Source: a virus | DNA length: 64,000 nucleotides | Strand: one strand, 5' to 3' | Virus record (IMG/VR): IMGVR_UViG_3300042868_003730 | Span: 1-64,000 of that record | Part shown: in pieces, positions 1 to 64,000 of the stretch | How the letters are laid out: each line of letters begins with the position of its first letter | How positions within the stretch are numbered: position 1 is the first letter of the stretch | Notes under the pieces: generated by a model | Told to the model about the DNA's origin: nothing | Databases searched by the model: none | What the model saw: only the letters and a program-made list of their open reading frames with translations | Translations under genes and position numbers: made by a program

Positions 1-272
1 GTCGCTTTAGCGGTAAGCGCGAGTGGGAAGAGTGCTATGATGGTTGGGATCTAGCTGATGCTATTAAGGATCTAGGTTTTGTTCGTCCTGATGGCAAGAC
101 ACTGATTCAGCAGCCTCACCTGCGCTTTGATGACAAGCATATGTGGACTCTGGACCACGTTAAGGGATTCACTTTGGGCAGTCCGCTCAAGGCATTCCGT
201 GCCCTAACGCCTGAACAGCGTGAAGTGGCAGCAGCAGAATACCGTAAGGGATTCAAGGTCAATCCGATCTAA
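1..272 (+). CDS. C-terminal end of an unrecognised protein (partial)
   Basis: An open frame runs from the window edge (first full codon at 3) to a TAA at 270-272, giving about 89 residues. The residues are mixed charged and aromatic (for example REWEECYDGWDLADAIKDLG), with no domain I recognise. It is followed at once by two hairpins, so it probably ends a transcription unit. The start lies outside the window. Confidence 0.7.
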   Translation, partial: RFSGKREWEECYDGWDLADAIKDLGFVRPDGKTLIQQPHLRFDDKHMWTLDHVKGFTLGSPLKAFRALTPEQREVAAAEYRKGFKVNPI

Positions 273-282
273 TGCTGATGGT

Positions 283-308
283 ATATCGGGGAGTTACATC
301 CCCGATAT
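283..308 (+). terminator. Hairpin after the first gene, 9-bp stem
   Basis: A perfect 9-bp stem (283-291 with 300-308) closes an 8-nt loop. No U-run follows, so alone it is not a classical intrinsic terminator. It stands directly before a second hairpin that has a U-tract; it may help terminate, or protect the 3' end. Confidence 0.5.
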
Positions 309-314
309 TCATAT

Positions 315-345
315 AAAAACCCAGGACTAAACACCCTGGGTTTTT
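315..345 (+). terminator. Intrinsic terminator before the tRNA cluster
   Basis: CCCAGG (320-325) pairs with CCTGGG (335-340), flanked by an A-run at 315-319 and a T-run at 341-345. This is a classical rho-independent terminator and is close to bidirectional because of the A and T runs. It separates the upstream gene from the tRNA array. Confidence 0.85.
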
Positions 346-360
346 ATATGGATGTTAAAT

Positions 361-434
361 ACCAATGTAGTTCAAAGGTAGAACAATCGGCTGATAACCG
401 ATAAACGAAGGATCGTTACCTTCCGTTGGTACCA
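361..434 (+). tRNA. tRNA-Ile (GAT)
   Basis: The 7-bp acceptor stem pairs 361-367 with CGTTGGT at 424-430. The anticodon loop CTGATAA gives anticodon GAT. The T-arm GAAGG/CCTTC closes loop ATCGTTA. Discriminator A is followed by an encoded CCA (432-434). It is the first tRNA of the array. Confidence 0.88.
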
Positions 435-442
435 AGAATAAT

Positions 443-518
443 GGGGGATTAGCACAGTTGGGAGTGCGTCTGCTTTGCAAGCAGAAGGTCGTCGGTTCGA
501 TCCCGTCATCCTCCACCA
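443..518 (+). tRNA. tRNA-Ala (TGC)
   Basis: Acceptor stem GGGGGAT pairs with ATCCTCC. The anticodon stem TCTGC/GCAGA encloses loop TTTGCAA, anticodon TGC. A TTCGATC T-loop and encoded CCA (516-518) are present. Confidence 0.93.
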
Positions 519-532
519 TTAAATAGAAAATC

Positions 533-606
533 GCCCCCATAGTTAAGTGGTATAACAGTTGCCTTGTAAGCATCAGTTCGCAGTTCGATTCTGTGTGGGG
601 GCACCA
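533..606 (+). tRNA. tRNA-Thr (TGT)
   Basis: Acceptor GCCCCCA pairs with TGGGGGC. Anticodon loop CTTGTAA gives TGT. The anticodon stem carries one T-T mismatch. The T-loop is TTCGATT and CCA is encoded at 604-606. Confidence 0.88.
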
Positions 607-612
607 AACATA

Positions 613-690
<78 letters not shown>

Positions 691-704
691 CTAAATAAAG
701 TTTT

Positions 705-781
705 CGGAGTGTAGCACAGCCTGATAGTGCGCCTGGTTTGGGACCAGGAGGTCCAAGGTTTGAATCCTTGTACTCCGACCA
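705..781 (+). tRNA. tRNA-Pro (TGG)
   Basis: Acceptor CGGAGTG pairs with TACTCCG. The anticodon stem CCTGG/CCAGG holds loop TTTGGGA, anticodon TGG. T-loop TTTGAAT; encoded ACCA at 778-781. A CTAAATAA element lies just upstream at 691-698. Confidence 0.9.
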
Positions 782-799
782 ATTCATAAAGGAATGTAT

Positions 800-973
800 A
801 TGAGTGATGGTGGTAAAGGATCTGCGCCGAGACCATATAGCGTGAGCAATGAAGAATACGCTTCTCGCTGGGATATGATCTTCCGCAAGGATCAGAAAGA
901 ATCAGTTGATTTGACTAAAGAATCAGTCGATAGTCAGTCGAAACAGGAAGAAGAAAAGAAAGTGTCTCCTTAG
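800..973 (+). CDS. Small acidic/basic phage protein of unknown function (57 aa)
   Basis: ATG at 800 is preceded by AAAGGA at 7-8 nt spacing. The product begins MSDGGKGSAPRPYS and contains SNEEYASRWDMIFRKD, then a charged K/E-rich tail. I recognise the N-terminal style from small conserved phage proteins but no function. Its last ten bases, including the stop codon, lie inside the acceptor stem of tRNA-Trp (964-1037). Confidence 0.7.
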   Translation: MSDGGKGSAPRPYSVSNEEYASRWDMIFRKDQKESVDLTKESVDSQSKQEEEKKVSP

Positions 974-1037
974 TGTAACGGCAGCATACGGGTCTCCAAC
1001 ACCCTTGGTCGCGGTTCGAATCCGTGAGGAGATGCCA
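964..1037 (+). tRNA. tRNA-Trp (CCA)
   Basis: Acceptor GTCTCCT (964-970) pairs with AGGAGAT (1027-1033); G73 and encoded CCA follow. Anticodon loop CTCCAAC gives CCA. T-arm CGCGG/CCGTG holds TTCGAAT. The 5' end overlaps the last ten bases of the preceding small gene, so RNase P cleavage would cut that mRNA at its stop codon. Confidence 0.88.
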
Positions 1038-1044
1038 AATATAT

Positions 1045-1119
1045 GCGGGTGTAACTCAGTGGTAGAGTGTCAGCCTTCCAAGCTGTTCGTCGCAGGTTCA
1101 ATCCCTGTCACCCGCTCCA
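1045..1119 (+). tRNA. tRNA-Gly (TCC)
   Basis: Acceptor GCGGGTG pairs with CACCCGC. Anticodon loop CTTCCAA gives TCC. D-arm TAACTCAGTGGTAGAGT and T-loop TTCAATC are standard; CCA is encoded at 1117-1119. It is the last tRNA before the oppositely oriented curli/cyclase operon, whose stop codon begins 2 nt away. Confidence 0.93.
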
Positions 1120-1120
1120 A

Positions 1121-3181
1121 TTATTTACTTGTCGCTCGATAAGTACCATCCCAATCAGTTGGCACTCCAGCTGACTTCATTTCATTGCAACGATCTATCC
1201 ACAGTTCGTAGTAATGATCCATCTGGCTCAAGAAAGAGCCTTTCAGTTCTTTACAGTAACGTATTGCTTCATCAAATTGTTGCGTACGGTAAAGTTCTAA
1301 CATCTTATTATGTTGTTGTGTCTCAAACACATATCCGGAATTTTGCATCATCCAGTCATGCCTTCCGACAACAGTAAAAATCCTAACTCCCTCTGTTTTT
1401 CCTTTTACTGCAATACAGTCTAGTTCTAGTAGTGCATATTCATCTTCTGTTTGTTGAGCAGTTAAGGTGCCAAGAATAATTCTTACACCATAGCCCTTAC
1501 TCTGACCTTCCAATCTAGATGCTAGGTTAACAGAGTCACCGAGACAAGTATAATCAAAACGCTGATTACTCCCCATATTCCCAACCACAACGACGCCAGT
1601 ATTGATGCCCAGACCCATACCAAAGGCAGGGATACCTTCTGGTTCAATTTCTCTATTAAATTCATCTAAACTCTCCATCATTTGTAGTGCTGTTTTCAAA
1701 GCCATCTTTGCATGGTTTGGTTCATCCAATGGTGCATTCCAGAAAGCCATCTGAGCATCACCGATATATTTGTCTAATGTTCCATTGTTCTCAATAATTT
1801 TTGCAGTCATCGCTGTCATATAGCGATTCATAATTTTGGTTAGTCCTTGTACATCTTTTCCATAGTGTTCAGATATTGCTGTGAAGCCTCGAACATCGGT
1901 GAACATAATGGATAACTCTCTTGACTCACCACCAAGTGTAAGTAGCTCAGGATTTCGTTGCAACTTTTCGACCAATGCGGGAGAGAGGTAGGTTCCGAAC
2001 TGTTTCTTGATTTGCAGTTTGGCATTGAGTTCAACAAGGAACTTGACAATGTACCCATGGAAAGAGACAATGGTAAGGGTAAGAATCGGGTACACAGCAT
2101 CAACCAAATAGCCTGATCGAACAAAGAGTTCATTACCTCCATAGTAGGTGCTGACGGCGAAGATGATTGCGAAGATGTATCCATGTTTGAACCTCGTAAG
2201 GTAGAGTGAAAGTATTACTGCTATTACGATGTATAGTAATTCTGCTCCAGTCGCCCAATCAGGTCTGGTGATGTTATCACCATTCAGTAGCGTGTCGATA
2301 ACTGCACCCTGCAGATAGTGCGGAAAGACTGCTCCTGCTGCGGTGGCTACTGGATTATTGAGTCCATTCGCAGTAAGACCTACAATTACAATACCACCAC
2401 CGAAGTCCTCTGGTAATTTCGCAAGAGAATGTTCGATTGGTTTGTGTTTCCAACTAACCCAGATTCTGCCCAGTTCATCTGTCTCGATCTTTCTGAATTG
2501 TGGAATGCGTACTGCTTCAATTCCTGTTGGGTTTACCTTTACCTGGAAAGATGGATCACCAGAAGCAACTCTCAACGTCTCAAGACTGATGCTTGGGTAT
2601 ATTTGATCTGCAACAGAAACCACCATTGGCATTCTTCGGGTAACACCATCAATTTCTGGTAGAGTGTTGACCACACCAATACCAGTGGCATTTTCATTTA
2701 CTGTTTGCACATTTGGCTGAATTGCCTTATAGTGTACACCAACATCACCCTCTCCGATAACTGACACACCTGGTCGGAATGCCTGTGTGACAGAATCAGT
2801 TATTTGATCATTTACTGCTAGGTGTGGGAATACTGTTGGGTTTTCTTTTAGTGCCTTACCTAGTTGAACATCTTGACCAAAGCGATCAGCATCTGGCAGG
2901 TAGACATTAAACACAACCAAGCCAGCATTACGATTATACAAATCTTGTATGATATTTGCATATTCATTTCTTGGGAAGGGGAACTGACCTTTTTCTCGAA
3001 TAAACTCATCGTCGATATTTACCACGTGCACTTGTTCAGAGACGGTGGTATCCTTTGTTAATAGTTGGTCGAAATATCGTAGTCTTACAGATTCGACAAA
3101 TCCAGGATCGTATATTCGAATAGCAACCATCAAAATCATTGTCAACAATGCAGTCCATGGCGATAATATATATTTCTTCAT
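1121..3181 (-). CDS. CHASE2-domain class III adenylate cyclase
   Basis: A 686-residue membrane protein. An N-terminal membrane segment (about 6-24) is followed by an extracytoplasmic CHASE2 sensor domain (about 35-305), then hydrophobic segments around 313-330, 334-350 and 358-378, and a cytoplasmic class III cyclase domain (about 420-610). Metal-binding aspartates are in FTDVRGFT (D429) and YIGDAQMAF (D475). The lysine in DKYIGD and the segment FDYTCLGDSVNLASRLE fit ATP rather than GTP use, and the catalytic Asn/Arg pair is present, so it should be active and make cAMP. It overlaps the FecR gene by ATGA and ends the curli-type operon. CHASE2-cyclase next to FecR is a familiar bacterial pairing but odd in a phage. 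Confidence 0.92.
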   Translation of the reverse strand: MKKYILSPWTALLTMILMVAIRIYDPGFVESVRLRYFDQLLTKDTTVSEQVHVVNIDDEFIREKGQFPFPRNEYANIIQDLYNRNAGLVVFNVYLPDADRFGQDVQLGKALKENPTVFPHLAVNDQITDSVTQAFRPGVSVIGEGDVGVHYKAIQPNVQTVNENATGIGVVNTLPEIDGVTRRMPMVVSVADQIYPSISLETLRVASGDPSFQVKVNPTGIEAVRIPQFRKIETDELGRIWVSWKHKPIEHSLAKLPEDFGGGIVIVGLTANGLNNPVATAAGAVFPHYLQGAVIDTLLNGDNITRPDWATGAELLYIVIAVILSLYLTRFKHGYIFAIIFAVSTYYGGNELFVRSGYLVDAVYPILTLTIVSFHGYIVKFLVELNAKLQIKKQFGTYLSPALVEKLQRNPELLTLGGESRELSIMFTDVRGFTAISEHYGKDVQGLTKIMNRYMTAMTAKIIENNGTLDKYIGDAQMAFWNAPLDEPNHAKMALKTALQMMESLDEFNREIEPEGIPAFGMGLGINTGVVVVGNMGSNQRFDYTCLGDSVNLASRLEGQSKGYGVRIILGTLTAQQTEDEYALLELDCIAVKGKTEGVRIFTVVGRHDWMMQNSGYVFETQQHNKMLELYRTQQFDEAIRYCKELKGSFLSQMDHYYELWIDRCNEMKSAGVPTDWDGTYRATSK

Positions 3182-4203
3182 TTTGATTGTTTGATGTTGA
3201 TCTTATTGGTTGTGAAATCCTGATTCTTTATATTTATTGTCTTGTTGTCTTGCGTCAACGTGATATCATACCCACGGTCTTTGCTAATTAACATCACGGC
3301 ATCCTGTCCCATATGGCGTTCAATTTGCCAGTAGTAGTTCTTGTCAAAAATGTAAACACTATTTGTTGAGTTGAAACCAACTGCAAACAAATTCATATCC
3401 AAATTATCTAATACATTTGTTAGATAATTGGAGTCAAGTGCATTGACATCTAATGAATTAAATTTCAAAGGATCAACATATGGTTTGAGGTCCAACGCAT
3501 TAAAATCCAATCCGTTAAATGATAATGCGTCTGCTCTTGATGATGTTTCCTGAACAATCTTTTCCATTATTTCTTTTGGCGGAGAAAGTATCATCATATT
3601 ATCAATTGCAGATTCTGATAATAACAAGAGAACTGGCTTGAGTGGTTTAATCTCAGACATTCTCGTTACTGTTGCCTGAAATGCCTGGTTAAGCAATACT
3701 GTTCCTGCAACAGTTTTCACTTCAATCTCACCAACTGATCCATCTACGTTTGGTAGAAGTATTATGGTTGAAGATCCGATCTCATCTACGGTCATAGTAA
3801 AGGCAGTGCCCCGAACTGCAATAGATGCAGTTGGGGTACTGATTGCTACATTCTTATTATTCTCATGGGCAACAGCACCTGATGCATAACGAACAGTGCC
3901 CAGAGCCACTCTCATCACTAACTTACCTGTGCCTTTAGATTTTGGGTCATAGACAAAATCATCAATAACTAATTTTGAATGCTCAATGACCCTAACCTTG
4001 GTGTTATCATCGAAAGTTATACCAATAACACCATTTACAGTTTCCACTTTATCCATAGGCTCGATGCCACCATTCATCTTGGCACCAATTTTGGATTTCT
4101 TTCTTTCTATTTCACCGCTGCCCTTTTCCTCAGTAATTGTTCCTATAGCAGCAAAACAATTAATGCTGAACGATAGTAGTAGAAGTACCAGAACCTGTGA
4201 CAT
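3178..4203 (-). CDS. Secreted FecR-domain protein
   Basis: 341 residues. A signal peptide (1-19, ending CFA) leads to a FecR-type domain, with the family signature PTASIAVRGTAF at 124-135. Residues about 228-258 hold short repeats of the form FNxLDxNALD. There is no other membrane segment, so it should be periplasmic. FecR domains sense signals in the periplasm and pass them to membrane partners; here the CHASE2 cyclase, four bases overlapped downstream, is the obvious partner (inference). The start lies 44 bp inside the curlin gene; the signal peptide beginning at this Met supports it. Confidence 0.85.
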   Translation of the reverse strand: MSQVLVLLLLSFSINCFAAIGTITEEKGSGEIERKKSKIGAKMNGGIEPMDKVETVNGVIGITFDDNTKVRVIEHSKLVIDDFVYDPKSKGTGKLVMRVALGTVRYASGAVAHENNKNVAISTPTASIAVRGTAFTMTVDEIGSSTIILLPNVDGSVGEIEVKTVAGTVLLNQAFQATVTRMSEIKPLKPVLLLLSESAIDNMMILSPPKEIMEKIVQETSSRADALSFNGLDFNALDLKPYVDPLKFNSLDVNALDSNYLTNVLDNLDMNLFAVGFNSTNSVYIFDKNYYWQIERHMGQDAVMLISKDRGYDITLTQDNKTINIKNQDFTTNKINIKQSK

Positions 4204-4879
4204 TCAATGTGACCTGGTTAGGACGAGTTGTTCCATCCTGTGTTATAGATGCAGTATTGTTGCTGCCGATAATGTTACTCTTAAAAGAGTGTCCTGTCAC
4301 ATTTGAAGTACCATGCGCACCGATTTGTGTTGTGGTCATTGTATTTGAGTTCCCCACAATAACGACCTCATTGAATGTATACTTGCTATTGATGGTATTT
4401 GTAATAGTATTTGAACTTCCGGTGGCAGTCAATGAAAAGTTATAATTACCTGCGTTCGCCGACGTGCCCATATTCAAGTTATGGGTATTGTTGTCTCCGG
4501 TGTATGTCAGATTCAATAAACCAGAACTCGTACCGAAGTTTCCTTGGTTAAGAGTCAAACTGTTTCCATTACCTATTTGCGTGATGTTTGCAGTTGAATC
4601 ACCACCAATGAAGTTACCAATGATGGCGTTGTTCATTCCGTCCTGTATGATTGTGAGAAACATTGAGTTTCCGTCAATCTCGAATGCTGGGGTCAATAGA
4701 CTTGTTCTGTCTCCGACGCTGTTGTCTGACCCAGTTTGTGTAATGCTGACACTAGAGTTATCTGCATCGGTCTGGTCAATGTAAACGGAGTTACCACCAG
4801 AATCTGCCGCCATAGTCAATCCAGAGATCATCATAGTAGATATCGCTGTCATAACAATATTACGGTTAAGGGGTTTCAT
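4160..4879 (-). CDS. Curlin-repeat (CsgA/CsgB-like) secreted protein
   Basis: 239 residues with a signal peptide cut after MA (about residue 24). The mature part is rich in Asn, Ser, Thr and Gly and carries curlin-type repeats such as SVSITQTGSDNSV, ANITQIGNGNSLTLNQ and TASITQDG, which match the amyloid repeat pattern SxxxxxQxGxxNxAxxxQ loosely and irregularly. A good AAGGA ribosome site precedes ATG at 4879. It lies downstream of csgF and csgG, so it is the likely export substrate and amyloid subunit or nucleator. Repeat degeneracy suggests a minor CsgB-like or atypical curlin. Confidence 0.85.
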   Translation of the reverse strand: MKPLNRNIVMTAISTMMISGLTMAADSGGNSVYIDQTDADNSSVSITQTGSDNSVGDRTSLLTPAFEIDGNSMFLTIIQDGMNNAIIGNFIGGDSTANITQIGNGNSLTLNQGNFGTSSGLLNLTYTGDNNTHNLNMGTSANAGNYNFSLTATGSSNTITNTINSKYTFNEVVIVGNSNTMTTTQIGAHGTSNVTGHSFKSNIIGSNNTASITQDGTTRPNQVTLNVTGSGTSTTIVQH

Positions 4880-4899
4880 TTTAGTTTAATCCTTTTGTT

Positions 4900-5673
4900 T
4901 TATTTGAAAGTCCATAGTTCTTTTCTGCGTCCTTCATAAACCAATTCTTCAACTGCCAATTCAATCGCAGATTTAACTGCGAATACACCAGGTTCAGTTG
5001 AAGTTACACCAATCTCGTTTTCGAATGCCTCAGTTCCCTTCTTGAAGAATTTGAATGTTGATATTGAATTAGCAACACTCAAAATTGTTTTCTGTGTATT
5101 GACAGTAAGAATAACTTCACCTGTCTGTACGTTAATTGCTCGGAGTGAAATTGTTACAATATCTTCTTGGTAACTCGTTTGTGGTCCAATTCCCAAGTAT
5201 GCTACGCCGAAACCACCTGTCTTCTGGTTTGAGTCATAAGATACGATACTACCTTCAACAATCATACCTGCATAAAGTATTGGACGAAGTATGTTTTCTT
5301 CTTTTGCCTCATCTCTTGCACTTCTGATCAGTTGACGTTCTTTTAAGAGATTGTCCAAATTGACTCTCTCGACAATTCTAAACCACTTACCATCACCGAC
5401 ATCTGCCAGTGCCTTCAACAATAATGCCTCACCACCTTGCGTTACTGCGGATGAGAACTTGGCAATGGTGTTAGAATCTTTCTTCTGTCCTGTTTTATCT
5501 GTAAATGAATATACTGCAATAACAATTGGTTGCCCTTTAGCTGGCTCAGGAAATGGTCTTTTGAATTTCGTTGGTTGCATCAATTCAGCAGGTTTAGCAT
5601 TCTGCATGATTGGTGATGTTGAGCAACCAACAAGTAAAGAGGTTACACCAATGAGAAATATAATTCTTAACAT
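4900..5673 (-). CDS. csgG: Curli secretion channel lipoprotein CsgG
   Basis: 257 residues, close to E. coli CsgG in length. A lipoprotein signal ends LLVGC with acylated Cys17. Matches to the family include VYSFTDKTGQ, FSSAV, IVERVNLDNLLKERQLIRSA, MIVEGSIVSYDSN, GGFGVAYLGIG, VNVQTGEV-type and NTQKTILS segments. CsgG forms the nonameric outer-membrane pore for curli subunits. In the constriction loop the Phe of E. coli (F56) is kept as F73, but the Asn before it (N55) is Lys72 and Tyr51 is not preserved, so pore selectivity may differ. ATG abuts the csgF stop codon. Confidence 0.95.
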   Translation of the reverse strand: MLRIIFLIGVTSLLVGCSTSPIMQNAKPAELMQPTKFKRPFPEPAKGQPIVIAVYSFTDKTGQKKDSNTIAKFSSAVTQGGEALLLKALADVGDGKWFRIVERVNLDNLLKERQLIRSARDEAKEENILRPILYAGMIVEGSIVSYDSNQKTGGFGVAYLGIGPQTSYQEDIVTISLRAINVQTGEVILTVNTQKTILSVANSISTFKFFKKGTEAFENEIGVTSTEPGVFAVKSAIELAVEELVYEGRRKELWTFK

Positions 5674-6111
5674 TTACAGTCCAAATGTTCCAACAGGTAT
5701 AACTATCTGTGTCACATTTCCGTCTTTGTCCGTGACTGTCAAAGAAATCTGGTCTGCATTTCTCGTGTATTGAATCTTATTACCTTCTAGGTTTATAGTT
5801 CCACTATTCTGTGGATTCTCACCGAAAAGATTATTGACTAGTTGGGTTGAAAGTTGAGCATATACTCGACTCTCAAAGTTGTTTAAGAATTTCGCAAGAT
5901 TTGTATTTCCTTTGGCAGTCGCAGCGTCGATTACTGCCTGTTTCCTGGCGGAAATTATTGCTTGGTTTCTTGTGTATTCTGTGTTCTCAATAGTTTGGAT
6001 GTGCGAAGAATATCCAATACCAGTGAACTGAGGAGATTTGAATTGAAATACTTGTTGGGCGTATGTATTATTCGTCAGCAGTATTACTGTGCTTAGTAAT
6101 ATTCTTTTCAT
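5674..6111 (-). CDS. csgF: Curli assembly factor CsgF
   Basis: 145 residues with a signal peptide (about 1-18). The mature N-terminus QQVFQFKSPQFTG matches the CsgF segment that plugs into the CsgG channel. The C-terminal part (LSTQLVNNLFG ... ISLTVTDKDGNVTQIVIPVGTF) follows the CsgF beta domain. CsgF forms a second constriction in the CsgG pore and couples secretion to nucleation. It overlaps the upstream membrane-protein gene by 44 bp and is directly joined to csgG. Confidence 0.92.
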   Translation of the reverse strand: MKRILLSTVILLTNNTYAQQVFQFKSPQFTGIGYSSHIQTIENTEYTRNQAIISARKQAVIDAATAKGNTNLAKFLNNFESRVYAQLSTQLVNNLFGENPQNSGTINLEGNKIQYTRNADQISLTVTDKDGNVTQIVIPVGTFGL

Positions 6112-6346
6112 TTTTGACTTCTCGCATCATCTGTACAATGTTAATCTTTTGGTTTAATCTAATTAAATCATTATCTAACATTCTGACGCGATCGATCATA
6201 GCAATCAAAACTGCACTGGCTTCACCCAAAACAGGTTTGATTTCTTGTGTCGCCCACTTCCATACATAATAAATAAGGTAACCCATCCCGCCTGCAGCGA
6301 CAATAGGAAACCCATATTTGTTTATCAATTCAGATATATCACTCAT
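6068..6346 (-). CDS. Small single-span membrane protein, holin-like (92 aa)
   Basis: One N-terminal membrane segment (about 13-29, GFPIVAAGGMGYLIYYVW), then an amphipathic helix with DRVRMLDNDLIRLNQKI and a charged tail. The layout resembles short phage holin-like proteins of the BhlA/UviB type. It is a paralogue of the protein at 6448-6726 (shared GFPI..AA..GY and LDNxxIRxx pattern). Its position at the head of the curli operon may link membrane permeabilisation to the CsgG/CsgF pore, but function is unproven. Confidence 0.7.
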   Translation of the reverse strand: MSDISELINKYGFPIVAAGGMGYLIYYVWKWATQEIKPVLGEASAVLIAMIDRVRMLDNDLIRLNQKINIVQMMREVKNEKNITKHSNTADE

Positions 6347-6467
6347 TTTTCATTTCTTGTTCTAGATACTCGGAAAGGCGATATAATTCAATAATCACTT
6401 CTTGTGTATCCAGATTATTCTTGCATTGTTCGAGCAGGTAAGTTATGTCAATCTTTCCTGGCATCAT
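6339..6467 (-). CDS. Small linker ORF in the curli operon (42 aa)
   Basis: Starts at tandem ATGs (6467/6464), with GGGAAGA upstream, and stops inside the start of the next gene (ATGAGTGA overlap, 8 bp). The product MMPGKIDITYLLEQCKNN... is acidic and probably helical, with no recognised domain. Overlaps on both sides (20 bp upstream, 8 bp downstream) argue for translational coupling and a real gene. Confidence 0.65.
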   Translation of the reverse strand: MMPGKIDITYLLEQCKNNLDTQEVIIELYRLSEYLEQEMKNE

Positions 6468-6726
6468 TCTTCCCATCAGCTCTGGCAATTCTATCCACAT
6501 CAGGTTTTATTCCCAATGCATTTGACACCAAGGTATCGATTCTGATAACGTCATGGTTCATCGTTTTGACTCTGTTGTCAAGTGCTGAAATTATGCCGAT
6601 TAGACCCCTGACAGAACCCGTAACACCTGCTAGAATGAACTTTAGAGTAAGGAAAACGAAATAACCTGCCGCTATTGCTGCGGCAATTGGAAATCCAACT
6701 TCAGCGACAAGTTTAAAAAAATCCAT
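6448..6726 (-). CDS. Small single-span membrane protein, holin-like (92 aa)
   Basis: First gene of the minus-strand operon. N-terminal membrane segment about 11-34 (GFPIAAAIAAGYFVFLTLKF), then a helix containing ALDNRVKTMNHDVIRIDTL and a basic/acidic tail. It is clearly paralogous to the 6068-6346 product and has the size and topology of BhlA/UviB-like phage holins. A CTAAATAA element stands about 20 bp upstream on the same strand. Confidence 0.7.
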   Translation of the reverse strand: MDFFKLVAEVGFPIAAAIAAGYFVFLTLKFILAGVTGSVRGLIGIISALDNRVKTMNHDVIRIDTLVSNALGIKPDVDRIARADGKNDARKD

Positions 6727-6744
6727 TACTTTATTTCCCTATGC

Positions 6745-6773
6745 TTTATTTAGCTGTATTTGTAGGGTATACT
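6745..6773 (+). promoter_or_regulatory. Promoter for the GroES-like gene
   Basis: TTTATT (6745-6750), a 17-nt spacer and TATACT (6768-6773) have the same geometry as the repeated early promoter of this phage. It faces the gene at 6810 and overlaps, on the other strand, the CTAAATAA element of the curli operon, so the two divergent promoters share the same DNA. Confidence 0.6.
6746..6753 (-). promoter_or_regulatory. CTAAATAA late-type element for the curli operon
   Basis: On the minus strand CTAAATAA lies about 20 bp upstream of the first operon start (6726). The same octamer or TATAAATA occurs beside virion genes in this window and resembles the T4 late promoter box TATAAATA. No -35 box is expected for that class. 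Assignment is by pattern only. Confidence 0.5.
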
Positions 6774-6809
6774 ATATACATGTTATGACTTTTCTTATTA
6801 AGGATTATT

Positions 6810-7058
6810 ATGAATTACATTCCAATGAATCGAAACATTATCGTGCGCTGTTCAGAAGGCTCGAAGATTACTGAGTCAGGTATCGTGCTGCAGAATTCAC
6901 AAGAACAAGAGATTGCAATTGTGATCGCAACTGCATCTGATGTTGATGAAGTTTCGATTGGTGACCGAGTTCTGGTGCATTGGCCAGACACGATCAAATT
7001 AGAACTCAACACATACAAAGTTCCGATGAATAATGTGTTGGCAGTTTACGAAGAATAA
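6810..7058 (+). CDS. GroES-like co-chaperonin (Gp31 role)
   Basis: 82 residues, shorter than host GroES (about 97). The fold signature is visible: N-terminal PMNRNIIVRCSEGSKITESGIVL (the T.SGI/VL start of the mobile loop), GDRVLVH in the middle and a C-terminal NVLAVYEE. Such phage proteins replace GroES on GroEL to fold the capsid protein, as T4 Gp31 does. A TTAAGGA ribosome site precedes the ATG. tRNA-Val begins two bases after the stop, so it is probably cotranscribed. Confidence 0.88.
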   Translation: MNYIPMNRNIIVRCSEGSKITESGIVLQNSQEQEIAIVIATASDVDEVSIGDRVLVHWPDTIKLELNTYKVPMNNVLAVYEE

Positions 7059-7059
7059 T

Positions 7060-7134
7060 GCCTTGTTAGCTCAGTGGTAGAGCGGCTCCTTTACACGGAG
7101 CGGGTCGGCGGTTCGAACCCGTCACAAGGTACCA
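7060..7134 (+). tRNA. tRNA-Val (TAC)
   Basis: Acceptor GCCTTGT pairs with ACAAGGT. Anticodon stem GCTCC/GGAGC holds loop TTTACAC, anticodon TAC. T-arm TTCGAAC and encoded CCA (7132-7134) are present. Confidence 0.93.
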
Positions 7135-7141
7135 TTATAAC

Positions 7142-7231
7142 GGAAGTGTGTCCGAGTGGTTTATGGATGCAGTCTTGAAAACTGCCGAATCAGAAATGGT
7201 TCCGTGAGTTCGAATCTCACCACTTCCTCCA
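7142..7231 (+). tRNA. tRNA-Ser (TGA)
   Basis: Acceptor GGAAGTG pairs with CACTTCC. Anticodon stem GCAGT/ACTGC holds loop CTTGAAA, anticodon TGA. A long variable arm is present, as expected for a class II tRNA. The discriminator base is T, unusual for Ser; CCA is encoded. Confidence 0.88.
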
Positions 7232-7244
7232 GAGTTGAGTTATT

Positions 7245-7403
7245 ATGAAAAGAATATGGGGTTTGTGGGCTAAGGCTCTTGGCGAGAAACAAGGGAAAAC
7301 TGATTCAGACGCAGACAAAGTCGCTCTGATAAGAACTGCCATTGTTCTATTCTATATAACAACCAATCTGTTTATTATTGCTGGTGTCGTAAGGCACTGG
7401 TAG
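7245..7403 (+). CDS. Small membrane protein (52 aa)
   Basis: ATG at 7245 opens a frame to TAG at 7401-7403. The product starts MKRIWGLWAKALGEK, has a charged middle and one C-terminal membrane segment (about 30-49, RTAIVLFYITTNLFIIAGVV). No family recognised. It lies between tRNA-Ser and the tmRNA. Confidence 0.6.
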   Translation: MKRIWGLWAKALGEKQGKTDSDADKVALIRTAIVLFYITTNLFIIAGVVRHW

Positions 7404-7479
7404 GGAGAATAAGACTCGGTCAGTACGGTGGGACGTGCAGGTGGACAACACATGGACAAGGTTCGAATCCAAACTGAGT

Positions 7480-7790
7480 TTTTAGTATGATCGTATGAAG
7501 TAATTAGAAATGAGTTCTGGACGCGGGTTCGATTCCCGCCAGCTCCACCAAAAGCATATTCTGGCTGGTATCGGCAGTAGCCAAAAGGTCTTAGTATGCT
7601 TTTGATGGGGCTGATCAGGTTTTCGACAGGGCGAAAAGTATATGCATGGACGATCCAGTAGGCGATGACTGTAAATCAAGCAAAACAACGTAAATGCAAA
7701 CGACAGCGTCTATGACGTCGCATTAGCTGCCTAAACTCAGCTTAGGGTTTCGGTGGGTTTCCTAGTAACAGAATTACCCACCACTAACAA
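7480..7790 (+). ncRNA. ssrA: Circularly permuted (two-piece) tmRNA
   Basis: The 3' acceptor half comes first: GGACGCGGG TTCGATT CCCGCC and CAGCTCC-A-CCA ending at 7550. After an intervening loop (7551-7606) closed by an 8-bp stem (7551-7558 with 7595-7602) comes the 5' half GGGGCTG (7607-7613), which pairs with CAGCTCC, followed by the tmRNA signature TTTTCGACAGGG. The reading frame resumes at GCA 7696 and encodes ANDSVYDVALAA then TAA (7732-7734); with the charged Ala the tag is AANDSVYDVALAA, ending in the LAA degron. A stem (AGCTG/CAGCT) and a GGTGGGT/ACCCACC pairing (7752-7758, 7776-7782) follow. It should rescue stalled ribosomes and tag proteins for proteolysis. The 5' limit is approximate. 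Confidence 0.92.
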
Positions 7791-7791
7791 T

Positions 7792-7865
7792 TGGGGATTA
7801 GTTAAATGGTATAACATCGGATTTTGATTCCGAGATCACAAGTTCGATTCTTGTATCCCCTGCCA
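7792..7865 (+). tRNA. tRNA-Gln (TTG)
   Basis: Acceptor TGGGGAT pairs with ATCCCCT except for a U1-U72 end mismatch; weak 1-72 pairing and G73 are normal identity features of tRNA-Gln. Anticodon stem TCGGA/TCCGA holds loop TTTTGAT, anticodon TTG. T-arm ACAAG/CTTGT. CCA is encoded. Confidence 0.92.
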
Positions 7866-7870
7866 GTAGT

Positions 7871-7878
7871 TATAAATA
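7871..7878 (+). promoter_or_regulatory. TATAAATA late-type promoter element
   Basis: A perfect T4-type late box TATAAATA between tRNA-Gln and the hydrolase gene. The ATG at 7884 is only 5 nt downstream, so transcription from it would be leaderless or serve the following genes. Confidence 0.45.
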
Positions 7879-7883
7879 AACTT

Positions 7884-8639
7884 ATGACTATTCCAAAATA
7901 CAAAAGTATATTCATATCAGACGTACATCTAGGTACGAAAGACTGCAAAGCAGCGACACTTAATGATTTTCTAAAGAACAACAGCTGCGAAACTCTATAC
8001 CTCGTCGGTGACATTATCGATGGCTGGAGGATTCAACAGAACAAGTGGCGGTGGAAACAAAGCCACACCAATGTTATTCGGAGAATCCTAGGTTGTTCAA
8101 AGGACGGTACGAAGGTAATATACATTGCCGGAAACCATGATGAATTCCTAAGACCACTGTTATCCTATCACATTGGATTTGGTCTCGTAGAGATAGCCAA
8201 TCAGTACGAGCACATTGGAGTTGATGGTAAGAAATACCTCGTAGTCCATGGTGATCTATTCGATGGTATTACCAGACTAGCACCTTGGCTCTCATTCCTC
8301 GGTGATCGCGCATATGATTTTATTCTTAGCGCAAATACTAAGTTAAACTGGGTAAGAAGAAAACTTGGATTTGGCTACTGGAGTTTAAGCAGATTCCTAA
8401 AGTATAAAGTAAAGAAAGCAATTGATTTTGTTTTCCACTTTGAAAAGAATATCGCAAAGTACTGCGCCAAACGAGGTTTTGATGGAGTTATCTGTGGCCA
8501 TATCCATCATGCAGAAATCAAAAACATCGATGGTGTTGTTTATATGAATGATGGTGACTGGGTAGAATCGTGTACGGCATTAGTTGAGCACCACGACGGA
8601 ACCTGGGAAATAATTATGTGGAATCCGCAGGATGAATGA
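7884..8639 (+). CDS. LpxH-like metallophosphoesterase (UDP-2,3-diacylglucosamine hydrolase family)
   Basis: 251 residues. Calcineurin-like metal motifs run in order: SDVHLG (D-x-H), GDIIDGW, GNHDE, HGD and GHIHHAE, with a C-terminal NDGDWVES typical of the LpxH family. LpxH removes UMP from UDP-diacylglucosamine in lipid A synthesis at the inner membrane face. The start at 7884 (MTIPKYKSIFISDVHLG) is chosen because an upstream in-frame ATG lies inside tRNA-Gln. It overlaps a GT4 glycosyltransferase by 8 bp; the pair probably alters host envelope lipid or LPS (inference). Confidence 0.85.
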   Translation: MTIPKYKSIFISDVHLGTKDCKAATLNDFLKNNSCETLYLVGDIIDGWRIQQNKWRWKQSHTNVIRRILGCSKDGTKVIYIAGNHDEFLRPLLSYHIGFGLVEIANQYEHIGVDGKKYLVVHGDLFDGITRLAPWLSFLGDRAYDFILSANTKLNWVRRKLGFGYWSLSRFLKYKVKKAIDFVFHFEKNIAKYCAKRGFDGVICGHIHHAEIKNIDGVVYMNDGDWVESCTALVEHHDGTWEIIMWNPQDE

Positions 8640-9651
8640 TCGCAAGACAATTCTTATTATCACTGATAACTTACCGGACCAAATAAATGGCGTCGTTACA
8701 ACTTTCAAAAACATTGAAACGTATGCTGATCGTGATGGGTTTGATATTGTTTATCTTGATCCCAGGCAGTTCAATTATATTAGTTGTCCTGGCTATGCTG
8801 ACATTAAACTCTCAATCCCGATTAAGATTGGAAAAAAGATTGAGAGCATATCTCCTGATTTTATCCACATTGCTACGGAAGGTCCAATCGGATTTTTCTC
8901 GCGATGTTACCTGGATAAGAAAAGGATAAAGTACAATACAAGTTATCATACAAAGTTCCCTGAGTTTCTGAAGGAGTTATATGGTATTCCAGAATGTATC
9001 AGTTACGCATACTTTCGCTGGTTCCACAAACACAGTGGGAAAGTTCTAACCACTACAAAGACCATGGTCCAAGAACTGGAAGAACATGGATTTGGTTCTA
9101 GAATAATCCCATGGACTCGCGGAGTTGACAGAAATATATTTGACAAATCTCTTCGATCACAGTATAATGGTAAGGTGTTACTAAGCGTAGGTAGGGTAAG
9201 TAAAGAGAAAGGTATCGAGGATTTCTGTTCTCTGGACTGCTCGAATGGTGGCATTAAGAAAATAGTAGTTGGTGATGGTCCATTGCGAAAAGAATTACAG
9301 GCAAAATATCCAGATGTGGAGTTCGTCGGTACGAAACGAGGAAAAGAATTAGCAGAGTATTATGCCAATGCAGATGTGTTTGTCTTTACGAGTAGGGTTG
9401 ATACTTTCGGTATCGTGATAATTGAAGCATTATCAATGGGTACTCCAGTAGCAGCATATAAAGTTCCTGGACCAATTGATATTATTGAACCTGGTGTCAA
9501 TGGATTTATAGGTGAAGATCTTGTTGATAGTATAAATAGCTGTTTAACACTCGATCGAGATTTGGTTGAGAAGTCAAGTAGTAAGTGGTCTTGGCAAGAA
9601 TGCTGGAATATATTCAAAGAAAATCTAATTTCTGTTCAGAGAGTCGGCTAA
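8632..9651 (+). CDS. GT4-family glycosyltransferase
   Basis: 339 residues with a GT-B fold. The N-terminal part has DNLPDQINGVVTTFKN and HTKFPEFL; the C-terminal donor site has SVGRVSKEKGIED, VGDGPLR and the family motif VFTSRVDTFGIVIIEALSMGTPVAAY (E-x7-E region). Members transfer hexoses or mannose from nucleotide sugars to lipids or glycans. The overlap with the LpxH-like gene suggests the two act on one envelope lipid or glycan. A role in DNA glucosylation is less likely given this relationship. Confidence 0.88.
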   Translation: MNDRKTILIITDNLPDQINGVVTTFKNIETYADRDGFDIVYLDPRQFNYISCPGYADIKLSIPIKIGKKIESISPDFIHIATEGPIGFFSRCYLDKKRIKYNTSYHTKFPEFLKELYGIPECISYAYFRWFHKHSGKVLTTTKTMVQELEEHGFGSRIIPWTRGVDRNIFDKSLRSQYNGKVLLSVGRVSKEKGIEDFCSLDCSNGGIKKIVVGDGPLRKELQAKYPDVEFVGTKRGKELAEYYANADVFVFTSRVDTFGIVIIEALSMGTPVAAYKVPGPIDIIEPGVNGFIGEDLVDSINSCLTLDRDLVEKSSSKWSWQECWNIFKENLISVQRVG

Positions 9652-9652
9652 T

Positions 9653-10276
9653 ATGAATATCACAAAAGAACAACTAAAACAAATCATTCCAAAAAATCCA
9701 TACGTGGATCATTGGCATGGTGTGTTATCTAAACTATTCCCAGATTATGGAATTGACACTCCAGCCAGAATGGCATCATTCTTGGCTCAATGTGTCCATG
9801 AATCTGGTGGATTCACTACCCTTAAAGAAAATCTAAATTATAGACCAGTAACTCTTCGGAAGATTTTCGGAAAGTATTTCCCCACGGATGCACTGGCTGA
9901 GGAGTATTGCAGCAAGCCAAACAAGCAGGAAGCAATTGCCAATCGAGTTTATGCCAATCGTATGGGTAATGGTGACGAGGCGAGTGGTGATGGTTTTCGT
10001 TACTGTGGAAGAGGTCTTATTCAGTTAACTGGTAGGGACAATTACTCATGGTTTGCTGCGAGTATAGAAATCAGTCCAGAAGATGCATCAGAGTATCTTC
10101 AGACGTTTGAGGGTGCTGCGCAATCTGCTTGCTGGTTCTGGGAAAGCAACAATTTAAATACGTTTGCCGATGCGGGAGACCTTCTTACAATGACCAAGCG
10201 CATCAATGGTGGTACAATCGGAATGGAACATAGAAAACACGAATACGAACACGCAATGAAAGTATTCGGAGGTTGA
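9653..10276 (+). CDS. GH19 endolysin
   Basis: 207 residues matching chitinase class I/GH19 lysins: FLAQCVHESGGFTTLKENLNY contains the catalytic Glu, followed by YANRMGNGDEASGDGFRYCGRGLIQLTGRDNY. GH19 phage lysins cleave peptidoglycan glycan strands. There is no signal peptide, so a holin is needed for release; the two membrane proteins directly downstream are candidates. ATG follows the preceding stop at once. Confidence 0.92.
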   Translation: MNITKEQLKQIIPKNPYVDHWHGVLSKLFPDYGIDTPARMASFLAQCVHESGGFTTLKENLNYRPVTLRKIFGKYFPTDALAEEYCSKPNKQEAIANRVYANRMGNGDEASGDGFRYCGRGLIQLTGRDNYSWFAASIEISPEDASEYLQTFEGAAQSACWFWESNNLNTFADAGDLLTMTKRINGGTIGMEHRKHEYEHAMKVFGG

Positions 10277-10277
10277 T

Positions 10278-10541
10278 ATGGCTTGCGATAAGAAGATGTT
10301 ACTTGGTGCGTTGATCATATTACTCTTACCTCTGTCATTGGCATTTTGTGGTGGAGACAGGTTTCGCTATCCATGTCAAGATCCTAAGAATTGGGATGAC
10401 GATATGTGTAAGCCACCTATTTGTGATGTTACGAGAACTTGTCCAGAACATATTTTCAAAGGACAGCGAGATCCTAGGTTGGGACCTCCCGAACCAGTAA
10501 ATTTACCAGCTCCGAAAGTAGGAGGAAATTGTGGAAAATAA
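10278..10541 (+). CDS. Cys-rich single-span protein next to the lysin
   Basis: 87 residues. One N-terminal hydrophobic segment (about 7-24, MLLGALIILLLPLSLAFC) could be a signal or anchor. The rest has eight further or so Cys/Pro-rich residues (RYPCQDPKNWDDDMCKPPICD). I recognise similar proteins beside phage lysis genes but know no function. It overlaps the next gene by 11 bp. Confidence 0.65.
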   Translation: MACDKKMLLGALIILLLPLSLAFCGGDRFRYPCQDPKNWDDDMCKPPICDVTRTCPEHIFKGQRDPRLGPPEPVNLPAPKVGGNCGK

Positions 10542-10989
10542 ATTAATGTATACAGAAGAACAATTAATGGCTCGATTGAAGTTCTTCATCGGGATTTGCT
10601 TGGCATTGACATTGACGGGAATTATTTTCGTCATACTTTACTCAATCCTGTTCATTACTCAACCATTGAATGCGATCAGCCCTATTGATCAGAAGTTCTT
10701 TGAGATGATCATTCCGATTGCAACTTTCCTGACAGGCACCTTGTCTGGTATTATGTTGGCTGGTGGTGATAAAGATCTAAGAGCGAAGGCACTTGAGGCA
10801 GCAAACAAGCCACCTCCTCCAGCTCCTGCTCCAGTTGGATTCCAGCCTGGTTTGTCTACGACTGTAAATAACGGTATGGATTCTCCAGTGTCGAGATATA
10901 CATTCACCCAGACTCAATCTTTCGCTGAACCAATCGTTGGCTTCAATGGAATGTTGGCTCCACCTGCTGCACCGCAACCACTTATCTAG
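10531..10989 (+). CDS. Two-span membrane protein, candidate holin
   Basis: 152 residues. GTG at 10531 is chosen because AGGAGG (10520-10525) stands 5 nt upstream; the next ATG at 10546 has no such site. Two membrane segments (about 15-41 and 55-80) are followed by a Pro/Ala-rich and Gln-rich cytoplasmic or periplasmic tail. Its place after the GH19 lysin and topology make it a holin candidate. Confidence 0.6.
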   Translation: MENKLMYTEEQLMARLKFFIGICLALTLTGIIFVILYSILFITQPLNAISPIDQKFFEMIIPIATFLTGTLSGIMLAGGDKDLRAKALEAANKPPPPAPAPVGFQPGLSTTVNNGMDSPVSRYTFTQTQSFAEPIVGFNGMLAPPAAPQPLI

Positions 10990-10997
10990 GAATAACT

Positions 10998-11189
10998 ATG
11001 ATCAAGAATATCTTATTGTCCGTAACATTAGCAATTTTCTCAATTGGTATTGCTCACGCTGAACCAGAAAAGAAGAAAGTTTGCGTAGAACAAAAGAACC
11101 AAAAGACTGGTAAGACAACTAACGTGTGTAAAGTTATCAAGATCCATAAAAAACTAGAAGTTGCTCCTGTCCCTGAAAAGAAGAAGTAA
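10998..11189 (+). CDS. Small secreted Lys-rich protein (63 aa)
   Basis: A clear signal peptide (1-21, ending AHA) and a short mature part with Lys pairs, two cysteines and a C-terminal EKKK. No family recognised. It is in the lysis cluster and would sit in the periplasm. Confidence 0.65.
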   Translation: MIKNILLSVTLAIFSIGIAHAEPEKKKVCVEQKNQKTGKTTNVCKVIKIHKKLEVAPVPEKKK

Positions 11190-11195
11190 TTGTAT

Positions 11196-11283
11196 GGATA
11201 GTTGGCCGAGTGGTTAAGGCAGCAGTTTGCTAAACTGTCGCTCAGAAATGGGCGCATAGGTTCGAATCCTATACTATCCGCCA
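11196..11283 (+). tRNA. tRNA-Ser (GCT)
   Basis: Acceptor GGATAGT pairs with ACTATCC. Anticodon stem GCAGT/ACTGT holds loop TTGCTAA, anticodon GCT. A long variable arm identifies a class II Ser tRNA. G73 and encoded CCA are present. Confidence 0.93.
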
Positions 11284-11327
11284 GAACGTGACTAAATTAT
11301 TAGTGCGTCAACTGATGAGGTATCATT

Positions 11328-11630
11328 ATGAGTAATCCAGAAGATAAAGTAAAACACAGTCGGCGTTTCTATGATGTTGAAACTCACGTAGAACGTCGCA
11401 AGAAATTGATCAAAGCAAAGTCAGTGTACTTTGATGGTCACTCCACTGATAAACAACCCCACAGACTATACAAGTGTTCAGGAATGAACTGCGGTAACTC
11501 ACATTGCGTAATGTGTGGAAATCCTCGGAAGTTTCTCAAGGAGAAAACTATTCAGGAACGATCCTTCGAGCAGTTACCAATTGATCTTCTTGGTGAAGAT
11601 CTAGATGATGAGATTAATGAATTACGATGA
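11328..11630 (+). CDS. Zinc-motif phage protein (100 aa)
   Basis: Basic N-terminal half followed by CSGMNCGNSHCVMCGNPRK, four cysteines and a histidine in a compact metal site. A similar protein occurs in many T4-like phages; function unknown. ATG has TGAGGT upstream. Confidence 0.7.
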   Translation: MSNPEDKVKHSRRFYDVETHVERRKKLIKAKSVYFDGHSTDKQPHRLYKCSGMNCGNSHCVMCGNPRKFLKEKTIQERSFEQLPIDLLGEDLDDEINELR

Positions 11631-11662
11631 GATTATGATTAGATTAGCGATGAGATTAGTGT

Positions 11663-12133
11663 ATGATGAAAATTGATATAGATGAACTACAAAACTTTAT
11701 TGAATCACAATCAGAGACTACTCGGATTTATTTCGGGGCAGACTCCGAACGTGTCAATGTAAATGACGTATGGATGGTAGATTACCTTTTGGTAGTTGCG
11801 ATTCACATTGATGGAAAACATGGAGCCAAGGTATTCGGAGAAGTGCATCGTGAACGCGAATACGATAAGAGACTTGACCGTCCGAAGATGAGGCTTATGA
11901 CAGAGGTGATGAAGGTCGCTGAGTTGTATCTAAAGTGTGCAGATTTTCTTGAGGATAGACATGTAGAGTTACATCTAGATATCAACCCTCTGGAAATACA
12001 CGGAAGTTCCTGTGCTCTCAATGAGGCAGTGGGCTATATAAAGGGTGTTTGTGGAATTGATCCTGTTGTAAAACCCAATTCCTGGGCAGCAAGTATTTGT
12101 GCTGACAGAATCAAGACCATATTCCCAAAATAA
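11663..12133 (+). CDS. RNase H-like YkuK-family protein
   Basis: 156 residues. Motifs fit the RNaseH_like/YkuK (DUF458) family: GADSER near the start, LHLDINPLEIHGSSCALNEAVGYIKG and KPNSWAASICADR at the end, giving the acidic and polar residues of an RNase H-like site. Biochemical role is not established. Confidence 0.75.
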   Translation: MMKIDIDELQNFIESQSETTRIYFGADSERVNVNDVWMVDYLLVVAIHIDGKHGAKVFGEVHREREYDKRLDRPKMRLMTEVMKVAELYLKCADFLEDRHVELHLDINPLEIHGSSCALNEAVGYIKGVCGIDPVVKPNSWAASICADRIKTIFPK

Positions 12134-12156
12134 ACTATTAACTACTGAGGTAAATT

Positions 12157-12348
12157 ATGGAAGAAAAGAAAGTATTCGAATTTAATCTGGCTCTTAATCT
12201 AGATGAAGTTAACACCGTACTGACCGCACTGTCATCGGGGCAGTATAGCGTAGTGTCGGATCTCATTGCTAAGATTCGTGCACAGGCTTTGGGGCAGATG
12301 CCTCCGGAGCAACCAGTTGAAGTCGCTGACGAAGTAGTTAGCGAATAA
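12157..12348 (+). CDS. Small hypothetical protein (63 aa)
   Basis: ATG preceded by TGAGGT. The product has a helical middle (LNLDEVNTVLTALSSGQYSVVSDLIAKI) and an acidic Pro/Val tail. No family recognised. The 114 bp after it hold no gene or tRNA that I can support. Confidence 0.65.
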   Translation: MEEKKVFEFNLALNLDEVNTVLTALSSGQYSVVSDLIAKIRAQALGQMPPEQPVEVADEVVSE

Positions 12349-12462
12349 GTTACCCACCTTAGGGCACGTTAGTCGTCACGGTTATAGGCGTCCGAGAAAT
12401 TTCACTGTCGCTCGTCAGTCGACCCAGTATAAAGTAAGCTGGACTAATTCATAGGATTCATT

Positions 12463-12873
12463 ATGTTAAATCTAACACTGATTCGTGGTCTCCCTGGCTC
12501 TGGTAAGTCCACTGTTGCTAACCAACTATTAGCTGATATTCCAGGCACATATCACGTAGAGACTGATATGTTCTTTACGGATTACAATGGCAACTATGAA
12601 TGGAATCGCGAGAATCTCGCCGCTGCCCATGAATGGTGTCTAGATCAGACTCGTAGGGCATTACGAAATGATCTCCAAGTATTCGTATCCAATACGTTCA
12701 CTACCCTCCACGAACTCCGTCCATACTTCGCTCTGGCAAAAGAGTTCGAGATTCTTCCTACAGTTATTCTCTGCCAAAATGACTGGGGGAATGTCCACGA
12801 TGTCCCTGTTGGAACTATCCTCAACATGAGGAAGCGATTCGTCTACGATATTTCATCACTCTTCCAGGAGTAG
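12463..12873 (+). CDS. P-loop kinase of the polynucleotide kinase-like type
   Basis: 136 residues. Walker A is GLPGSGKST near residues 9-17, and ETDMFF follows as in AAA_33/PNK-type P-loop kinases. VSNTFTT and NMRKRF (lid-like Arg) fit. It may phosphorylate a nucleic acid end or nucleotide; substrate unknown. ATG has TAGGAT upstream. Confidence 0.75.
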   Translation: MLNLTLIRGLPGSGKSTVANQLLADIPGTYHVETDMFFTDYNGNYEWNRENLAAAHEWCLDQTRRALRNDLQVFVSNTFTTLHELRPYFALAKEFEILPTVILCQNDWGNVHDVPVGTILNMRKRFVYDISSLFQE

Positions 12874-12913
12874 TTTACTTTTATTCAGTTTCGAGGTATA
12901 ATAACTTATCGAA
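12874..12913 (+). promoter_or_regulatory. Early promoter cassette 1
   Basis: TTTACT (12874), 17-nt spacer, TATAAT (12897), then AACTTATCGAA. Arms GTTTCGA and TCGAAAC form a perfect 7-bp dyad across the -10 box. Drives the small gene at 12932. Confidence 0.85.
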
Positions 12914-12931
12914 ACGAAATTAGGAAATAAG

Positions 12932-13132
12932 ATGTTTGACGAAACTAAAGTTCTGGAAGTTGTCAAGAGTGTAACAGACAACGGCGCATATTTCTTCCAG
13001 GGCACTCTGTTCCTAGAGACCGAGGATCCTGAGATCGCAGTTAACGTCTTCATCGCGATCGCGGAGAAGATCACTGCTGCTCTTGCCTTCGGTAAGGCTG
13101 GCCAGGGTGAAACCTACTACGACTTTATCTAA
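12932..13132 (+). CDS. Small early protein (66 aa)
   Basis: First gene behind promoter cassette 1, with TAGGAAA upstream of the ATG. Mixed alpha/beta sequence (MFDETKVLEVVKSVTDNGAYFFQG...), no recognised family. Confidence 0.7.
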   Translation: MFDETKVLEVVKSVTDNGAYFFQGTLFLETEDPEIAVNVFIAIAEKITAALAFGKAGQGETYYDFI

Positions 13133-13154
13133 AAGTTTAGTTAAGGAGTATATT

Positions 13155-13379
13155 ATGAAGTTTCGCGTAATTGTGAATGGCGTGCATTTCTTCTCTACTA
13201 CCAAGGCCATCCGTAATGGCATCGGTGATCATTACGAAACCAATGCTGCACTCCAGAAGGCACTTGTCTGCCTTGAGACCCCAGTAGTTCGTAAATACTT
13301 TGCTCCGGCACCAACGGTAAAATCCAATGGCATCGCTGGCACCTGGGAAGGTATGTCTGTTCAACTTGATCGGATTTAA
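13155..13379 (+). CDS. Small early protein (74 aa)
   Basis: Start set at 13155 by AAGGAG at 8-9 nt spacing; an upstream in-frame ATG lies within the preceding gene. Product MKFRVIVNGVHFFSTTKAIRNG... with basic residues; unknown function. Confidence 0.7.
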   Translation: MKFRVIVNGVHFFSTTKAIRNGIGDHYETNAALQKALVCLETPVVRKYFAPAPTVKSNGIAGTWEGMSVQLDRI

Positions 13380-13380
13380 T

Positions 13381-13644
13381 ATGGAAGACCATCTCAAACA
13401 CTTCGCTCTCCTAGCACTGGAGAATCCACATAACCCATACTCTGAAGTCACCAAAGGCGATATCCATTGCTTTGATGACACGGAGTTGTTTCGGTACACG
13501 ATGTATGTGGTGACTGAATGTTTCTACATTATGGAGACACTTCAAAAGAATATGACTCCTGAAGAGACTAGAGCAGCAGAGATGTGCGCTGAGGCAATTC
13601 AGAAAGAGTTCAAACCTGTTATGGATAAAGTAGTAGCCAAGTAA
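13381..13644 (+). CDS. Small early protein (87 aa)
   Basis: ATG at 13381 follows the previous stop by one base, suggesting coupling. Product MEDHLKHFALLALENPHNPYSE..., helical and acidic, with a conserved-looking TPEETRAAEMCAEAI. Unknown function. Confidence 0.68.
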   Translation: MEDHLKHFALLALENPHNPYSEVTKGDIHCFDDTELFRYTMYVVTECFYIMETLQKNMTPEETRAAEMCAEAIQKEFKPVMDKVVAK

Positions 13645-13653
13645 GGAGCCAAT

Positions 13654-13941
13654 ATGTCAGGTGGTCATTTTAATTATGAGCAGTATCGTATTCAGCGCAT
13701 TGCAGACTCAATCGAGCAATTGATTCTAAGTAATAATTCAGATAAACTTGATGAGTATGATTACCCTATCGGTCGCCATTACTCAAAGGAAACTATCAAA
13801 GAATTCGAGATTGGACTAGATCATTTGAAGAAGGCTATTATCTATGCACACCGCATTGATTGGTTGGTTTCTGGTGATGATGGTGAAGAATCATTCCATA
13901 CAAGATTGAAGAATGATTTGGAGGAAGATCCAAAATGGTGA
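13654..13941 (+). CDS. Conserved phage protein of unknown function (95 aa)
   Basis: AAGGAG precedes the ATG. The opening MSGGHFNYEQYRIQRIADSIE is a recurring start in a family of small phage proteins; the rest is acidic with a YAHRIDWLVSGDDGEESFH segment. No biochemical role known. Confidence 0.75.
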   Translation: MSGGHFNYEQYRIQRIADSIEQLILSNNSDKLDEYDYPIGRHYSKETIKEFEIGLDHLKKAIIYAHRIDWLVSGDDGEESFHTRLKNDLEEDPKW

Positions 13942-14144
13942 TGTACTGCTATCCTAAAAAGAGGTACGTTGTTGCTACTGGAGTTTGGCGGAATACCCGT
14001 GGCGGTGGATTCAGGAATTTCCTCACCACTCCTAGTCTTCAACGTGCATTGTCAGTATATCGCAGGTGCAAAGTGAAGACAAGGCAGATTGATGTTCGTG
14101 GGCGTGGATTCAAAGCATATGCACTGATGTGGGAGAAGATGTGA
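13935..14144 (+). CDS. Small basic protein (69 aa)
   Basis: Overlaps the previous gene by 7 bp. Strongly basic (many Arg, Lys) with aromatic residues, product MVMYCYPKKRYVVATGVWRNTRGGG..., possibly nucleic acid binding. No family recognised; the third codon is another possible ATG start. Confidence 0.6.
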   Translation: MVMYCYPKKRYVVATGVWRNTRGGGFRNFLTTPSLQRALSVYRRCKVKTRQIDVRGRGFKAYALMWEKM

Positions 14145-14491
14145 TGACTGATTTACGAAAAGCAGCGCAGAAGGCGCTGGAGGCTTGGGATATATATCAG
14201 CAATGGCCGCTTCCTATTCGCCCAGACAAAGAGTTTGACACTCTCCGCGCTGCCCTCGCGCAGCCTGAGCAAGATCCTGTGGCGTGGATACGCAACGAGG
14301 GTGGGCTGTTTGGTAGTGATTGGACGCCTCTCTACACCAACTCACCCCAGCGCAAGCCGATGACGGACATGGCAATTGAGCGCGCATACGATGAACTGCT
14401 ATCACAACCCATGCGGGAGCAGGACAAAAGGGTGATCGTCAACTTTGCCCGTGCCATCGAAAAGGCGCATGGGATTGGGGGTGATGTATGA
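14144..14491 (+). CDS. Prophage-type hypothetical protein (115 aa)
   Basis: The TGATG overlap fixes the start at 14144. Product MTDLRKAAQKALEAWDIYQQW... with TLRAALAQPEQDPVAWIRNEGG and MTDMAIERAYDELL, a style common in prophages of betaproteobacteria and other proteobacteria. The gene is more GC-rich than its neighbours, hinting at recent acquisition. Function unknown. Confidence 0.7.
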   Translation: MTDLRKAAQKALEAWDIYQQWPLPIRPDKEFDTLRAALAQPEQDPVAWIRNEGGLFGSDWTPLYTNSPQRKPMTDMAIERAYDELLSQPMREQDKRVIVNFARAIEKAHGIGGDV

Positions 14492-14562
14492 GTACTTCTG
14501 ATTGGATTCTCCTATATTGCACTGTAGTTGCTTTTGGCTTGGGGATTTGGATAGCAAAATGA
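14488..14562 (+). CDS. Membrane micropeptide (24 aa)
   Basis: ATG overlaps the previous stop as ATGA and its own stop overlaps the next ATG. Product MSTSDWILLYCTVVAFGLGIW... is a single hydrophobic helix. Double ATGA coupling supports reality; function unknown. Confidence 0.5.
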   Translation: MSTSDWILLYCTVVAFGLGIWIAK

Positions 14563-14804
14563 AACCACTTTACAAAACAGTCAAAGTAGTGTATGATGCC
14601 CATACCGCAGAGTACAAGGTCTATTATCGTAATTGGTTTCGTTGGCACTATGATCGCGGATATTTTGTTAGCAAATATATGTCTCCTAAGACCGCAAGAG
14701 AAAGTGCAATTGAACGTGCCGAATCTCTTTTGGAGACAGTTGAAGTATTCCGGAAATCTTATTCTCTGCCATGGAAGCATATGAGTTCTTATGAATCAGA
14801 ATGA
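14559..14804 (+). CDS. Small basic protein (81 aa)
   Basis: Starts in an ATGA overlap with the micropeptide. Rich in Tyr, Trp, Arg and Lys (YKVYYRNWFRWHYDRGYF), then a helix. Unknown function. Confidence 0.62.
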   Translation: MKPLYKTVKVVYDAHTAEYKVYYRNWFRWHYDRGYFVSKYMSPKTARESAIERAESLLETVEVFRKSYSLPWKHMSSYESE

Positions 14805-15054
14805 ACTAAAACCAACAGAATCTGAAGTAATTATCGGCAGACTTCGAAAGAAGATTGTTAATTTGATGGACCAGAGGGATGGGTATAAGAATGAACTGGT
14901 TCATTATCGTGAGGTACTTGACCATCATCCTTTCCGTGAGCGAGAATATAAAGAATATAATGCTAGAATCAAAGAACGTGAACGAGTTAAAGCATTGGAA
15001 ACAAGAGTCAAAGAGCAGGAAGAACTTATTAAGTTGCTGAGGAAAGAACAATGA
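14791..15054 (+). CDS. Coiled-coil protein (87 aa)
   Basis: Overlaps the previous gene by 14 bp. Highly charged and helical; residues about 47-87 (REYKEYNARIKERERVKALE and on) predict a coiled coil. No family recognised. Confidence 0.62.
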   Translation: MNQNELKPTESEVIIGRLRKKIVNLMDQRDGYKNELVHYREVLDHHPFREREYKEYNARIKERERVKALETRVKEQEELIKLLRKEQ

Positions 15055-15224
15055 GTGAACAAACTGATATTTACACTTGTAAAGCACCAATTCCAAAGTT
15101 TGTTGGTATGTATAAGATTGGCGGAGACCAAGGTTTATGTTTTTCGTTCGAACGAAAACCAAAATGGTTTCACCGTAAGATGATGCAATATTGTCTTGGT
15201 TGGGAATGGAAGGACACAGTATGA
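15051..15224 (+). CDS. Small conserved phage protein (57 aa)
   Basis: Starts in an ATGA overlap (15051) and ends in one at 15221. Product has KFVGMYKIGGDQGLCFSFER followed by KPKWFHRKMMQYCLGWEWKD, aromatic and basic, a pattern I have seen in short phage proteins. Unknown function. Confidence 0.62.
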   Translation: MSEQTDIYTCKAPIPKFVGMYKIGGDQGLCFSFERKPKWFHRKMMQYCLGWEWKDTV

Positions 15225-15439
15225 ACGAACGTATGCTAGAATTAGCCCTGCAAGCAGGTCTCAAGAAAGACCATGGTTCTGATCGTGAGTATATCGGTGA
15301 TTTTGATTGGCGACAGTTTGCTGAGTTGATTGTGAGGGAATGTGCCAGGATTGGCGATTTAAAAGAACAGGACCATGAAGATTATGATCCTGACATATCA
15401 GTTTGGTGGTACATGATGCAGCATTTCGGATTTGAATAA
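15221..15439 (+). CDS. Small phage protein of the NERxxELAxQAG family (72 aa)
   Basis: ATGA start at 15221. Product MNERMLELALQAGLKKDHG... FAELIVRECARIGD. It shares the pattern FAELIxxEC with its neighbour at 15439 and with 33121-33321. Unknown function. Confidence 0.65.
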   Translation: MNERMLELALQAGLKKDHGSDREYIGDFDWRQFAELIVRECARIGDLKEQDHEDYDPDISVWWYMMQHFGFE

Positions 15440-15636
15440 TGAACGAAAAAATACGACAACTTTATGACACTGCAATGGTCGCAGCTGGCAAGGAAAACCA
15501 ATTCGAAACAACTCATCTGCATGTAGCAGAAAAGTTCGCCGAGTTGATCCTACGGGAATGCTGTCTTGTTATTGAGAAACACTATGAACCAGTGTATGAT
15601 GGGCAACTTATCAAGAGATACTTCGGAGTAGAATGA
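15439..15636 (+). CDS. Small phage protein, paralogue of the previous one (65 aa)
   Basis: TAATG-type one-base overlap with the previous gene. MNEKIRQLYDTAMVAAG ... KFAELILRECCLVIEKHYEP, ending IKRYFGVE. The C-terminus matches that of the 33121-33321 product (IKKHFGVE). Unknown function. Confidence 0.65.
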   Translation: MNEKIRQLYDTAMVAAGKENQFETTHLHVAEKFAELILRECCLVIEKHYEPVYDGQLIKRYFGVE

Positions 15637-15911
15637 TGGCACGTAGAACTAATCTTAATCTCAAGGCAGAATTCAGAGAGTATTATTTGGAATCCTTTGC
15701 GAATCGTCCCACAGGAATCTATCATGAACTAGAAGCCGCATATATCGCTGGTGCTAGAGAAATGGCTCAGGACACTCTGGATACTCTAGGTGATTATGCC
15801 TGTGCTTGCGCTGGCTTGGAACCTGAACTAATCAAGCCAGAAGAAGTATATGATCGTGCGGAGCACTCTCTACAAGTTTATTACACTAAGATTCTGGATA
15901 ATGCCGAATGA
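15636..15911 (+). CDS. Small hypothetical protein (91 aa)
   Basis: GGAG stands 7 nt before ATG 15636, better than the adjacent in-frame ATG 15633. Helical product with YIAGAREMAQDTLDTLGDYACACAG. No family recognised. Confidence 0.65.
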   Translation: MARRTNLNLKAEFREYYLESFANRPTGIYHELEAAYIAGAREMAQDTLDTLGDYACACAGLEPELIKPEEVYDRAEHSLQVYYTKILDNAE

Positions 15912-16114
15912 GTGAAGATCTAGTCTACCGTCTTAGGAAACGTGCTGAGATTCGGCGAAAGATACTTACTCGCAAGAGTGTGCAGGAAGGTGAACCAGAT
16001 CGAATCGCTGATCTCCTAGAAGAAGCAGCGAATGAGATCGAACATATTCGCGAAATTCTTGATATTTCCCGTTCGGTAAATAATACCCCAAATGGAAATA
16101 ATATCATCCAATAA
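15908..16114 (+). CDS. Small charged protein (68 aa)
   Basis: ATGA overlap with the previous gene. MSEDLVYRLRKRAEIRRKIL... then DLLEEAANEIEHIREIL, helical and highly charged. Its 3' end lies inside a long inverted repeat (16064-16130). Confidence 0.65.
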   Translation: MSEDLVYRLRKRAEIRRKILTRKSVQEGEPDRIADLLEEAANEIEHIREILDISRSVNNTPNGNNIIQ

Positions 16115-16130
16115 TTCCCGAACGGGAAAT
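16064..16130. repeat. 13-bp inverted repeat around a stop codon
   Basis: Bases 16064-16076 are perfectly complementary to 16118-16130, with a 41-nt loop that holds the stop codon at 16112-16114. No U-run follows. It could be an RNA processing or mRNA-stability hairpin, or a weak terminator before the small membrane gene at 16135. Confidence 0.55.
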
Positions 16131-16134
16131 CTAT

Positions 16135-16272
16135 ATGTTTAGTTTTATACTGAGAATCTTTGTTATATTATTTTCTATTTGTTCCTTATCCTTGATAGCA
16201 ATAGTTATGTTAGTTCCGATAAATATGTTTATTAGCGGAGTAAAGAGTTTAATACTTTACTTTTTGCCTTGA
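16135..16272 (+). CDS. Small membrane protein (45 aa)
   Basis: ATG 16135 to TGA 16270-16272. Almost wholly hydrophobic (MFSFILRIFVILFSICSLSL...), two possible membrane passes. The promoter of the next gene overlaps its 3' end. No clear ribosome site, so confidence is limited. Confidence 0.45.
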   Translation: MFSFILRIFVILFSICSLSLIAIVMLVPINMFISGVKSLILYFLP

Positions 16273-16284
16273 TCAAGGTATAAT
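16256..16284 (+). promoter_or_regulatory. Early-type promoter for a leaderless gene
   Basis: TTTACT (16256-16261), 17-nt spacer, TATAAT (16279-16284). The ATG at 16291 is at +7 from the -10 end, the usual transcription start, so the mRNA should begin at or next to AUG. Confidence 0.7.
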
Positions 16285-16290
16285 ACATTT

Positions 16291-16695
16291 ATGAAATTCA
16301 AAGGTAAAGAAGTTCTTGCTCATTTGATGAGGCAGAGAGTCAATGGTCAGGACCAGTGGTTCTGGATTAACCCAATTACAGGTTCTTGTATCTCTCCGAG
16401 ATTTGATATTCAGGCAGCTGCTGATGAATGGTTTAATAATCTTGCAGAAGCGCACAATGAGTCATATGATTTTATAAACAGGCTTACGAATGGCAAGATA
16501 TATAAAGTAAAGGCAGTAGTTGATTTTACTGCCATACTGTCATCGACGAAGATTTGCCCATTCGATGTTGAGCAAGAAGGTAACACTCTTTCTGCTAATA
16601 TTCTTGGTCTAGATCTTTATGATGCCAGGGTTAGGTTCCGCGAATATTTCGACGTATTAGAATGGATTGAAAATGATCAAGAAAATCAAACTTGA
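16291..16695 (+). CDS. Hypothetical protein, probably leaderless (134 aa)
   Basis: Starts exactly where the upstream promoter should initiate, with no room for a ribosome site. Product MKFKGKEVLAHLMRQRVNG..., with WFWINPITGSC and a C-terminal region of beta strands. No recognised family. Confidence 0.7.
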   Translation: MKFKGKEVLAHLMRQRVNGQDQWFWINPITGSCISPRFDIQAAADEWFNNLAEAHNESYDFINRLTNGKIYKVKAVVDFTAILSSTKICPFDVEQEGNTLSANILGLDLYDARVRFREYFDVLEWIENDQENQT

Positions 16696-16930
16696 AGAAG
16701 CAGTTGCATTAACTAAAGCAGAGGGCGCTGAGTGTATTGACACCGAGGTACTGCTTTGTGGATACTTCGATACTTGGATAGTTAAGTACCTCGGTGATGA
16801 TTATCGGTTCCGGATGTATACCGATAAGTATAATTCTTGGAATATGTTGAATCCGCAAATGATTGACTTGGCTAAAGTTAAACTGGTAGAGAAAATGGTA
16901 GTAACAACTGAATGGGTTGAGTGCGAATGA
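16673..16930 (+). CDS. Hypothetical protein (85 aa)
   Basis: ATG 16673 overlaps the previous gene by 23 bp. The segment FDTWIVKYLGDDYRFRMYTDKYNSWNM resembles part of the next protein ([11 protein letters not shown]), suggesting the two share a fold element. Unknown function. Confidence 0.65.
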   Translation: MIKKIKLEEAVALTKAEGAECIDTEVLLCGYFDTWIVKYLGDDYRFRMYTDKYNSWNMLNPQMIDLAKVKLVEKMVVTTEWVECE

Positions 16931-17643
16931 AAGTTTATATTGGTAAACATCCTTCATATTTTGGTCCATACCAACTAGCAGAGAAGATCCTTTTCTGGAT
17001 GGACAAGGAGAATGACGAACGTGTGCACAATTTTGGTCAGTGGCTCGCTGGTGATTCCGATAAAGTTAAATCTCTTAAGGGTATTCTAGTAGAAGACATC
17101 CAGTCTAATTCACTGTGCAAGTTTCTTACTTGGGTAGATTCCAAGAAGAAGCGCAAGATAGAAGTACGTATTGATAAGTATGATACCTGGAATATGGATG
17201 GTACTCTTGCCTATATCATCCTTCCAATGCTGAAGCAACTACAGGCATCCAAACATGGCTCGCCTTATGTTGATGACGCAGATGTTCCGGAGAATCTTCG
17301 TTCAACTTCTGCGCCTCCGAAAGAGGAAGAGTGGGATACCGATGGAAATCATCACCTTCGTTGGGAGTGGGTTCTAGATGAGATGATCTGGGCATTTGAG
17401 CAACATCACCCAGATACTGATTGGGAGAAGCAGTTCCACTCTGGCGAGCATGACTGGCAGTGGAAAGAATCAGAAACTGAGTATCCAAATCCACTTACTG
17501 GCAAGACGGAAAAGTGCTTGCAGATGTTGCATGGTCCAAACCATACACATAAGTATGATGCGGAAGGTGCTAAGGTTTATTCAGACCGAATTGACAATGG
17601 GTTCAAGTTATTTGGTAAATACTATCGTGGACTCTGGGATTGA
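16927..17643 (+). CDS. Conserved phage protein of unknown function (238 aa)
   Basis: ATG 16927 (ATGA overlap). [22 protein letters not shown]..., [30 protein letters not shown] and [16 protein letters not shown] are features of a protein common in T4-like environmental phages, where its role is unknown. The 3' end overlaps the oppositely oriented GIY-YIG gene by 41 bp. Confidence 0.78.
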
Positions 17644-18166
17644 ATTTACACTTGTCAAAATGATACCTCGGCATATTATTACCGCCACCAGTCTTTCCGC
17701 AATGTGGGCAAGTTACTATTGGTCTAGGTCCACGCATATTCTGTTTATGATTTTCTGACTTAGGCTTTCGCAGATTCTGTTTATGCTCTTCTGATAAAGA
17801 TTTACCAGTGTGTGCTATTGACATATTCTGTTTATGCTTTTCTGATTTAGGAACACACATTTTCTGTATGGACTCTTCTGAACAAATATGACCAGAGGAT
17901 CCCTCTCCACCATCAGTTCTATTGAGAAGAATTCCAGTGCTATTATCTTTTCTGCCATACCAGTTAATATATCTTCTCTCCAGAGCAAATGCTCCAAGTT
18001 CTGATAAATTGGTCTCTAAGAAAATGATTTTGGTTTTGTCTTTTGGGACTGGTGTTTTGCCGTGTTTGTCAAAGGCTCTATTGCCTTTACCCTTACCAAT
18101 GTAGTAGGGTGTGCCGTCAGATTTTCTGACGTAGGCATAAACGTAGTAAATAAGTGAGCTGGACAT
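17603..18166 (-). CDS. GIY-YIG homing endonuclease with NUMOD3 repeats
   Basis: 187 residues on the strand opposite to all neighbours. The GIY-YIG domain shows [22 protein letters not shown] and [14 protein letters not shown] (catalytic Arg and Glu region). Three short NUMOD3-type DNA-binding repeats ([20 protein letters not shown] style) follow, and a C-terminal CPHCGK zinc motif. T4-type seg enzymes of this design cut competitor phage DNA and spread themselves. Convergent overlap with the upstream gene and a minus-strand CTAAATAA at 18231-18238 suggest a self-contained mobile insertion. Confidence 0.9.
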
Positions 18167-18230
18167 AATGGTTCCTTACTGTTGTTGAAATGTCTAGAGG
18201 TACTGGGAACGGGAATTCCGCGAGTACCAC

Positions 18231-18238
18231 TTATTTAG
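18231..18238 (-). promoter_or_regulatory. CTAAATAA element upstream of the homing endonuclease
   Basis: Minus-strand CTAAATAA 65 bp upstream of the GIY-YIG start. It matches the candidate late element seen near virion genes; late expression is common for phage homing endonucleases. Confidence 0.4.
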
Positions 18239-18256
18239 TGTTTTATGGAGCTTGCG

Positions 18257-18547
18257 ATGAATAATATCATCTCTACGATGATTATCTGGATAAAATATGA
18301 TTATAGATCAAATAATTTTCGTTTTTCGGTTGAGTTGGCTGCTTGGGTTATTAGCGTTGGGTGCGCTTTTACAATGGCTATCACAGTACCCGATCCACCT
18401 CTTCAGTCTTTGTATCCTCTTTGGATTCTTGGTTGCTCTATGTACGCTTGGGCAGCCTATACTCGCCGCTCTTTTGGCATGCTCGCGAATTACATGCTCC
18501 TAGTCTCGATTGATACTATCGGTCTTTTACGAATGATTTTTAATTAG
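18257..18547 (+). CDS. Membrane protein (96 aa)
   Basis: GGAG six bases before ATG 18257 favours it over ATG 18245. Three probable membrane segments (about 25-42, 53-70, 74-93). No family recognised. Confidence 0.65.
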   Translation: MNNIISTMIIWIKYDYRSNNFRFSVELAAWVISVGCAFTMAITVPDPPLQSLYPLWILGCSMYAWAAYTRRSFGMLANYMLLVSIDTIGLLRMIFN

Positions 18548-18555
18548 GAAGTTAA

Positions 18556-19497
18556 ATGTTAAGAATTGACGGTAAGAATAATATCTCTTGTACAGTTATT
18601 GCAGATTCAATGACTGCTGGTAGTCGGATGGTAACTATGGAACTGGAATATCCACGATTCATCCACGCAGAGTTGATGACGCATCGGATGTTGAGTAAGA
18701 ATGCCGCTAGTTCAAGAGCAATTCCTATTAAGAAAATGCACGAGACTATTACGGAAAAGACTGCAATGCCAGTACATTGGGGAAAGAATCAACCAGGGAT
18801 GAGTGCCAAAGAAGAAGTAGATGATCTCGTGAAGCTGGGTGCTGAGGGTGTGTGGAATGCAGCCAGGGATTCTATGCTGAGCCATTCCACTGTTATGAGT
18901 GATATGGGACTACACAAGCAGATCGCCAACAGAATCACTGAGCCATTCCAGATGATGAAAACTGTCATCTCTGGAACCGAGTGGGCTAACCTGATCTGGC
19001 TTCGCCATCACGCAGATGCGCAACCAGAGTTCTACGAACTAGCAGATTGTATTGTTAAGTGTCTTAAGCAGTCAGAATCTATGTTGATTGTTTCTGGCGA
19101 ATGGCATACTCCATATGTTCATCGCTTCCGTGATATCGATGGAGTTCTTCAGTATCTGGATTCCAATGGCGAGAAGTTGAGTAAAGAAGATGCAATCAAG
19201 GTATCGTCCAGCTGCTGCGCCCAAGTATCCTACCGTAGGAATGATGATTCGCTGGAGAAAGCCAAGGACATCTTCGCTCGATTGATTGAATCCGAACCAA
19301 TCCATGCATCTCCTATTGAGCATCAGGCGACTCCAATGAAAATCAAGAATGCTGGACTATATTCACAGGATATGAATCCAACCATCTGGGAAGAAGGCAT
19401 TACGCATATGGATCGTGACAAGAACTACTGGTCTGGCAACCTTCGTGGATTCATCCAGCATCGTAAACTTATCAAGTGCGAGGCGAAATGGGGATAA
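18556..19497 (+). CDS. thyX: Flavin-dependent thymidylate synthase ThyX
   Basis: 313 residues, longer than typical bacterial ThyX (about 230). The ThyX motif RHRxxSxNxxSxR is seen as THRMLSKNAASSRA at 42-55 with the first Arg replaced by Thr. FAD-binding and substrate regions (GLHKQIANRITEPFQ, RHHADAQPEF) are present. It methylates dUMP to dTMP with methylene-THF and FAD. Together with dCMP deaminase it supplies dTMP for phage DNA, which later genes may hypermodify. Confidence 0.93.
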   Translation: MLRIDGKNNISCTVIADSMTAGSRMVTMELEYPRFIHAELMTHRMLSKNAASSRAIPIKKMHETITEKTAMPVHWGKNQPGMSAKEEVDDLVKLGAEGVWNAARDSMLSHSTVMSDMGLHKQIANRITEPFQMMKTVISGTEWANLIWLRHHADAQPEFYELADCIVKCLKQSESMLIVSGEWHTPYVHRFRDIDGVLQYLDSNGEKLSKEDAIKVSSSCCAQVSYRRNDDSLEKAKDIFARLIESEPIHASPIEHQATPMKIKNAGLYSQDMNPTIWEEGITHMDRDKNYWSGNLRGFIQHRKLIKCEAKWG

Positions 19498-19655
19498 GAG
19501 ATTTCCTAATAGAACAGGTCCACAAATTAAATGTGGACCTAGGCTGGCCAGTCATGGAAGACCTACGTACCTGGTCCAACAAAGATCTGCTTGAAGAGTT
19601 CGGAAACCTATCAGTTGAAGTATGGCGCAGGAAAAATCTAGATGACGAATCGTAA
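19488..19655 (+). CDS. Small hypothetical protein (55 aa)
   Basis: Overlaps the thyX end by 10 bp and the next gene by 14 bp. MGIRDFLIEQVHKLNVDLGW..., acidic and helical with several Trp. Unknown function. Confidence 0.6.
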   Translation: MGIRDFLIEQVHKLNVDLGWPVMEDLRTWSNKDLLEEFGNLSVEVWRRKNLDDES

Positions 19656-19893
19656 GAGTTTGGTTGATGCTGTCGTAGAGATGGCATTGGAGATGGAAAA
19701 GACCGATCCAACGGACTTTGGAATGTTGCCTATCAGTGATGAGGAAGCATATCGATTTATTGCGAATTCGGTCTTAGATAAGGTAATTGACGTAGAATCC
19801 CCCATCGAGAGGGAATTAATGCTACTTTCAGCCTGCACCCACCTTGTAGTGGAAAATTTCGTCCTGAACCAAAGGCTAATGCGTCGGAAGTGA
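19642..19893 (+). CDS. Small hypothetical protein (83 aa)
   Basis: Helical acidic protein (MTNRKSLVDAVVEMALEMEK...). It ends one base before early promoter cassette 2. No family recognised. Confidence 0.63.
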   Translation: MTNRKSLVDAVVEMALEMEKTDPTDFGMLPISDEEAYRFIANSVLDKVIDVESPIERELMLLSACTHLVVENFVLNQRLMRRK

Positions 19894-19933
19894 TTTACTT
19901 TTATTCAATTTCGAGGTATAATAACTTATCGAA
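19894..19933 (+). promoter_or_regulatory. Early promoter cassette 2
   Basis: TTTACT (19894), 17-nt spacer, TATAAT (19917), AACTTATCGAA. Leader GAATTGAAAAGGAAAG is shared with cassettes 5, 6 and 11. Drives 19951. Confidence 0.85.
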
Positions 19934-19950
19934 TTGAAAAGGAAAGTAAA

Positions 19951-20139
19951 ATGACCCGAACCGAAGTCTACTCCACTCTGAAGAAAAACCACCCTGACGC
20001 TACGAACATCTATAAGAATCAGTTCGGCGAGTGGGAAGTGGATATCGAAGAAGAGTATGAAGTGGTGACCCTGACCTACAAGGTCGTGGAAAGCGATCTG
20101 CGGTTCATCAGCGAAGATCGTTTCTTTCATTGCTGCTGA
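19951..20139 (+). CDS. Small early protein (62 aa)
   Basis: Behind cassette 2, with AAGGAAAG upstream. MTRTEVYSTLKKNHPDATNIYKN..., an alpha/beta protein with EEEYEVVTLTYKVVESD; ends in HCC. Unknown function. Confidence 0.7.
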   Translation: MTRTEVYSTLKKNHPDATNIYKNQFGEWEVDIEEEYEVVTLTYKVVESDLRFISEDRFFHCC

Positions 20140-20146
20140 GTAGTAG

Positions 20147-20186
20147 TTTACTTTTATTCAGGTTAGCGGTATAATAAATTATTGAA
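20147..20186 (+). promoter_or_regulatory. Early promoter cassette 3 (divergent copy)
   Basis: TTTACT (20147), 17-nt spacer, TATAAT (20170). The dyad is degraded (spacer ends TTAGCGG, downstream arm TTGAAAC). Drives 20204. Confidence 0.82.
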
Positions 20187-20203
20187 ACGTGAAGGAAAGA
20201 AAA

Positions 20204-20407
20204 ATGACTGATTATCTGATGAGCCAGGGTTACTCCGCTGAAGAAATCCAGACGATCCTAGAAGAAGTTGAGTACCAGTATGTTCGTGGTGGTACGTTCT
20301 ACTCGGAACTGCTCGACGAAGACCTCGAGTCTTGGGTCGCTGCTGATCCATACGCCTACGAAGGTGAACCAGTTGACATCGAAGTGTTCGAAGACGTCCC
20401 TTTCTAA
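20204..20407 (+). CDS. Small acidic early protein (67 aa)
   Basis: AAGGAAAG sets the start at 20204. Very acidic product (MTDYLMSQGYSAEEIQTILEE...), possibly a DNA mimic or inhibitor by composition only. No family recognised. Confidence 0.68.
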   Translation: MTDYLMSQGYSAEEIQTILEEVEYQYVRGGTFYSELLDEDLESWVAADPYAYEGEPVDIEVFEDVPF

Positions 20408-20419
20408 TCGGAGTATATT

Positions 20420-20557
20420 ATGACTGTTTCAGAATTGATTGAAGTGTTGCGTGGTATGGACCAGGACAAGGAAGTATCGGTCTGGGATCCTGAATGGGAT
20501 TCTACAACCTGGGTCGACCGCGTGGAAGAGGAAGACAACGAAGTGGTGATTTACTGA
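20420..20557 (+). CDS. Small acidic protein (45 aa)
   Basis: GGAG precedes ATG 20420. MTVSELIEVLRGMDQDKEVS..., a start pattern common in small phage proteins of unknown function; Trp and acidic residues dominate the rest. Confidence 0.62.
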   Translation: MTVSELIEVLRGMDQDKEVSVWDPEWDSTTWVDRVEEEDNEVVIY

Positions 20558-20567
20558 GAAATATATT

Positions 20568-20735
20568 ATGAAAAGATTCAACGTATCATTTACAATGGAA
20601 CTGGACGATGAGTTGCCGACAGGAGAAACCATCGACTACACTTCGAAGGTTCTCCATGGTTTCATTCTTCAAGCATTTAATGGTAGTCTGAATGATAATG
20701 AATACATCGAAGATTTGTTAATCCAGCCGGAGTGA
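20568..20735 (+). CDS. Small hypothetical protein (55 aa)
   Basis: ATG 20568, stop three bases before the ligase ATG. MKRFNVSFTMELDDELPTGE..., acidic. Its end overlaps the ligase ribosome site. Unknown function. Confidence 0.62.
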   Translation: MKRFNVSFTMELDDELPTGETIDYTSKVLHGFILQAFNGSLNDNEYIEDLLIQPE

Positions 20736-20737
20736 AT

Positions 20738-22045
20738 ATGAGTGAACTCTTTAGCATTATCTCTGCCCTGAAGGTTCATCCTTCAACGATCAACAAGCAG
20801 CAGATCCTCGAAGCCAACAAGGACAACGAAGTCCTGAAGGCAGCATTCAGTATGACGGAGAATCCGTTCTACAATTACTACATCAAAGTAGATAAGGCTA
20901 TCTGGGAAGATGTTCCTGGCGGAGAGGAAGAAATTACATTTGAGTTGCTAAATTCTGTCTTTGACCAGCTGGCTGGGCGTAAGGTAACAGGGCATGCTGC
21001 TCGAGATTATCTGGCAGGTGTTTTGACTAGCCTGACCAAGAAAGACCGAGCAATCCTCCATAGGATCATCAATCGGGATCTGGAGTGCAATGTCGGTACT
21101 GCCATCTGTAACAAAGTTTGGCCAGGTCTGATTCCAGAGATGCCTTGTATGTTGGCATCGAAGATGGATGAGAAGGCAGCTGCATCAGTTGTTCCGAACA
21201 AATATGGCTATATCGTCCAGACAAAGATGGATGGTGGTCGAGCGATGGCTACTGTTAACTTCGATGGTTCAGTAAACATTCGTTCGCGTAATGGCAAGGA
21301 ATTGCTGCTTTATGGATTCTTTGACACTGTTCTGAGTAAGTTCCCTGGCTATGTGTTTGATGGCGAGTTGGTCGTTATGACAGATACTGGCGTAGAGGAT
21401 CGTAAGACAGGTAATGGATTCTTTACCAAGGCAGTTCGTGGTACGATTAACCAGAAAGAAGCATCGCGTTTCCGTTATGTTGTGTGGGATATGATTCCAC
21501 TGGCAGACTTCAATGCAGGTAAGAGCACGGTTCCTTACAAAGAACGTCTCAGTAAGTTGATCGATGCACAGTCGCTGATGACTCCTGGCATTGTTCATCT
21601 GGTTCAATCTCGAATCGTTTCTACGCTTCAGGAAGCCGAAGTGTTCTATTCGGAAATGCTCGAGCGCGGCGAGGAAGGCGCGATTCTAAAGTTCGCTGAT
21701 ATGCCTTGGGAGGATCGTCGTAGTAAGAAGATGATTAAACTCAAAGAAGAAAAGGATATCGATGCAGAAGTAATTGGTGTTACGGAACACACGAAGGTGC
21801 CAGGATGGGTCGGTTCTTTGACCTGTAAGACCGCAGATGGTCTGGTGCAGTTTGATGTTGGGTCTGGGTTCACGGAAGTGGATCGTCAGAAACCATTTGA
21901 TTATTATTTTGGGAAAATTGTGAAATGCAAGTATAATGCACTGATCAGCAATAAGACATCGACTACCAAGTCTTTGTTCCTGCCGATCTTTGATGAAGTT
22001 CGTGATGATAAATTGACTGCTAACTCTCTGAAGGATTTGAAATGA
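20738..22045 (+). CDS. ATP-dependent DNA ligase (T4 Gp30 type)
   Basis: 435 residues. An N-terminal helical domain is followed by the nucleotidyltransferase domain with motif I QTKMDGGRA (adenylated Lys163), motif III VFDGELVV, motif IV EGAILKF and motif V KMIKLKEE, then an OB domain. It seals nicks in replication and recombination, as T4 Gp30. The ATG at 20738 has CCGGAG upstream. Confidence 0.93.
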   Translation: MSELFSIISALKVHPSTINKQQILEANKDNEVLKAAFSMTENPFYNYYIKVDKAIWEDVPGGEEEITFELLNSVFDQLAGRKVTGHAARDYLAGVLTSLTKKDRAILHRIINRDLECNVGTAICNKVWPGLIPEMPCMLASKMDEKAAASVVPNKYGYIVQTKMDGGRAMATVNFDGSVNIRSRNGKELLLYGFFDTVLSKFPGYVFDGELVVMTDTGVEDRKTGNGFFTKAVRGTINQKEASRFRYVVWDMIPLADFNAGKSTVPYKERLSKLIDAQSLMTPGIVHLVQSRIVSTLQEAEVFYSEMLERGEEGAILKFADMPWEDRRSKKMIKLKEEKDIDAEVIGVTEHTKVPGWVGSLTCKTADGLVQFDVGSGFTEVDRQKPFDYYFGKIVKCKYNALISNKTSTTKSLFLPIFDEVRDDKLTANSLKDLK

Positions 22046-22287
22046 ATGCTATTGAATTTGCTACGGCTATGTCTACCAATGTCTACTCAATTGAATTTGA
22101 GAAAGTAGATGGTACGATGCGCAAGATGGTCTGTACGCGTATGAGTGAGAAGATTCCATCCGAGGCTGCGCCTAAGAAGGAAACTGTTATTGAGGAAGCA
22201 ACTACTGCTGTTCCTGTGTTTGATGTTGACCTCGAACAGTGGCGTTCGGTTCGACCCAATTCGATTAAGACTATGGAGGTGGTGTGA
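22042..22287 (+). CDS. SH3-fold WYL_2/Sm-like phage protein (81 aa)
   Basis: ATGA overlap with the ligase. F.K.DGTMRKMVCTRM ... FDVDLEQWRSVRPNSI fits the phage SH3 beta-barrel family (WYL_2/DUF2693). Role unknown; members sit next to ligase or DsbA in T4-like phages. Confidence 0.7.
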   Translation: MNAIEFATAMSTNVYSIEFEKVDGTMRKMVCTRMSEKIPSEAAPKKETVIEEATTAVPVFDVDLEQWRSVRPNSIKTMEVV

Positions 22288-22556
22288 TGAATGTGAATTC
22301 TTTGGATGAAGTTGGTAAGAAGGCTCTCAAGGACTTCTGTGTTGAGATGAGTTCGTCGATGTTTCGTGGAGAAGCAGAACGTACTCTTCAGAGGGAAGCC
22401 ATCAAGGACTTCGCTGATAACTATGAGATCGATAAGAAGATCCTGCGTAAGATGGCACGAGTTTATCACAAGCAGAATTTCTTCACCACTGTCGAAGAAC
22501 AGAATGAGTTCGAGGCAGTTTACAACCAAGTATTTGAAACAACGAAAGCAATTTGA
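22287..22556 (+). CDS. dsbA: DsbA-like late transcription dsDNA-binding protein
   Basis: 89 residues from ATG 22287 (GGAGGT 6 nt upstream), the same length as T4 DsbA. The C-terminal LRKMARVYHKQNFFTTVEEQ..EFEAVYNQVF follows the T4 pattern (LALYHKDNR...YDTVF). T4 DsbA binds late promoter regions and modulates late transcription, so it supports T4-type late promoters here. Confidence 0.8.
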   Translation: MNVNSLDEVGKKALKDFCVEMSSSMFRGEAERTLQREAIKDFADNYEIDKKILRKMARVYHKQNFFTTVEEQNEFEAVYNQVFETTKAI

Positions 22557-22918
22557 TGAGCACAGTTATTGAAGATGTCGAGTACTTTATGATCGCAGTT
22601 GGTCAGACAGTTGCTCATGATAATGGAACACAGGCATTGCTGTATCGCAAGTTGATCCTGGAAGAATATACCGAGCTACAGGAAGCATTGAGTGCTGAAG
22701 ATGATACCGAGACAGCAGATGCTATTTTTGATCTCTGCTGGGTCGCTATTGGCTACGCAATGTCTCGTGGTTGGGATATGCCAGCAATGTGGGCAGAAGG
22801 TGCCCAGAGCAACTTGAGCAAGATCGATCCGGAGACTGGCGTAGTCAAACGTCGCCCTGATGGCAAGATTCTTAAGCCAGACGGATGGTTGCCTCCTAAC
22901 TTCGCTCAGTTCGTCTAA
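22556..22918 (+). CDS. MazG/HisE-like nucleotide pyrophosphohydrolase
   Basis: 120 residues. Metal-binding acidic motifs LILEEYTELQEAL and ETADAIFDLCWVAIGY are those of the all-alpha NTP-PPase superfamily, and the C-terminal VKRRPDGKILKPDGWLPP is typical of the phage PRA-PH-like subgroup. It hydrolyses (d)NTPs to monophosphates, tuning pools. TGATG overlap with dsbA. Confidence 0.85.
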   Translation: MSTVIEDVEYFMIAVGQTVAHDNGTQALLYRKLILEEYTELQEALSAEDDTETADAIFDLCWVAIGYAMSRGWDMPAMWAEGAQSNLSKIDPETGVVKRRPDGKILKPDGWLPPNFAQFV

Positions 22919-22934
22919 CGAAGGTATTCCAGAT

Positions 22935-23213
22935 ATGCGTAAGAGAAGTAATACCATCTCAAGGGTAACTAGAAAAGTTCCTGAGAACACATTTACTCAG
23001 ACAATTTTAGGTAAAAGAGAACAAACTACATTCAACTGCAAATGTTGTTACGAAAAATTACTTATCGGAGAGTCATATCTGGAATCAAAGAGCAAACGAA
23101 AACATGATAATCAGATTCGCGGGATTTGTGTTTTCTGTTGGGATTTAACTAATGGTCGCGTAAAACAGAAAGAAAAATCTGACGCATCTCTAATGGAGTT
23201 TCTCAACACCTAA
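22935..23213 (+). CDS. Zinc-binding hypothetical protein (92 aa)
   Basis: Basic N-terminus, then CKCCYEKLLIGE and CVFCWDLTNGR, two CxxC pairs forming a likely zinc site. An HNH-like motif is not clear. Function unknown. Confidence 0.65.
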   Translation: MRKRSNTISRVTRKVPENTFTQTILGKREQTTFNCKCCYEKLLIGESYLESKSKRKHDNQIRGICVFCWDLTNGRVKQKEKSDASLMEFLNT

Positions 23214-23218
23214 TAGTT

Positions 23219-23258
23219 TTTACTTTTATTCAGAATTCAGGTATAATATATTACTTGA
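23219..23258 (+). promoter_or_regulatory. Early promoter cassette 4 (divergent copy)
   Basis: TTTACT (23219), 17-nt spacer, TATAAT (23242). The dyad is lost and the leader is shorter (about 22 nt). Drives 23270. Confidence 0.82.
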
Positions 23259-23269
23259 AAGGAAATCTG

Positions 23270-23509
23270 ATGGCGTGGAATCCACCCGAGACGCGAGAAG
23301 AAATTAAGGATACCCTGTTCTTTATGGGCGTTCCCTACGTATATGAGAAGTTGATGGAGCCACGAGGACACGTCTACTTCTTTGAACTACCCAAGGAAAA
23401 TTTCATCTCAATCTACAGCCCGAACTATATGAAGTTCAACAAGAAGACGTTCAAGAGTCCCTATGATCTTAAACGAGAGATCATGCGCGTGTTTTCCTAC
23501 CTACTTTGA
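23270..23509 (+). CDS. Small early protein (79 aa)
   Basis: AAAGGAAA sets the start at 23270. MAWNPPETREEIKDTLFFMG..., alpha/beta with basic C-terminal half. Unknown function. Confidence 0.68.
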   Translation: MAWNPPETREEIKDTLFFMGVPYVYEKLMEPRGHVYFFELPKENFISIYSPNYMKFNKKTFKSPYDLKREIMRVFSYLL

Positions 23510-23519
23510 AAGAAATATC

Positions 23520-23828
23520 ATGTCCGTAGTCAGCTTCTCTACCTCTCCTGTTGAACTCGCTATTAGCGGAGTCACTGGTCGCCCTCTTTGCTACCTAGTC
23601 ACTACGGTTCGACATTCTGGTCAAAAGATTGATATCAGCTCCAGTAAATATTACTACGTCCCAGAGATCAATCGCTTCGTGAGCCATCGTGGTTCGTATG
23701 CGAAAGTCTTGACCGTAAATGCAACTGGAACATATAACTTCAACAAGAAACTACCAATTGGTGCTTATCAGTTTCGTCCTTCTGCTAACCTCTTGCATGA
23801 AGAAGCAGAAGGAACATTCCGCGGATGA
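23520..23828 (+). CDS. Hypothetical protein (102 aa)
   Basis: ATG 23520 after GAAAGAAA. MSVVSFSTSPVELAISGVTG..., beta-rich. Ends at the base before promoter cassette 5. No recognised family. Confidence 0.65.
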   Translation: MSVVSFSTSPVELAISGVTGRPLCYLVTTVRHSGQKIDISSSKYYYVPEINRFVSHRGSYAKVLTVNATGTYNFNKKLPIGAYQFRPSANLLHEEAEGTFRG

Positions 23829-23868
23829 TTTACTTTTATTCAGTTTCGCGGTATAATAACTTATCGAA
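23829..23868 (+). promoter_or_regulatory. Early promoter cassette 5
   Basis: TTTACT (23829), 17-nt spacer, TATAAT (23852), leader GAATTGAAAAGGAAAAG. Drives the 355-residue gene at 23885. Confidence 0.85.
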
Positions 23869-23884
23869 TTGAAAAGGAAAAGAA

Positions 23885-24952
23885 ATGGCTACTACCGCGA
23901 AACGTCTGGCTCTTGTTGAGAAGTTGATGAAGAAGACTGGCGAACCAGAGATCAACAATCTTCGGTACCAGGCTAGTCTGATGCATGCTCTGAACTACTA
24001 CAACGCGGAGTTTAACAACGCGCAGAAGAAGGCATGGTTCCTGTCTTACTTCAAGAAGGAAGCAAAGTTCCCTACGAGCCAGATCCACGAACGTGAGTTC
24101 CGTACTGCTGGCACCCTGTGCCGTATGCTGACTCTGGGTAATGCTCTTGAAGACAAAGAGCTGGATTTCCTCAACAATGAATTCGACCGTATCAAGAATC
24201 TGTCGAAGCCAGATGTTGTGGAAGTTGCTGTAAAGAAGGTCAGCGTTCAGGATCTAATGGAAGATAAAGCCAAGGAGTTCGTTGCTGACTTCAATGGCAT
24301 CCTTGATGAGTTCGTGATGGATCGCAAGGCGATTCCTGACATCGATCGCCTGATGAAGACTCCTCTGACGACTCCTGTGGCTAACAAGGTCGCTCTGAAG
24401 ATCCAGCGTACCTTGCTCGAGTTGCGCGAGGCAGTGGCTGGTACCGATGAGTATCTGGTCGAAGGCTACAGCAACTTCAAGAAGACCGAGCTGAAGAAGT
24501 TGCTGGCTGCATACGAAACCCTGACCGAACGTCTGACCCAGCTGAAGAAGGTCGTGGTTCGCAAGACTCGTACTCCGAAGGCAAAGCCAGTCGGTGTGAT
24601 CGTGGCGAAGATGAAGTTCGCAGCTACCAATGATGATCTTAGTCTGAAGTCAGTCAGCCCTACCTCGATTGTCGGAGCTGATGAGTTGTATTGCTTCAAT
24701 ACTAAGACTCGTCGGATGCAAGTCTACAAGGCTCTTGATGGTATGACTCTGACCGTCAAGGGTACGACGATTATGAATTTCGATATGGAGAAGTCTACTC
24801 AGAAGACTGTACGTAAGCCAGAGACTCTGTCTAGTATTACTGATAAGGGTAAGCGTGTGTATGGCCAGTTTATGAAGGCACTGACTGCAAAGCCTGTTGT
24901 ACCGAATGGTCGGATTAATGCCGACACCCTCCTCCTCGCTACTTTTAAGTGA
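23885..24952 (+). CDS. Unrecognised early protein (355 aa)
   Basis: Lys-rich, mostly helical in the first 210 residues, then a basic linker (KKVVVRKTRTPKAKPVGV, about 219-236) and a beta-rich C-terminal domain (SPTSIVGADELYCFNTKTRRMQVY...). Codon use favours CTG/AAG, implying strong expression behind cassette 5. It lies next to RNase H, in the replication block, so a nucleic-acid-binding role is plausible. No family recognised. Confidence 0.72.
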   Translation: MATTAKRLALVEKLMKKTGEPEINNLRYQASLMHALNYYNAEFNNAQKKAWFLSYFKKEAKFPTSQIHEREFRTAGTLCRMLTLGNALEDKELDFLNNEFDRIKNLSKPDVVEVAVKKVSVQDLMEDKAKEFVADFNGILDEFVMDRKAIPDIDRLMKTPLTTPVANKVALKIQRTLLELREAVAGTDEYLVEGYSNFKKTELKKLLAAYETLTERLTQLKKVVVRKTRTPKAKPVGVIVAKMKFAATNDDLSLKSVSPTSIVGADELYCFNTKTRRMQVYKALDGMTLTVKGTTIMNFDMEKSTQKTVRKPETLSSITDKGKRVYGQFMKALTAKPVVPNGRINADTLLLATFK

Positions 24953-24958
24953 AAGAAT

Positions 24959-25843
24959 ATGGCAATCCTTATTGATTATAGTCAGCTAGTGATTTCCAGT
25001 TGTCTTGCCTTCGGTTCTGATATGGATAAAGGCAAGGACACCAAGAAAGCAATTGACATCATTCGTCATGCCACCCTGTCTAGTCTGTTGAAGTATAAGA
25101 CCGACTACTCAGCCAAGTATGGTGAGGTAATTCTCTGCGCTGATGGTGGAAAGAACTGGCGTCGTGGGTATTTCCCATACTACAAGGCATCGCGCAAGGG
25201 TTCGCGCGAGAAGTCCAATACTGATTGGAATACGATCTTTTCGTTCGCCTCTGAGTTGCTCGGAGAACTACGTACGATATTTCCATACCGAGCTATCAAG
25301 GTCGATGAGGCAGAGGGTGATGACATTGTGGCTGTTCTGACCAAGTATCTTACGGAGAATGACACAGTTCAGCAGGGATTGGTATCTGATCCTGCTCCGA
25401 TCCTGATTGTATCGAGTGATGGTGACTTCAAGCAACTGCATAAGTTCAAGAATGTCCGTCAGTGGAATCCATTGATGAAGAAGTTCGTGGCCAAGCCAGA
25501 ACCAGACTTCCTCCTTGAGAAAGTTATCAAGGGTGATGCAGGTGATGGTGTTCCGAATGTTCTTTCTCCGGACAATATCTTTACCGTAGAGGGTCGTCAG
25601 AAACCAGTTACGGCTAAGGTAATGGATCGGTTCAAGAGCCAGAATGGTTTGTCTGATGTTGATCAACGCAACTTCCAACGCAATCGAACTCTGATTGATT
25701 TTGACTATATACCAAATGAAGTACAGGAGAAAATTCTCTCTGTATATAATGAGCAACAACCGAAGCGTGATCTCAATGCCATTATGAATTACTTGATGGA
25801 ACATCGCTGCCGACTACTTCTAAATGACCTACAGGCATTCTAA
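24959..25843 (+). CDS. rnh: RNase H / 5'-3' exonuclease (T4 Rnh type)
   Basis: 294 residues of the FEN/5'-nuclease superfamily. Conserved acidic sites appear as ILIDYSQL, CADGGKNWRRGYFPYYKASRK, DEAEGDDIVAVL, SSDGDFKQLHKF and GDAGDGVPNV (helix-hairpin-helix region). It removes RNA primers and flaps from lagging-strand fragments, ahead of the ligase encoded nearby. Confidence 0.92.
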   Translation: MAILIDYSQLVISSCLAFGSDMDKGKDTKKAIDIIRHATLSSLLKYKTDYSAKYGEVILCADGGKNWRRGYFPYYKASRKGSREKSNTDWNTIFSFASELLGELRTIFPYRAIKVDEAEGDDIVAVLTKYLTENDTVQQGLVSDPAPILIVSSDGDFKQLHKFKNVRQWNPLMKKFVAKPEPDFLLEKVIKGDAGDGVPNVLSPDNIFTVEGRQKPVTAKVMDRFKSQNGLSDVDQRNFQRNRTLIDFDYIPNEVQEKILSVYNEQQPKRDLNAIMNYLMEHRCRLLLNDLQAF

Positions 25844-25845
25844 CT

Positions 25846-26238
25846 ATGAGCAATATCTCTGAAATCCTATCTGCTGCCAATACTGATATCAATACACTCA
25901 AACAACACATCGGTAATAGATATCTACGTAATCTAATGGAAGCGGCGTATATCCCTGAGAAGAAGTTCGTTCTTCCAGAAGGACTTCCAGAATTCAAAGG
26001 CAATCTACAGCACCCAGATCAGATCAGTGGTGCTTTCTGGCAGATTGCTAAGAAACTTGACACCTTCCAACGAGCAGAACTACCTGCTATACGAAGAGAA
26101 AGTATTTTCATCCAGTCACTGGAATCATTGAGCGCGATTGATGCCAAGATTCTTATTGCTGTCAAGGAACAAACACTTCATAAGATGTTCAAGACTCTTA
26201 CGTTGAAGAACCTAAAGGCAGTTGGATACTTCGCATAA
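25846..26238 (+). CDS. DUF6433-type phage protein (130 aa)
   Basis: Helical. Segments NRYLRNLMEAAYIPEKKFVLPEG and ESIFIQSLESLSAIDAKILIAVKEQTL resemble the DUF6433 family found beside replication genes in T4-like phages. Function unknown. One-base overlap with the dCMP deaminase gene. Confidence 0.68.
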   Translation: MSNISEILSAANTDINTLKQHIGNRYLRNLMEAAYIPEKKFVLPEGLPEFKGNLQHPDQISGAFWQIAKKLDTFQRAELPAIRRESIFIQSLESLSAIDAKILIAVKEQTLHKMFKTLTLKNLKAVGYFA

Positions 26239-26687
26239 TGTCAAAGTTCGACCAGTTCTATATGAATGTGGCCACTGGCGCGGCCAATCTCAGTCATGCC
26301 AAAAGAGCACAAGTCGGGGCGGTGGCTGTCAGAGATAGAAATATCCTGGCATTTGGCTACAATGGTACTCTTCCAGGAACAAGTAATGTCTGTGAAGATG
26401 AGCATGGAAATACCAAGGCAGAAGTAATTCATGCTGAGGAGAATCTTCTTATGAAGATGGCCAGGTCTTCAGTCTCAGTTGAGGGAGCAGTTGTATACGT
26501 GACTATGGCTCCCTGCATCAACTGCTCCAGGCTTATGGCCAATGCAGGAATAAAGAAGGTAATCTACCGAGATACATACCGAGACTTATCCGGAGTTGAC
26601 CTACTCAACAAATATGGCATCGAAGTAAAGCAATTCCAAACTATTCTTGACCAAGAGCAGAAAACAGTGTGGAGTGTCTTGGACTAA
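26238..26687 (+). CDS. cd: dCMP deaminase
   Basis: 149 residues. Zinc site HAEEN (H65, E67) and PCINC (C93, C96) with the family's phage-type GYNGTLPGTSNVCED. Converts dCMP to dUMP, the substrate of ThyX. T4 Cd plays the same role. Confidence 0.94.
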   Translation: MSKFDQFYMNVATGAANLSHAKRAQVGAVAVRDRNILAFGYNGTLPGTSNVCEDEHGNTKAEVIHAEENLLMKMARSSVSVEGAVVYVTMAPCINCSRLMANAGIKKVIYRDTYRDLSGVDLLNKYGIEVKQFQTILDQEQKTVWSVLD

Positions 26688-26690
26688 CAT

Positions 26691-26730
26691 TTTACTTTTA
26701 TTCAATTTCGAGGTATAATAACTTATCGAA
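26691..26730 (+). promoter_or_regulatory. Early promoter cassette 6
   Basis: TTTACT (26691), 17-nt spacer, TATAAT (26714), leader GAATTGAAAAGGAAAG. Drives 26748 and probably the nucleotide-metabolism genes after it. Confidence 0.85.
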
Positions 26731-26747
26731 TTGAAAAGGAAAGAAAA

Positions 26748-26984
26748 ATGAAAGTTGGTGATCTGGTTAAGTCGTTTGATTTTGTCGGCGAATATTCTTG
26801 CTACATGCTCGGTCTGGTGACCAAGATCTCGAAAGAGAACAAGACTGTGACCTGTAAGTTTGTCGCTCGTGTGGTTCGCGGAGAGCCTGTTCCGGCTGAT
26901 GGTCTGGAAGAGTTCACTGCTCCTCTGAATGGTGCATTCTTTATGGATCGCCCTGAGTTCAAAAGGATTCTGGTCTGCAAATGA
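26748..26984 (+). CDS. Small SH3-like hypothetical protein (78 aa)
   Basis: MKVGDLVKSFDFVGEYSCYM... GLVTKISKENKTVTCKFV looks like a small beta-barrel, KOW/SH3-like. First gene behind cassette 6. ATGA overlap with the next gene. Confidence 0.65.
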   Translation: MKVGDLVKSFDFVGEYSCYMLGLVTKISKENKTVTCKFVARVVRGEPVPADGLEEFTAPLNGAFFMDRPEFKRILVCK

Positions 26985-27469
26985 AAATCTACCTTGATAT
27001 GGATGGCGTCCTCGCCAACTTCAACAAGAAGTATGAGGAAGTGTTTAAGATCGATCCAACTACGGTCGCCAAGCGATCTGCTGAATCAGATAAGAACTTC
27101 GAGGAGTTCATTGTCGGATTCCGATTCATTGAACTTGACTACATGCCAAACGCAACTCGGCTGCTAGAGTTCGTCGATGGGCTTGATGTTGACGTCGAGA
27201 TCCTGAGTTCTTCTGGTGGCGCCAAACATCACAGAGAAGTCGAATATCAGAAGAAGATCTGGTTGAACAGCAAACTTCTTCATTACCCAGTGAACATTGT
27301 TCCAGGTGGTAGCAAGAAGGCGGCATTCGCTGCTCCGGATCATATCCTGATTGACGATACGGAAAGAGTTGTCAACAAATATCGGGCAGCTGGTGGTGTC
27401 GCTATTCTGCACCGCGATGATGATATTGATCATACATTTTATGAACTGACGAGGATCTTCGGACAATGA
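26981..27469 (+). CDS. HAD-family 5'(3')-deoxyribonucleotidase-like protein
   Basis: 162 residues. HAD motif I YLDMDGVLANF (D6, D8 nucleophile pair), motif II ILSSSGG, and motif IV ILIDDTERVVNKY. These proteins dephosphorylate nucleoside monophosphates. It sits between dCMP deaminase and a MazG-like gene, fitting nucleotide pool control. Confidence 0.85.
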   Translation: MKIYLDMDGVLANFNKKYEEVFKIDPTTVAKRSAESDKNFEEFIVGFRFIELDYMPNATRLLEFVDGLDVDVEILSSSGGAKHHREVEYQKKIWLNSKLLHYPVNIVPGGSKKAAFAAPDHILIDDTERVVNKYRAAGGVAILHRDDDIDHTFYELTRIFGQ

Positions 27470-27738
27470 ACAAGCAAGAAACTGAACTGCTAACTATTAC
27501 TCTTGAGGAGTGCTCTGAAGTAATTCAGGCTATCTCCAAGTGTTTCCGATTCGGAATGGACGGCCAATGGCCAGCTGGTGCTCCGAGTAACAAACAGCAT
27601 CTGGAAGAGGAGATCGGAGATTTGATGTGTATGATTGATATCCTTGAGCGAAAGGGTATTATCGATATCGATGCTGTGCATGCAGCGACTCTGAACAAAC
27701 GTGATAAACTATCTAAATGGAGCAATGTGAACATATGA
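27466..27738 (+). CDS. MazG-like nucleotide pyrophosphohydrolase (90 aa)
   Basis: ITLEECSEVIQAISKCFRFG and HLEEEIGDLMCMIDILER carry the EExxE and ExxD motifs of the MazG fold. Second such enzyme in the window. May hydrolyse dNTPs or (p)ppGpp-related substrates. ATGA overlap on both sides. Confidence 0.85.
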   Translation: MNKQETELLTITLEECSEVIQAISKCFRFGMDGQWPAGAPSNKQHLEEEIGDLMCMIDILERKGIIDIDAVHAATLNKRDKLSKWSNVNI

Positions 27739-28175
27739 CTACCTATACAAGTGAAGTTATTCTCGATCCAGAAACTGGTGAGTACATTCTTGATCTTCCT
27801 GTTGAAGTTACATATGAACTCGGCTGGAACATCGGTGATACCCTAGACTGGACAGTAAATGATAATGGTCAAGTAATTCTTAAGAAAGTAACTAAAATGA
27901 AGACATATGCCGTAGAGACAGTTTCCTCCTTCCGTCATGTATATTTTGTCGAATGTGAAAATGAAGAGCATGCACTGGATACTGTAGCAATGGAAGAGGC
28001 TGAACATTATTTCCAGCATCATCTTGGTGAACATGTTATCACTGCTCGAGAAGTAGACAAGAGCGATATGGTTAAGATCATTCGTGAGACAGAACAACCT
28101 AACCTGACTATGGAAGAGTTCGAAAGTAAGTCATGGATCCAGAACTGTGTTCACGTGGTTGACTATACCAAATGA
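27735..28175 (+). CDS. AbrB-like N-terminal domain protein (146 aa)
   Basis: Residues about 1-52 (EVILDPETGEYILDLPVEV ... LGWNIGDTLDWTVNDNGQVILKKV) resemble an AbrB/SpoVT swapped-hairpin DNA-binding domain. A second alpha/beta part follows from an internal Met (MKTYAVETVSSFRHVYFVEC...). It may be a regulator; the C-terminal half could also be read as a separate domain. Confidence 0.65.
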   Translation: MTTYTSEVILDPETGEYILDLPVEVTYELGWNIGDTLDWTVNDNGQVILKKVTKMKTYAVETVSSFRHVYFVECENEEHALDTVAMEEAEHYFQHHLGEHVITAREVDKSDMVKIIRETEQPNLTMEEFESKSWIQNCVHVVDYTK

Positions 28176-28357
28176 ATGCTACCTTCGTGATCTATAGCAG
28201 CGACACGGAGGCGCTGGCTAGTATGGATGAGATTGTGCGGAGGGTTATATCTAAATCCCTCGGTACAGTAGTCATTACTCCAAATGTAGACGAAGAACAG
28301 AAGATGTATTATGAATTTGTCATCAATGTCGAAAGTGATAAACTAAATTTCGTATGA
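28172..28357 (+). CDS. Small hypothetical protein (61 aa)
   Basis: ATGA overlaps at both ends. MNATFVIYSSDTEALASMDE..., ferredoxin-like alternation of helix and strand. Unknown function. Confidence 0.62.
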   Translation: MNATFVIYSSDTEALASMDEIVRRVISKSLGTVVITPNVDEEQKMYYEFVINVESDKLNFV

Positions 28358-28911
28358 ACATCTTTGCTCTTGATAATGATCCGAAAATATGCGCTGAGTA
28401 TCATCTTGACAAACACGTCGTTAAGATGATACTCGAATATAGTCAACTTCTCTCAACTGCCCACAGACTACTCGATGGAAAACAATCTGAATCCCTCTCC
28501 AAGACAGGTCGCCGCACTACTACGTGGAGACTGGACGATGACAGGGACTCTCTCCTGTACAAAGCAACTCACAGCAATCATCCCAGCGCAATCTGGGCGC
28601 GTAAATCTTCAGGGAACTACCAGTGGCTCCAGACTCTGTTGGCTTGTCTCTCCAAAGAGTACACTTTCCGTTATGGAAGAAAGCACAAGTGCGAAACAGA
28701 TGGACTTATTGCCCGTCTAGCAACTCTTCCGACCAATATTCCTATTGGTGATATTACTCCAATTCTGTTGGCTATGCCTGATGACTATAAAGTAGCTGAT
28801 GGAGTTGAATCCTATCGTAATTACTATCGTCTTGGTAAACCACACATCCATTCCTGGAAAGGGAAAGTAGCTGGTCGTCCGATTCCCTCCTGGATTTGGT
28901 GCGGTAAATAG
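28354..28911 (+). CDS. Conserved phage protein with LDKHVVKM signature (185 aa)
   Basis: NIFALDNDPKICAEYHLDKHVVKMILEYSQLLSTAHR is the hallmark of a family widespread in T4-like phages; the C-terminal YYRLGKPHIHSWKGKVAGRPIPSWIW is also conserved. Its His/Asp-rich core suggests a metal or nucleic-acid enzyme, sometimes listed as glycosylase-like, but I cannot confirm a reaction. Confidence 0.75.
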   Translation: MNIFALDNDPKICAEYHLDKHVVKMILEYSQLLSTAHRLLDGKQSESLSKTGRRTTTWRLDDDRDSLLYKATHSNHPSAIWARKSSGNYQWLQTLLACLSKEYTFRYGRKHKCETDGLIARLATLPTNIPIGDITPILLAMPDDYKVADGVESYRNYYRLGKPHIHSWKGKVAGRPIPSWIWCGK

Positions 28912-28938
28912 AAAGTGTGTTAAACTTTAGGAGGGCAT

Positions 28939-29190
28939 ATGCCTCTATACGATAGACGATGTTCGATCTGTGAAGCAGTGTTTGAGATTAGCTGCAAGAT
29001 CAGCGAGAAGTCAAATGAATTTGCTTGTCCTGATTGCAATTCCACTGCAGGAGAATGGCAGATTGGTTCACCAATGGCGATCGCACCAGATAGATTGGGG
29101 CGTGGTAGAGATGGTGGTATGAATGAGGTTCTCCAGAAAATCCATGCGGCAAATCCGAAGGGTACTCTGGGCGAACGGAACTCATTTTAA
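28939..29190 (+). CDS. FmdB-type zinc-ribbon protein (83 aa)
   Basis: PLYDRRCSICEAVFEI ... CPDCNS is the FmdB/CxxC zinc-ribbon fold. AGGAGG at 28930-28935 is a strong ribosome site. Members are putative regulators; here role unknown. Confidence 0.78.
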   Translation: MPLYDRRCSICEAVFEISCKISEKSNEFACPDCNSTAGEWQIGSPMAIAPDRLGRGRDGGMNEVLQKIHAANPKGTLGERNSF

Positions 29191-29272
29191 TAATCCATAA
29201 TTGACAATACCTCTAGCATCCTTGACGTAGTTCTGGGTGCTAAAGTCATTTGCATCTAATAAGAAAGAAAAT

Positions 29273-30034
29273 ATGGCAACAAGAAAAACTCCAGTACAAA
29301 GACGCGATGAACAAATTGATAACGATGAGACAACGAATCGTCATCAGCCTGTAAATAATGCTCTGAAGATTAAACTCGATCATCTCAAGACATTCGAGCC
29401 ATTAACTGATAATCAAGGTAAGTTCTTCGAACTATATCGTGGCGGTGCATATTGCGTTGGTTTGTTTGGTAGTCCAGGTGTTGGTAAGACATTCCTATCA
29501 ATGCTCAAAGCAATTGAGGAAGTTCTTGATAAATCGAATTCATTTAAGCAAGTAGTTGTCATCCGAAGTGCAGTCCAGGTTCGTGACCAAGGATTCGTTC
29601 CAGGCGACTTGGATGAAAAGATGGCTATCTATGAACAGCCATACAAAGAGATTAGCCAGACGTTATTCGGTCGCCCAGATGCATGGGAGAGACTGAAGGA
29701 ACAGGGTTATGCTCGCTTCATCTCTACTACTGCTATTCGTGGTATTAGTATTGACGATGCCATCATTATCGTCGATGAGTGCCAGAGTATGACATGGCAC
29801 GAACTGAGTTCAGTTATTTCTCGAACTGGTCATCGATCCAAGATTCTGTTCGTTGGTGATTTGAAACAGAATGACCTCGTGAAGACAAGGAATGATATCT
29901 CTGGTCTGAAGCAATTCCTTGAAGTGCTATATACGATGCCAGAGTTTCAATCTATTGAGTTCACACCGGATGATATCGTTCGAAGCAGTCTGGTTAAGAG
30001 CTTCATTGTAGCATGCGATAAGTTAGGGTACTGA
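29273..30034 (+). CDS. phoH: PhoH-like ATPase
   Basis: 253 residues. Start at 29273 (AAGAAAGAAA upstream). Walker A FGSPGVGKT at 65-73, Walker B AIIIVDECQS, and VIRSAVQVRDQGFVPGD typical of phage PhoH. Probable RNA/DNA-dependent ATPase of helicase superfamily 1 type; role in phage not settled. Confidence 0.92.
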   Translation: MATRKTPVQRRDEQIDNDETTNRHQPVNNALKIKLDHLKTFEPLTDNQGKFFELYRGGAYCVGLFGSPGVGKTFLSMLKAIEEVLDKSNSFKQVVVIRSAVQVRDQGFVPGDLDEKMAIYEQPYKEISQTLFGRPDAWERLKEQGYARFISTTAIRGISIDDAIIIVDECQSMTWHELSSVISRTGHRSKILFVGDLKQNDLVKTRNDISGLKQFLEVLYTMPEFQSIEFTPDDIVRSSLVKSFIVACDKLGY

Positions 30035-30058
30035 TTACTATATCATCGCTACAGTTGA

Positions 30059-30086
30059 ATTATACCTTATGAAAAACAAGTGTAAA
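30059..30086 (-). promoter_or_regulatory. Reverse-facing promoter, copy A
   Basis: On the minus strand TTTACA (30081-30086), a 16-nt spacer and TATAAT (30059-30064), followed by TCAACTG. It points into phoH from its 3' side, where no minus-strand gene exists. A near-identical element is at 50897-50924. Confidence 0.6.
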
Positions 30087-30093
30087 ATAAATT

Positions 30094-30756
30094 ATGAAAT
30101 TAGTTGAGTATGATGCACTGAAGTCGGTCTGTAAAAGGATCGACTCTCCCTCTGGTAGAAAATACCTAACTCCGGAGGGAAACAGTTACCCCTCGGTCAC
30201 GAGCATTATTAGCATAATGAGTGAGGAGTTTATTCGTGCCTGGAAAGAAGCAGTGGGTGAGTCTACGGCCAACGAGATTAGCCGAAAGGCAGCTACGCGT
30301 GGTACATTGATCCATGAGAACTGCGAGAATTACCTCCAAGGCAAACCTCTGACGTTTAGTATGTTCGAGCAAGAAGAACGCAAAATGTTCGAGAATCTAA
30401 TGCCAGTTATGGAGTCGATTGAGGAAGTGCATGCGATGGAATCCGTGCTCTACTCAGATACTCTTAAGTTTGCTGGCACCGTAGACCTGATCGCCAAAAT
30501 CAATGGCGAGCTGTGCATCCTGGATTGGAAGACCAGCGGTCGTTATAAGTCCTCTGAGGACATCCCAAACTACTTTACCCAGGCAGCGGCGTATGCCTAT
30601 GCCTTCTGGGAAATGACAGGAATTACTGTTCCGAATATCGTAATCGCAATGACTACGGAAGAATTTGGTTTACTTTTATTCAAGGAACCAGTGAAAAAAT
30701 GGATCCCTGAGTTCGTCGAAATTCGCAAGGAATACGCTCGCCAGCGAGGTTGTTGA
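30094..30756 (+). CDS. PD-(D/E)XK nuclease, MGME1/RecB-like
   Basis: 220 residues. GTLIHENCENYL (His/Glu region), FAGTVDLIAKING (catalytic Asp) and CILDWKTS (D-x-K) form the RecB/Cas4-like nuclease core; the C-terminal QAAAYAYAFWEMTG (QxxxY) fits. Start is supported by a Met 20 nt after a minus-strand promoter region; ribosome site is weak. Likely a ssDNA exonuclease in recombination or host DNA degradation. Confidence 0.85.
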   Translation: MKLVEYDALKSVCKRIDSPSGRKYLTPEGNSYPSVTSIISIMSEEFIRAWKEAVGESTANEISRKAATRGTLIHENCENYLQGKPLTFSMFEQEERKMFENLMPVMESIEEVHAMESVLYSDTLKFAGTVDLIAKINGELCILDWKTSGRYKSSEDIPNYFTQAAAYAYAFWEMTGITVPNIVIAMTTEEFGLLLFKEPVKKWIPEFVEIRKEYARQRGC

Positions 30757-30757
30757 T

Positions 30758-30797
30758 TTTACTTTTATTCAGTTTCGGGGTATAATAACTTATCGAA
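30758..30797 (+). promoter_or_regulatory. Early promoter cassette 7
   Basis: TTTACT (30758), 17-nt spacer, TATAAT (30781), then CTTATCGAAACGTG. GTTTCG/CGAAAC dyad. Drives 30816. Confidence 0.85.
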
Positions 30798-30815
30798 ACG
30801 TGAAAGGAAAGCAAA

Positions 30816-31070
30816 ATGCGTCGTGTTCAAATCGTCAAGGGTCTCAAGAATTCCCAGCGTATTCGCGTGATTATGGATGGCATCGGTTATAATTCTACCG
30901 TACAGGATTCTCTGGATGGACCATTCACTACTCAGAATAGTGCAATCCACCTGGCTCTGGAAAAGTTGGCGAAGTCCTCTCCAAAATCTACTGGGCTTGC
31001 TACTCGCATCACGACCTATGATAGCAAGATGCGTGCAAAAGAGTTCGATATTCAAATTGATCTGATCTAG
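30816..31070 (+). CDS. Small basic early protein (84 aa)
   Basis: Behind cassette 7 with AAAGGAAAG. MRRVQIVKGLKNSQRIRVIM..., basic, alpha/beta; possibly nucleic acid binding by charge. No family recognised. Confidence 0.68.
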   Translation: MRRVQIVKGLKNSQRIRVIMDGIGYNSTVQDSLDGPFTTQNSAIHLALEKLAKSSPKSTGLATRITTYDSKMRAKEFDIQIDLI

Positions 31071-31078
31071 GAATAGAG

Positions 31079-31118
31079 TTTACTTTTATTCGGTTTCGCG
31101 GTATAATAATTTATCGAA
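31079..31118 (+). promoter_or_regulatory. Early promoter cassette 8
   Basis: TTTACT (31079), 17-nt spacer, TATAAT (31102), then TTTATCGAAACGT. GTTTCG/CGAAAC dyad. Drives 31137. Confidence 0.85.
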
Positions 31119-31136
31119 ACGTAGAAGGAAATGAAA

Positions 31137-31370
31137 ATGCAAGTTTATTCTCTTATCGGTGGGTCAATGTTCGGCGACGACCTTCTTGGCGTGTTCTCTA
31201 CTTTGGAACAACTTATGGACTTCGTGCGTGCTGGTACTGGTCGTGAAGAATATGATGGTGCTTGGTGCTATGATCGCATGGGCTATGTTCAGTCCGAACT
31301 GGGATCGTCTATCGATGTCCGAGTTGAGTTCGTTGATGTTGAGTTCCGTGATTCTGGCTTTTACGCCTAA
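31137..31370 (+). CDS. Small acidic early protein (77 aa)
   Basis: AAGGAA at 31125-31130 suits ATG 31137 better than ATG 31131. MQVYSLIGGSMFGDDLLGVF..., acidic alpha/beta. No family recognised. Confidence 0.66.
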   Translation: MQVYSLIGGSMFGDDLLGVFSTLEQLMDFVRAGTGREEYDGAWCYDRMGYVQSELGSSIDVRVEFVDVEFRDSGFYA

Positions 31371-31381
31371 GGAGAAAAGAC

Positions 31382-31660
31382 ATGAAGGGTGGCACTCTGT
31401 TCTATCGCGTTATTCCTGCTGATCGTGATCGTGGTTACGTTCTGTTGACTGGCTGGGCTAAACCTCTGAATCGTGCTTCGAGTTATACGAACAGTTCGCT
31501 GACTGCTCCGAGCCGAGCATCTCTGAATGCACTGCTCGCTAGCATCAAGGCTACTTCTGGTGCTGATACTCTGGTTGATGCAACTGAACCAGGTATTGTC
31601 AAGAGACTGGCCAAGTTGTTCGGTGAAGTTCCTGTCGTTACTCCTGAGGAAACTGTATGA
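31382..31660 (+). CDS. Small hypothetical protein (92 aa)
   Basis: AAGGAGAAAA precedes the ATG. MKGGTLFYRVIPADRDRGYV..., with a Ser/Ala-rich helical middle. Unknown function. Confidence 0.66.
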   Translation: MKGGTLFYRVIPADRDRGYVLLTGWAKPLNRASSYTNSSLTAPSRASLNALLASIKATSGADTLVDATEPGIVKRLAKLFGEVPVVTPEETV

Positions 31661-31914
31661 TCCCCATCTTTGATCTGAGTTCGTTTTCGTATAACAAACA
31701 GACGAAACATCTGACGATGTACAATGAAGCCACAGTTCATCCGGAGTTCTTTATTCGGTCGAACCACACTGGACGCACTGTTCGGTTCATCGTTGATCAG
31801 GCAGATATGATTCGGAATGAGTTTTACGATGGCGAGATCGCTACGTTCATTCCCTATGAGTATGAAGAACGAATCAATGTTACCCGTGTTGTAATTATTC
31901 GAGGAGAAGGTTAA
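31657..31914 (+). CDS. Small hypothetical protein (85 aa)
   Basis: ATGA overlap. MIPIFDLSSFSYNKQTKHLT..., beta-rich. A KTR-like SH3 barrel is conceivable but unproven. Confidence 0.63.
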   Translation: MIPIFDLSSFSYNKQTKHLTMYNEATVHPEFFIRSNHTGRTVRFIVDQADMIRNEFYDGEIATFIPYEYEERINVTRVVIIRGEG

Positions 31915-32147
31915 TGTCTGTTATGTCTAATCTCGCAATCGATCTCGAGAATATGATCGAAGAGGGCTACTCTAATTCTGTTATTGCCGAGGCTCTTGGT
32001 GTCTCAGTTGATATCGTCGCGCAGTTTCGTCAGGAGTGTGATGACATTGATGATTATGACGAAAGTATGGATGGTGACTTCGATTCTGCTCTGGCGTCGG
32101 CAGGATTTGGTACTGATGAAGATTATGGAGGATATAATGAAGAATAG
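31914..32147 (+). CDS. Small HTH-like acidic protein (77 aa)
   Basis: TAATG overlap. LENMIEEGYSNSVIAEALGVSVDIVAQFRQE is a plausible helix-turn-helix; the C-terminal half is a poly-acidic tail (DDIDDYDESMDGDFD). A regulator is possible. Confidence 0.63.
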   Translation: MSVMSNLAIDLENMIEEGYSNSVIAEALGVSVDIVAQFRQECDDIDDYDESMDGDFDSALASAGFGTDEDYGGYNEE

Positions 32148-32256
32148 TGTTACTGTGCCGCGACCTTACACTAGGGTATCTATCAAACCAAAGCAAGCGC
32201 ATAAGATCGCTACTCGTTATGACCGAAAAAAACTGGACAAGTATAATTATGACTGA
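32137..32256 (+). CDS. Small basic protein (39 aa)
   Basis: GGAGG seven bases before ATG 32137; overlaps neighbours on both sides. MKNSVTVPRPYTRVSIKPKQ..., Lys/Arg-rich. Unknown function. Confidence 0.55.
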   Translation: MKNSVTVPRPYTRVSIKPKQAHKIATRYDRKKLDKYNYD

Positions 32257-32422
32257 TAAGGAACTAGAAGAACTCCAGCAGCGCAATGCCCAGCGACTGG
32301 CAGAAGTTAAATTGAGGATGGGCGATAAGTGGCTCCTGCATCCTACCAATAAGGTTACGAAGGAAAAGTGGCAGAAGGTTATCAAGACATCTACCAAAAG
32401 GATTGTTCTTAACAATGTCTAA
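32249..32422 (+). CDS. Small charged protein (57 aa)
   Basis: Overlaps the previous gene by 8 bp. MTDKELEELQQRNAQRLAEV..., helical N-terminus, basic C-terminus. Unknown function. Confidence 0.57.
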   Translation: MTDKELEELQQRNAQRLAEVKLRMGDKWLLHPTNKVTKEKWQKVIKTSTKRIVLNNV

Positions 32423-32735
32423 ACTAAAGTTCAAATCAGCTGCAGAGAAACGTCAATACGAAGAGAATCTGCGCAGCTGGGAAAATTTGAAGGCTAAATA
32501 CCCTCCAGCCCTAGTAAAACGTAAGAAAGATACTGACTGGGTGTATTCGCTACCAGTTGCGCGTAATACGGAGAAATTGCAGAGTTTGGTGACCCCTGGT
32601 GGTTCAACTGCTGCAAAACAGTCTATGATGTACACTGGAGACAAAATCAAGGGTATTGGGACTATGCATAAGTCCAATATGGTCCCTGTGTTCTCCAATG
32701 ACGAGGCTAAAGACCTGGCGTCCATGCGGCGATAG
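32415..32735 (+). CDS. Hypothetical basic protein (106 aa)
   Basis: ATG 32415 overlaps the previous gene by 8 bp. Lys/Arg-rich N-terminal helix, then SLVTPGGSTAAKQSMMYTGDKIKGIGTMHKSNMVPVF-type loops typical of a conserved phage family I recall without function. Confidence 0.66.
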   Translation: MSKLKFKSAAEKRQYEENLRSWENLKAKYPPALVKRKKDTDWVYSLPVARNTEKLQSLVTPGGSTAAKQSMMYTGDKIKGIGTMHKSNMVPVFSNDEAKDLASMRR

Positions 32736-32738
32736 TTC

Positions 32739-32778
32739 TTTACTTTTATTCAGTTTCGAGGTATAATAACTTATCGAA
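32739..32778 (+). promoter_or_regulatory. Early promoter cassette 9
   Basis: TTTACT (32739), 17-nt spacer, TATAAT (32762), then CTTATCGAAGG; TTCGA/TCGAA dyad. Drives 32797. Confidence 0.85.
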
Positions 32779-32796
32779 GGTTGAAAGGAAAGCAAA

Positions 32797-32913
32797 ATGT
32801 TTGAATCGTTTCTCGCGTGGATGTTTATGCCTGGCACCTGGAATGATGCTATGGTTTACCTTGGGTTTGTCGCTCTTGTCGCTCTGGCTACTCTTGTCGC
32901 TTTTGGAGAATAA
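32797..32913 (+). CDS. Membrane micropeptide (38 aa)
   Basis: AAAGGAAAG precedes ATG 32797. One hydrophobic helix (MVYLGFVALVALATLVAFG). It lies directly behind an early cassette, so an early envelope effect is possible. Confidence 0.6.
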   Translation: MFESFLAWMFMPGTWNDAMVYLGFVALVALATLVAFGE

Positions 32914-32914
32914 G

Positions 32915-33121
32915 ATGAAGAAATTATTGCTTATCGTTGGTGTTACTCTGATGCTTTCGGGTTGTGGTAAGTTTAACCAGACGTGGGACTCTGCAGTATC
33001 TGGGTTTACTACCCGATGCATCGAAGGAACGACGTTCGTAATTCTGGATTCTGATCGCGGTGTTGCAATTACCCCTCTTGTTGGACAGGATGGGCTACCT
33101 AAAGTTTGCGTGTCTGAATAA
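32915..33121 (+). CDS. Small lipoprotein (68 aa)
   Basis: Signal MKKLLLIVGVTLMLSGC has a lipobox (LSGC), so Cys17 should be acylated. The short mature part KFNQTWDSAVSGFTTRCIEG... has two more cysteines. An early phage lipoprotein suggests superinfection exclusion or receptor masking (inference). Confidence 0.75.
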   Translation: MKKLLLIVGVTLMLSGCGKFNQTWDSAVSGFTTRCIEGTTFVILDSDRGVAITPLVGQDGLPKVCVSE

Positions 33122-33321
33122 TGAATGATCGGATTAAGAAATTGGCTGAGGAAGCTGGCCTAGGTCAGGAACGATGGAATTCCACAGAACAGTTTAATGC
33201 TTTTCTGGAAGAGTTCGCCGAGTTGATTGTAGGGGAATGTGCCGTTGTTGCGGATTATTTCTACTCTCGGAACGATTGTGTGAGTGGTCGAAACATTAAG
33301 AAACATTTTGGAGTTGAATGA
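33121..33321 (+). CDS. Small phage protein, third copy of the FAELIxxEC family (66 aa)
   Basis: MNDRIKKLAEEAGLGQERWN... EEFAELIVGECAVVADYF ... IKKHFGVE. Same design as 15221 and 15439. TAATG overlap with the lipoprotein gene. Unknown function. Confidence 0.66.
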   Translation: MNDRIKKLAEEAGLGQERWNSTEQFNAFLEEFAELIVGECAVVADYFYSRNDCVSGRNIKKHFGVE

Positions 33322-33518
33322 TGGAAAAACTAGATAAATTTATGAAATATATGCCTGGTCTGTATATGTTTGTTGCGGGATTCATGTTCTTAGTCATGTG
33401 CCAAGATTTCCTCGAAGGAAACATTGGTCTGGCGTTCATTAGTTCCATTTTGTTCTTGGGCAATCTTTGTGCTTACATCCATGATGTGAGGAAGGAAGAA
33501 AATGAATCTGTGCATTGA
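33321..33518 (+). CDS. Small membrane protein (65 aa)
   Basis: GGAG seven bases upstream favours ATG 33321 over the adjacent ATG 33318. Two membrane segments (about 12-28 and 35-52). Unknown function. Confidence 0.62.
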   Translation: MEKLDKFMKYMPGLYMFVAGFMFLVMCQDFLEGNIGLAFISSILFLGNLCAYIHDVRKEENESVH

Positions 33519-33753
33519 CTGCATTCACTTTCGTCGCGCCCAGATGCTCGATTCGAAAGGAATCTGTTATCACCCTCAGGCAGTCATTTCGCGATCGCCA
33601 ATTGATGGCACGGTAACCTACCATAAAGTTGAGGTGATGCGCGCCAAGGTCGATCTTTGCCGCAATTCTGGTGTTCTGTTCCAATCTTTGCCAGTAGGCA
33701 AAGGTAAAACGGATTCCTCTTTATTTGATCGCATGAAGCGATGGTTTCCTTAA
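33502..33753 (+). CDS. Zinc-motif hypothetical protein (83 aa)
   Basis: NLCIDCIHFRRAQ ... GICYHP ... VDLCRN gives a CxxC...C...C pattern seen in small phage zinc proteins. Overlaps neighbours at both ends. Confidence 0.66.
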   Translation: MNLCIDCIHFRRAQMLDSKGICYHPQAVISRSPIDGTVTYHKVEVMRAKVDLCRNSGVLFQSLPVGKGKTDSSLFDRMKRWFP

Positions 33754-34226
33754 TCAAATATCACATCGTGGCATTTCTCTTGTTGGTAGCTACCTTACCA
33801 ACAAGTTTAGCCACAATGCCACCAAGTATAGATTGGCCCTCTGATGAGGTAATCAGTGAATACAAGTGTATGGTCACTGCTCTTTACTTCGAGGCTCGAG
33901 GTGAATCTATCATCGGTGTCCAGGCAGTCGCTAATGTTATTCTGAATAGAACTACGCACTATAGATTCCCTGGTAGTGTTTGTGAAGTAGTGAAGCAAAG
34001 AAATAAACGTACCTGCCAGTTCAGTTGGTATTGCGATAAGAAACCGCGAATACTGCCTGATACTATCGACATCAAGATAAAGGAAATCGCATACTCTGCA
34101 GTGATCACTAAATCATTAAAAGACGTAACAGGTGGCGCGTTGTTCTTTCATAGCAAAACAGTACAGGGTTGGGAAAGGTTAAATAGAACGAGACAGATCG
34201 GAAATCACTATTTCTACAAATACTAA
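33741..34226 (+). CDS. SleB/CwlJ-type cell-wall hydrolase
   Basis: 161 residues with a signal peptide (about 1-25). CMVTALYFEARGES (catalytic Glu), GVQAVANVILNR, CQFSWYCD and GALFFHSK fit the Hydrolase_2 (SleB) family. It would be exported to the periplasm and cut peptidoglycan, complementing the GH19 endolysin encoded 23 kb upstream. Confidence 0.88.
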   Translation: MVSLIKYHIVAFLLLVATLPTSLATMPPSIDWPSDEVISEYKCMVTALYFEARGESIIGVQAVANVILNRTTHYRFPGSVCEVVKQRNKRTCQFSWYCDKKPRILPDTIDIKIKEIAYSAVITKSLKDVTGGALFFHSKTVQGWERLNRTRQIGNHYFYKY

Positions 34227-34234
34227 GGATCATT

Positions 34235-34822
34235 ATGGCAACTAGAAAACAATCAGCTAAACAGAAGGAAGACAGTCGCACAAGCCAAGGCGATATGGAG
34301 AACCATTCAGTTCAGTTGCTATTCGGTGAGATTGATATTGAAATCGCAGCAGTAATCTGCGCATGGATTCTTGAATCAAATATGGCACAGAATCCAGAAG
34401 AAAAGCCAGCGGCATTGACAATGATGATCAATAGCGTTGGTGGTGATCTGCATGCAGCATTCGCCATTATTGAATGTATGCGCGGCAGTACTATTCCTGT
34501 TCATACTGTGGCATTGGGTAATATCTGCTCAGCTGGTCTTATGATCTTTATGAGTGGACAGAAGTCGTTTAGAACTCTGACTCCAACCTGCACGATAATG
34601 AGCCACAACTACTCAACTGGTATTGTTGGCAATCACCACGAACTCCTTGCCATCCAGAAGGAACTGAACTTTACGCATCAACGTATTCTTGATGTATACA
34701 AGAAGTGTACTGGACTGCCAGAGAAGGTCATTCTTGAGAAGTTGATTGGTAATCAGGACACGTACCTGACCCCAACTGAGGCACTGGCATTGAAACTAGC
34801 AGATAGGATCGCAGGATTATAG
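34235..34822 (+). CDS. ClpP-like serine protease
   Basis: 195 residues. Catalytic Ser in GNICSAGLMIFMSG, His in CTIMSHNYS and a downstream Asp complete a ClpP-type triad; INSVGGDLHAAFAIIECMR binds the peptide. A Gln/Arg/Asp-rich N-terminus of about 20 residues precedes. Phage ClpP-like enzymes can act in prohead maturation or as partners of ClpX/ClpA. AAGGAT precedes ATG. Confidence 0.88.
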   Translation: MATRKQSAKQKEDSRTSQGDMENHSVQLLFGEIDIEIAAVICAWILESNMAQNPEEKPAALTMMINSVGGDLHAAFAIIECMRGSTIPVHTVALGNICSAGLMIFMSGQKSFRTLTPTCTIMSHNYSTGIVGNHHELLAIQKELNFTHQRILDVYKKCTGLPEKVILEKLIGNQDTYLTPTEALALKLADRIAGL

Positions 34823-34827
34823 GAACT

Positions 34828-34835
34828 CTAAATAA
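34828..34835 (+). promoter_or_regulatory. CTAAATAA late-type element
   Basis: Intergenic CTAAATAA 29 bp upstream of the 34865 start. One of a set next to virion genes. Confidence 0.5.
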
Positions 34836-34862
34836 TCCATCGAGAACTATTTTGATGGATTA
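34833..34862 (+). repeat. Hairpin just before a start codon
   Basis: Perfect 9-bp stem (34833-34841 with 34854-34862), 12-nt loop, ending two bases before ATG 34865. No Shine-Dalgarno is visible, so it may regulate translation, or terminate weakly. Confidence 0.55.
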
Positions 34863-34864
34863 GC

Positions 34865-36106
34865 ATGCTGGATTTTAGAACTTATATCACCGAGGCAACT
34901 AATGCCCACATGACTCACATTGCCGACCTACCTTTTATCGAAGGTGTGGAAGGTACGCGAAAGGCTATCGCCTATTTGCATGATCTGAGGGACTTCCTAA
35001 ATGGTAGTCCCTCTTCTCACATGGCATCAAAGAATAAGATGTCAGTTAAGTTCGACGGAGCACCTGCTGTTTTCCTAGGTATCGACCCAACTGATGGAAA
35101 ATTCTTCGTCGCAAAGAAGGGTATCTTCAATAAGAACCCAATCGTCTACAAGACTCAGGCTGAAGTCGATGCTGATCTTCAGGGCGACCTACAAGAAAAG
35201 TTCTCGATCCTATTGAAGGAACTGCCTAAGCTGGGCATCAAGTCCGGAATCTTCCAGGGCGATTTGATGTTCACGAAGTCAGATCTCAAGAAAGAAACAA
35301 TTGATGGTGAGCAATATGTTTGCTTCCACCCAAATACGATTGTTTATGCAGTACCAGTATCTTCTCCTCTTGCTGCTAAGATTCAAGCAGCCAAGATCGG
35401 TATTGCTTTCCATACTGAATACACCGGAACAGAATTCGCTAACCTATCAGCGCATTTCGGAAATAAGATTGTTCCGAAGTTCAAAGAGAGCAAAGATATC
35501 TGGGCAGTTGATGCTGCCTTTGAAGATGCTTCCTCAGTAGCTACTCTTTCTCCGGCTGAAGAAGCGAATGTAGATACTCTTCTTAGTGGAATTGATAAAG
35601 TATTCAAGAGCATCGATGGTGTAATGCTCAATGAGATCCATAAAGACAAAGAACTGCTCGATCTGGTTTTGATCTACATCAACTCCAAAGTAAAACAGAA
35701 CGTCAGATCAGAAATGGCATCTGATAAAGCACTTGGCTTCGCTAAGTTTATTGATGATCGTTATCAGAAAGAGATCGAGAAAAGAGCTAGCGCAGCGGGT
35801 AAGGCTACTCAAGAACAAAAGCGATTAAGAGTCCTTGAGTATTTCAAGAAACATGAGAACAAGGAGATCGCAAAGATCTTCTTAGTTGCTGATATGATTG
35901 ATGAGTTAAAGGGTATTCTTATTGCCAAGATGAACCAGATCGGTGGTCTCAAGCACTTCGTCAAGACCAACAGTGGTTTCAAGGTAACCTCTCCTGAGGG
36001 ATTTGTTGCTATCAATAGTGACAATGAGGCAGTAAAACTAATTGACAGATTTGAGTTTAGTCAGAACAACTTCTCTCCAGAGATCATCAAAGGCTGGACT
36101 AAATAA
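34865..36106 (+). CDS. Nucleotidyltransferase/ligase-like protein with capsid-targeting-like leader (413 aa)
   Basis: The N-terminus MLDFRTYITEA resembles the T4 capsid-targeting leader (MKTYxEFIAE-A). The body has VKFDGAPAVFLG, a KxDG-like ligase motif I, GIFQGDLMF (motif III-like) and IDGVMLNEIHKDK (motif IV-like), so it may be a covalent nucleotidyltransferase; it corresponds to a phage family often left as a domain of unknown function (DUF6267). The leader suggests it is packaged in the head. Function and cleavage are inferred. Confidence 0.65.
   Translation: MLDFRTYITEATNAHMTHIADLPFIEGVEGTRKAIAYLHDLRDFLNGSPSSHMASKNKMSVKFDGAPAVFLGIDPTDGKFFVAKKGIFNKNPIVYKTQAEVDADLQGDLQEKFSILLKELPKLGIKSGIFQGDLMFTKSDLKKETIDGEQYVCFHPNTIVYAVPVSSPLAAKIQAAKIGIAFHTEYTGTEFANLSAHFGNKIVPKFKESKDIWAVDAAFEDASSVATLSPAEEANVDTLLSGIDKVFKSIDGVMLNEIHKDKELLDLVLIYINSKVKQNVRSEMASDKALGFAKFIDDRYQKEIEKRASAAGKATQEQKRLRVLEYFKKHENKEIAKIFLVADMIDELKGILIAKMNQIGGLKHFVKTNSGFKVTSPEGFVAINSDNEAVKLIDRFEFSQNNFSPEIIKGWTK
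36099..36106 (+). promoter_or_regulatory. CTAAATAA element overlapping a stop codon
   Basis: CTAAATAA contains the stop codon of the preceding gene and lies 24 bp upstream of ATG 36131. Candidate late element. Confidence 0.4.
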
Positions 36107-36130
36107 TATATTCGTCGATTGTCAAACAAA

Positions 36131-37756
36131 ATGAAAAATTACAAATCACTCATTCAAGAAGTTGCTGGGTCAACCATCGTTATGGGCTTCGGAAGACTGA
36201 ATCCTATTACCAATGGTCATGCGCTTTTGTTAGATAAACTTCTTAAGATTGCTTCTGCCAACAGAGCGAAGCACGTGATGTACATCACAAAGACTCAAGA
36301 TAAGAAGAAAAACCCACTACCAATTGAGCGGAAATTATTCTGGTCGAAGAAAGCATTTCCGGAAATCAATTTCGTTGGTTGTGATGACCAAATCCGAACA
36401 GTTATTGAAGCAGCGAAAGAACAGGATGGCAAGTACAAGAACCTAATTCTTGTAGCTGGTTCTGATCGCGTTCCGTCATATGAATCTTTATTGAACAAAT
36501 ACAATGGAACTGAATATAATTTCGATTCCATCAAGGTAGTCTCCGCAGGTGAGCGCGACCCAGACGCAGATGATGCTACTGGTATGAGTGCTTCGAAGAT
36601 GAGAGCAGCTGCGACGAATAATGATTTTGTGTTGTTTAAGAAGGGCGTTCCTGATTCAATTAAGGAACCAGATGCTCGTAAAATGATGCAGGAATTGCGC
36701 ACCCATATGGGCATCAAGTCCGTAGCTGAGATGGCGATTCAAGTTACACCTTCAAGAAATGCATATTACCTCGGTGAGACTTTCCTTATTGGTCAGGTAG
36801 TAAGAGAAGGCAATGAGTATTTCGAGATCCTTGATCGTGGAAGTAATTACGTAACCGTCTCTGATATCAATGGACATATGAAACGTAAGTTCATTCAATC
36901 ACTGGTCGTCGAAGATATCCAGATGCCATACGCTTCCGCAGAGGATGAAGATACGGGATTTTCCTTTAAGGGATTCCATCCTTCTAAGTCATTCCTTAAT
37001 AATCATGATGCAGTGACATCATTCCAGGCTACAATTGGTCGCTATGAAGAAGGAAAGATTGGCGACGCAGTTGGAATTCTTCGTGCCATGCAAAATACTG
37101 ATGAGATGATTCAACACATCGAGAAGATTGTTGATCTAGGGGAACATCCTGGCGATCATACTCTGGTAAATGCAAAGGTAATGGAACATTACGCAAAGAT
37201 CAGAGACAGTCTTATTGGTATTGGTGAGTTCGAGCACCACAGAGATTACCTACAGGCACTTCTATCTTTAGTTCAACTGGCAGAAATAGAAGCACAACCA
37301 ATGGCGGAAAATATGGAAACACCAATCGTTAAACCAAGCGACAAACTAAAAGTAGCCAAGATTATCGCTGATGCTCTTGGTGTTGACTCATCTGGTAGCA
37401 ATGCCGAGACACTTGTTAATAGTGCACTTCGTGCTATGAGGAAGAAAGTTCTCAAACAAGATTCAGTTGCGATCATTGGAAATATGCTTGATCTTGCTGA
37501 CGAAGTAGGTATCAAATACGATAAGAATTTAGTTCCAACTGGTCTAAAAGAAAGTGCTGATCCAGTAAATATGGATACTGAAACAGAAATGCTTGGATTC
37601 GAACAGCTGCGTCGTCGTATTCGCAAACACGCAACCCTCGGCGCACCAGAACAAGAAGAACTTCCTGAGAAACCAGCTGGCGTCGGTTCTAGTCTTGGCT
37701 CATCTTCCGAAACTCATCGTAAACAAAAAGTACGCAAGTTGATGAGTAATGATTAA
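36131..37756 (+). CDS. NMNAT-like nucleotidyltransferase fused to a long C-terminal domain (541 aa)
   Basis: N-terminal MKNYKSLIQEVAGS has the leader pattern (L/I)xE. Then GFGRLNPITNGHALLLDKLL (the T/HxGH-type nucleotide site), LVAGSDRVPSYESLL and GMSASKMRAAA (ISSTxIR-like) define a cytidylyltransferase/NMNAT fold to about residue 195. The remaining 340 residues are mostly charged with no domain I know. ATG 36131 is preferred over an upstream TTG. Possibly involved in NAD metabolism and packaged in the virion. Confidence 0.78.
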   Translation: MKNYKSLIQEVAGSTIVMGFGRLNPITNGHALLLDKLLKIASANRAKHVMYITKTQDKKKNPLPIERKLFWSKKAFPEINFVGCDDQIRTVIEAAKEQDGKYKNLILVAGSDRVPSYESLLNKYNGTEYNFDSIKVVSAGERDPDADDATGMSASKMRAAATNNDFVLFKKGVPDSIKEPDARKMMQELRTHMGIKSVAEMAIQVTPSRNAYYLGETFLIGQVVREGNEYFEILDRGSNYVTVSDINGHMKRKFIQSLVVEDIQMPYASAEDEDTGFSFKGFHPSKSFLNNHDAVTSFQATIGRYEEGKIGDAVGILRAMQNTDEMIQHIEKIVDLGEHPGDHTLVNAKVMEHYAKIRDSLIGIGEFEHHRDYLQALLSLVQLAEIEAQPMAENMETPIVKPSDKLKVAKIIADALGVDSSGSNAETLVNSALRAMRKKVLKQDSVAIIGNMLDLADEVGIKYDKNLVPTGLKESADPVNMDTETEMLGFEQLRRRIRKHATLGAPEQEELPEKPAGVGSSLGSSSETHRKQKVRKLMSND

Positions 37757-39090
37757 TGGCACAGTTTAATAAAAACACTCAGGAATTTCTCAACCAAGAG
37801 AAAACACTATTTGAAGTTCCAATGATTGCCAACAAGAATGGCGACATTGTTACCACTTCAAATCGGTTTCCAGTCGATGCGGTAATAACAGGCACACCCG
37901 TTGTATCGTTTGGTGGAGTAAATCTAGATGCTTTTGGTAGATTAAGGGTAAGCAATCCACATACACTATTTGATGGCGCACAACGTTATAGAGATGATCC
38001 ATTTAAATGGAATCAAGTAGACACTGGCGCAGCCACAAGTGTATTTCTGCCTAACGAAAGTTCAGTGTTAATGTCGGTCTCAGGCAACGGTGACGAAAGC
38101 CTGAGACAAACTAAATCAGTGTTTGCCTATCAGCCTGGCAAAAGTTTACTGACCATGGTTACCTTTGCTATGACAACACCCACTGCAGGTCTGCGTCAGC
38201 GTGTTGGATTGTTTGGAGCACAGAATGGTGTATACTTTGAAGTAGATGGCACGACTGTGAATCTTGTGATTAGAAAATACACATCAGGATCCGTAGACGA
38301 CACAACAGAAAAGTTTGCTCAGGCAAATTGGAATGGTGATAAACTTAATGGCACTGGCCCAAGTGGAATTACTTTAAATGTCGCAACAGCACAAATTTTT
38401 TGGTGTGATATTGAATGGCTAGGAGTTGGATCAGTTCGTTGTGGGTTTGTAATTGATGGACAGTTCATACTCTGTCATACATTTCATCATGCCAATAGAG
38501 TTGGGTTCAGTAAAGTTTATATGACTACTGCTTCATTGCCAGTTAGATATGAATTAACTAGTACTGGCCCTGCAGGTTCTATGAGAGCAATATGTTCTAC
38601 CGTGATGTCTGAGGGTGGATATATGAATCGTAGTATTACTCGAAGTATTGGAACTAGTTTAACGGGTAAAGATCTAAGTAATACTGTGTATAGACCTCTG
38701 GTATGTATTAGACTCAATTCTGCCAATATTGAATCTGTGGTAGTTCCTTCTAAGTTTGATATATTTGGTTTGCAGTTGGCTGCGTTTTCATATCGCATTA
38801 TAGTAAATCCCACATTAACTGGCGCTAGTTGGACTAGTTCTGGAGCAGACAGTTCAGTAGAGTATGATATTTCTGCCACAGCATTAACAGGTGGAACAGT
38901 TATTGACCAAGGAATTTTTGTAGGATCTAATAAGGGTGGTTCAGCTTCAATCACTTCTAATGATGTAGATTTTAGTCAACAAATTGGTCGTACCATAGCA
39001 GGGGTTAGTGATATTTGGTGTCTAGCTGCTATAGCGACTACAAATAATGATGATGCTGTTGGTGTAGTGACTTGGCAAGAGCATATATAA
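37756..39090 (+). CDS. Virion-associated structural protein (444 aa)
   Basis: AYxxD-type features NLDAFGRLRVSNPHTLFDGAQRYRDDPFKWNQ mark a family of tail or appendage proteins found in T4-like environmental phages. The rest is beta-rich with jelly-roll-like repeats and few Cys. It precedes the Dps-like and fibre genes. Exact position in the virion unknown. Confidence 0.72.
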   Translation: MAQFNKNTQEFLNQEKTLFEVPMIANKNGDIVTTSNRFPVDAVITGTPVVSFGGVNLDAFGRLRVSNPHTLFDGAQRYRDDPFKWNQVDTGAATSVFLPNESSVLMSVSGNGDESLRQTKSVFAYQPGKSLLTMVTFAMTTPTAGLRQRVGLFGAQNGVYFEVDGTTVNLVIRKYTSGSVDDTTEKFAQANWNGDKLNGTGPSGITLNVATAQIFWCDIEWLGVGSVRCGFVIDGQFILCHTFHHANRVGFSKVYMTTASLPVRYELTSTGPAGSMRAICSTVMSEGGYMNRSITRSIGTSLTGKDLSNTVYRPLVCIRLNSANIESVVVPSKFDIFGLQLAAFSYRIIVNPTLTGASWTSSGADSSVEYDISATALTGGTVIDQGIFVGSNKGGSASITSNDVDFSQQIGRTIAGVSDIWCLAAIATTNNDDAVGVVTWQEHI

Positions 39091-39093
39091 ATA
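39086..39093 (+). promoter_or_regulatory. TATAAATA late promoter element
   Basis: Perfect T4-type late box overlapping the stop codon of the preceding gene, 15 bp before ATG 39109. Confidence 0.6.
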
Positions 39094-39108
39094 ACAATAA
39101 GGATTATA

Positions 39109-39546
39109 ATGAATGATCTAACCATCTCAATGAAGAAGTTGCTTGCCAATGTATTCTTCTATTACTACAAAGCACATGCATTTCATTGGAACGTAGAGAG
39201 TGTTCTGTTCTCGCAGATCCATGACTTCTTTGGGGATATCTATGCTGATGCTCATACTTCAGTAGATGATATTGCTGAACGAATTCGTATTATGGATGAA
39301 TATGCGCCAACCAATCTGGCTGAATTGTATCAACTGAAGACCATCCAGGAAAGTAATCTTAGTGGTAGCGATGTCGTGAATATGCTTTCAGAACTGGAAA
39401 AGGATAATGAGAGTATCCAGGAAAACTTAACAGAAGTGTTCGGAATGGCAAATTCACTAAATATGCAGGGGCTAGCAAATTACCTCGCTGGTAGATTAGA
39501 GATCCACTCCAAATTCGGTTGGATGATTAAGAGTCATTTGAAATGA
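39109..39546 (+). CDS. Dps/ferritin-like protein (145 aa)
   Basis: Four-helix protein with AHAFHWNVES, QIHDFFGDIY and SVDDIAERIR. His26, His38, Asp53 and Glu57 have the same spacing as the Dps ferroxidase residues H51, H63, D78 and E82. Dps oxidises iron and protects DNA. AAGGAT precedes the ATG and a TATAAATA box lies upstream, so late expression is likely; it might be packaged or protect phage DNA. Confidence 0.8.
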   Translation: MNDLTISMKKLLANVFFYYYKAHAFHWNVESVLFSQIHDFFGDIYADAHTSVDDIAERIRIMDEYAPTNLAELYQLKTIQESNLSGSDVVNMLSELEKDNESIQENLTEVFGMANSLNMQGLANYLAGRLEIHSKFGWMIKSHLK

Positions 39547-39893
39547 GCAATTTAAATAGTTATTTCGTTTCTGCTGAACTTGATCTGTATATTGATCAGG
39601 GAGACGCGTATGATAATGTCGTGACTCTCAATGATGAGTCAGGAAGTCCAATTGATCTAACTGGATTGACCGTAACTGCTTCTCTGAAGAGATATTATAA
39701 CTCAACAAGGGATTACGCTCTAACTGCTGCATCCATTGGAAGTGGAACCAATGGTCAGATTTTATTATCTATGACTGCAGAGACTACTGCATTACTAGTT
39801 GACCCAAGATACGTTTATACTGTCTATGTAACAACCAACAATAAGAAAGTCAAAGTTTTATATGGGCAGGTATTAACATCGCCGATGGCGTAA
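39543..39893 (+). CDS. Beta-sandwich virion protein, BppU-like (116 aa)
   Basis: LDLYIDQGDAYDNVVTLNDESGSPIDLTGLTVTASLKR is the style of short baseplate/upper-fibre beta domains. ATGA overlap with the Dps-like gene. Likely structural. Confidence 0.68.
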   Translation: MSNLNSYFVSAELDLYIDQGDAYDNVVTLNDESGSPIDLTGLTVTASLKRYYNSTRDYALTAASIGSGTNGQILLSMTAETTALLVDPRYVYTVYVTTNNKKVKVLYGQVLTSPMA

Positions 39894-39903
39894 CAATCAC
39901 TAT

Positions 39904-39934
39904 GTTTTCTTATCTAAATAAGAAATAAGAAAAC
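39904..39934. promoter_or_regulatory. 10-bp dyad with a CTAAATAA element in the loop
   Basis: Bases 39904-39913 pair perfectly with 39925-39934. The loop (39914-39924) contains CTAAATAA (39914-39921). It lies 30 bp upstream of ATG 39964. It may be a protein-binding late promoter, or an RNA hairpin. Confidence 0.5.
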
Positions 39935-39963
39935 GATCTCTTACTAATTTTATAGGAAATAAT

Positions 39964-40536
39964 ATGAACATAGCAAAATCACAAGACGTGCTTGGAGCAT
40001 CAGTTACTCGTGGAAGCAGCCAGTCTGAACAAATGGAAGTTAGCGGTCGTTATCGCGCGGAATGCCTTGACGCACAGGGTAATGTCAAGTGGGTCGAGGA
40101 TTTCGACAACTTGGTTACCACCCAAGGCAGAAACCACTTGTTAGACCATGGTCTAGCTGGTCCAGCTACTGCTGTTATTGTTCGCATGTCGTTCATTACT
40201 TCTGGTACTCCAGTTGTTGGTGACACATACGCGACCCACGCTGGTTTCACTGAACTTGGTTCGGGTATTATTGCTGCTCGCGGCACACCATCCTTCTCTG
40301 CCGCATCTGCTGGTGCTAAGGCAACTTCGGCAGCAGTTTCTGCTTCTATTGTTGGTACTGGTTCTGTTACTGGTGTGGCAATTAACCTAGTTGTTGGTGT
40401 TGTTGGTAACTTGGGTGTCGTTGCTGATACAGCAACCTCTGGTGGTATCCTGTACAGTGCTGGTCTGTTCGCTGTGGCCAAGTCTGTTTCGTCAGGCGAC
40501 ACTCTCAACGTAACTTACACGACTACATTGACCTAA
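39964..40536 (+). CDS. Probable virion decoration/fibre protein (190 aa)
   Basis: After a polar N-terminus, a segment VEDFDNLVTTQGRNHLLDHGLAG is typical of phage tail-associated proteins, then a Gly/Ala/Val/Ser-rich beta region. TAGGAAATA precedes ATG. Codon use is strong-expression type. Exact role unknown. Confidence 0.68.
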   Translation: MNIAKSQDVLGASVTRGSSQSEQMEVSGRYRAECLDAQGNVKWVEDFDNLVTTQGRNHLLDHGLAGPATAVIVRMSFITSGTPVVGDTYATHAGFTELGSGIIAARGTPSFSAASAGAKATSAAVSASIVGTGSVTGVAINLVVGVVGNLGVVADTATSGGILYSAGLFAVAKSVSSGDTLNVTYTTTLT

Positions 40537-40551
40537 TTTTCGTTCTTAACG

Positions 40552-40598
40552 ATACTGGTGTTATTGTATGTGTGATGTTGCGGCATTAACACCAGTAT
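40552..40598 (+). promoter_or_regulatory. 12-bp hairpin enclosing a start codon
   Basis: Bases 40552-40563 pair perfectly with 40587-40598; the 23-nt loop holds ATG 40568. No Shine-Dalgarno is visible. This should hide or present the start of the cupin gene and may be a translational switch, or a terminator for 39964. Confidence 0.6.
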
Positions 40599-40855
40599 TA
40601 AGTTTCAATTATTTGAGTTCAAGAACACAGGTGTATAAAGGCGATCCTGGTCAGGGATTACCTATACACCAACATGAGTTTGCTCACCTTACAGTATGCA
40701 TCCAAGGTAGCATAAAGGTATTGAAGCAAAAGGGGTCGAAAATTTTAACTGTAAATGATAATCCTCTATTACTTACAGCTAATGAGTGGCACGAAATAGA
40801 AATTGTAGAACCAAATACAATATTCTCAAACATTTTCGAGGCGATAAATGGCTAA
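40568..40855 (+). CDS. Small cupin-domain protein (95 aa)
   Basis: LPIHQHEFAHLTVCIQGSIKVL matches cupin motif 1 (HxH...E/G), and NEWHEIEIVEP supplies the later His. A single-domain cupin, possibly metal-binding; in fibre regions such proteins may act on or bind sugars. The start codon lies in a hairpin loop, so the start is somewhat uncertain. Confidence 0.72.
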   Translation: MCDVAALTPVLSFNYLSSRTQVYKGDPGQGLPIHQHEFAHLTVCIQGSIKVLKQKGSKILTVNDNPLLLTANEWHEIEIVEPNTIFSNIFEAING

Positions 40856-41042
40856 TTGCATTTTATTAGATCCACAGGGTAATTATGTGAATGCAATAGT
40901 TGCTGAACTAAACGATCCAGTCGACGAAGGTTATACTCTAGTAGAAGTGCCTGCAGGTTCTATCTGGGATGGCACTAAAGTCATAACCATAGAACAGTAC
41001 CAACAACAACGATCAAATACTAAAACAGTAGAGGCATTTTAA
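40848..41042 (+). CDS. Small hypothetical protein before the fibre (64 aa)
   Basis: ATGG overlap with the cupin gene. MANCILLDPQGNYVNAIVAE... acidic. One-base overlap with the fibre gene suggests a fibre assembly factor or chaperone, unproven. Confidence 0.6.
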   Translation: MANCILLDPQGNYVNAIVAELNDPVDEGYTLVEVPAGSIWDGTKVITIEQYQQQRSNTKTVEAF

Positions 41043-43537
41043 TGCCTACAGTTGTTATAGCCCTAACTAGTGGAACTCGGTGGATAGTTCCAGGGGATTG
41101 CACAAGTGCTACTATTGAATGTATAGGTGCTGGTCGTACTTATGATACGTATGGTACGTATTTAAATGGCGGAGCATATTCTAAAACTAATACTGTTAGT
41201 TTGACTCCTGGCTCTGCAGTATACTTTAACATCGGTTCTAATATTACTGGTGGTGATACTTGGTTTAACAAAACTGCAAATAGTGCTACTACTTCAACCA
41301 CAGATGGATCCTTGGCTAAAGGTGGTGGAACCACTCCAAGTAGTCAAATAGCGGCAGGTGTTGGCGATCTAAAATATCGTGGCGGTACTGGCGGTATAAA
41401 TCATTATTCTCCAAGTGGTTGTTGTGGCTCTAACGATATTGGAGCTGGCGGTGGCGCAGCAGGTCCAAATGGCAATGGTGGCGATGCATTCGTTGATAGC
41501 AGCACTAACTGGTCCGATGGTGGTGGTGGCGCTAACGGAGGAAGTGCTGGTGGCACTGGATATAATTACCCATTATATGCAAATAATGGTGGAAATAACA
41601 GATTTGGAACTGGTGGTGGTGTAGCTCCAGGTGGTGCTGGTACAAATGGCGGTGGTGGTGCTGGTTTATACGACTCTGGCGACGGTGGTGCCGGTTCCCA
41701 GGAAAACATTTGGACAGATTGGCTAGGCAATAACTATGGACCAGGCGGTGGCGTAGGTGGTACATCCTTCTCTACTACTGGTATTCCACCAATCAGCACT
41801 GGTTATGGTGGTGGTGGAGCCAATGGTGGTATAATTATTATTACCTATGAAGCCAATCCACAAACTGCAACATGGACTGAAGTATACACCAAAACAACGC
41901 CAATAAGAATTCCTTACGGCTGCACTCAAGTAATAGCAGAGGGTATCGGTAGCGGAGCACCTGGAACTGTTGTTGCTGCTGGTGGTAACGGCGGTGGCGG
42001 TGGCGCATACGCAAAGAGTATTATTACCAGCGGGTTAGTTGGTAATTCAGCGGCATACGCACAGGTTCAATCTGATGTTCTTTACCCATACAGTGCTGGT
42101 TCTCCAGTAGATACTTGGTTTAATTTAACAGCAAATTCAGCACCAACTGTTTCTACTACTGGTATACTCACTGAGAGAGGATTTAAAGGAGGTACAGCAG
42201 GTAATGCAGCCAATTGTATAGGTACCACCATTTATAGTGGAGGTACTGGCGGGTTTGGTAATACTGCAGGAACTATTTCTCGCGGTGGCGGTGGCGGTGG
42301 ATCAGCTGGTCCTACTGGCGCGGGTAAAAACGGCGGTAATGCATTTAGTTATACAACTAACGTAGCAGGAACTGGCGGTGGTGGCGGCGGTTCTAATGGA
42401 GGGTCGAGTACAGTAGGCTCTAATGGCGCCACCACCATTAGCGGTTCTGGCGGAGCAAGTAGTGATGGAACTGCAGGTGGCGCAGGCTCATCCAGTGCTG
42501 CTATGGGTAACTCCGGTACTAATGGAAGTGGTGGGGCAGGTGGTTATCGAGGTAGTAGTACTTTAGCTTGGGGTGCTGGTAACGGCAGCATGCAAACTGT
42601 ATGGACCAGTGTTGGTGTTAATTATGGTCCTGGCGGAGGCGGTGGTGGTGGAGGAGGAAGTTCCGCCACAACTCAAACTTATCCTGGTAATGGTCTTGGT
42701 TACGGCAGTGGTGGTGGAGGAGCTGGTACTCGCTATAGTGGGTCACCTGTTTATGGTGGAGCTTCTGCACCAGGAATTCTGGTACTTACATTCACCACAG
42801 CAGCAGCAACTGTTGTAAATGATTCTACTTCAGATACAAATTCTATTTCCACGACAGAGAGTGGTTCTAGTTCATCATCTGCTTCTAGTACTGATACCAA
42901 CTCTATTATTTCGTCAGAAATACCTACGCTGATAACAGTAATATCTGCGGCTGAAACTACTTCAACAGCTACCAGTGAAGTTGGTGAAAAACTTCTTAAT
43001 GCATCTATAGCTGAGACCAACAGCACTAGTGATTCATTGATAATTATTCTTGATGTAGTAGTCTCTGATACAACAAATACCAATAGTACAGAATCATCTG
43101 CAGGAACAGTTATTGTAACAGTTACTGATGTGGTTTCCGCGACCGAGAATATAACAGCTGGTGTTGTTTCTCTGCAAGCAGTCACTGATTCTAATGGTGT
43201 TGTTTCTGCGCAGTCATCATTCATCAACGCAAGTGCATTCTTATTCGATTCAAATGCAACGAGTGATGATCAGGCATTCTCGATTTTATTCCTGGTCAAC
43301 TATACAGACATACAAGAAGTTTATTCTGCAGAATACGTATTTGGTGACGCAAATGCGGAAATATATGAATATATCACTGTAACTGATTACAATGACTCAG
43401 CTGTAATATTCAAACAGGTTCCTGGTGCTAAGGTTGTTGCGCAACAGGATTCTCTTCGCAAAGTATCTGCGTCAACTCAGGTTAATAAACGAGTCGCAGT
43501 AACACAAAATGCAAAGACATATATCAACGTTGGCTAA
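41042..43537 (+). CDS. Glycine-rich tail fibre adhesin (831 aa)
   Basis: Two tandem modules (about 1-280 and 281-600) each begin with a beta strand/turn segment (WIVPGDCTSATIECIGAG; IRIPYGCTQVIAEGIGSG) and run into long Gly-rich stretches (GGGG with Asn/Ala/Thr) that end NYGPGGG. This is the polyglycine layout of phage receptor-binding adhesins. Residues about 600-720 are a Ser/Thr/Glu/Val-rich repeat stalk and the last 100 form a basic C-terminal domain. Most likely receptor-binding protein; the modules are a hot spot for host-range change. Confidence 0.82.
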   Translation: MPTVVIALTSGTRWIVPGDCTSATIECIGAGRTYDTYGTYLNGGAYSKTNTVSLTPGSAVYFNIGSNITGGDTWFNKTANSATTSTTDGSLAKGGGTTPSSQIAAGVGDLKYRGGTGGINHYSPSGCCGSNDIGAGGGAAGPNGNGGDAFVDSSTNWSDGGGGANGGSAGGTGYNYPLYANNGGNNRFGTGGGVAPGGAGTNGGGGAGLYDSGDGGAGSQENIWTDWLGNNYGPGGGVGGTSFSTTGIPPISTGYGGGGANGGIIIITYEANPQTATWTEVYTKTTPIRIPYGCTQVIAEGIGSGAPGTVVAAGGNGGGGGAYAKSIITSGLVGNSAAYAQVQSDVLYPYSAGSPVDTWFNLTANSAPTVSTTGILTERGFKGGTAGNAANCIGTTIYSGGTGGFGNTAGTISRGGGGGGSAGPTGAGKNGGNAFSYTTNVAGTGGGGGGSNGGSSTVGSNGATTISGSGGASSDGTAGGAGSSSAAMGNSGTNGSGGAGGYRGSSTLAWGAGNGSMQTVWTSVGVNYGPGGGGGGGGGSSATTQTYPGNGLGYGSGGGGAGTRYSGSPVYGGASAPGILVLTFTTAAATVVNDSTSDTNSISTTESGSSSSSASSTDTNSIISSEIPTLITVISAAETTSTATSEVGEKLLNASIAETNSTSDSLIIILDVVVSDTTNTNSTESSAGTVIVTVTDVVSATENITAGVVSLQAVTDSNGVVSAQSSFINASAFLFDSNATSDDQAFSILFLVNYTDIQEVYSAEYVFGDANAEIYEYITVTDYNDSAVIFKQVPGAKVVAQQDSLRKVSASTQVNKRVAVTQNAKTYINVG

Positions 43538-43540
43538 ACT

Positions 43541-43548
43541 CTAAATAA
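43541..43548 (+). promoter_or_regulatory. CTAAATAA late-type element
   Basis: CTAAATAA four bases before ATG 43553. Transcription from it would start at or inside that gene, so it may serve the genes beyond, or be leaderless. Confidence 0.45.
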
Positions 43549-43552
43549 CACT

Positions 43553-44236
43553 ATGAACGAAAACTTTTTACGTAAAGTACAGGCAGCTACTATTGTTGCC
43601 AAAACTCTTGGGTATGAACCACAGGAGGGGGAAAGTCCAGCTGATATTATTAAGACAGCACTGGCTCTCCAACCAGATTTGACTGAAGAGCAGAAAAAGA
43701 CTCTTCGCGATATGTTAAAGTTGTCAGAATCTATGGGTATTGATGTGGAAGATAAAGACTACTCCGATGACGAACTAGACAAAATGGCTGATGGCGTGAA
43801 AGACTGGGATCATATTATTGATGCCTATGACGATGAAGAACTGGCTATTGTTGATGATGAAACAGGCGAGGAAGTTGATAACCTGAAAGAATCATTTGAG
43901 ATCAATGAGGTATTGTCCAGAGCTGAGCGTATCAGAGCAAAGGCAAGATTCGCAAGAACTGCAACCAAAAGAGAAATCAAAACCAAACTCGCACTTCGTC
44001 GTCAATCTAATTCAGCTACATTCAGCAAAAGAGCCAGACATTTGGCCATGAATATGATGAAAGTTAAACTGGCCAAGAAACCTCTTGCCAATATGACTGT
44101 GCTTGATAAAGAAAGAGTTGAGAGGATTCTTTCTAAGAGGAAAGTTCTTATCAATCGCCTGGCAATGAAACTAATGCCTCGTGTCAAGAAGATCGAGAAA
44201 GATCGTTTACATCACAGAACATTCACACAAAAATGA
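43553..44236 (+). CDS. Basic virion-associated protein (227 aa)
   Basis: Acidic first half, then a strongly basic helical half (RAERIRAKARFARTATKREIKTKLALRRQ and on). The junction LKESFEINE-VLSRAER has the (I/L)xE cleavage pattern seen elsewhere in this window, so a prohead protease may separate the halves. Similar basic proteins are common in T4-like environmental phages. It probably binds DNA inside the head (inference). Confidence 0.7.
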   Translation: MNENFLRKVQAATIVAKTLGYEPQEGESPADIIKTALALQPDLTEEQKKTLRDMLKLSESMGIDVEDKDYSDDELDKMADGVKDWDHIIDAYDDEELAIVDDETGEEVDNLKESFEINEVLSRAERIRAKARFARTATKREIKTKLALRRQSNSATFSKRARHLAMNMMKVKLAKKPLANMTVLDKERVERILSKRKVLINRLAMKLMPRVKKIEKDRLHHRTFTQK

Positions 44237-44892
44237 TTAGACTAAAAGAATTCATTTCCGAAGCAGAGCGCGGCACAAAGAATGCACGTGAGATTGCTGA
44301 TACACTGAAGAAAGCTGGGTACAAGAAACTCGGTGAAGGTGTGGATGCTACTGTCTGGACTAAGGATGATGGTTCAGTGCTGAAGATTATTATGCCTAGT
44401 ACACCTGACTCACAGGCTGCGCTAACATTTATGAATTTTTGGAAGTTCTGTCAGAACCATAAACAACTTCGGTGCTTGCCAAGATTCAAAGAAATCCAGG
44501 GTGAGAATCTAGCGAAGTTTACTCTTAGAAAAAAAGAGTATCTCCAGATCTCAATGGAGAAATTACAACCTCTGGCCAAAGGTAGTGCTGAAGAAATCCT
44601 AGTCTGGCACCTTAGTGATTATGCCACACAGAATACTGACTGGAACACCGTATTCACAGATCTTCATAAAATAGAGAGTTATGAAGATCTCAAACCAAAA
44701 GAACAAAAGAGATATTTGTCTTTCTTGGAAGATAAGAGTAAAGTCTTAGAGTATAAGATGTTGTATACTGTTATGAAACTTCTTTACGTAACAGGATCGC
44801 TAAATAATATGAATTGGGACCTGCATACTGAAAACGCAATGCAGCGAGCAGATGGTACTGTAGTTATCGTCGATCCTTGGCTAACCTTCTAA
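44233..44892 (+). CDS. Protein-kinase-fold protein with capsid-targeting-like leader (219 aa)
   Basis: MIRLKEFISEAERG fits the T4 leader (FISE-A). The kinase fold shows a Gly loop LGEGVDATVW, Lys51 in SVLKIIMP, a catalytic loop NWDLHTENAM (D196, H198, N201) and a metal Asp214 in VDPW. A packaged, injected kinase would parallel T4 Alt, which carries the same type of leader. Target unknown. Confidence 0.72.
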   Translation: MIRLKEFISEAERGTKNAREIADTLKKAGYKKLGEGVDATVWTKDDGSVLKIIMPSTPDSQAALTFMNFWKFCQNHKQLRCLPRFKEIQGENLAKFTLRKKEYLQISMEKLQPLAKGSAEEILVWHLSDYATQNTDWNTVFTDLHKIESYEDLKPKEQKRYLSFLEDKSKVLEYKMLYTVMKLLYVTGSLNNMNWDLHTENAMQRADGTVVIVDPWLTF

Positions 44893-44902
44893 AGTAATTA
44901 CA

Positions 44903-47761
44903 ATGAAAACATTCAAAGAACTGTTCGAAAAGAAACTAACTCCAGCTGAGTTAAAGAAGCGCGAAGAAATTGCTAAGGCAATGGAGCGTGAGAATCCAGG
45001 TATGGATATGGGCAAGAAGATGGCCATTGCTACTGCAGCTGCTAAGCGCGTAGCAGAAGAAACTGAAGTTGAAGAAGCATATATGTCCAGCGACCGCAGC
45101 AAGCAAATGTTTAAGCGTAATGAGTTGGACCACGAACTTAGGCATGAAGTAGAACCAAAGCGTTCTGAGCCTGCAGAACCACACGCTGTTCACATCAATG
45201 GTAAGAAGTGGAAAACATTTCCAACCAAGTCACACGCTACTAACGTCGCCAAGAAGATTGCTGGTGCTACTGTTGTAAAAGAATCAATTGATGAGGGCAA
45301 GATTCCGGAAATGAGATATTCGGAAGTGATGAAGAAGATTAAATCTGGAACACACGAAGCAACTCACGATGTCAAGCCAGGCAAGCATGTCGAACTTCGT
45401 CACATTGACTCAGGTAAAAAGACAACAGTTTATGTAAAAGAATCTTCGGAATTGGATGAAGCAACAGATCACCACGCTGACGCGATGGAACACAAGAAAC
45501 AATCTGACGCAGCAATGGATAAGAATGATATGGAAGCATATCATCACCATATGTCGGCTCATCATGAATCAATGGGTCAATGGCACGAGTCAAAGGGTCG
45601 CAGTTCTAATGCTGACAAAGAATACGAAAAAGCAGAAAAGCATCACGAACTAAGCCTGAAGAAATCAAATCAGAAAAACGAAGGAACCGAAATGTTATCA
45701 TTCAAGTATTTCCAGCAAGCACTGGTTGAAGCCAAGAAGAAATGCAAAGAATCTTCAGGTGAGATGGAAATTGCTCATGGTGAATTGCTAAACAAAGATG
45801 AAGATAATGGTAAAGAACTCGACGAAGAAGATGATTATGATAAAATGTTGAAAGACTTGATGAAGAAAGATGGCAAAAGACTTATGCAGAAATACTCTAC
45901 CGATGTTAAGAAGTCTAAAGACCTTGACAGCGGCAAAGAGCTCAAAAAACATATCAAGCAAAATCCAGATGTTGTAAAAACTTATTCAACAGCTGTCAAA
46001 AAAGACAAAAAGATGTATGAAGAAGTAGAGATTGATGAGCAAGCACCTGTTGCTCCAGTTCCTGGAATGAAAGATGGAAAGTACGCTATCATGGTTCATC
46101 CAGAATCAAAGCAGCGCGTGACGATCGAAAGAAAGAACAAGAAGAACTATCCAGCATCTGAAGGCTGGAAAGAAGTTGCTCCTGGTATCAAAGAATCAGT
46201 TGAACTTGATGAAGCAGAATTATTTTATCAGCATGCTAAGAAACTTATGGATCAAGGAAGAGATTCGCATAAGCCAAGTTCTGATGCGCCTTATGGTCGT
46301 ACTTTTCATGGTAATGCATACCACAATCCACCAGGAAAATCAAGATTACATGTGTTGGATAATGGTAAAAAAGTAAAGACAGTCCATGTTCCAGACGAAC
46401 ATATTGAAAAACTGGATACCAAGGGAAAACTTGAATGGCCAAATCATATGGACCCTACAATTGAGAAAAAGCATTTTGATGCATATGCGAAAACCAATTC
46501 CAAGCACATTAGTGAACCAGTTAAAGAATCAGTTGAAGAACTCGATGAAGCAGCAATTACGCACGTTGTCGCAAAGGACAAACTTGCTGCGCACAAAGAG
46601 TTTATGGACAAAGAAGGGTTTAAGGTAACAACAAAACCTCTACCAAAGAGCCACCCAAAACACGCCACCCATATGGGTATTGTTTCTAAGAATAGTCAGG
46701 AGTCTTCATATCACGAAGATGGAAATGCTCATTCTGTCAGCGAATCAGTTGAATTCGATGAATCCTACGACGAATTGAATATGCGTCACAAGTTTGTGTT
46801 TAATAAAACAGCTGCCGGAAAAGCACGTGAAGTGGCTCGTAATCGTGAAGAACTAAAGAGCCAAATGAAGAGACAAAGAGAAATGGGCGGCATTACTGGT
46901 CCTAAAGGTAAATTGCCAGAAGAAGTTGAACTAGACGAGATCTCTACTGCTACAATGAGTCATCAAGGTAAGACTACTCTGAAACATGTCAAGAATCCAG
47001 GTGTTCAACTGCGTATGGCTGCTCATGACATTAAGCCAGGTATCAAGGGATATCGCGATCGCGTTGCCCTTATGCACGCAGCTGATGCTGAAAAGAAGCT
47101 AAAGGAAGAAGTTGAACTGGATGAAGTTTCTCCATTCGACTGGAAAGCCTACGCAAAAGAAAAGGGAACTGCTTCTTCTAACAAGACAAAGACGTTTCAC
47201 GACGTAAAGAAAACTAGCACTGGTACTGTATACACCAAGCAAGTTAATCCAGACGGTACGAGCAAGGGTTCGGGCGATGATGCTGCTAAAACAGCTGAGA
47301 AAGCCGATGCTCCTAAGCGTGGTCGCGGTCGTCCTGCTGGTGTTGGTGCAAAGACTGGTTCTTACAAGCCACGTGATCCAGCGGCTAAGGCTGCGTCTGC
47401 TGCCAAAGCAGCTGCTAGCAAGGCAGCTAACCGCGCAATGCGCAAAGAAGAATTCGATAATGAGTTTATGGGAAGTTTGATTGAAGGTTTCGAGGATGAA
47501 GACTTTGACGAATTCCTATATTGCGAAGAATTTGACGAGTTGGATGAGGCAACGCAAGAAGCCCTGATCAATTTCATTAATGAAAAGAGCTGTGGTTCAT
47601 ACAAAATGAAAGAGTCTCTTACTGGTAAGCAACATAAACTAGATAAGAACAAGAATGGTAAGATCGACAGCCACGATTTCAAACTTCTTCGTAAAGAAGA
47701 AACTGAACAAGTCCAAGAAAGCGTAAATACATATGCTGCTTTCTTAACCAAGAAACAATAA
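44903..47761 (+). CDS. Large repeat internal-head protein candidate (952 aa)
   Basis: N-terminus MKTFKELFEKK, and a second leader-like start MLSFKYFQQALVEA near 264. About ten copies of a motif like ESVELDEA recur (around 128, 183, 305, 376, 433, 546, 617, 675, 738 and near the C-terminus); each gives LxE or IxE, the T4 Gp21 protease pattern. Between them are small charged domains, a His-rich helical piece (about 188-255) and an AT-hook-like KRGRGRPAG followed by an Ala/Lys-rich tract. Near the C-terminus DKNKNGKIDSHDF is an EF-hand loop. Probably a multi-site cleaved, DNA-binding core protein (inference). Confidence 0.72.
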   Translation: MKTFKELFEKKLTPAELKKREEIAKAMERENPGMDMGKKMAIATAAAKRVAEETEVEEAYMSSDRSKQMFKRNELDHELRHEVEPKRSEPAEPHAVHINGKKWKTFPTKSHATNVAKKIAGATVVKESIDEGKIPEMRYSEVMKKIKSGTHEATHDVKPGKHVELRHIDSGKKTTVYVKESSELDEATDHHADAMEHKKQSDAAMDKNDMEAYHHHMSAHHESMGQWHESKGRSSNADKEYEKAEKHHELSLKKSNQKNEGTEMLSFKYFQQALVEAKKKCKESSGEMEIAHGELLNKDEDNGKELDEEDDYDKMLKDLMKKDGKRLMQKYSTDVKKSKDLDSGKELKKHIKQNPDVVKTYSTAVKKDKKMYEEVEIDEQAPVAPVPGMKDGKYAIMVHPESKQRVTIERKNKKNYPASEGWKEVAPGIKESVELDEAELFYQHAKKLMDQGRDSHKPSSDAPYGRTFHGNAYHNPPGKSRLHVLDNGKKVKTVHVPDEHIEKLDTKGKLEWPNHMDPTIEKKHFDAYAKTNSKHISEPVKESVEELDEAAITHVVAKDKLAAHKEFMDKEGFKVTTKPLPKSHPKHATHMGIVSKNSQESSYHEDGNAHSVSESVEFDESYDELNMRHKFVFNKTAAGKAREVARNREELKSQMKRQREMGGITGPKGKLPEEVELDEISTATMSHQGKTTLKHVKNPGVQLRMAAHDIKPGIKGYRDRVALMHAADAEKKLKEEVELDEVSPFDWKAYAKEKGTASSNKTKTFHDVKKTSTGTVYTKQVNPDGTSKGSGDDAAKTAEKADAPKRGRGRPAGVGAKTGSYKPRDPAAKAASAAKAAASKAANRAMRKEEFDNEFMGSLIEGFEDEDFDEFLYCEEFDELDEATQEALINFINEKSCGSYKMKESLTGKQHKLDKNKNGKIDSHDFKLLRKEETEQVQESVNTYAAFLTKKQ

Positions 47762-47771
47762 GGAGACAATT

Positions 47772-49085
47772 ATGTCACTATGGGGAAATAAAGATACGGC
47801 AGCTGTAACTGGGTTGGTTGGTATCGTTGGAGCAACATACGGAACCACTACTACTGGTACTTCGGTAGCAGCAGCAGCTACTTATAACGTAACACAAAAA
47901 TCAGCTACTGGTGGTGGCACTGGTGGAACATTCACTATCGTTAAGACTGGTTCTGGTACATCATATAGTGGAGCCACTACTATCACTGGCGTTCTTCCAG
48001 TTAATGGTGGATACACTGCAAGCACTGTCGTTACCATTAGCGGTGCGCAACTTGGTGGCGCCGATGGTACGAATGATATGACATTTACTGTCAACACTCT
48101 ACCTACATCAGCTCTAACTGGCGCTGCTGGTACTTTTACTAATGCTGGTACTGCTGTTGCAGTAACACAAACATTCACTGGTTTAACACAAAAATCTGGT
48201 GGCACTACAACTGGAACTGGCGCAGTCTTTTCTGTCGCTCGTACAGGTGGTACAGCATATTCTTCTAATACAGTCGTTACAGTAACGACTCCAGGAACTG
48301 GATATGTTGCTGGTGATACAGTTAAGATTGATGGCGCATTACTTGGTGGCGTGACAGTAACAAATGATTTAACTGTTACAATTACTGCTGCTCCTACTGC
48401 ATTTACGCTTGAATTAAAAGAAGGCAGTTTCGTTGTTATTGCTGGCGTTAAGTATAAGATTCTTAAAATCAACAGCAATATTTCAGCTACTCTGACTAGT
48501 CTTTATGAGGCTGCTACAGTAACTGGTGGAACGATCACTGAGCATCTGGCACCAACTTTCCTTAGTCTAGCTGATGCTCGTAAGGCAGTATTCGTTTCGC
48601 AAGAAGAAGCTCTTCTGGCAACAAATAAAGCCAAGGGAATTAATGGTGCTGGTTGGTGGTTATTCAATGAGTACACTGATGCTGCTGGCAAAATTCGTTA
48701 CAAAACATCATGCCTTGTCGCTATGACTGTTCTTAATGCAGTTTCTGGTGACTCCGCTGCTACTGGTGAAGATCTGATCGCTTCGGATGCTGAGTCTGTT
48801 GTTACTATTGGCACTCAACCTGCTGCGCAGAATACTTCTAGTGGTGCAGCGACCTTCGGCGTTACTGCGTCGGCTACCTCTGGTACTCTGACCTATCAGT
48901 GGCAACGTGCTCTGGCAGCAACACCAACTCGTTTCACCAATATCTCTGGAGCAACTTCGGCTACTCGCGTACTATCTGGTCAGACCTCAGGCAACACCGG
49001 AGATCTATATCGCGTAGTTATTAGTACAGATGCTGGTGCAGCCAAGGTTACTTCTAATGCAGCTGCGTTGACATTCGTGTCTTAA
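47772..49085 (+). CDS. Hoc-like/Ig-domain virion protein (437 aa)
   Basis: MSLWGNKDTAAVTG is a recurrent start of large structural proteins in T4-like environmental phages. The middle has two similar Thr/Gly-rich beta blocks, then a folded domain (DARKAVFVSQEEALLATNK) and a C-terminal Ig-like domain (LTYQWQRA ... SGATSATRVLSG). Decoration or fibre component. AGGAGAC precedes ATG. Confidence 0.75.
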   Translation: MSLWGNKDTAAVTGLVGIVGATYGTTTTGTSVAAAATYNVTQKSATGGGTGGTFTIVKTGSGTSYSGATTITGVLPVNGGYTASTVVTISGAQLGGADGTNDMTFTVNTLPTSALTGAAGTFTNAGTAVAVTQTFTGLTQKSGGTTTGTGAVFSVARTGGTAYSSNTVVTVTTPGTGYVAGDTVKIDGALLGGVTVTNDLTVTITAAPTAFTLELKEGSFVVIAGVKYKILKINSNISATLTSLYEAATVTGGTITEHLAPTFLSLADARKAVFVSQEEALLATNKAKGINGAGWWLFNEYTDAAGKIRYKTSCLVAMTVLNAVSGDSAATGEDLIASDAESVVTIGTQPAAQNTSSGAATFGVTASATSGTLTYQWQRALAATPTRFTNISGATSATRVLSGQTSGNTGDLYRVVISTDAGAAKVTSNAAALTFVS

Positions 49086-49091
49086 TGATCG

Positions 49092-49463
49092 GTGATTAGT
49101 GAGAAGAACTTCTTGCAGCGTGCTCTGCGCTGCTATGATAATCCTCAGTGTATAACTCTGGATGAATTTCAAGAAGATCTGAATCGTTTTTCTCACATCA
49201 AGAAGATCATAACGAAGTACGTAGAAGGACAAGGCGAAATAAACGATCGCCTTGTCCTTAATCATTTGGTTACTTTGTTTAATGTTTTTGGTTTAGAGGC
49301 GTTATTATTTACTTTGTTCAAAGTAGAACAAAAACATTGGGGTGTTATTTTCCCATTTCTTATTCTTCTAAATAAGTTACCAGATTATATTCCTGAGTTA
49401 CAACTGGAAACAGCGGATATAGAACTGGATAAAAACATAATCGAGAAATTAAGGCAAATCTAA
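49092..49463 (+). CDS. Conserved phage protein of unknown function (123 aa)
   Basis: GTG start; no ATG nearby in frame. NFLQRALRCYDNPQCITLDEFQEDLNRF and FNVFGLEALLFTLF recur in T4-like environmental phages next to head and terminase genes (DUF7207 type). Helical. Function unknown. Confidence 0.68.
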   Translation: MISEKNFLQRALRCYDNPQCITLDEFQEDLNRFSHIKKIITKYVEGQGEINDRLVLNHLVTLFNVFGLEALLFTLFKVEQKHWGVIFPFLILLNKLPDYIPELQLETADIELDKNIIEKLRQI

Positions 49464-50222
49464 ATGGCACGCATCGTAGACAATCTAGCAGCTCTTAGAG
49501 TAATTTGGTTGTTGGCCACACCATTCGAAAAGTTCGATGCATTCAAGCTGGGACTAATTGATGCTAATGGTGTTAAACTAAAGAAGGCAGAAACTTCTGA
49601 AGAGAGGAATGCCACCTCTATGTTACACCGCCTCGTCTGGAATCTAAAGCGTATCATCGCATTGGCTCCAGGAGGAAAAACTCGTATTGGTAGTTTAGTT
49701 GCCGCATACCTTCTTGTGAAGGAATCTGCTGAGAATGATTACGATGAGATGCAACTTGAAGAAGAGATTCTAAACAAGTTCCAGATTTATAGAAACATTC
49801 ACTTTATTGAAGAAGAAGTGATTGTAGAAGAAGCATTACTTGCATTATTTGAAGACGCACCCGCGAATGTAACTGGTGCTGCGGTCAGTACTGATATTCC
49901 TGTAGTCAGACCGAAAAATGCAAAAAGAAAGTTCGCCTCGTTTGATGTTGATGACGATACGTTTTCTAAATTCAAAAATGGTAAAGCAAAATTCCGTAAA
50001 TGGAGTTCGTATCTAAATCTTGAAGATGATTCTCACAAAGAGATTCATAAGTATGCCAAGAAGAACCCACGTGGTATTCTAGTTATCAAAGACTCCAAGG
50101 GAAATATGAAGGGTATTCGTTACTCAAGAACTGGCGGTGGGAATTGGCATAATGTAAAAAGGAAATCAACTGTCACTGGGTCAATGCAACAAGAATATTT
50201 AACTGTTGAGCGTATCATATGA
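49464..50222 (+). CDS. Conserved phage protein of unknown function (252 aa)
   Basis: LAALRVIWLLATPFEKFDAFKLGLID ... MLHRLVWNLKRIIALAPGGKTRIGSLVAAYLL is a known helical phage family, possibly a head/scaffold-associated protein. The C-terminal half is basic. ATGA overlap with the i-spanin gene. Confidence 0.7.
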   Translation: MARIVDNLAALRVIWLLATPFEKFDAFKLGLIDANGVKLKKAETSEERNATSMLHRLVWNLKRIIALAPGGKTRIGSLVAAYLLVKESAENDYDEMQLEEEILNKFQIYRNIHFIEEEVIVEEALLALFEDAPANVTGAAVSTDIPVVRPKNAKRKFASFDVDDDTFSKFKNGKAKFRKWSSYLNLEDDSHKEIHKYAKKNPRGILVIKDSKGNMKGIRYSRTGGGNWHNVKRKSTVTGSMQQEYLTVERII

Positions 50223-50704
50223 TCAGAATCTATATAATCTGTGGAATTGTGGCAGCGGCTCTTCTTGGCCTCTACGCTGTATTCTCTTTCGGTAGATCGT
50301 ATGAACGCACAGAATGGGAATTGAAATACGCCGAAGCAGCAGCAGAAATTAAAGAACTAGAATCTAAAGCAGCTGAAGTTAGTAATGTCGTAGTTACTAA
50401 GTATGTTAATAAGATTCAATACGTTGATAAAGTAAAGATCCAGACAGTTACACAATTCGTGTCGAGTGAGTCAGACAAGTCCTGTGTTATAAATAATGGA
50501 TTCGTGAATGTGCATAATGCTGCCGCAGCTGCTAGTGCTATCGTGGCAAGTGATACAGACAAAGACCAGTCTCAGATCAAACTAAGTAATGTTGCTTCTG
50601 TGGTGGTCGATAACTACGCTGAGTGTAATAAAACCAAATTGCAGTTGGAATCACTTCAAGGATGGGTTCGTGACCAACAAACTTTATGGAATACCACTAA
50701 ATGA
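50219..50704 (+). CDS. Rz-like inner-membrane spanin
   Basis: 161 residues: one N-terminal membrane anchor (about 3-22) and a long Ala/Lys/Glu helical periplasmic part, as in i-spanins. It overlaps the o-spanin gene by ATGA. Together they fuse inner and outer membranes at lysis. Confidence 0.85.
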   Translation: MIRIYIICGIVAAALLGLYAVFSFGRSYERTEWELKYAEAAAEIKELESKAAEVSNVVVTKYVNKIQYVDKVKIQTVTQFVSSESDKSCVINNGFVNVHNAAAAASAIVASDTDKDQSQIKLSNVASVVVDNYAECNKTKLQLESLQGWVRDQQTLWNTTK

Positions 50705-50886
50705 AATCTCTGTTTTGTGCTATTTGTCTAGTTCTTTTGGTTGGTTGTGGGGGAACAACAATCCCTGTTATTAAACAAAAGTTTCCTGATCCTCCGGAGT
50801 TACTAATGGCTCCAGTACCTGAACTAAAGAAGTTAGGGGAGACTACTCCAGCTGTAGAACCTAAGAAGTTAGATAAACTCTCATAA
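50701..50886 (+). CDS. Rz1-like outer-membrane lipoprotein spanin
   Basis: 61 residues: signal ending LLVGC (lipobox), then a short Pro-rich mature part (FPDPPELLMAPVPEL), classic for o-spanins. It sits at the 3' end of the i-spanin gene. A reverse-facing promoter begins just downstream. Confidence 0.85.
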   Translation: MKSLFCAICLVLLVGCGGTTIPVIKQKFPDPPELLMAPVPELKKLGETTPAVEPKKLDKLS

Positions 50887-50896
50887 GCACAGTTGA

Positions 50897-50924
50897 ATTA
50901 TACCTGGTAAGAAACAAGTGTAAA
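50897..50924 (-). promoter_or_regulatory. Reverse-facing promoter, copy B
   Basis: Minus-strand TTTACA (50919-50924), 16-nt spacer, TATAAT (50897-50902), then TCAACTG. Flanks match copy A (30059-30086), including the -35 upstream TTTATT. It points into the spanin genes, where only antisense RNA could be made. Confidence 0.6.
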
Positions 50925-50949
50925 ATAAACTTTGCACGATAAACTTTAG

Positions 50950-50978
50950 TTTACTTTTCGTTATGGTGGGGGCATAAT
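50950..50978 (+). promoter_or_regulatory. Promoter for the primase gene (leaderless)
   Basis: TTTACT (50950-50955), 17-nt spacer, CATAAT (50973-50978). ATG 50985 lies at +7, the expected transcription start. Confidence 0.65.
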
Positions 50979-50984
50979 TACACT

Positions 50985-52004
50985 ATGTCCTTACTTTTCA
51001 TTGATCGCAAATTCGCCAGACTCCTCGGAGCAAGGCTTCTTAACTTTAAGGAAAAGAAGCCAGATCTTTTCACGTTCTCCCATACGTGTGAAGATCGCTC
51101 TCACAGTAAAGTCAAGGCACGCGGATACATCTACCGCCAAGAAAACTCCCTCTATGTCAAGTGCCACCATTGTAGTCTGAGCCACAAACTCTCTACATTC
51201 CTACAACAGGAATGCCCTACTCTGGCTGATGAATACCGTCTTGAGATGTATAAAGAGAAGGTTAACTCTGGTCAACTAACTCAAAGAGTTCCTGAGCGGA
51301 AAGAAGTCATCATACCTAAGGTCTCTCTTGACTCGGTTCTGGATGGATTGATAGCACTATCTACATTACCAAAGAGTCATCCTGCTGTTCTTTATGCAAA
51401 GAAAAGAGCAATCCCTGAAGAACACTACAAGAGCATTTTCTTTTGTCCGAAATTCTTTAAGTATGCAGTAAAGTATAAGGATTCCTTTGCGAAAATGAAG
51501 GAAGATTATCCTAGACTGGTCTTCCCTTATTTTGATGCAAATGGTCGTGTGTATGCCCTGACAGCAAGAGCATTCGGTAATGAAGAACCAAAGTATATCT
51601 TTCTATCTATCGATGAACGCAAGGAAAACATTTATGGAATCTGGAGAATTGATGCTAGCAAACCTATTATCGCAGTTGAGGGACAAATTGACAGTCTTTG
51701 TGTCGACAATGCCATTGCAGTGGGTGGAGCCGACTATAATTCTGCTCTTCTTCGGTCTCTTCAGTCTAATCTGATTATTGTTCCGGATAATGACTTCATA
51801 AGAAACAAACAAGTCGCTGATTCAGTTATGAAGGCTATTAAGGCTGGATATTCTGTCTCTCTTTTCCCTGCTTCATTTAGGTATAAAGATATCAATGAAG
51901 CAACGAAGAAGATGACAAAGCAAGAAATTCAAACAATCATTCTAGATAATGTAAAGCGTGGTGCTGAAGCAGAACTAGAACTTATTTTCCGCAGGAAGTG
52001 TTAA
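50985..52004 (+). CDS. DNA primase (T4 Gp61 type)
   Basis: 339 residues. An N-terminal zinc site (C35, H40, C60, C63) precedes a TOPRIM domain with IAVEGQIDSLC and IIVPDNDF metal residues. Synthesises RNA primers with the replicative helicase, which is not in this window. Apparently leaderless (see promoter 50950). Confidence 0.9.
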   Translation: MSLLFIDRKFARLLGARLLNFKEKKPDLFTFSHTCEDRSHSKVKARGYIYRQENSLYVKCHHCSLSHKLSTFLQQECPTLADEYRLEMYKEKVNSGQLTQRVPERKEVIIPKVSLDSVLDGLIALSTLPKSHPAVLYAKKRAIPEEHYKSIFFCPKFFKYAVKYKDSFAKMKEDYPRLVFPYFDANGRVYALTARAFGNEEPKYIFLSIDERKENIYGIWRIDASKPIIAVEGQIDSLCVDNAIAVGGADYNSALLRSLQSNLIIVPDNDFIRNKQVADSVMKAIKAGYSVSLFPASFRYKDINEATKKMTKQEIQTIILDNVKRGAEAELELIFRRKC

Positions 52005-52014
52005 AGGGTATAAT

Positions 52015-52389
52015 ATGAATGTAACTACGTGGGCAAAAGAATATCCATTTATCTCGGATGTATTCGATATGGTTAGTTTTGATCTTATTCGGCTGAGTAA
52101 TGATGAAGATGATATGTTGTATACTATCTTGGTACGCTATGTTATTCTCGATCAGGCACAAGAGAAAGTCACTGGTGGTGTAACTGTTCAGACTGGTATG
52201 TCTGGTTCTACGTTTCTAGAATGCGCAGAGTTGCTTGATCGTCTGGTGAATATTGGATTCTTTAATCAGGCAGTTAGTTCTTATGGTGTGGTTTATTCTG
52301 AAGATATGGAAAAACTCGATGAACTGGATTGGAATAATATCTTGTTGGTCTCTAGTACTTTGATACCAGAACATACAACTATCCAGTGA
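52015..52389 (+). CDS. Hypothetical acidic protein (124 aa)
   Basis: MNVTTWAKEYPFISDVFDMV..., acidic alpha/beta, with no recognised domain. AAAGGGTATAAT precedes it; the run may also act as a ribosome site. Lies between primase and RNR. Confidence 0.65.
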   Translation: MNVTTWAKEYPFISDVFDMVSFDLIRLSNDEDDMLYTILVRYVILDQAQEKVTGGVTVQTGMSGSTFLECAELLDRLVNIGFFNQAVSSYGVVYSEDMEKLDELDWNNILLVSSTLIPEHTTIQ

Positions 52390-52392
52390 GAT

Positions 52393-52400
52393 CTAAATAA
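52393..52400 (+). promoter_or_regulatory. CTAAATAA late-type element
   Basis: CTAAATAA 27 bp before ATG 52428. Here it precedes a non-structural gene, so it is weaker support for a late class. Confidence 0.35.
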
Positions 52401-52427
52401 AAACCCAACCATATTAGGAGATCAAAT

Positions 52428-52778
52428 ATGAACAGAATTGAAATAGGAAATGTCGAAAACATTATGTGTGATGGCGACGCACTTCTCAAATTGTTTAAGA
52501 GTTGTGTTGGAGATAACCTCGGTGATTTTGTTTTTGTTCTTCCAGAAGGTTCTTCTGAGTTGTCAAGAACGATGTTTGATAACTTTATCAATAACATGAA
52601 TTTTGAGTTTAAGCGTGTTTCCAAAGATATTAGAATTCATCGAACAGAAATTAAAGTTCCTGCTCCAGTAGTTGAACCAGTGATTGATGTGATCCCAGAA
52701 GTAGTTCCTGAGCCAGAACCAGAAGTAGTTCCTGAGACAGAAGTAACACCAACGCAAACACCAAAGAGAAAGAGATAA
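52428..52778 (+). CDS. Hypothetical protein with Pro/Glu/Val tail (116 aa)
   Basis: AGGAG precedes ATG. A folded acidic first half is followed by a PVVEPVIDVIPEVVPEPEPE-type repeat and a basic end PKRKR. The low-complexity tail suggests a spacer or protein-binding arm. One base before nrdA. Confidence 0.65.
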   Translation: MNRIEIGNVENIMCDGDALLKLFKSCVGDNLGDFVFVLPEGSSELSRTMFDNFINNMNFEFKRVSKDIRIHRTEIKVPAPVVEPVIDVIPEVVPEPEPEVVPETEVTPTQTPKRKR

Positions 52779-52779
52779 T

Positions 52780-54564
52780 ATGATCATTGACTATAGCCGC
52801 GATTCCCTCTTTGATGTACTGGGATTACGTCGCTTAAAAGATTCTTACATGCGGGAAGATGAGACTTCTCCTCAGGATAGATTCGCATACGTCTCTAAGG
52901 CATTCGGCAGTAATGATGCCCACGCACAGAGACTCTATGATTATTCAAGCAAACATTGGCTTAGTTATTCCACACCAATCCTTTCCTTCGGAAGAAACAA
53001 GAAGGGATTGCCAATCAGCTGCTACTTGAATTACCTCGATGATACTGCAGAGGGATTGGTTGATAATCTGTCTGAAACCAACTGGCTCTCTATGATGGGT
53101 GGTGGCGTTGGTATCCACGTTGGTATTCGTGGGTCAGATGACAAGTCCGTTGGTGTGATGCCTCACTTGAAGGTATATGATGCTAGCTCGCTGGCATTTA
53201 AGCAGGGCACAACTCGTCGTGGTTCTTATGCGGCATATCTGGATATCTCTCACCCAGATATTATTCAATTCCTTGAGATGCGTAAGCCAACTGGTGATCA
53301 GAATATGCGCACTCTGAATTTGAACCACGCTATCAACATCAGTGATAAGTTTATGGATATCATTGAGCGTTGTATGCTTGACCCAGAGACTGATGATCGA
53401 TGGGATCTGGTTCAACCACACAATGGTCGAGTAGTTGAGACTGTTTCGGCAAAAGAACTGTGGATGCGTTTGCTTGAGATTCGTATGCAGACAGGAGAAC
53501 CATATATTTGGTTCAATGATACTGCTAATCGTGCACTACCAGAATATCAAAAGGCTCTTGGCCTAAAGATCAATGGTTCGAATCTTTGCTCAGAGATTGC
53601 ACTTGCTACTTCTGAAGATCGCACGGCAGTTTGCTGCTTGTCCTCAGTGAATCTTGAATACTATGATGATTGGAAAGATGATCCACAGTTCTTGTCAGAT
53701 GTTCTTGAGATGCTTGATAATGTGGTTCAGTACTTTATTCATAATGCACCAGATGAAATTGGTCGTGCTCGTTACTCAGCAATGAGAGAGCGTTCAGTTG
53801 GAGTTGGTGCTCTGGGATTCCATGCCTACCTACAGAAGAACAATATTGCCTTTGAGGGTGTTCTTGCTAAGAGTATGAACAACAAGATGTTCTCGTATAT
53901 TCGTAAGCAACTTGATGCAGCGAATGTTCGTTTGGCAGAGGAACGCGGTTCGTGTCCAGATGCTGAAGAGGCTGGAGTTAAGCAACGTCTGACTCATGTC
54001 ATGGCAGTTGCTCCTAATGCATCTAGTTCAATTATTATGGGTAATACCAGCCCAAGCATTGAGCCATATGCAGCCAATGCTTACAGACAAGATACTTCTT
54101 CCGGTGCATTCATTACCAAGAATCGTTTCCTTGATGCTATTATCAAGAAAGAAGCACAGTCGAGAAAAGATGGTTGGTATGATGAGGTCTGGGCTAATAT
54201 CATTGCTGATGATGGCTCGGTGCAGAATCTAGACTGGATGGATGAGAATACTAAGTATGTATACAAGACTTCCTTTGAGATTGACCAACGTTGGATTATT
54301 GAACACGCAGCTGATCGCCAGAATTATATCGATCAGGCTCAGAGCGTGAATCTATTCTTTAGGCCAGATGTCAACGTGAAGTATCTTCATGCTGTTCACT
54401 TTATGGCATGGAAGCATTCATTGAAGAGTCTTTACTATTGCCGTAGCACTAAGTTGCGCAAGGCAGATAAGGTTGGACAGAAGATTGTTCGCCAAAGAAT
54501 TGAAGAAGACATCGACCTACAACAAGTCGCAGAAGGCAGCAGCTGTCTTGCGTGCGAGGGATAA
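52780..54564 (+). CDS. nrdA: Ribonucleoside-diphosphate reductase alpha subunit NrdA
   Basis: 594 residues; the ATP-cone is absent, so allosteric activity control is reduced. CYLNYLDDT..., NGSNLCSEI, SSVNLE, the radical-path MGNTSPSIEP and RDTSSGAF-type segments, and C-terminal CLAC redox pair. Reduces NDPs to dNDPs with NrdB. Operon with nrdB by one-base spacing. Confidence 0.95.
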   Translation: MIIDYSRDSLFDVLGLRRLKDSYMREDETSPQDRFAYVSKAFGSNDAHAQRLYDYSSKHWLSYSTPILSFGRNKKGLPISCYLNYLDDTAEGLVDNLSETNWLSMMGGGVGIHVGIRGSDDKSVGVMPHLKVYDASSLAFKQGTTRRGSYAAYLDISHPDIIQFLEMRKPTGDQNMRTLNLNHAINISDKFMDIIERCMLDPETDDRWDLVQPHNGRVVETVSAKELWMRLLEIRMQTGEPYIWFNDTANRALPEYQKALGLKINGSNLCSEIALATSEDRTAVCCLSSVNLEYYDDWKDDPQFLSDVLEMLDNVVQYFIHNAPDEIGRARYSAMRERSVGVGALGFHAYLQKNNIAFEGVLAKSMNNKMFSYIRKQLDAANVRLAEERGSCPDAEEAGVKQRLTHVMAVAPNASSSIIMGNTSPSIEPYAANAYRQDTSSGAFITKNRFLDAIIKKEAQSRKDGWYDEVWANIIADDGSVQNLDWMDENTKYVYKTSFEIDQRWIIEHAADRQNYIDQAQSVNLFFRPDVNVKYLHAVHFMAWKHSLKSLYYCRSTKLRKADKVGQKIVRQRIEEDIDLQQVAEGSSCLACEG

Positions 54565-54565
54565 A

Positions 54566-55543
54566 ATGATTAAGAAAACTAAATTAAAACTAACTGACGA
54601 ACGTCAATTCTTCAAGCCATTCTCTTATCCATGGTGCTATGATGCGTTTATGCAATCAGAGCAAATGCATTGGTTGCCTGCAGAGGCTCCGATGTTGGAG
54701 GATGTGAAGGACTGGAAGAATAAGTTAACTGAGAATGAGAAGCGATTCTTGACTCATATCTTCCGATTTTTCACGCAGGGCGACATTGACGTCTCTGGTG
54801 CTTATGTAAAGAACTATCTACCGAACTTCCCTCAGCCAGAAGTTCGAATGATGTTGAGCAGTTTCTGCGCACGTGAGGCGATTCACGTTGCTGCCTATTC
54901 TCACTTGATTGAGACGCTAGGCATGCCAGAAACTACTTACAATGAATTCCTGCAGTATAAAGAGATGCAGGACAAGCACGATTTCATTGCTAGTTTTATT
55001 GAAGAAGACTCCGACACAATTGCTCAACAGATTGCTGTGTTCTCGGCATTTACTGAAGGTCTGCAGTTGTTTAGTTCTTTTGTTATGTTGTTGAACTTTG
55101 CTCGATTCGGTAAGATGAAAGGAATGGGTCAGATCATTGCCTGGTCTATTGCTGATGAATCTCTGCATTGTGAGTCCATGATCAAGTTGTTCCGTGAGTT
55201 TATCAAGGAGAACAAGGATATCTGGAATGATGAATTAAAATCACAAATATATACTGTAGCAGAGAAGATGGTTGAGTTAGAAGATAATTTCATTGACCTG
55301 GCATTTGGGGTTACTGAAATGGAAGGTCTAACTAAAGAAGATGTTAAGCAATATATTCGTTACATTGCTGATCGTCGTCTAATCTCTCTTGGTATGAAGG
55401 GGATTTTCAAAGTAAAGAAGAACCCTCTTCCATGGGTTGATGGCATGCTCGGTACTACTCATACAAATTTCTTTGAGAACAAGAGTACTGATTACGCCAA
55501 GGGTGCATTGACTGGCTCGTGGGAAGATGTCTGGTCAAAATAA
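54566..55543 (+). CDS. nrdB: Ribonucleoside-diphosphate reductase beta subunit NrdB
   Basis: 325 residues from ATG 54566. Diiron residues in CAREAIHVAAYSHL and IADESLHCE. The Tyr four residues after the metal His (HVAAY) matches the radical Tyr122 of E. coli, so class I Tyr-radical chemistry is expected. AAAATG follows the nrdA stop. Confidence 0.95.
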   Translation: MIKKTKLKLTDERQFFKPFSYPWCYDAFMQSEQMHWLPAEAPMLEDVKDWKNKLTENEKRFLTHIFRFFTQGDIDVSGAYVKNYLPNFPQPEVRMMLSSFCAREAIHVAAYSHLIETLGMPETTYNEFLQYKEMQDKHDFIASFIEEDSDTIAQQIAVFSAFTEGLQLFSSFVMLLNFARFGKMKGMGQIIAWSIADESLHCESMIKLFREFIKENKDIWNDELKSQIYTVAEKMVELEDNFIDLAFGVTEMEGLTKEDVKQYIRYIADRRLISLGMKGIFKVKKNPLPWVDGMLGTTHTNFFENKSTDYAKGALTGSWEDVWSK

Positions 55544-55554
55544 GGATAATAACA

Positions 55555-55704
55555 ATGCAGAAGATCAATTTCGAGTGTGAGAGCTGTGATGCGAAGGGAA
55601 CTATCAGATTACCTTCGGAGTGTGATGGTTATAGAATAGAGGTCTGTCCTTGTTGTGCTGGTCCATTAGATATGGACGAGGACTACGAAGATGACGAAGA
55701 ATAA
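55555..55704 (+). CDS. Small zinc-ribbon protein (49 aa)
   Basis: FECESCDAKG ... VCPCCAG gives two CxxC knuckles; acidic DEDYEDDEE tail. AAGGATAATAAC upstream. Possibly a regulator or RNR partner by position. Confidence 0.66.
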   Translation: MQKINFECESCDAKGTIRLPSECDGYRIEVCPCCAGPLDMDEDYEDDEE

Positions 55705-56110
55705 TGGCTGGCATCTACTAGACGGCACTGTTCTCGAAACTCCTCCAACTGACGCAGTAGGGTTTGTTTACCGCATAACTCGGATCTCTGATGGTAAGTT
55801 TTACATCGGTAAAAAGAAACTTACCTTCAAACGATCTAAGATGGTAAAGGGCAAAAGGAAACGATTTACTATCGATTCTGATTGGCTAACCTACTACGGC
55901 AGTTCAGAAGAACTTAAAAATGATGTCAAATCTCTCGGAGAGGATTCGTTTCTCCGAGAGATTCTCCACATGTGTACTACTTTGAGTCAATGTAATTACC
56001 TCGAGACTATGGAGATCTTTAGTAATAGGTGTCTATTACGGGAAGATTGCTACAACTCCTGGGTATCCTGTAAAATTCATAAGAAACACGTCCTTGGAAA
56101 GATGCTTTAA
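55691..56110 (+). CDS. GIY-YIG-like nuclease-fold protein (139 aa)
   Basis: GFVYRITRISDGKFYIGKKKLTF ... YYGSSEELKNDV ... YLETMEIF resembles the GIY-YIG fold (Tyr, Tyr, Glu). No NUMOD repeats. Common beside nrdB in T4-like phages, so it is a resident gene rather than a mobile one. Activity unproven. Confidence 0.72.
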   Translation: MTKNNGWHLLDGTVLETPPTDAVGFVYRITRISDGKFYIGKKKLTFKRSKMVKGKRKRFTIDSDWLTYYGSSEELKNDVKSLGEDSFLREILHMCTTLSQCNYLETMEIFSNRCLLREDCYNSWVSCKIHKKHVLGKML

Positions 56111-56116
56111 GTTTAT

Positions 56117-56145
56117 TTTACATCTATACATATATCAGGCATAAT
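56117..56145 (+). promoter_or_regulatory. Promoter for the DNA-modification operon
   Basis: TTTACA (56117-56122), 17-nt spacer, CATAAT (56140-56145). Leader with GAGGTG before ATG 56172. It is the only clear promoter before the block 56172-61175. Confidence 0.65.
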
Positions 56146-56171
56146 TACTGAATCGTAACCTGAGGTGAAAA

Positions 56172-57524
56172 ATGGTAAGAAAAATTGTAGCAAATGAAGT
56201 TTATGACTCCAAGCATCTGCTGGGGACTTTCCTTGATGAATCTAATTACGATATTCTAATTGAGGAAGATTGTGATGTTTATGCACCTGCTGGATGCGAT
56301 CTAGCAACAACAGTTGATTGTAAGCCGCAATCTGATTGCGCAGAATGCCCTAAAGGTATTTCCGAAGATAGGGTTGCTTTCAAATTCCGAAAGAACTACT
56401 TCAGCAAGGAACAGCAACAAGCAGCCTATGAAGGTCTGCGTGCTGCAGCAACTCCGACTAATAATCGTGGTACAGCAGCGGGTACTGTTCGCGTCGGTAA
56501 GGCAGGTAATCGTGAGTGGGTCACGGAATACCAGGAAGCAGTAATCAAATACTTTGCTAAACCTTATACCACTATTACTGGTGAAGATCCGCTCGAAGAA
56601 CTATTTGCTAGGAAAGAGCAGATGGCTGAACCTGGTACCATAAACACAGTATGGAGAACAGGTGCTCCGATTGTGTTTGAAGAGTGGGTCGAAGCAACCA
56701 GAAAACTACCAGCAGAAAAACAAAAGTTAGCAGCGAAAAATATCCTTGAGGATAACATCTCAGCTACTACCTACGCCAATGAAGTGCTTAGTGGAATTGC
56801 TGGTGCTTTCGGAAGAACTCCCCGAGTTCCATTCGGTCGTCTTGCTGCATACAATGAGCGCAATCCAGATATGTTTGAAAGAGGTGTGCCATTCCTGCAG
56901 ACACTTGATCGGGCATTTTCTGAACTTATGCCAGAACGCCACGGAGCGCAAAAGAACTTTGTTGATTCATTGGATGAACATTTCCGAATCGCAGATACGG
57001 TGTTCACCACACTGACTATCAATAAGACGTTCCGTACTGCTGCTCACCTTGACGCAGGTGATTATGGCCCAGGATTCTCTAATCTTCTTGTTCTTTCAAA
57101 CGATGGTGATTTCACTGGTGGTTACTTGATTCTTCCTGAGTTTAGGATTGCAGTTAATGTTCGACCTGGCGATCTGTTGCTGATTGCAAACCATACTGCG
57201 ATTCACGGAAACACTCCGATCGTTCTTGGCTCAGAAGCCAGTGAGCGTATCTCCATTGTTGCTTACGCTCGTGAAGATCTTAAGTCACTTGGTACTTGGG
57301 ACTATGAACAGACTCGAAAGAGATACGTTGACAGTTGCAGGGATAATAAAGACCACCCGCACTGGTGGGATCGTTTCACTGGGGTATGGGCAGGAATGTG
57401 GCAATCCAAAGAATGGTATGATTATTTGGTAGCTGCATTGGGTGAAGATGAGGCTCGTGCTAATGACCCAGCTATTTTTGAGATCCACAATAATGGATCA
57501 GTTGGTCTTGAGTCCTTCTTCTGA
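56172..57524 (+). CDS. TET/JBP-like 2-oxoglutarate/Fe(II) DNA dioxygenase
   Basis: 450 residues. The C-terminal double-stranded beta-helix has FRTAAHLDAGDYGPGFS (H292, D294), GGYLILPEF, RPGDLLLIANHTAIHGNTP (H345) and ERISIVAYARE (R359 for 2-oxoglutarate), the set of the TET/JBP family. N-terminal 70 residues contain a Cys cluster (34, 42, 50, 56, 59). JBPs hydroxylate thymine and TETs 5-methylcytosine; no C5 methylase is seen here, so thymine is the likelier substrate. First gene of the hypermodification operon. Confidence 0.85.
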   Translation: MVRKIVANEVYDSKHLLGTFLDESNYDILIEEDCDVYAPAGCDLATTVDCKPQSDCAECPKGISEDRVAFKFRKNYFSKEQQQAAYEGLRAAATPTNNRGTAAGTVRVGKAGNREWVTEYQEAVIKYFAKPYTTITGEDPLEELFARKEQMAEPGTINTVWRTGAPIVFEEWVEATRKLPAEKQKLAAKNILEDNISATTYANEVLSGIAGAFGRTPRVPFGRLAAYNERNPDMFERGVPFLQTLDRAFSELMPERHGAQKNFVDSLDEHFRIADTVFTTLTINKTFRTAAHLDAGDYGPGFSNLLVLSNDGDFTGGYLILPEFRIAVNVRPGDLLLIANHTAIHGNTPIVLGSEASERISIVAYAREDLKSLGTWDYEQTRKRYVDSCRDNKDHPHWWDRFTGVWAGMWQSKEWYDYLVAALGEDEARANDPAIFEIHNNGSVGLESFF

Positions 57525-58204
57525 TGTGTGCAGTTATTGGCGCAACAATTAAGAATCCAAGTAGCGCAGATTTTCAAACACTGAAAAGAGTATTCCACGA
57601 ATCCCGCATTCGTGGAATGCACGCTACTGGATTATCATACGTCAAGAACAATAAAATCCACACAAACAAACTTCCAGTATCTGCTGATAAGTTTCCCTTT
57701 GATTGGGATGATTATGTCAATGAAGATGGCAATCTTTATTTGGTGGGTCACTGTCGTTACTCAACTTCAGACCTGCAATATAATCAACCCATTAACAATG
57801 ATACTATATCAGTAGTTCATAATGGTGTGGTGACACAAGAGTCACCAGAGAGCTGGAAAGATAATTATGGTTATGACTGCGTAACAAAGAATGATACTGA
57901 GTTGATCCTTAAATCATTAGAGGCAGATGAATCTCCTCTTGAGCACTGGTCAGAATCATCTCTGGCTGTTTGTGAACTATGGAATGATAAGAAGATTCGG
58001 TTCTACCGAAATGGAAAGCGACCAATTTATTTTACTTCAGTCGATCGCGGAACTATAATTACTTCTACGCGAGATATTGCTATTCGCTCTGGTTTAACTA
58101 ATACCACTGAACTTCCGTATAATACATACGCCACAATTAAGAGTGATGGACTAATTATGGAACAAGTAAGTGTAAACAATAAAGACTTACAGCATACACT
58201 ATGA
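57524..58204 (+). CDS. Class II glutamine amidotransferase
   Basis: 226 residues with an N-terminal Cys nucleophile (MCAVIG), GHCRYST (G75-H76, R78) and VHNGVV (H99-N100-G101), all Ntn-amidotransferase motifs. It releases ammonia from glutamine, presumably for the amidoligase that overlaps it by ATGA. TGATG overlap with the dioxygenase. Confidence 0.88.
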   Translation: MCAVIGATIKNPSSADFQTLKRVFHESRIRGMHATGLSYVKNNKIHTNKLPVSADKFPFDWDDYVNEDGNLYLVGHCRYSTSDLQYNQPINNDTISVVHNGVVTQESPESWKDNYGYDCVTKNDTELILKSLEADESPLEHWSESSLAVCELWNDKKIRFYRNGKRPIYFTSVDRGTIITSTRDIAIRSGLTNTTELPYNTYATIKSDGLIMEQVSVNNKDLQHTL

Positions 58205-59079
58205 CAAAATACAATCCCAGTAACTTTACGTATGGTATGGAAATAGAGTGGGGTGATGTTCCTCGCTCTTTTGCGATTCCGGATAACCTTGGGTCGTGGG
58301 AATATTCTGAACGGGATATTATAAACCTAAGAGAACCATATCAATATGTCTGCGCTGATCCTCTTGGTGAGACACCACCAGTAGGAGGTGAGATCAACAC
58401 AAAGCCAACTAAAACTTGGCAAGAGCAGGTTGCTCGATACTTTGAGTTGAAAGAATTGTTTGAGTCAAATGGATCTTCTCCTACAGTTGGTGTAACTGCT
58501 CATACGCACATTCACTGTCGTGTTCCTGGGTTGAAGGATGATATCAATGCTCTAAAGTCTTTGACGAAATATATCAAAGAAAATCAGGCAGCAGCTATTG
58601 ATCGAATCTATGGGTTCTACGAACATAATCAGATGAAGGGTGCTAAGGGTGCCAAGATGTATTTGAAGTTCGATGGTGGTCGCCCAATGCCAGATTATAT
58701 GAGCGATAACATTATCAGCAAGGCAACTGACTTCGATTCATTCATCAAGATGCACGCTGCTGGTAAAGATGGTGTATCAATGGGTAGGCCATTTAGATTT
58801 GCCATCAATATGTATGCATTGAAGCATATTGACACAGTAGAGTTTAGGTTGTTCCGTGGTACATTTGACAGAAACCAACTTGAGTCTTGTTTCCGTTTTG
58901 TTCAAGACTTTCTTGATGCTGCGTTGAACGATGGTCCAACTGTTGATGAGTTGTTCTCAAACAATAATTACAATTTCCCTCCAATGATGTGGGATCTAAA
59001 TCAATTCATTGGTTGGGAGAAAACTAAACACCCAGAAGATCGTGGTAAGAAAGTAAGGACATTCGTTGAAGTTATCTAA
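58201..59079 (+). CDS. Amidoligase-family (COOH-NH2 ligase) protein
   Basis: 292 residues. YGMEIEWGD (11-19), VGGEINTKP (61-69), HTHIH (101-105) and TVEFRLFRGTFD are the Glu, Gly-Glu and Arg/Phe motifs of the glutamine synthetase-like amidoligase fold. These ligate amines to carboxylates with ATP. Next to amidotransferase, GNAT and DNA transferase it may build an amide on the modified base. Confidence 0.82.
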   Translation: MTKYNPSNFTYGMEIEWGDVPRSFAIPDNLGSWEYSERDIINLREPYQYVCADPLGETPPVGGEINTKPTKTWQEQVARYFELKELFESNGSSPTVGVTAHTHIHCRVPGLKDDINALKSLTKYIKENQAAAIDRIYGFYEHNQMKGAKGAKMYLKFDGGRPMPDYMSDNIISKATDFDSFIKMHAAGKDGVSMGRPFRFAINMYALKHIDTVEFRLFRGTFDRNQLESCFRFVQDFLDAALNDGPTVDELFSNNNYNFPPMMWDLNQFIGWEKTKHPEDRGKKVRTFVEVI

Positions 59080-59623
59080 ATGCACACGAGATAAATTTAT
59101 CTCAAGTATTAGCACAGCGAAAGAAGATAATTTTGCTCGCACATTTGTCGCTAAGGCAGATATGCAAGAACAGTGGGATTATTGTCTCGGGTTGTTTGAT
59201 AATACAGGAGATCTTATGGCAGCAATCATTACCACAATCTCCAAAAGGAAACCATTCGTAGCCAACCTTCAATTGTTGCATACATTCGCTAAGCATAGAG
59301 GGCAGGGTGCAGCTAGGTTGCTTTGTGAGCAATCTTTACTGAATGTAAAGAATCACGGAGCTGAGTATTTCCGAGTTTCTTCTGAGATCAATGCTGTTGC
59401 ATTCTATGAGAAGATAGGTTTCAAGTTTTGGGGAAAACAAAAGAGTGGTTGCCAACTTTCGATATTCCGAATTGATGGCGGCACATTCGCTGAGGGTGAT
59501 TATGATTATTATGATTCAATGATCCATAACGCAATCCATAAAAAAGGTAAGGGTGGGTGCGTTGAACTATTTGATATTGCAAAGAATAAAGACAATGGTC
59601 TTCAAGAGTTATTCTCAGCATGA
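59066..59623 (+). CDS. GNAT-family acetyltransferase
   Basis: 185 residues. Acetyl-CoA loop HRGQGAARLLCEQ and NAVAFYEKIGFKFWG are GNAT signatures; a C-terminal extension of about 45 residues is acidic/aromatic then basic. Overlaps the amidoligase by 14 bp. Possibly acetylates the side group of the modified base (inference). Confidence 0.85.
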   Translation: MKLSKCTRDKFISSISTAKEDNFARTFVAKADMQEQWDYCLGLFDNTGDLMAAIITTISKRKPFVANLQLLHTFAKHRGQGAARLLCEQSLLNVKNHGAEYFRVSSEINAVAFYEKIGFKFWGKQKSGCQLSIFRIDGGTFAEGDYDYYDSMIHNAIHKKGKGGCVELFDIAKNKDNGLQELFSA

Positions 59624-60633
59624 ATCATAAAGAACTTCCAAGAGAATCATTTATTCGTTGGTATGCCTGGTCATTAAAATATAATGATTGTGACCCAGCT
59701 GTGTGGGCAACAAATTATCTAAACAAAAGATTCGAGCATAACTCTGAACAGAAACTGTGGCTCGCGTGGTTATACGGAAACACCTATCATCTGCCTACTG
59801 CTTGGGTTCTAATGAATGAGTTTCCTGATTTTGAATTAGCAACAGTTGACCGAACTACTCAATGGAATACTGCTAACTATAAAAGATTACGTTATCAGAC
59901 AGATACAAAATGGAACAAAGGACATCTACCAGTGATGTTCAAATCCTATCAAGAATTTATAGGTGAAGGAAGTCAACATGACCGTATTGAATCATACTAT
60001 GCTGGAAATGCGAAAGAAAATTTTGATTCTTTGTGGAATGTACTTAAAGGAAACCTTCATAAGTTTGGTCGTTATTCTACTTGGTTTTATATGCAGCATC
60101 TCAAACATACTGCTAGTGTTAATGTCGAGCCTACTTCTCTCATGTTGGATGATTATGATGGTTCCCGTTCTCATCGTAATGGGTTACTTATGGCCATCGG
60201 CAGGAATAACGATTATGATAGGAAACTTAGTACAGCGGAGTATCGAGACCTTGAGTCTATTAGCATTGGAATTATCGATGAGATGAGGGATAGGTTTCCG
60301 GAGTTAAAAGATCAGATTGATTTCTTTACAATGGAAACCTGTCTGTGCTCATTTAAGAAAATCTTCAGAGAACACCATGGTCGTTATCTTGGTTACTACT
60401 TAGATCGGCAGGCTGAAGAGATTATGCAATGCGAGAAAGATGGCTGGCATGGTATTGACTGGGAAGTTCTTTGGCAAGCAAGGAATGAAACAATTGATTC
60501 GCGATTGAACAATAAGAGAGGTATTATCAAAGAAAAGTTTACTTCTTTTGTTAGAGAAGGTAAGATTGATAATCTCGAGTGGATGTTCGATGATGAAGAA
60601 TGTAGTAATGTTAGTTTGGAGAAATTCTTATGA
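59620..60633 (+). CDS. Amino acid:DNA transferase-like (ADDT/aGPT-PPlase) protein
   Basis: 337 residues. RWYAWSLKYNDCDPAVW, NSEQKLWLAWLYGNTYHLPTAWV, NYKRLRYQTDTKWNKGHLPV, DDYDGSRSHRNGLLMAIG and HGRYLGYYLDRQAEEI match the phage family predicted to transfer amino acids or amines onto phosphorylated 5-hydroxymethyl pyrimidines. ATGA overlaps with GNAT and the kinase. The family assignment is from pattern memory and is fairly sure; the reaction in this phage is inferred. Confidence 0.78.
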   Translation: MNHKELPRESFIRWYAWSLKYNDCDPAVWATNYLNKRFEHNSEQKLWLAWLYGNTYHLPTAWVLMNEFPDFELATVDRTTQWNTANYKRLRYQTDTKWNKGHLPVMFKSYQEFIGEGSQHDRIESYYAGNAKENFDSLWNVLKGNLHKFGRYSTWFYMQHLKHTASVNVEPTSLMLDDYDGSRSHRNGLLMAIGRNNDYDRKLSTAEYRDLESISIGIIDEMRDRFPELKDQIDFFTMETCLCSFKKIFREHHGRYLGYYLDRQAEEIMQCEKDGWHGIDWEVLWQARNETIDSRLNNKRGIIKEKFTSFVREGKIDNLEWMFDDEECSNVSLEKFL

Positions 60634-61175
60634 GAAAAATCGTAGCAGTTGGTGGTCAACCAGGAACAGGTAAAACTACTCTATTCCGTAAATTTATGGA
60701 AGATAAAACCTGGGAGAAGGTTGAGCCAAAGAAAATGCTTCCTGCTCTTTACTGCAAGGAACTTGATCTTTATGTTCTGGGTAAGTATGAAGAGGGTGAG
60801 ACGTTTGCTGGTACTGACCGATTAAGTATGGCTGTGCAGCCAATCGCTCAGTGTTTTGTTACTGAGACTAAATCGAATGTCTTGTTTGAAGGTGATCGAA
60901 TCTTTAATCAGTCCTTTCTGGAATTCGCTATGGCTCTTCCGGAAGTTGATCTTCAGGTTATCTATCTTAAGGTTTCGCCAGAAACCCTGACTCAACGATA
61001 CGCCGATAGAGGATCAGATCAGTCAGAGACTTTCCTAAAGGGAAGAGCCACTAAATATAATAACATACTTTCAAATTTTGAATTGATGCCCTATATTAAT
61101 GAGTTCGTGAACACTACATTAGAAGATCAATTGAAAGTTATCAAATTTATGGAAAATCATTTAATAGGTAAATAA
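60630..61175 (+). CDS. P-loop kinase, 5-hydroxymethyluracil-DNA kinase-like
   Basis: 181 residues. Walker A GQPGTGKTT (9-17) and LFEGDRIFN (84-92) resemble the P-loop domain of phage 5-hmdU DNA kinases that activate the base for substitution. The protein lacks a fused helical domain, so the transferase-like partner upstream may supply it. ATGA overlap with that gene. A simple nucleotide kinase is the alternative. Confidence 0.7.
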   Translation: MRKIVAVGGQPGTGKTTLFRKFMEDKTWEKVEPKKMLPALYCKELDLYVLGKYEEGETFAGTDRLSMAVQPIAQCFVTETKSNVLFEGDRIFNQSFLEFAMALPEVDLQVIYLKVSPETLTQRYADRGSDQSETFLKGRATKYNNILSNFELMPYINEFVNTTLEDQLKVIKFMENHLIGK

Positions 61176-62267
61176 ATGCTTTCGCTAAAACAATATATAT
61201 CCGAGACAGAAAATAAAATGGCAGCATCTATCAAAAAGAAATTACTGACTCCGTCAAAGTTTGGCTTAAACACAATGAAGCCCATGACTTCGAGTCAAAT
61301 AGTGACTGTTGCCAGAAAGAGATTAATGTCGTTGGATATATCAGATGATGCTAAAAAATTATGTAATTATATAATTGATCAATCCATTGCTGGTAAAGAT
61401 AGTTTCCCTGCAAAATTTAGTGGTGTTTCTAATGAAGATCTTGGTGTTATAACTTCTGACTTCGGTGAGGTTGCTGGCGCCATTTACATGCTAAACTCCA
61501 AAATGGGTTACACTCATGCTAGATTTCCAATTGGAGAGAATGAGCGTCTCGTAGATTACTATCTTGTTAGGGATGGTATTGATGAGAAGATTTCTGCTAA
61601 AGCAGGTCAGGGTGGTGCACCTGCTCTTACTGCTGTAGAGAAAGCATTAGGAGATATTGACACCAAAATACTAAACGATACACAAAAGAAAGCATTAAGT
61701 GTCTTGGACTTTATCAATAAGGGTACTGTTTACGGTGGTGTTCTTGAAGCAGCTAAATTTCTTAAGATGCCTGGGTATAAGGCATTGATATCGATCTTGT
61801 CCAGAAAAGATTTGAAGACTGGTTATAATGCACCAAACATCCCTGACCAACAAGATCTTATCAGAGCTGTTGACGCATGCGGAACTTTTGACTCTTGCAT
61901 GAGTGAGTTCAAGCCTCTGTTCACTGCTGCCAATTTTGTATTAGGTGGTGAGGGTAAGATGAGATCTGTTTTTGATGGAAGCGCAGGATCTAGATATAAG
62001 AAATGGGGCATCCTACACTTTCCAGTTACTAGTGAAGTTATGGGGTGGTTAAATGATCCCGACAATGAAGCAAGAAATTTGTTGACCATGGCTGCTAGAA
62101 CTCTGACAGTTAGTCAGGTTTATTTTGACTATAAATCGAACAATTTTTCATATACAACGAAAACCTTTTCTGACGCTGACTTCAAATTCCATTCTCCGTC
62201 AAGTACACCAAACCCAGTGGGAAACAGAATTGGCATGAAAATGATCAAATCGCCGAAGAAAGAATAA
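61176..62267 (+). CDS. PD-(D/E)XK-like protein with capsid-targeting-like leader (363 aa)
   Basis: MLSLKQYISE-TENKM fits the T4 leader/cleavage pattern. Glu98 in DFGEVAGA, Asp127 in LVDYYLV and Lys142 in ISAK could be a variant PD-(D/E)XK nuclease core. The C-terminal half is unknown. If correct, it is a nuclease packaged in the head and injected. It lies between the modification operon and early genes. Confidence 0.6.
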   Translation: MLSLKQYISETENKMAASIKKKLLTPSKFGLNTMKPMTSSQIVTVARKRLMSLDISDDAKKLCNYIIDQSIAGKDSFPAKFSGVSNEDLGVITSDFGEVAGAIYMLNSKMGYTHARFPIGENERLVDYYLVRDGIDEKISAKAGQGGAPALTAVEKALGDIDTKILNDTQKKALSVLDFINKGTVYGGVLEAAKFLKMPGYKALISILSRKDLKTGYNAPNIPDQQDLIRAVDACGTFDSCMSEFKPLFTAANFVLGGEGKMRSVFDGSAGSRYKKWGILHFPVTSEVMGWLNDPDNEARNLLTMAARTLTVSQVYFDYKSNNFSYTTKTFSDADFKFHSPSSTPNPVGNRIGMKMIKSPKKE

Positions 62268-62307
62268 TTTACTTTTATTCAATTTCGCGGTATAATAACT
62301 TATTGAA
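62268..62307 (+). promoter_or_regulatory. Early promoter cassette 10
   Basis: TTTACT (62268), 17-nt spacer, TATAAT (62291), then CTTATTGAAG. Dyad degraded. Drives 62326. Confidence 0.83.
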
Positions 62308-62325
62308 GTTTGAAGGAGAAATGAA

Positions 62326-62439
62326 ATGTCCCGTCGCCAATATTGCATGGATCTTATTATTGCTCTTAACCAAGCCAAGGCAGCTGGCGATTTCGTCCGA
62401 GCTGACTACCTTCAACTTTGCATCAATGAGTTGACCTAA
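62326..62439 (+). CDS. Small early protein (37 aa)
   Basis: GAAGGAG at 62312-62318 suits ATG 62326. MSRRQYCMDLIIALNQAKAA..., helical. TAATG overlap with the next gene. Confidence 0.58.
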   Translation: MSRRQYCMDLIIALNQAKAAGDFVRADYLQLCINELT

Positions 62440-62693
62440 TGTGGGATAATAAAAAACCACTCAAGGTATTTGGTGTGACTCCCTTGGAGTACCAAATCCT
62501 CACTGTTCTGTACACCATGGATACTGAGGAAGAAATTGAGATCTTCAAGAACAATTTCACTGAACCAGAAAACCGACTCCTCGTAGATCAACTAAAAGTA
62601 GAACTGATCCTCGCTGCGCAGGAAGCATCCTGTCCTGAGATCACCGATGAATACGTTTCGCATATCCTCACTAAGTACAGACTTCCGGTATAG
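62439..62693 (+). CDS. Small acidic protein (84 aa)
   Basis: MWDNKKPLKVFGVTPLEYQI..., acidic, helical; ends two bases before promoter cassette 11. No recognised family. Confidence 0.63.
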   Translation: MWDNKKPLKVFGVTPLEYQILTVLYTMDTEEEIEIFKNNFTEPENRLLVDQLKVELILAAQEASCPEITDEYVSHILTKYRLPV

Positions 62694-62694
62694 G

Positions 62695-62734
62695 TTTACT
62701 TTTATTCAATTTCGAGGTATAATAACTTATCGAA
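62695..62734 (+). promoter_or_regulatory. Early promoter cassette 11
   Basis: TTTACT (62695), 17-nt spacer, TATAAT (62718), leader GAATTGAAAAGGAAAG identical to cassettes 2 and 6. Drives 62751. Confidence 0.85.
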
Positions 62735-62750
62735 TTGAAAAGGAAAGAAA

Positions 62751-63053
62751 ATGTTTTACGAAGAGATGACCAAAGCCGAAGAACTCCACGGTATCTGGAG
62801 CGACTTCCATAAGGATTATTATGGCTTCCGCCCACGTGGCTATTCTGCTGAACAGTTGCAAGATGAAGCCTGGCTGCAGGAACGCATTGACGAAATCCAT
62901 GCGAGCATTGATCGTCAAAAGGAAACTTTCGCTGGTCGTGAGAATCTCCGCGAACAGGGTTGGTATATCGAAGAAACAGATCCGGTCTATATCCAGAAAG
63001 CCAAGTGGCTGCAGGAAGAACGCGACCGTGAAGAAGCTGAATGGATGAAGTAA
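62751..63053 (+). CDS. Small acidic helical protein (100 aa)
   Basis: AAGGAAAG upstream. MFYEEMTKAEELHGIWSDFH..., Glu/Trp-rich, helical throughout. No recognised family. One-base overlap with the next gene. Confidence 0.68.
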   Translation: MFYEEMTKAEELHGIWSDFHKDYYGFRPRGYSAEQLQDEAWLQERIDEIHASIDRQKETFAGRENLREQGWYIEETDPVYIQKAKWLQEERDREEAEWMK

Positions 63054-63238
63054 TGGCAACAGAAAGTAAAGAATACCAACAAGGCTATATGGATGGTCTT
63101 GATGGACTTCCATATAAGAATCGTTATCCCGCAGATAGTGTTCAGGGACGAGCATTCCACGCTGGGTGGTTTGCTGGTAATCTAGTTAACAATCGCCGAC
63201 AGTCTGGCGTTCTTCCAGGTGGAAATTTGAATGGCTGA
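63053..63238 (+). CDS. Small hypothetical protein (61 aa)
   Basis: TAATG start at 63053. MATESKEYQQGYMDGLDGLP..., containing YQQGYMDG and RAFHAGWFAGN, a pattern of short phage proteins (ribosome modulation factor-like YxxGxxDG). Function unknown. Confidence 0.62.
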   Translation: MATESKEYQQGYMDGLDGLPYKNRYPADSVQGRAFHAGWFAGNLVNNRRQSGVLPGGNLNG

Positions 63239-63641
63239 TATTATTTGTAATCGGATTCGCACCCCAGATGGTACGATCATTGAAAGCAAGAATCGTCATG
63301 ATTATGTATCTCACAAAGATGCCAATGGTCATACCTACGCAGTTGATGGTGGTAAGGATTACCTAAAGCGATCATCTTCAATTGATGCTCCACCAGCTGA
63401 GGAACTCTCTGTGTACTCAGACGATGAGCACTCAGTTATCCGTGAGGTAATGTCCTGGGGAACCTACGGAAAGGAAGGTAAAGATCCGTTCCATTATGTG
63501 CCTCTGAAGGATATGACCTCGGAACATATCCTTGCTTGTCTGAAGAATGTTCCGAATATGCACCCGTCATATAGGGATTCCTTCAAGAGAGAATTGGAAT
63601 TTCGTTTGAATCTACCAGAGATTGACATTACTTTTAATTGA
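63231..63641 (+). CDS. Conserved phage protein of unknown function (136 aa)
   Basis: MADIICNRIRTPDGTIIESK NRHDYVSHKDANGHTYAVDGG is a recurrent start among T4-like phage proteins; the rest is acidic with VPLKDMTSEHILACL. Function unknown. Promoter 63627 overlaps its 3' end. Confidence 0.73.
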   Translation: MADIICNRIRTPDGTIIESKNRHDYVSHKDANGHTYAVDGGKDYLKRSSSIDAPPAEELSVYSDDEHSVIREVMSWGTYGKEGKDPFHYVPLKDMTSEHILACLKNVPNMHPSYRDSFKRELEFRLNLPEIDITFN

Positions 63642-63655
63642 TTATCAGGTATAAT
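63627..63655 (+). promoter_or_regulatory. Early-type promoter for a leaderless gene
   Basis: ATTACT (63627-63632), 17-nt spacer, TATAAT (63650-63655). ATG 63661 follows the -10 by 5 nt, so the transcript starts at or just after the A of AUG. Confidence 0.62.
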
Positions 63656-63660
63656 ATACT

Positions 63661-63993
63661 ATGGATAAGGTTTACAACGAAGAAGGTAAGGTCGCGGTTC
63701 TCTACTCGCCAGGGTATGGGGCTGGTTGGTCTACTTGGGCGCACGATGATTCAGTTCGTCTGAAGGCTCTATTTGATCCCGAAGTGGTTCAGTGGGTTCT
63801 GGATGGAAAGCCAGAAGGAAAGTTCACTGATGATGACTACTTTGACCAGAAGTATGGTGGATATATCTACACTGGAGGTATGTACGACTTGGTAATTGAA
63901 TGGGTAACTCCTGGTACAAAGTTTCGCATCCGTGAACAAGATGGTAATGAGTGGCTGGAATTTATTGATAACATTGAATGGATTTATGCTTAA
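63661..63993 (+). CDS. Conserved phage protein, probably leaderless (110 aa)
   Basis: MDKVYNEEGKVAVLYSPGYG AGWSTWA is typical of a small T4-like phage family; the end FRIREQDGNEWLEFIDN is conserved too. No ribosome site fits between promoter and ATG. Function unknown. Confidence 0.73.
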   Translation: MDKVYNEEGKVAVLYSPGYGAGWSTWAHDDSVRLKALFDPEVVQWVLDGKPEGKFTDDDYFDQKYGGYIYTGGMYDLVIEWVTPGTKFRIREQDGNEWLEFIDNIEWIYA

Positions 63994-64000
63994 TATGAAT

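Follow-up and report, generated by a model that had tools for sequence, protein, structure and literature searches.

Phage tmRNAs have been catalogued for years, with scant evidence of their role. The tmRNA database holds 79 bacteriophage sequences (PMC11915505), and a 2022 survey published with phage Melnitz counted 402 phages with tmRNA; of the 133 unique tmRNAs, 53 were two-piece, mostly aquatic (PMC9004378). The same paper discussed as roles the upkeep of translation machinery hijacked by the phage and the tagging of proteins of the host (PMC9004378). Menderavirus phages also carry a permuted tmRNA, so that, together with the Melnitz survey, the two-piece tmRNA of phages is as such already known. 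The earlier note on the DNA studied here mentioned neither these reports nor the ClpP-like gene described below.

In this study, we analysed a 64-kb window, the first part of the 147,921-base (148-kb) virus record IMGVR_UViG_3300042868_003730; the tmRNA parts, the tRNAs and the genes for the GroES-like protein, the cell wall hydrolase and the ClpP-like protein described below lie on the + strand. The record encodes a T4-type terminase, tail sheath, portal, gp21-type prohead protease, gp23 capsid protein and DNA polymerase, with gp23 closest to T4-like cyanophages (about 60%), and to judge by these genes it is a T4-like phage, which bears out the phage origin proposed in the earlier note. Window positions 7486-7784 are a circularly permuted, two-piece tmRNA gene, on which ARAGORN and two Rfam models concur. 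ARAGORN reported a single tmRNA of permuted form (tmRNA*) with the tag ANDSVYDVALAA*, and the rest of the 147,921-base record gave no other tmRNA. The covariance models, which the earlier note had proposed as a check, both scored above cut-off: RF04321 (tmRNA_permuted) matched 7489-7734 with 137.5 bits (cut-off 47, E 7e-27), in agreement with the order of the halves and the paired tRNA-like domain, and RF01850 (beta_tmRNA) matched 7444-7804 with 112.2 bits (cut-off 84, E 2.5e-33).

The permuted order noticed earlier is found again when the gene is read from the sequence as acceptor half, CCA, 56-nt spacer, GGGGCTG, TTCGAC, tag and stop. The acceptor piece (7486..7550), delimited by ARAGORN, Rfam and covariation, comes first and holds two P2 strands (7489-7494 and 7514-7519), the T-stem 7523-7527/7535-7539 with its loop TTCGATT, the acceptor 3' strand CAGCTCC (7540-7546), A73 (7547) and an encoded CCA (7548-7550). 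The spacer (7551..7606) has a 10-bp closing stem and folds on itself as a hairpin (z -2.5), the stem also being seen in the alignment with the viral relative L064. The mRNA-like piece (7607..7784, from Rfam and covariation, with a predicted 3' end) begins with the acceptor 5' strand GGGGCTG (7607-7613), followed by TTCGAC (7622-7627), the P2 partners (7627-7632 and 7650-7655), a hairpin (7656-7659/7668-7671) and a 3' hairpin (7752-7758/7776-7782). The features of tRNA identity are all present, namely the alanine pair G3.U70, the encoded CCA end and the TTC T-loop (GGGGCTG/CAGCTCC, TTCGATT). According to ARAGORN, the tag frame ANDSVYDVALAA (7696..7734) starts with GCA at 7696 and stops with TAA at 7732-7734; the degron-like ALAA end of the tag is as first described, except that the first A of the earlier version is the alanine carried on the charged tmRNA, so that the full tag is (A)ANDSVYDVALAA.

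The tmRNA of Melnitz and its relatives (PMC9004378) resembles that of the window in being phage-borne and permuted, in having a tag reading frame and in belonging to a T4-like myophage. In contrast, the Melnitz gene is of the alphaproteobacterial type and lies under a glutamine riboswitch beside a transcription coactivator, whereas the window gene is of the beta type and lies in a tRNA cluster; no riboswitch was found. ClpP is not mentioned in the Melnitz paper (PMC9004378), while the window phage has a ClpP-like gene. The Stenotrophomonas Menderavirus phages (Marzo MZ326868, Ps15 OL702939; phage of about 160 kb) are like the window phage in carrying a permuted tmRNA in a tRNA cluster, the annotation being tmRNA in Marzo and pseudo-tRNA in Ps15. 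Their gene matches the beta-type covariance model with 94.6 bits and its acceptor half is 82% identical to that of the window, but its tag ends in TVRIAA (ARAGORN) instead of ALAA, and no ClpP was found in these phages. Among bacteria, the two-piece ssrA of betaproteobacteria (RF01850; Thauera) shares the permuted order, the TTCGA T-loop, GGGGCTG/CAGCTCC and P2, whereas the Thauera tag ANDERFALAA is two residues shorter than the tag of the window and the Thauera spacer is 36 nt against 56 nt.

Considering all the above, we regard it as probable (about 0.88) that this locus is a functional-looking permuted ssrA of the beta type in a T4-like phage, which would serve ribosome rescue and tagging and send the tagged products to proteolysis. 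The pairing of the two pieces argues for this reading. The earlier note had expected P1 and P2 pairing between 7607-7650 and 7480-7550, and three helices were found: the acceptor stem (7607-7613 with 7540-7546, 7 bp), the proximal P2 (7514-7519 with 7627-7632, 6 bp) and the distal P2 (7489-7494 with 7650-7655, 6 bp), the last reaching slightly beyond that range. In 29 sequences from phages and of beta type, the seven acceptor pairs form without exception and G3.U70 is invariant; position 5 is GC, CG, AU or UG and is paired in every sequence, and pair 2 of the T-stem occurs in all four Watson-Crick forms. The proximal P2 is paired in 112 of 114 cells (19 sequences), compared with 39-62 cells when one side is slid by 1-3 bases and a mean of 88.7 (sd 3.1) with shuffled partners, none of 2000 shuffles reaching 112. 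In the distal P2, GATCGT/ACGATC changes to GATTGT/ACAATC in L048, AGTTGT/ACAACT in L030 and TGCTGT/ACAGCA in L007, and other sequences also change on both sides; since its position was chosen as the best among nearby alternatives, this helix counts for less than the acceptor stem and the proximal P2.

The near relative L064 (90-92% DNA identity) has G5-C68 for C5-G68 in the acceptor stem, C-G for G-C in the T-stem and two double, compensatory changes in the spacer stem, and its tag is unchanged. Taken together, the pattern of stems and tag appears to be the trace of selection on a working two-piece RNA, the cutting into pieces being predicted. This speaks against a captured host copy of ssrA that is decaying or a mere passenger in the tRNA cluster. 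Phages do acquire pieces of ssrA where they integrate (PMC9004378), and the gene is mobile, for L048 and the window have only about 350 bases around the tmRNA in common (87%), with no other similarity across the stretch compared. But the window gene is complete, the changes in its stems are compensatory, the tag is kept in L064 and differs by one residue in L066, and the nearest tmRNAs are all viral (L064 with 95%, L048 and L066), with no close bacterial relative, which makes a decaying or passenger copy of a host gene quite improbable. Because L048 shares the tmRNA stretch only and has another tag (ANDLQFALAA), we conclude that the tmRNA gene moves between phages as a cassette whose tag can be replaced. 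Tags of the form ANDxxYDVA(L/I)AA recur in L039, L064, L065, L066, L067 and L068, some of these tmRNAs being otherwise distant.

A phage tmRNA could also act as a decoy, titrating SmpB and so blocking rescue in the host. Such a role has been proposed for phage DS6A, whose molecule has the tRNA domain only, and tmRNA is inhibited by a phage-encoded tRNA-like domain of this kind (PMC4131195; PMC11915505). In the window gene, by contrast, the mRNA domain is complete, and the tag, with ALAA and a stop at its end, is conserved in relatives; we therefore consider a decoy very unlikely.

The earlier note had asked which host lineage a phylogeny would indicate. Bacterial alphaproteobacterial permuted genes, whose T-loop is unlike TTCGA, form a clade of their own (100/100), and the window tmRNA groups with bacterial and phage genes of the beta type; the bacterial group labels in the tree were assigned from the T-loop and from kinship to known types. 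The lineage of the gene is thus placed outside alpha and near beta and phage genes, which is as far as this tree, with its weak deep branches, goes. In a scan of genome contigs, the exact acceptor form of the window had no match; a relaxed form matched four loci, where the tag is ANDERFALAA in every case and two are titled Thauera. Plasmid homologues amounted to a generic acceptor/T-arm match.

The tmRNA is located between tRNA-Ser (TGA; 7142..7231) and tRNA-Gln (TTG; 7792..7865, directly 3' of the tmRNA), in a cluster that also holds tRNA-Val (TAC; 7060..7134), all three tRNAs being ARAGORN calls. Just upstream of the cluster is a gene for a GroES/Cpn10-like protein (6810..7058, Pfam above cut-off), and directly 3' of it, at 7884-9651, are a metallophosphoesterase and a group 1 glycosyltransferase. 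The order tmRNA-metallophosphoesterase is repeated in L064, L067 and L068, and the metallophosphoesterases adjoining the tmRNAs of L067 and L068 are 76% identical to that of the window. No convincing promoter of its own was found near the tmRNA, promoter-like sites being at background level.

Based on this arrangement, we have proposed a plausible model. The tmRNA would be transcribed together with the neighbouring tRNAs, and host tRNA-processing enzymes would cut the precursor in two, an acceptor piece and an mRNA piece; processing of the tRNA-Gln 5' end would trim the tmRNA precursor as well. Once cut, the two pieces would be held together by the acceptor stem and P2, whose pairing the covariation shows. 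Host AlaRS would charge the tmRNA through G3.U70; neither SmpB nor SspB was found in the record, which is possibly incomplete, and the tmRNA is therefore assumed to be carried by host SmpB. During infection, the tmRNA would free ribosomes that had stalled on broken mRNAs and add (A)ANDSVYDVALAA, and the tagged products would be delivered to host proteolysis of the ClpXP/ClpAP type, possibly with a ClpP-like subunit of the phage. From processing to delivery, these steps are deduced from sequence.

The candidate subunit is a ClpP-family serine peptidase (34235..34822; PF00574 92 bits, cut-off 20.2), 26.7 kb from the tmRNA and directly preceded on its 5' side by a cell wall hydrolase (Hydrolase_2, PF07486; 33741..34226). 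It aligns with solved ClpP, and its Ser-His-Asp triad S99, H124 and D175 is invariant in 27 relatives. We call it ClpP-like because it falls below the NCBIfam cut-offs for true ClpP, with 53 bits against 308.6 for TIGR00493 (ATP-dependent ClpP). The AlphaFold model was not used for a fold search because its mean pLDDT of 48.5 was too poor. As a phage ClpX/ClpA partner, no AAA_2 gene above cut-off was found in the record (sub-threshold matches only), and the ClpP-like protein may work with a host unfoldase. Because of this, and of scores well below those of canonical ClpP, a joint function of the phage tmRNA and the ClpP-like protein is put forward as conjecture.

Relatives were considered at the level of gene neighbourhood. 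Plain co-occurrence, with ClpP in 17 of 42 tmRNA-positive contigs, was judged weak because many of these represent one clade and the contigs are fragmentary, and it was replaced by a test on viral loci chosen by ClpP alone (the best 80 of 472 relatives). Within these best 80 of 472, a permuted tmRNA lies 0.9-3 kb upstream of ClpP on the same strand in 48 of the 57 loci with at least 2.5 kb upstream, and at no more than 2.5 kb in 43 of the 57, against none within 2.5 kb downstream in 69 loci; Rfam confirmed the tmRNA in 10 of 10 linked loci re-tested. As a control, loci centred on the major capsid gene gp23, with shorter flanks of 2 kb, had a tmRNA in 0 of 80. Among 32 T4-like contigs chosen by gp23 alone, two have this ClpP, and in both a permuted tmRNA on the same strand precedes it by 1.8-2 kb. 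In the same best 80 of 472, a homologue of the cell wall hydrolase is directly upstream of ClpP in 57 of 57 loci compared, all linked ones included, and of the 48 linked loci 45 have an intervening small gene and 18 a GroES-like gene between tmRNA and ClpP. In a search of openly accessible literature, no report of a tmRNA-ClpP pairing was found.

These neighbourhoods allow the tentative proposal, which we consider possible but short of probable, that a locus dedicated to protein disposal exists in uncultivated T4-like phages, in which the two-piece tmRNA would supply the tag and the ClpP-like peptidase, often with a GroES-like protein, would help to destroy tagged products; the window phage would keep both, with its tmRNA in the tRNA cluster away from ClpP. 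Nearly even chances are given to the explanation that the ClpP-like protein serves as a head maturation protease with no link to tmRNA, the neighbourhood being just the inherited gene order of one T4-like clade. The best PHROGs matches of the protein are head maturation proteases, and in some phages the role of prohead protease has been attributed to ClpP (PMC5964084); against this, a separate gp21-type protease lies near gp23 (phrog_207, L083:12468-13100), about 80 kb away, and the ClpP-like gene adjoins a cell wall hydrolase. As for inherited order, the 48 linked loci from the best 80 of 472 reduce at 90% ClpP identity to 9 linked clusters of 13, so shared ancestry explains part of the linkage. 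The lineage of the window (L270-L273) is among the unlinked clusters, no tmRNA being found within 6 kb of ClpP in L271-L273, and BUCT-ZZ01, whose ClpP is the nearest among isolate phages, has no tmRNA within 3 kb of ClpP. However, in L048, whose tmRNA is of the window's type, the tmRNA is followed 330 nt downstream by a ClpP from another subfamily, possibly an independent case.

The pairing hints that these phages supply the tag together with part of the degradation machinery. The neighbourhood of permuted tmRNA, cell wall hydrolase and ClpP-like peptidase offers a concrete, testable partner for the question of whether phages steer tagged proteins to their own ClpP, and the conserved locus could be a marker for a broad group of uncultivated T4-like phages.

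Some of the viral tmRNAs are of unusual build. The spacer between the pieces in L067 (L067:3884-4025), from a 328-kb phage contig, is 142 nt long and contains a complete small reading frame, MRKIFVVGFLMLLAVFGIYKILKYSADHPTQCNMWHRC; the T-arm of this tmRNA is irregular too. The permuted tmRNA at L068:4780-5250 has a spacer of just 5 nt between CCA and GGGG. Upstream of the window tmRNA, a cloverleaf-like RNA element at 7411-7482, with a 10-bp closing helix, a hairpin GTACG/CGTGC and a T-arm-like GGTTCGAATCC, is possibly a degenerate or unusual tRNA. It was not found in L064, in 50,697 phage records or in Rfam; over 63 nt it is 94% identical to L048:12045-12107, and the differences keep the closing pairs.

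Follow-up and report, generated by a model that had tools for sequence, protein, structure and literature searches.

The window analysed here is the stretch of 64,000 nucleotides comprising bases 1-64000 of a 147,921-base IMG/VR record, so that window and record coordinates are identical. The record derives from a T4-like virus of bacteria, the head module of which is encoded downstream of the window as judged using family models (Table 1). No close cultured phage was matched when the region was compared with cultured phages using megablast, and PADLOC returned zero matches. Five ORFs in the window start with ATG codons at 34865, 36131, 44233, 44903 and 61176, and the five N-termini claimed in the first-pass annotation to carry T4-like capsid-targeting (CTS) leaders were thereby confirmed. 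A fit to the T4 type was borne out by the leader pattern for 34865, 36131, 44233 and 61176, with a weak profile score for 36131 (see below). The comparison with T4 on which this proposal was based proved to be right, as IPII and IPIII start MKTYQEFIAE↓A (the arrow denotes the cut) and gp21 cuts after L/I-X-E (PMC9026906).

Table 1. Coordinates of leaders, cargoes, candidate precursors and head genes
Feature	Position	Strand	Basis
CTS-type leader MLDFRTYITE, predicted cut after E10	34865-34894	+	conservation in homologues
Cargo, DUF6267, RNA-ligase-like nucleotidyltransferase fold, invariant K62xDG	34895-36106	+	PF19782, E 6.3e-93
CTS-type leader MKNYKSLIQE, atypical Y4/L7	36131-36160	+	kept in L006
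Cargo, NMNAT/cytidylyltransferase-like	36161-37756	+	phrog_3041, E 1.1e-64
Acidic propeptide-like half, pI 4.1, ends FEINE	43553-43909	+	
Basic module, pI 12.0, would be freed by a cut at FEINE↓V	43910-44236	+	BLASTP vs C48C1
CTS-type leader MIRLKEFISE	44233-44262	+	kept as MIRLKEFIAE in L086/L087
Cargo, protein-kinase-like	44263-44892	+	phrog_15752 (protein kinase, inhibitor of host transcription), E 4.5e-12
Leader MKTFKELFE of polyprotein	44903-44929	+	downstream module context
Putative polyprotein, ~11 modules mostly 55-130 aa, acidic (I/L/V)xE sites between	44930-47761	+	
CTS-type leader MLSLKQYISE	61176-61205	+	missing from syntenic orthologues
Cargo, 363-aa protein, no family assigned	61206-62267	+	Pfam/PHROG/NCBIfam/PDB searches
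Portal	record 113852		
Prohead protease, gp21 homologue	record 116468-117100		PF03420, Pfam S77, E 1.2e-42
Scaffold	record 117173		T4_CASP, E 7.7e-60
gp23	record 118046		Gp23 model, E 3.8e-139

The pattern M..[FYL]..[FYIL][ILV].E was found at 4 of 190 ORF starts, or at 5 when the ATG at 36131 is counted, and at 0 of 704 internal methionines, while 2,000 shuffles of the N-terminal residues yielded a mean of 0.14 and a maximum of 2. The training set of a 10-residue leader profile consisted solely of 50 distinct leaders from environmental homologues of DUF6267. Its top ranks among the 190 ORFs were 122799 (25.0), 61176 (18.8), 34865 (16.6) and 44233 (15.1), the score of 34865 not being independent since this protein is homologous to the training set. 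Among 537 internal methionines the best score was 13.0, obtained for a segment of the 120945 ORF that itself resembles a leader, followed by 10.2. The leader at 36131 scored 2.7 because of its Y4 and L7; equal profile strength of all five named leaders was therefore rejected, 36131 being atypical. As a positive control, the profile was applied to the T4 ORFs, where IPIII ranked third, IPII fourth and IPI seventh; it misses T4 leaders of other spacing or composition (Alt, gp24) and is thus not exhaustive. A search of the genome for more leaders, as had been proposed, identified two outside the original interval, namely MKSFKSYLTE↓Q at 122799 and the internal MMSFKSFLEINE↓L of the 120945 ORF, so that the earlier list was incomplete. 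The genome accordingly contains an N-terminal leader of about 10 residues ending (L/I)xE, which behaves as a separable element on non-homologous proteins with at least five unrelated cargoes.

A gp21-type protease, a scaffold and gp23 are encoded in the same genome. The cut position of gp23, LTE↓A in T4 and in S-CREM2, reads LFE↓D in the target, consistent with a shared protease specificity. The T4 late promoter TATAAATA was absent both near the leader genes and near the structural genes checked and was therefore uninformative.

The leader pattern of the DUF6267 protein at 34865 is kept in 80 of 80 fetched IMG/VR homologues of 45-94% identity, the instances of such family-level counts not being phylogenetically independent; the letters of these leaders vary, and an ending of hydrophobic residue (or T), any residue and E is constant. 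In an alignment of 28 homologues E10 is invariant, and K62, D64, G65, E378, G379 and K391 are likewise invariant (28 sequences), providing a KxDG motif with downstream EG and K motifs. The structural model has a mean pLDDT of 86, with residues 1-14 below 50, and its comparison with RNA ligases yielded VIA-align Z scores of 9.2 (Naegleria), 8.2 (T4 Rnl2) and 8.1 (T4 Rnl1). Foldseek with this model returned nothing significant on its own (best E 0.14), though ligases ranked high, and the RNA-ligase assignment therefore rests on fold and motif. No useful match was obtained in PDB sequence searches with the DUF6267, NMNAT-like or kinase-like proteins, and no mention of DUF6267 was found in the open-access literature searched. 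The DUF6267 proteins of cyanophages are without the leader. RNA repair can be offered as a guess for the role of the ligase-like protein.

The ORF at 36131 has an upstream TTG at 36119; the ATG and the leader are retained in the close relative L006, and other homologues carry typical leaders. The NMNAT-like protein bears a leader here and in some relatives and elsewhere forms the leaderless N-terminal part of a protein of 600-1,600 residues. As the curated NMNAT model TIGR00482 gave 15.2 bits against a cutoff of 112, the appropriate wording is NMNAT-like or cytidylyltransferase-like; a match to PF01467 was likewise below cutoff (E 0.0022), and the sequence indicates only the general cytidylyltransferase-like superfamily.

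Orthologues of the 61176 protein share 67-70% identity, are flanked by conserved neighbours (59620 and 60630) and begin at positions corresponding to residue 17-18, upstream of which the reading frame contains stops. Since these syntenic orthologues lack the leader, it moves as a unit. In the short contigs encoding the leaderless orthologues, which are fragments, the search for the prohead protease was negative. Searches of the 61176 protein against Pfam, PHROG, NCBIfam and PDB sequences gave no match, nuclease families included, and its model (pLDDT 42) was unusable, being too poor for structure search. Of the cargo assignments of the first-pass annotation, ligase-like (RNA-ligase fold), NMNAT/cytidylyltransferase-like and kinase-like are thus supported, and nuclease-like for 61176 is unsupported by these family searches and by the model.

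Behind the leader at 122799, which is the genome's strongest, lies an Acb1-family (anti-CBASS) protein matching PF23474 with 52.1 bits (cutoff 27) and PDB 7t26 with an E-value of 8.1e-7, both HxT motifs being aligned (FHCTVMY and PHITLRY). A relative of 89% identity retains the leader as MKSFKTYLTE↓A. T4 gp57B, the gene of which adjoins ipI, has a similar start (MMEFKDFSTG) with no (I/L)xE cut site. Packaging of Acb1 would follow from the leader, making it a possible injected immune blocker. Since type IV restriction is blocked by T4 IPs (PMC12373910), at least Acb1 would most likely act in early counter-defence.

The proteins at 44903, 120945 and 43553 look, from their sequences, like polyproteins or precursors. 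In the 952-aa protein at 44903 and in the 120945 ORF, modules are parted by acidic sites such as ESVELDE↓A, and conserved modules of all three proteins start directly after (I/L/V/M)xE sites. The fifth leader, at 44903, had been described as less clear and was settled using the contexts of the module LTPAE..KREE: this module follows [LV]xE in 10 of 10 contexts, which places the site at MKTFKELFE↓KK, and a cut at position 10 was rejected in favour of a predicted cut after E9. A hydrophobic-x-E directly precedes the DUF5824-like module in 17/17 instances and the TLxSY module in 13/13 true instances (four more regex matches fall in frames unrelated to it), compared with a background of 2.3% per residue for sites of this kind; the 17/17 and 13/13 counts were read by eye, and neither module nor block-start instances are phylogenetically independent. 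Across the starts of homology blocks (partial homologies), [ILVFM]xE was located within six residues in 241 of 509 cases, compared with 129 expected. No enrichment was seen for xD and xK, and [KRHDE]xE was also raised, as expected from acidic linkers. A first attempt at defining polyproteins by motif counts was dropped as too strict.

Entire segments differ between the target and its relative L098 from one (I/L/V)xE-type site to another. Residue 1 of the basic module of 43553 aligns with residue 11 of a stand-alone C48C1 protein (MLSFKQFVSE↓V; BLASTP, E 4e-7), and the module also matches NMNAT polyproteins (BLASTP, E down to 5e-40). Some polyprotein modules are encoded elsewhere as separate CTS-led genes (C48C1, Melnitz), and proteins 89 and 92 of S-SCSM1 are similar multi-site proteins annotated as virion proteins. 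This layout suggests a gp21-cut, modular internal-protein system.

Leaders were also sought in the published virion proteomes of relatives. In S-CREM2, where 52 of 219 ORFs were detected in the virion (PMC10665884), the top four leader scores were those of the cytidylyltransferase gp154, the SAM hydrolase gp6, the kinase gp14 and gp13, each of which is virion-detected; Fisher p values of 0.003 for all ORFs and 0.00035 for non-structural ORFs rest on these four proteins. A lower threshold adds gp136 (detected) and gp175 (55 aa, not detected). All four virion-detected cyanophage NMNAT-like proteins examined carry a leader, namely those of S-SM1 (MKKFSAFLNE↓A), S-SCSM1 (MKSFLQFLKE↓A), S-SZBM1 (MRFRQFIIE↓A) and S-CREM2 (MKNFSSFLTE↓A). 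The DUF6267 protein of S-SZBM1 is without leader and absent from the virion table, in which its leader-bearing neighbour is present; some virion proteins have no leader. The authors of the S-CREM2 (PMC10665884) and S-SCSM1 studies consider carry-over possible and, in the accessible parts of their reports, do not discuss a leader; of the groups with such virion findings, at least two note that CsCl purification may have left carry-over. A search of the open-access literature joining capsid targeting and cyanophages retrieved just one T4 review.

Taken together, these data very probably reflect a T4-type head-loading system, in which CTS leaders and a gp21 cut serve single proteins and polyproteins as cargo. 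During prohead assembly, a leader of the form MxxFxxY(I/L)xE would dock its cargo on the gp22 scaffold core, for which the first 10 residues of T4 IPIII, sufficient for packaging (PMC9026906), provide the precedent. The gp21 homologue would then cut after E, the leader and scaffold pieces would leave, and the freed cargo would remain with the DNA and be ejected into the host. T4 data lead to the prediction that a D in place of E10 would abolish cutting and leave packaging intact. Two interchangeable cargo formats are envisaged. Single CTS-led proteins would comprise the RNA-ligase-like DUF6267 protein, the NMNAT-like and kinase-like proteins, the 363-aa protein and the Acb1-family protein at 122799, and the polyproteins or precursors (44903, the 120945 ORF and 43553) would supply small, often basic modules between gp21-type sites. 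For the target phage, we infer by analogy that the cargo is cut, packaged and injected and that it functions in the new host; the tagged enzymes of this phage and of many relatives probably travel inside the head and are delivered to the host together with the DNA.

A resemblance arising by chance in AT-rich, lysine/isoleucine-rich N-termini might be suspected for so short a motif, the weakest member of which, 36131, scores low on the profile. However, 4-5 occurrences against 0.14 expected, their absence from internal methionines and conservation in all 80 homologues leave it a negligible probability, and for the set 34865, 44233, 61176 and 122799 it is refuted by enrichment and conservation. 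It is also highly improbable that the leaders are convergent amphipathic N-terminal helices for membrane or complex docking, in which the E at position 10 is not cut. In favour of this reading stand the shortness of the pattern and a helical leader, of low confidence, in the DUF6267 model, but E10 is invariant amid an otherwise variable leader, the same (I/L)xE occurs at module junctions and in gp23, and the S-CREM2 leader carriers are virion-detected.

Recruitment to the scaffold core could also operate without injection, with the leader-bearing proteins acting as assembly factors or DNA-condensing peptides that are cut and have no role in the next host. Many polyprotein modules are indeed small and basic like core-derived internal peptides, the two halves of 43553 differ widely in pI (4.1 and 12.0), and the T4 core proteins gp22 and gp67/68 are cut into fragments (PMC9026906). 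This explanation is nevertheless unlikely, as several of the cargoes resemble enzymes (RNA ligase fold, NMNAT-like, kinase-like, Acb1) for which an assembly role is not apparent, and the T4 CTS cargoes Alt and IPs are ejected (PMC9026906). The multi-site proteins might instead be scaffold- or tail-like structural proteins rather than gp21-cut polyproteins, with the acidic ESVELDEA repeats serving as linkers. Such a reading is distinctly unlikely given that individual genes with leaders encode the same modules (C48C1, Melnitz), the homology starting at the residue that follows the predicted cut, and that the similar S-SCSM1 proteins 89 and 92 are annotated virion proteins.

There is an about even chance that gp21 of non-T-even T4-like phages matures polyproteins in the head, which would be combinatorial series of small modules and enzymes, cut at (I/L)xE and delivered with the DNA alongside CTS-led enzymes including Acb1. 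If so, immune evasion and RNA repair would start before any phage gene expression. NMNAT-like proteins and kinases have been found in cyanophage virions by several groups, and a conserved removable leader on these proteins would supply a mechanism, together with a rule based on sequence by which injected phage proteins could be predicted. Mining of IP genes by their leader is already known for T-even phages (PMC12373910); the features that appear to be new are the occurrence of the CTS in T4-like phages beyond the T-evens, its use on enzymes including Acb1, its link to published virion proteomes and the polyprotein arrangement. The T-even internal-protein idea would thus extend to widespread aquatic phages, with a modular, protease-cut cargo format suggested in addition.

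The closest known system is that of T4 IPI-III, which likewise have a leader of about 10 residues with a cut following (L/I)xE, similar leaders on cargoes that are not homologous and gp21, gp22 and gp23 in the genome. However, the target carries larger cargo resembling enzymes (RNA ligase fold, NMNAT-like, kinase-like, Acb1), position 4 of leaders of the target type is usually F or L and position 7 Y/F, and the relatives of the target are marine and freshwater T4-like phages. Among cultured relatives, Methylophilales phage Melnitz and Pelagibacter phage HTVC008M bear leaders. T4 Alt is similarly a head-carried enzyme with a short, cut propeptide and is ejected (PMC9026906), whereas its leader MELITELFDE falls off the profile (score -14) and Alt is an ADP-ribosyltransferase. 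The 122799 protein shares PF23474, the 7t26 match and both HxT motifs with T4 Acb1 (gp57B) but bears the strongest CTS of its genome, gp57B having no (I/L)xE at the leader position.

For the polyproteins, the T4 core proteins gp22, gp67 and gp68 offer a parallel, being precursors cut at several (L/I)xE sites with small peptides that stay in the head. In contrast, the target polyproteins contain many distinct modules which differ between phages at the cut sites and which also exist as single CTS-led genes. Polyvalent proteins (PMC5512222), in the accessible part of that report, are likewise multi-domain and used by phages and plasmids in host conflict, but are fusions of 2 to 15 domains, whereas the target modules are small and parted by prohead-protease-type sites. 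The inner-head proteins of the giant phages phiKZ, 201phi2-1 and SPN3US, which are ejected or inferred to be ejected, share with the target a gp21-related protease and a propeptide motif ending in E, and differ in using an S/A-x-E motif and mostly much longer propeptides.

Scoring of the T4 ORFs with the 10-residue leader profile, trained on leaders of environmental DUF6267 relatives, placed gp61.1 highest within T4, with IPII and IPIII ranking below it. A leader-like sequence, LRFASFMAE/A (slash, predicted gp21 cut), was located at residues 17-25 of S-CREM2 gp12, the annotated start of which may be wrong. The P-loop kinase-like module (GGPGSGKS) was found in two formats, lying inside the NMNAT polyprotein of a relative (L018) and encoded by a stand-alone gene in HTVC008M.

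Coordinates of the features discussed
Feature	Location	Remarks
T4 ipI and 57B	L127:23591-24410	
KVP40 57B	L125:1381-1836	
T4 gp61.1	L126:18966-19130	N-terminus MKTFKEFIKE/D
S-CREM2 gp12	L093:7704-10313	annotated Cas9; virion-detected
HTVC008M P-loop kinase-like gene	L133:5742-6404	
tmRNA	window 7458-7825	ARAGORN; tag ANDSVYDVALAA
ORF 5' of DUF6267 gene	window 34235-34822	ClpP-like appearance, by eye
ORF	window 39109-39546	Dps/ferritin-like appearance, by eye

Two further window ORFs look like candidates for a ClpP-like and, from FHWNV...D..AERI, a Dps/ferritin-like protein on visual reading of their sequences. The tmRNA call overlaps a tRNA-Gln (ARAGORN), and tRNAs are numerous in this phage.

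The origin of the leaders on anti-CBASS (Acb1) proteins may predate this phage, whose Acb1-family protein carries one: the Acb1 gene of T4 (57B) adjoins ipI, and the N-termini of the T4 and KVP40 57B proteins are MMEFKDFSTG and MKLSKFLE/S, respectively.

Follow-up and report, generated by a model that had tools for sequence, protein, structure and literature searches.

The analysed window is a 64,000-nucleotide stretch (positions 1 to 64,000) of IMG/VR record IMGVR_UViG_3300042868_003730, a 147.9 kb record of an uncultured tailed phage. A block of six genes lies on its plus strand, with the ORFs where the preliminary description had placed them. The block runs in the order TET/JBP dioxygenase (TET), class II glutamine amidotransferase (GAT), amidoligase (AL), GNAT, amino acid:DNA transferase (ADDT) and P-loop kinase. 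The genes overlap head to tail by 1 nt (TET/GAT), 4 nt (GAT/AL), 14 nt (AL/GNAT), 4 nt (GNAT/ADDT) and 4 nt (ADDT/kinase), as had been described. The features, with predicted functions, are as follows.

56117..56145, plus strand: promoter-like site TTTACA-17-CATAAT, a consensus match only, lying 26 nt before the TET gene begins
56172-61175, plus strand: six-gene block
56172..57524, plus strand: TET/JBP-type 2OG-Fe(II) dioxygenase, 450 aa (PF12851; HxD...H...R)
57521..62267, no strand: exchanged segment; the blastn alignment stops at 57520 and restarts at 62268
57524..58204, plus strand: stand-alone class II (Ntn) glutamine amidotransferase domain, 226 aa (GATase_6, 3.6e-8)
58201..59079, plus strand: GS-fold carboxylate-amine ligase (amidoligase), 292 aa (motifs and structure model)
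59066..59623, plus strand: GNAT N-acetyltransferase, 185 aa, TTG start (Acetyltransf_10, 9.6e-11)
59620..60633, plus strand: ADDT-family transferase, 337 aa (PF18724), of the GAT-associated ADDT clade
60630..61175, plus strand: P-loop kinase, 181 aa (Ploopntkinase3, PF18751, 5.9e-9)
61176..62267, plus strand: orphan ORF, 363 aa, its first base directly following the stop codon of the kinase gene; part of the exchanged segment
62268..62303, plus strand: one copy of a recurring promoter element, TTTACT-17-TATAAT, where the exchanged segment ends on its 3' side

Five of the six operon proteins passed their Pfam cut-offs; AL, the exception, was assigned by motifs and a structure model, and all six family assignments made previously hold. 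The profile search placed the dioxygenase in Tet_JBP and the transferase in ADDT, as claimed. Relatives in IMG/VR number at least 566 for TET, 272 for ADDT and 258 for AL, and the gene order of the block recurs among them in hundreds of contigs of uncultured phages. Chance or mis-called ORFs as the origin of the block were ruled out by this conserved order.

The TET protein matches Tet_JBP (PF12851) at 1e-20, with 74 bits against a cut-off of 34.9, and its profile is alignable to human TET2. The double-stranded beta-helix signature HxD...H and the C-terminal Arg are both present. The residues H292, D294, H345 and R359, previously read as those of an intact dioxygenase, stand at exactly these positions and are unchanged in five divergent relatives. 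The product is predicted to be a thymine 5-methyl hydroxylase acting on DNA.

Neither a C5-cytosine methyltransferase (PF00145) nor a ThyA-fold dUMP/dCMP hydroxymethylase (PF00303) was found in the phage's own record or in 18 related records of the TET group. The positive control, Methylophilales phage Melnitz-3, in which a divergent TET lies beside a C5-methyltransferase, was detected by the methyltransferase search. The possibility that the phage encodes either enzyme at another locus was rejected, since its own record yielded none. ThyX is present in the own record and in 8/8 relatives tested. Because both enzymes are lacking, the substrate is likely to be thymine in DNA, and the "pyrimidine" of the preliminary description can, fairly confidently, be specified as thymine. 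The related records are mostly fragments, so absence from them is incomplete proof, and 5-methylcytosine may be supplied by the host. It is nevertheless improbable that 5-methylcytosine is the substrate instead of thymine. The characterised phage TETs oxidise 5-methylcytosine (Burke et al. 2021, as cited in PMC12730594), and Melnitz-3 carries a C5-methyltransferase-TET-kinase arrangement; against this, the methyltransferase is missing from the TET group as above, and thymine is available at all times.

The kinase scores 36.2 bits with PF18751 against a cut-off of 27, and its P-loop, claimed earlier to be intact, reads GGQPGTGKT. Its relatives include proteins of Cr30, Melnitz and Mycobacterium phages (JAMaL gp4 included), and it is predicted to be a 5-hydroxymethyluracil-DNA kinase. 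ADDT matches PF18724 at 1.2e-23 (84.5 bits, cut-off 26.2) and keeps the family-wide residues W47, G53, D95, K100, G150, R151, S184, N187, G188, E239, C243 and K246. PDB sequence searches with ADDT, the kinase, GAT and the AL profile gave no useful match.

The window phage has TET, ADDT and kinase in the order seen in Mycobacterium phage JAMaL (Cooper relatives), whose module is ParB-TET-ADDT-kinase. The JAMaL-type proteins share only 24-27% identity with those of the window phage, and their ParB-like protein has no blastp match in its genome. For Rhodococcus phage Tonitrus, a thymine hypermodification module was reported (PMC11955845); its annotated genes encode a TET-like protein, an aGPT-Pplase2 and a 5-hmU kinase. 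The combination of TET, ADDT and kinase is therefore not new in itself, its core being known from mycobacteriophages JAMaL and Cooper and, in similar form, from Tonitrus. GAT, amidoligase and GNAT are not among the genes listed for the JAMaL and Tonitrus modules, whereas the window phage has all three; the part new to us is this GAT/AL/GNAT module added to a known thymidine hypermodification core. The M6/YuA and ViI (Ackermannviridae) systems of 5-NedU and 5-NeOmdU also have an ADDT-family protein in common with the window phage (SFP10), and their route runs via 5-hydroxymethyluracil and a 5hmdU DNA kinase (PMC6449724), as proposed here. In M6 and ViI, a dUMP hydroxymethylase (Lydia/Yuavirus) supplies 5hmdU ahead of replication, whereas the window phage has TET and no ThyA-fold gene.

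Within the added module, GAT residues Cys2, R78, N100-G101 and D124 are invariant across relatives and form the Cys nucleophile and Arg/Asn-Gly/Asp glutaminase site. Cys2 is the Ntn-Cys that had been described as intact, and the full-length GAT relatives examined have an N-terminal MC. GAT is the predicted ammonia source. AL falls under the Pfam Amidoligase_2 cut-off (PF12224, 13.4 versus 22 bits), and this profile matches 2/22 AL members at E <= 0.01. Run genome-wide, the Pfam amidoligase profile was also silent in control genomes, and its negative was set aside. AL members conserve the pattern GxExE/GGExNT/HxH/RxxxN/TxEFR, in which GxExE is acidic. The AL model, remade from a deeper alignment after a first version with a pLDDT of 74.5, reached 91.4, and 50/50 best PDB matches are GS/GCS/GmaS/PafA-type ligases (best E 2e-3, all E > 0.001). 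By this model, AL is a glutamine-synthetase-fold carboxylate-amine ligase. In many relatives of the locus an extra gene sits between those for GNAT and ADDT; its product of 430-500 aa is GIY/HNH-ParB-like by eye and has no Pfam match.

TET and GAT are both present in 36/36 ADDT-seeded loci with enough upstream sequence, while the middle module varies: AL with GNAT in 19, GNAT2 in 12, and AL with a phosphatase in 5. Each module type has at least one amine-acylating enzyme after GAT. AL is absent from two whole-length GNAT2-type records of 170 kb and 162 kb. The GAT-associated ADDTs form a single clade; a single change of the GAT label is needed on the ADDT tree and 15 on the TET tree, and among the GAT-positive rows of the ADDT tree the AL label changes 8 times, GNAT 7 and GNAT2 7. 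ADDT position 278 is Gly in 48/48 GAT-positive members and Glu in 8/10 other ADDTs. No relative of the GAT-type ADDT was found in bacterial genomes. The lock between GAT and ADDT could partly be due to inheritance as a block. Because GAT is constant and AL is often absent, a GAT that serves the transfer step fits better than a GAT that serves AL only. To our knowledge, all characterised ADDTs take amino acids and not ammonia, and work by Lee et al. from 2018 and 2022 reportedly identified amino acids as the donors. The GAT lock is a pointer that the donor of the GAT-linked ADDTs may differ from an amino acid.

In untruncated loci of the group, GAT does not occur without ADDT, and the GAT loci all keep kinase and ADDT, which implies a hydroxymethyl intermediate. 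This retention speaks against the very improbable case that TET oxidises the methyl to a carboxylate, GAT and AL amidate it to a 5-carbamoyl pyrimidine, and kinase and ADDT belong to another branch. TET enzymes can make 5-carboxyl bases, and GAT with a GS-fold ligase is a pair suited to carboxylate amidation.

GAT, AL and GNAT could also act on a soluble metabolite, a peptide or the cell envelope and be merely co-transcribed with the DNA-modifying core, which we regard as quite unlikely. The GAT/amidoligase pair may serve other uses, because LUZ24-like Pseudomonas phages carry it too. In UFV-P2 the two genes lie close together in the early region, but they are separated by an HNH gene, the GATase is 486 aa and longer than the window GAT, and the listed neighbours include an ATP-grasp enzyme instead of TET and ADDT. 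The phiEco32 amidoligase/GATase has been suggested to have a role in the cell wall or in superinfection (cited in PMC10580990). However, GAT always accompanies ADDT in the untruncated loci and follows its phylogeny, and the AL relative of Vibrio phage 2.275.O adjoins 7-deazaguanine genes, which belong to a class with an established role in phage DNA modification (PMC6884629).

The locus is rather likely a post-replicative thymine hypermodification operon in which GAT, AL and GNAT elaborate the appended group to a bulky base. Support at the sequence level comes from the families, catalytic residues, operon structure, conservation, cassette exchange and GAT-ADDT lock; the chemical steps, substrate, product and protective role are what we infer. 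TET would convert the 5-methyl of thymine in phage DNA to give 5-hydroxymethyluracil, the kinase would phosphorylate its hydroxyl, and the ADDT-family transferase would displace the phosphate, so that the 5-methylene carbon acquires a new bond. GAT would release ammonia from glutamine, and AL, using ATP, and GNAT, using acyl-CoA, would create amide linkages on the appended group. The bulky base would probably shield the DNA from host nucleases. The phage very probably decorates its own thymines with a nitrogen-containing side group.

Given the GAT-linked ADDT clade, the constant TET and GAT and the variable middle module, we tentatively prefer an order in which ammonia from GAT acts as nucleophile in the transferase reaction and gives 5-aminomethyl-dU. 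AL would then ligate a carboxylic or amino acid onto this amine, and GNAT would cap the new amine. The preliminary description was right in the families and is strongly supported in its idea of a hypermodification operon, and its order of amino acid addition, amidation and acetylation is not established, as GAT is constant and AL often absent. In that order, for which the chances seem limited, ADDT would join activated 5-hydroxymethyluracil to an amino acid, whose carboxylate GAT and AL would then amidate, and GNAT would acetylate a remaining amine. It agrees with the amino acid donors of ADDTs, with the neighbouring GAT and AL genes and with the AL fold, which is that of ammonia-using ligases. 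However, 12/36 full loci have GAT and only another GNAT without AL, AL occurs nowhere else in the two long GNAT2-type records, and an N-alkylated amino acid is awkward to acetylate unless a second amine exists. The 5-acetylaminomethyl-dU pathway of PaMx11 is said (Lee et al., 2022) to draw its amine from glycine with a flavin lyase, whereas the window phage possibly uses glutamine ammonia directly. An acetyltransferase acting on a 5-aminomethyl-dU-type amine in PaMx11 would match the GNAT/GNAT2 step.

The alignment to close relatives breaks off no more than 4 bases from the stop codon of TET and picks up 4.7 kb further on. The relatives L143-L145 keep TET, and their segment contains TAGT glycosyltransferase (PF20691, 8e-11), HAD phosphatase and nucleotidyltransferase genes. 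The block limits drawn earlier hold for the six genes, but the exchangeable unit reaches 62267 and takes in the orphan ORF, which has no match in Pfam, PHROG or NCBIfam and is missing in the near relative L012. Because the glycosyltransferase cassette replaces the segment behind a kept TET, TET appears to be a platform for differing tailoring sets, with the decorating part swappable as a cassette. This swap, together with the core common to known phages, gives the DNA-hypermodification idea strong contextual backing. A phage TET also comes first in the C5-methyltransferase-TET-glycosyltransferase cytosine system, and the TAGT cassette lies at the same locus in the close relatives; that system has a C5-methyltransferase, whereas the window group has none and the window phage uses the ADDT/kinase route. 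A more doubtful proposal is that ammonia-fed ADDT, a ligase-coupled acid or amino acid and a GNAT cap yield a peptide-like DNA base, while the TET locus of the sister phages feeds the glycosyltransferase as a base J counterpart.

If the interpretation is true, a phage hypermodified thymine would arise by oxidation of thymine already in DNA, as with trypanosome JBP, and swapping in 5-hydroxymethyl-dUMP would not be the sole phage route to hypermodified thymine. Amide-forming chemistry (a glutaminase and a GS-fold ligase) would join the known DNA-tailoring enzymes. The cassette swaps behind an unchanged TET offer a natural matched operon set for discovering new DNA bases, with hundreds of environmental phage contigs concerned.

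The site at 56117..56145 is the likely operon promoter, judged by its consensus match, and a ribosome-binding-like AGGTG directly precedes the TET ATG. The promoter element at 62268..62303 has at least 10 copies within the 64-kb window.

The six open reading frames at 56172-61175 were found on the plus strand in the ORF listing, as the preliminary description had reported. Consecutive genes overlap by 1, 4, 14, 4 and 4 nucleotides, and the TTG of the GNAT gene is the sole unusual start. Five of the six products scored above the Pfam cut-off (Tet_JBP, GATase_6, Acetyltransf_10, ADDT and Ploopntkinase3), which upholds the families first named for the dioxygenase and the amino acid:DNA transferase (ADDT). 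The dioxygenase active-site residues H292, D294, H345 and R359 had been quoted correctly and are invariant across relatives, and the alignment of the TET-relative profile with human TET2 covers both halves of the active site. The amidoligase (AL) was the weakest assignment: PF12224 remained below cut-off, but the amidoligase-like motif set is retained and the structure model (pLDDT 91.4, pTM 0.90) agrees with it. Its 50 best PDB matches were only GS, GCS/GshF, YbdK, GmaS and PafA structures, none reaching E 0.001. Motifs and model together make AL an accepted, predicted GS-fold carboxylate-amine ligase. A distant AL relative in Vibrio phage 2.275.O (7896-9008) lies directly upstream of 7-deazaguanine biosynthesis genes. 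A SegE-type GIY-YIG homing endonuclease gene (55691-56110) lies between nrdB and the operon.

In IMG/VR, relatives of AL are encoded at 258 loci, those of TET at 566 or more and those of ADDT at 272. The same block recurs in related phages: AL-seeded loci (n=80) carry GNAT in 78, the glutamine amidotransferase (GAT) in 76, TET in 73, ADDT in 68 and the kinase in 55, some absences arising because many contigs are short. Genes in the block run TET-GAT-AL-GNAT-ADDT-kinase; a nuclease-like gene may stand between GNAT and ADDT, and a gene of ~140 aa between ADDT and the kinase. No contig encoding an ADDT of the GAT-associated type was found among bacterial genomes. Variant operons (loci L049, L054 and L018, L029, L037) carry additional genes, encoding either a radical SAM protein of the B12 type or one to two further 2OG-Fe(II) oxygenases, as expected for a tailoring pathway. 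A myo-inositol-1-phosphate synthase gene within the TET-ADDT operons of Cr30 and loci L190, L199 and L203 hints at an inositol-containing DNA modification.

The TET-ADDT-kinase core is not new, as Mycobacterium phage JAMaL has these genes in the identical order. In phage Tonitrus, a comparable module carries a thymine hypermodification annotation (PMC11955845). ADDT relatives were found in Ackermannviridae, which are known for 5-NeOmdU (PMC11721090). What is new to us, with priority uncertain, is the GAT/amidoligase/GNAT module, together with its tie to a single ADDT clade and the swapping of cassettes.

GAT presence requires one change on the ADDT tree (48 rows carry GAT and 10 lack it; those whose GAT state is unknown were left out). 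Within the GAT-positive clade, AL requires 8 changes, GNAT 7 and the second GNAT type (GNAT2) 7. On the TET tree, GAT presence requires 15, near the shuffled-label mean of 18. In a second, ADDT-seeded sample, whose contigs partly coincide with the first, TET and GAT occurred in 36/36 loci having at least 5 kb upstream. The acylating modules there were AL+GNAT (19), GNAT2 (12) and AL with a low-molecular-weight phosphatase (5), and AL was absent from two long GNAT2-type records (170 and 162 kb). These data indicate that the predicted glutaminase activity goes with the transferase, and that the acylating enzymes vary.

The tailoring genes are exchanged behind a constant TET. Contig locus L143 aligns continuously with window 48531-57520 (83%), this match ending at most 4 bases from the TET stop codon, and restarts at 62268 (86%). 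Between the blocks, the window holds GAT-AL-GNAT-ADDT-kinase-orphan; the same interval in L143-L145 holds a glycosyltransferase of the TET-associated family (PF20691, 8e-11) together with genes for a HAD phosphatase and a nucleotidyltransferase. L146 also has TET followed by these three genes. The L143-L146 cassettes may provide a phage route to a base J-like product, glycosylated hydroxymethyluracil; neither a C5-methyltransferase nor ThyA was matched in the L143 and L145 records. This swap is the best contextual evidence that the TET product would be a hydroxymethyl platform in DNA shared by different tailoring sets. The orphan ORF (61176-62267, 363 aa) lies inside the exchanged segment, has distant copies behind other TET cassettes and gave no family match in searches.

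A predicted promoter element, TTTACT-17-TATAAT, with a ribosome-binding-like site, forms the right-hand junction. At least 10 near-identical copies (TTTACTTTTATTCA...GGTATAATAACTTATCGAA...) occur in the window.

Copies of the promoter plus ribosome-binding-like element
Window 12874, 19894, 20147, 23829, 26691, 30758, 31079, 32739, 62268, 62695

The junction element resembles the promoter/stem-loop elements that reportedly mediate gene shuffling in T4-like phages, as cited in PMC4503421.

Neither a C5-cytosine methyltransferase nor a ThyA fold (which includes dUMP and dCMP hydroxymethylases) was matched in the phage's own record (147.9 kb), in 8 related block-carrying IMG/VR records or in 10 further records with same-TET relatives, mostly with other cassettes, many of the records searched being fragments. 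Positive controls were matched in Melnitz-3 (methyltransferase), Cr30 (ThyA) and 9-10 control genomes. ThyX is encoded in the own record and in 8/8 related records. JBP acts on thymine in finished DNA. The gene content makes a strong but not complete case that thymine in finished DNA would likewise be the most economical TET substrate. A divergent ThyX-like protein (18556-19497, 313 aa, weak match at 7.6e-7) differs from the canonical ThyX of relatives.

In the order that we tentatively prefer, TET would convert thymine to 5-hydroxymethyluracil, the kinase would form the phosphoester, and ADDT, using GAT-derived ammonia, would yield 5-aminomethyluracil. AL would then join this amine to an acid or amino acid as an amide, and GNAT would cap the new amine last. 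This order would give each amide-forming enzyme a chemically sensible substrate in 3/3 modules seen, with the third-module phosphatase unaccounted for. The order first proposed, in which the amino acid is attached before amidation and acetylation, agrees with the use of amino acids by characterised ADDTs, but in operons of the GNAT2 type it would give GAT no enzyme to work with; we rate this order somewhat less likely than the preferred one. By analogy with M6 and ViI (PMC6449724), the modified base would be expected to protect the DNA from host nucleases.

A permuted tmRNA (7444-7804, tag ANDSVYDVALAA), lying among about a dozen tRNA genes, matches the betaproteobacterial family, and the NrdA of an Alcaligenes phage is among the closest to the phage's own NrdA; from these two, our guess is a betaproteobacterial host.
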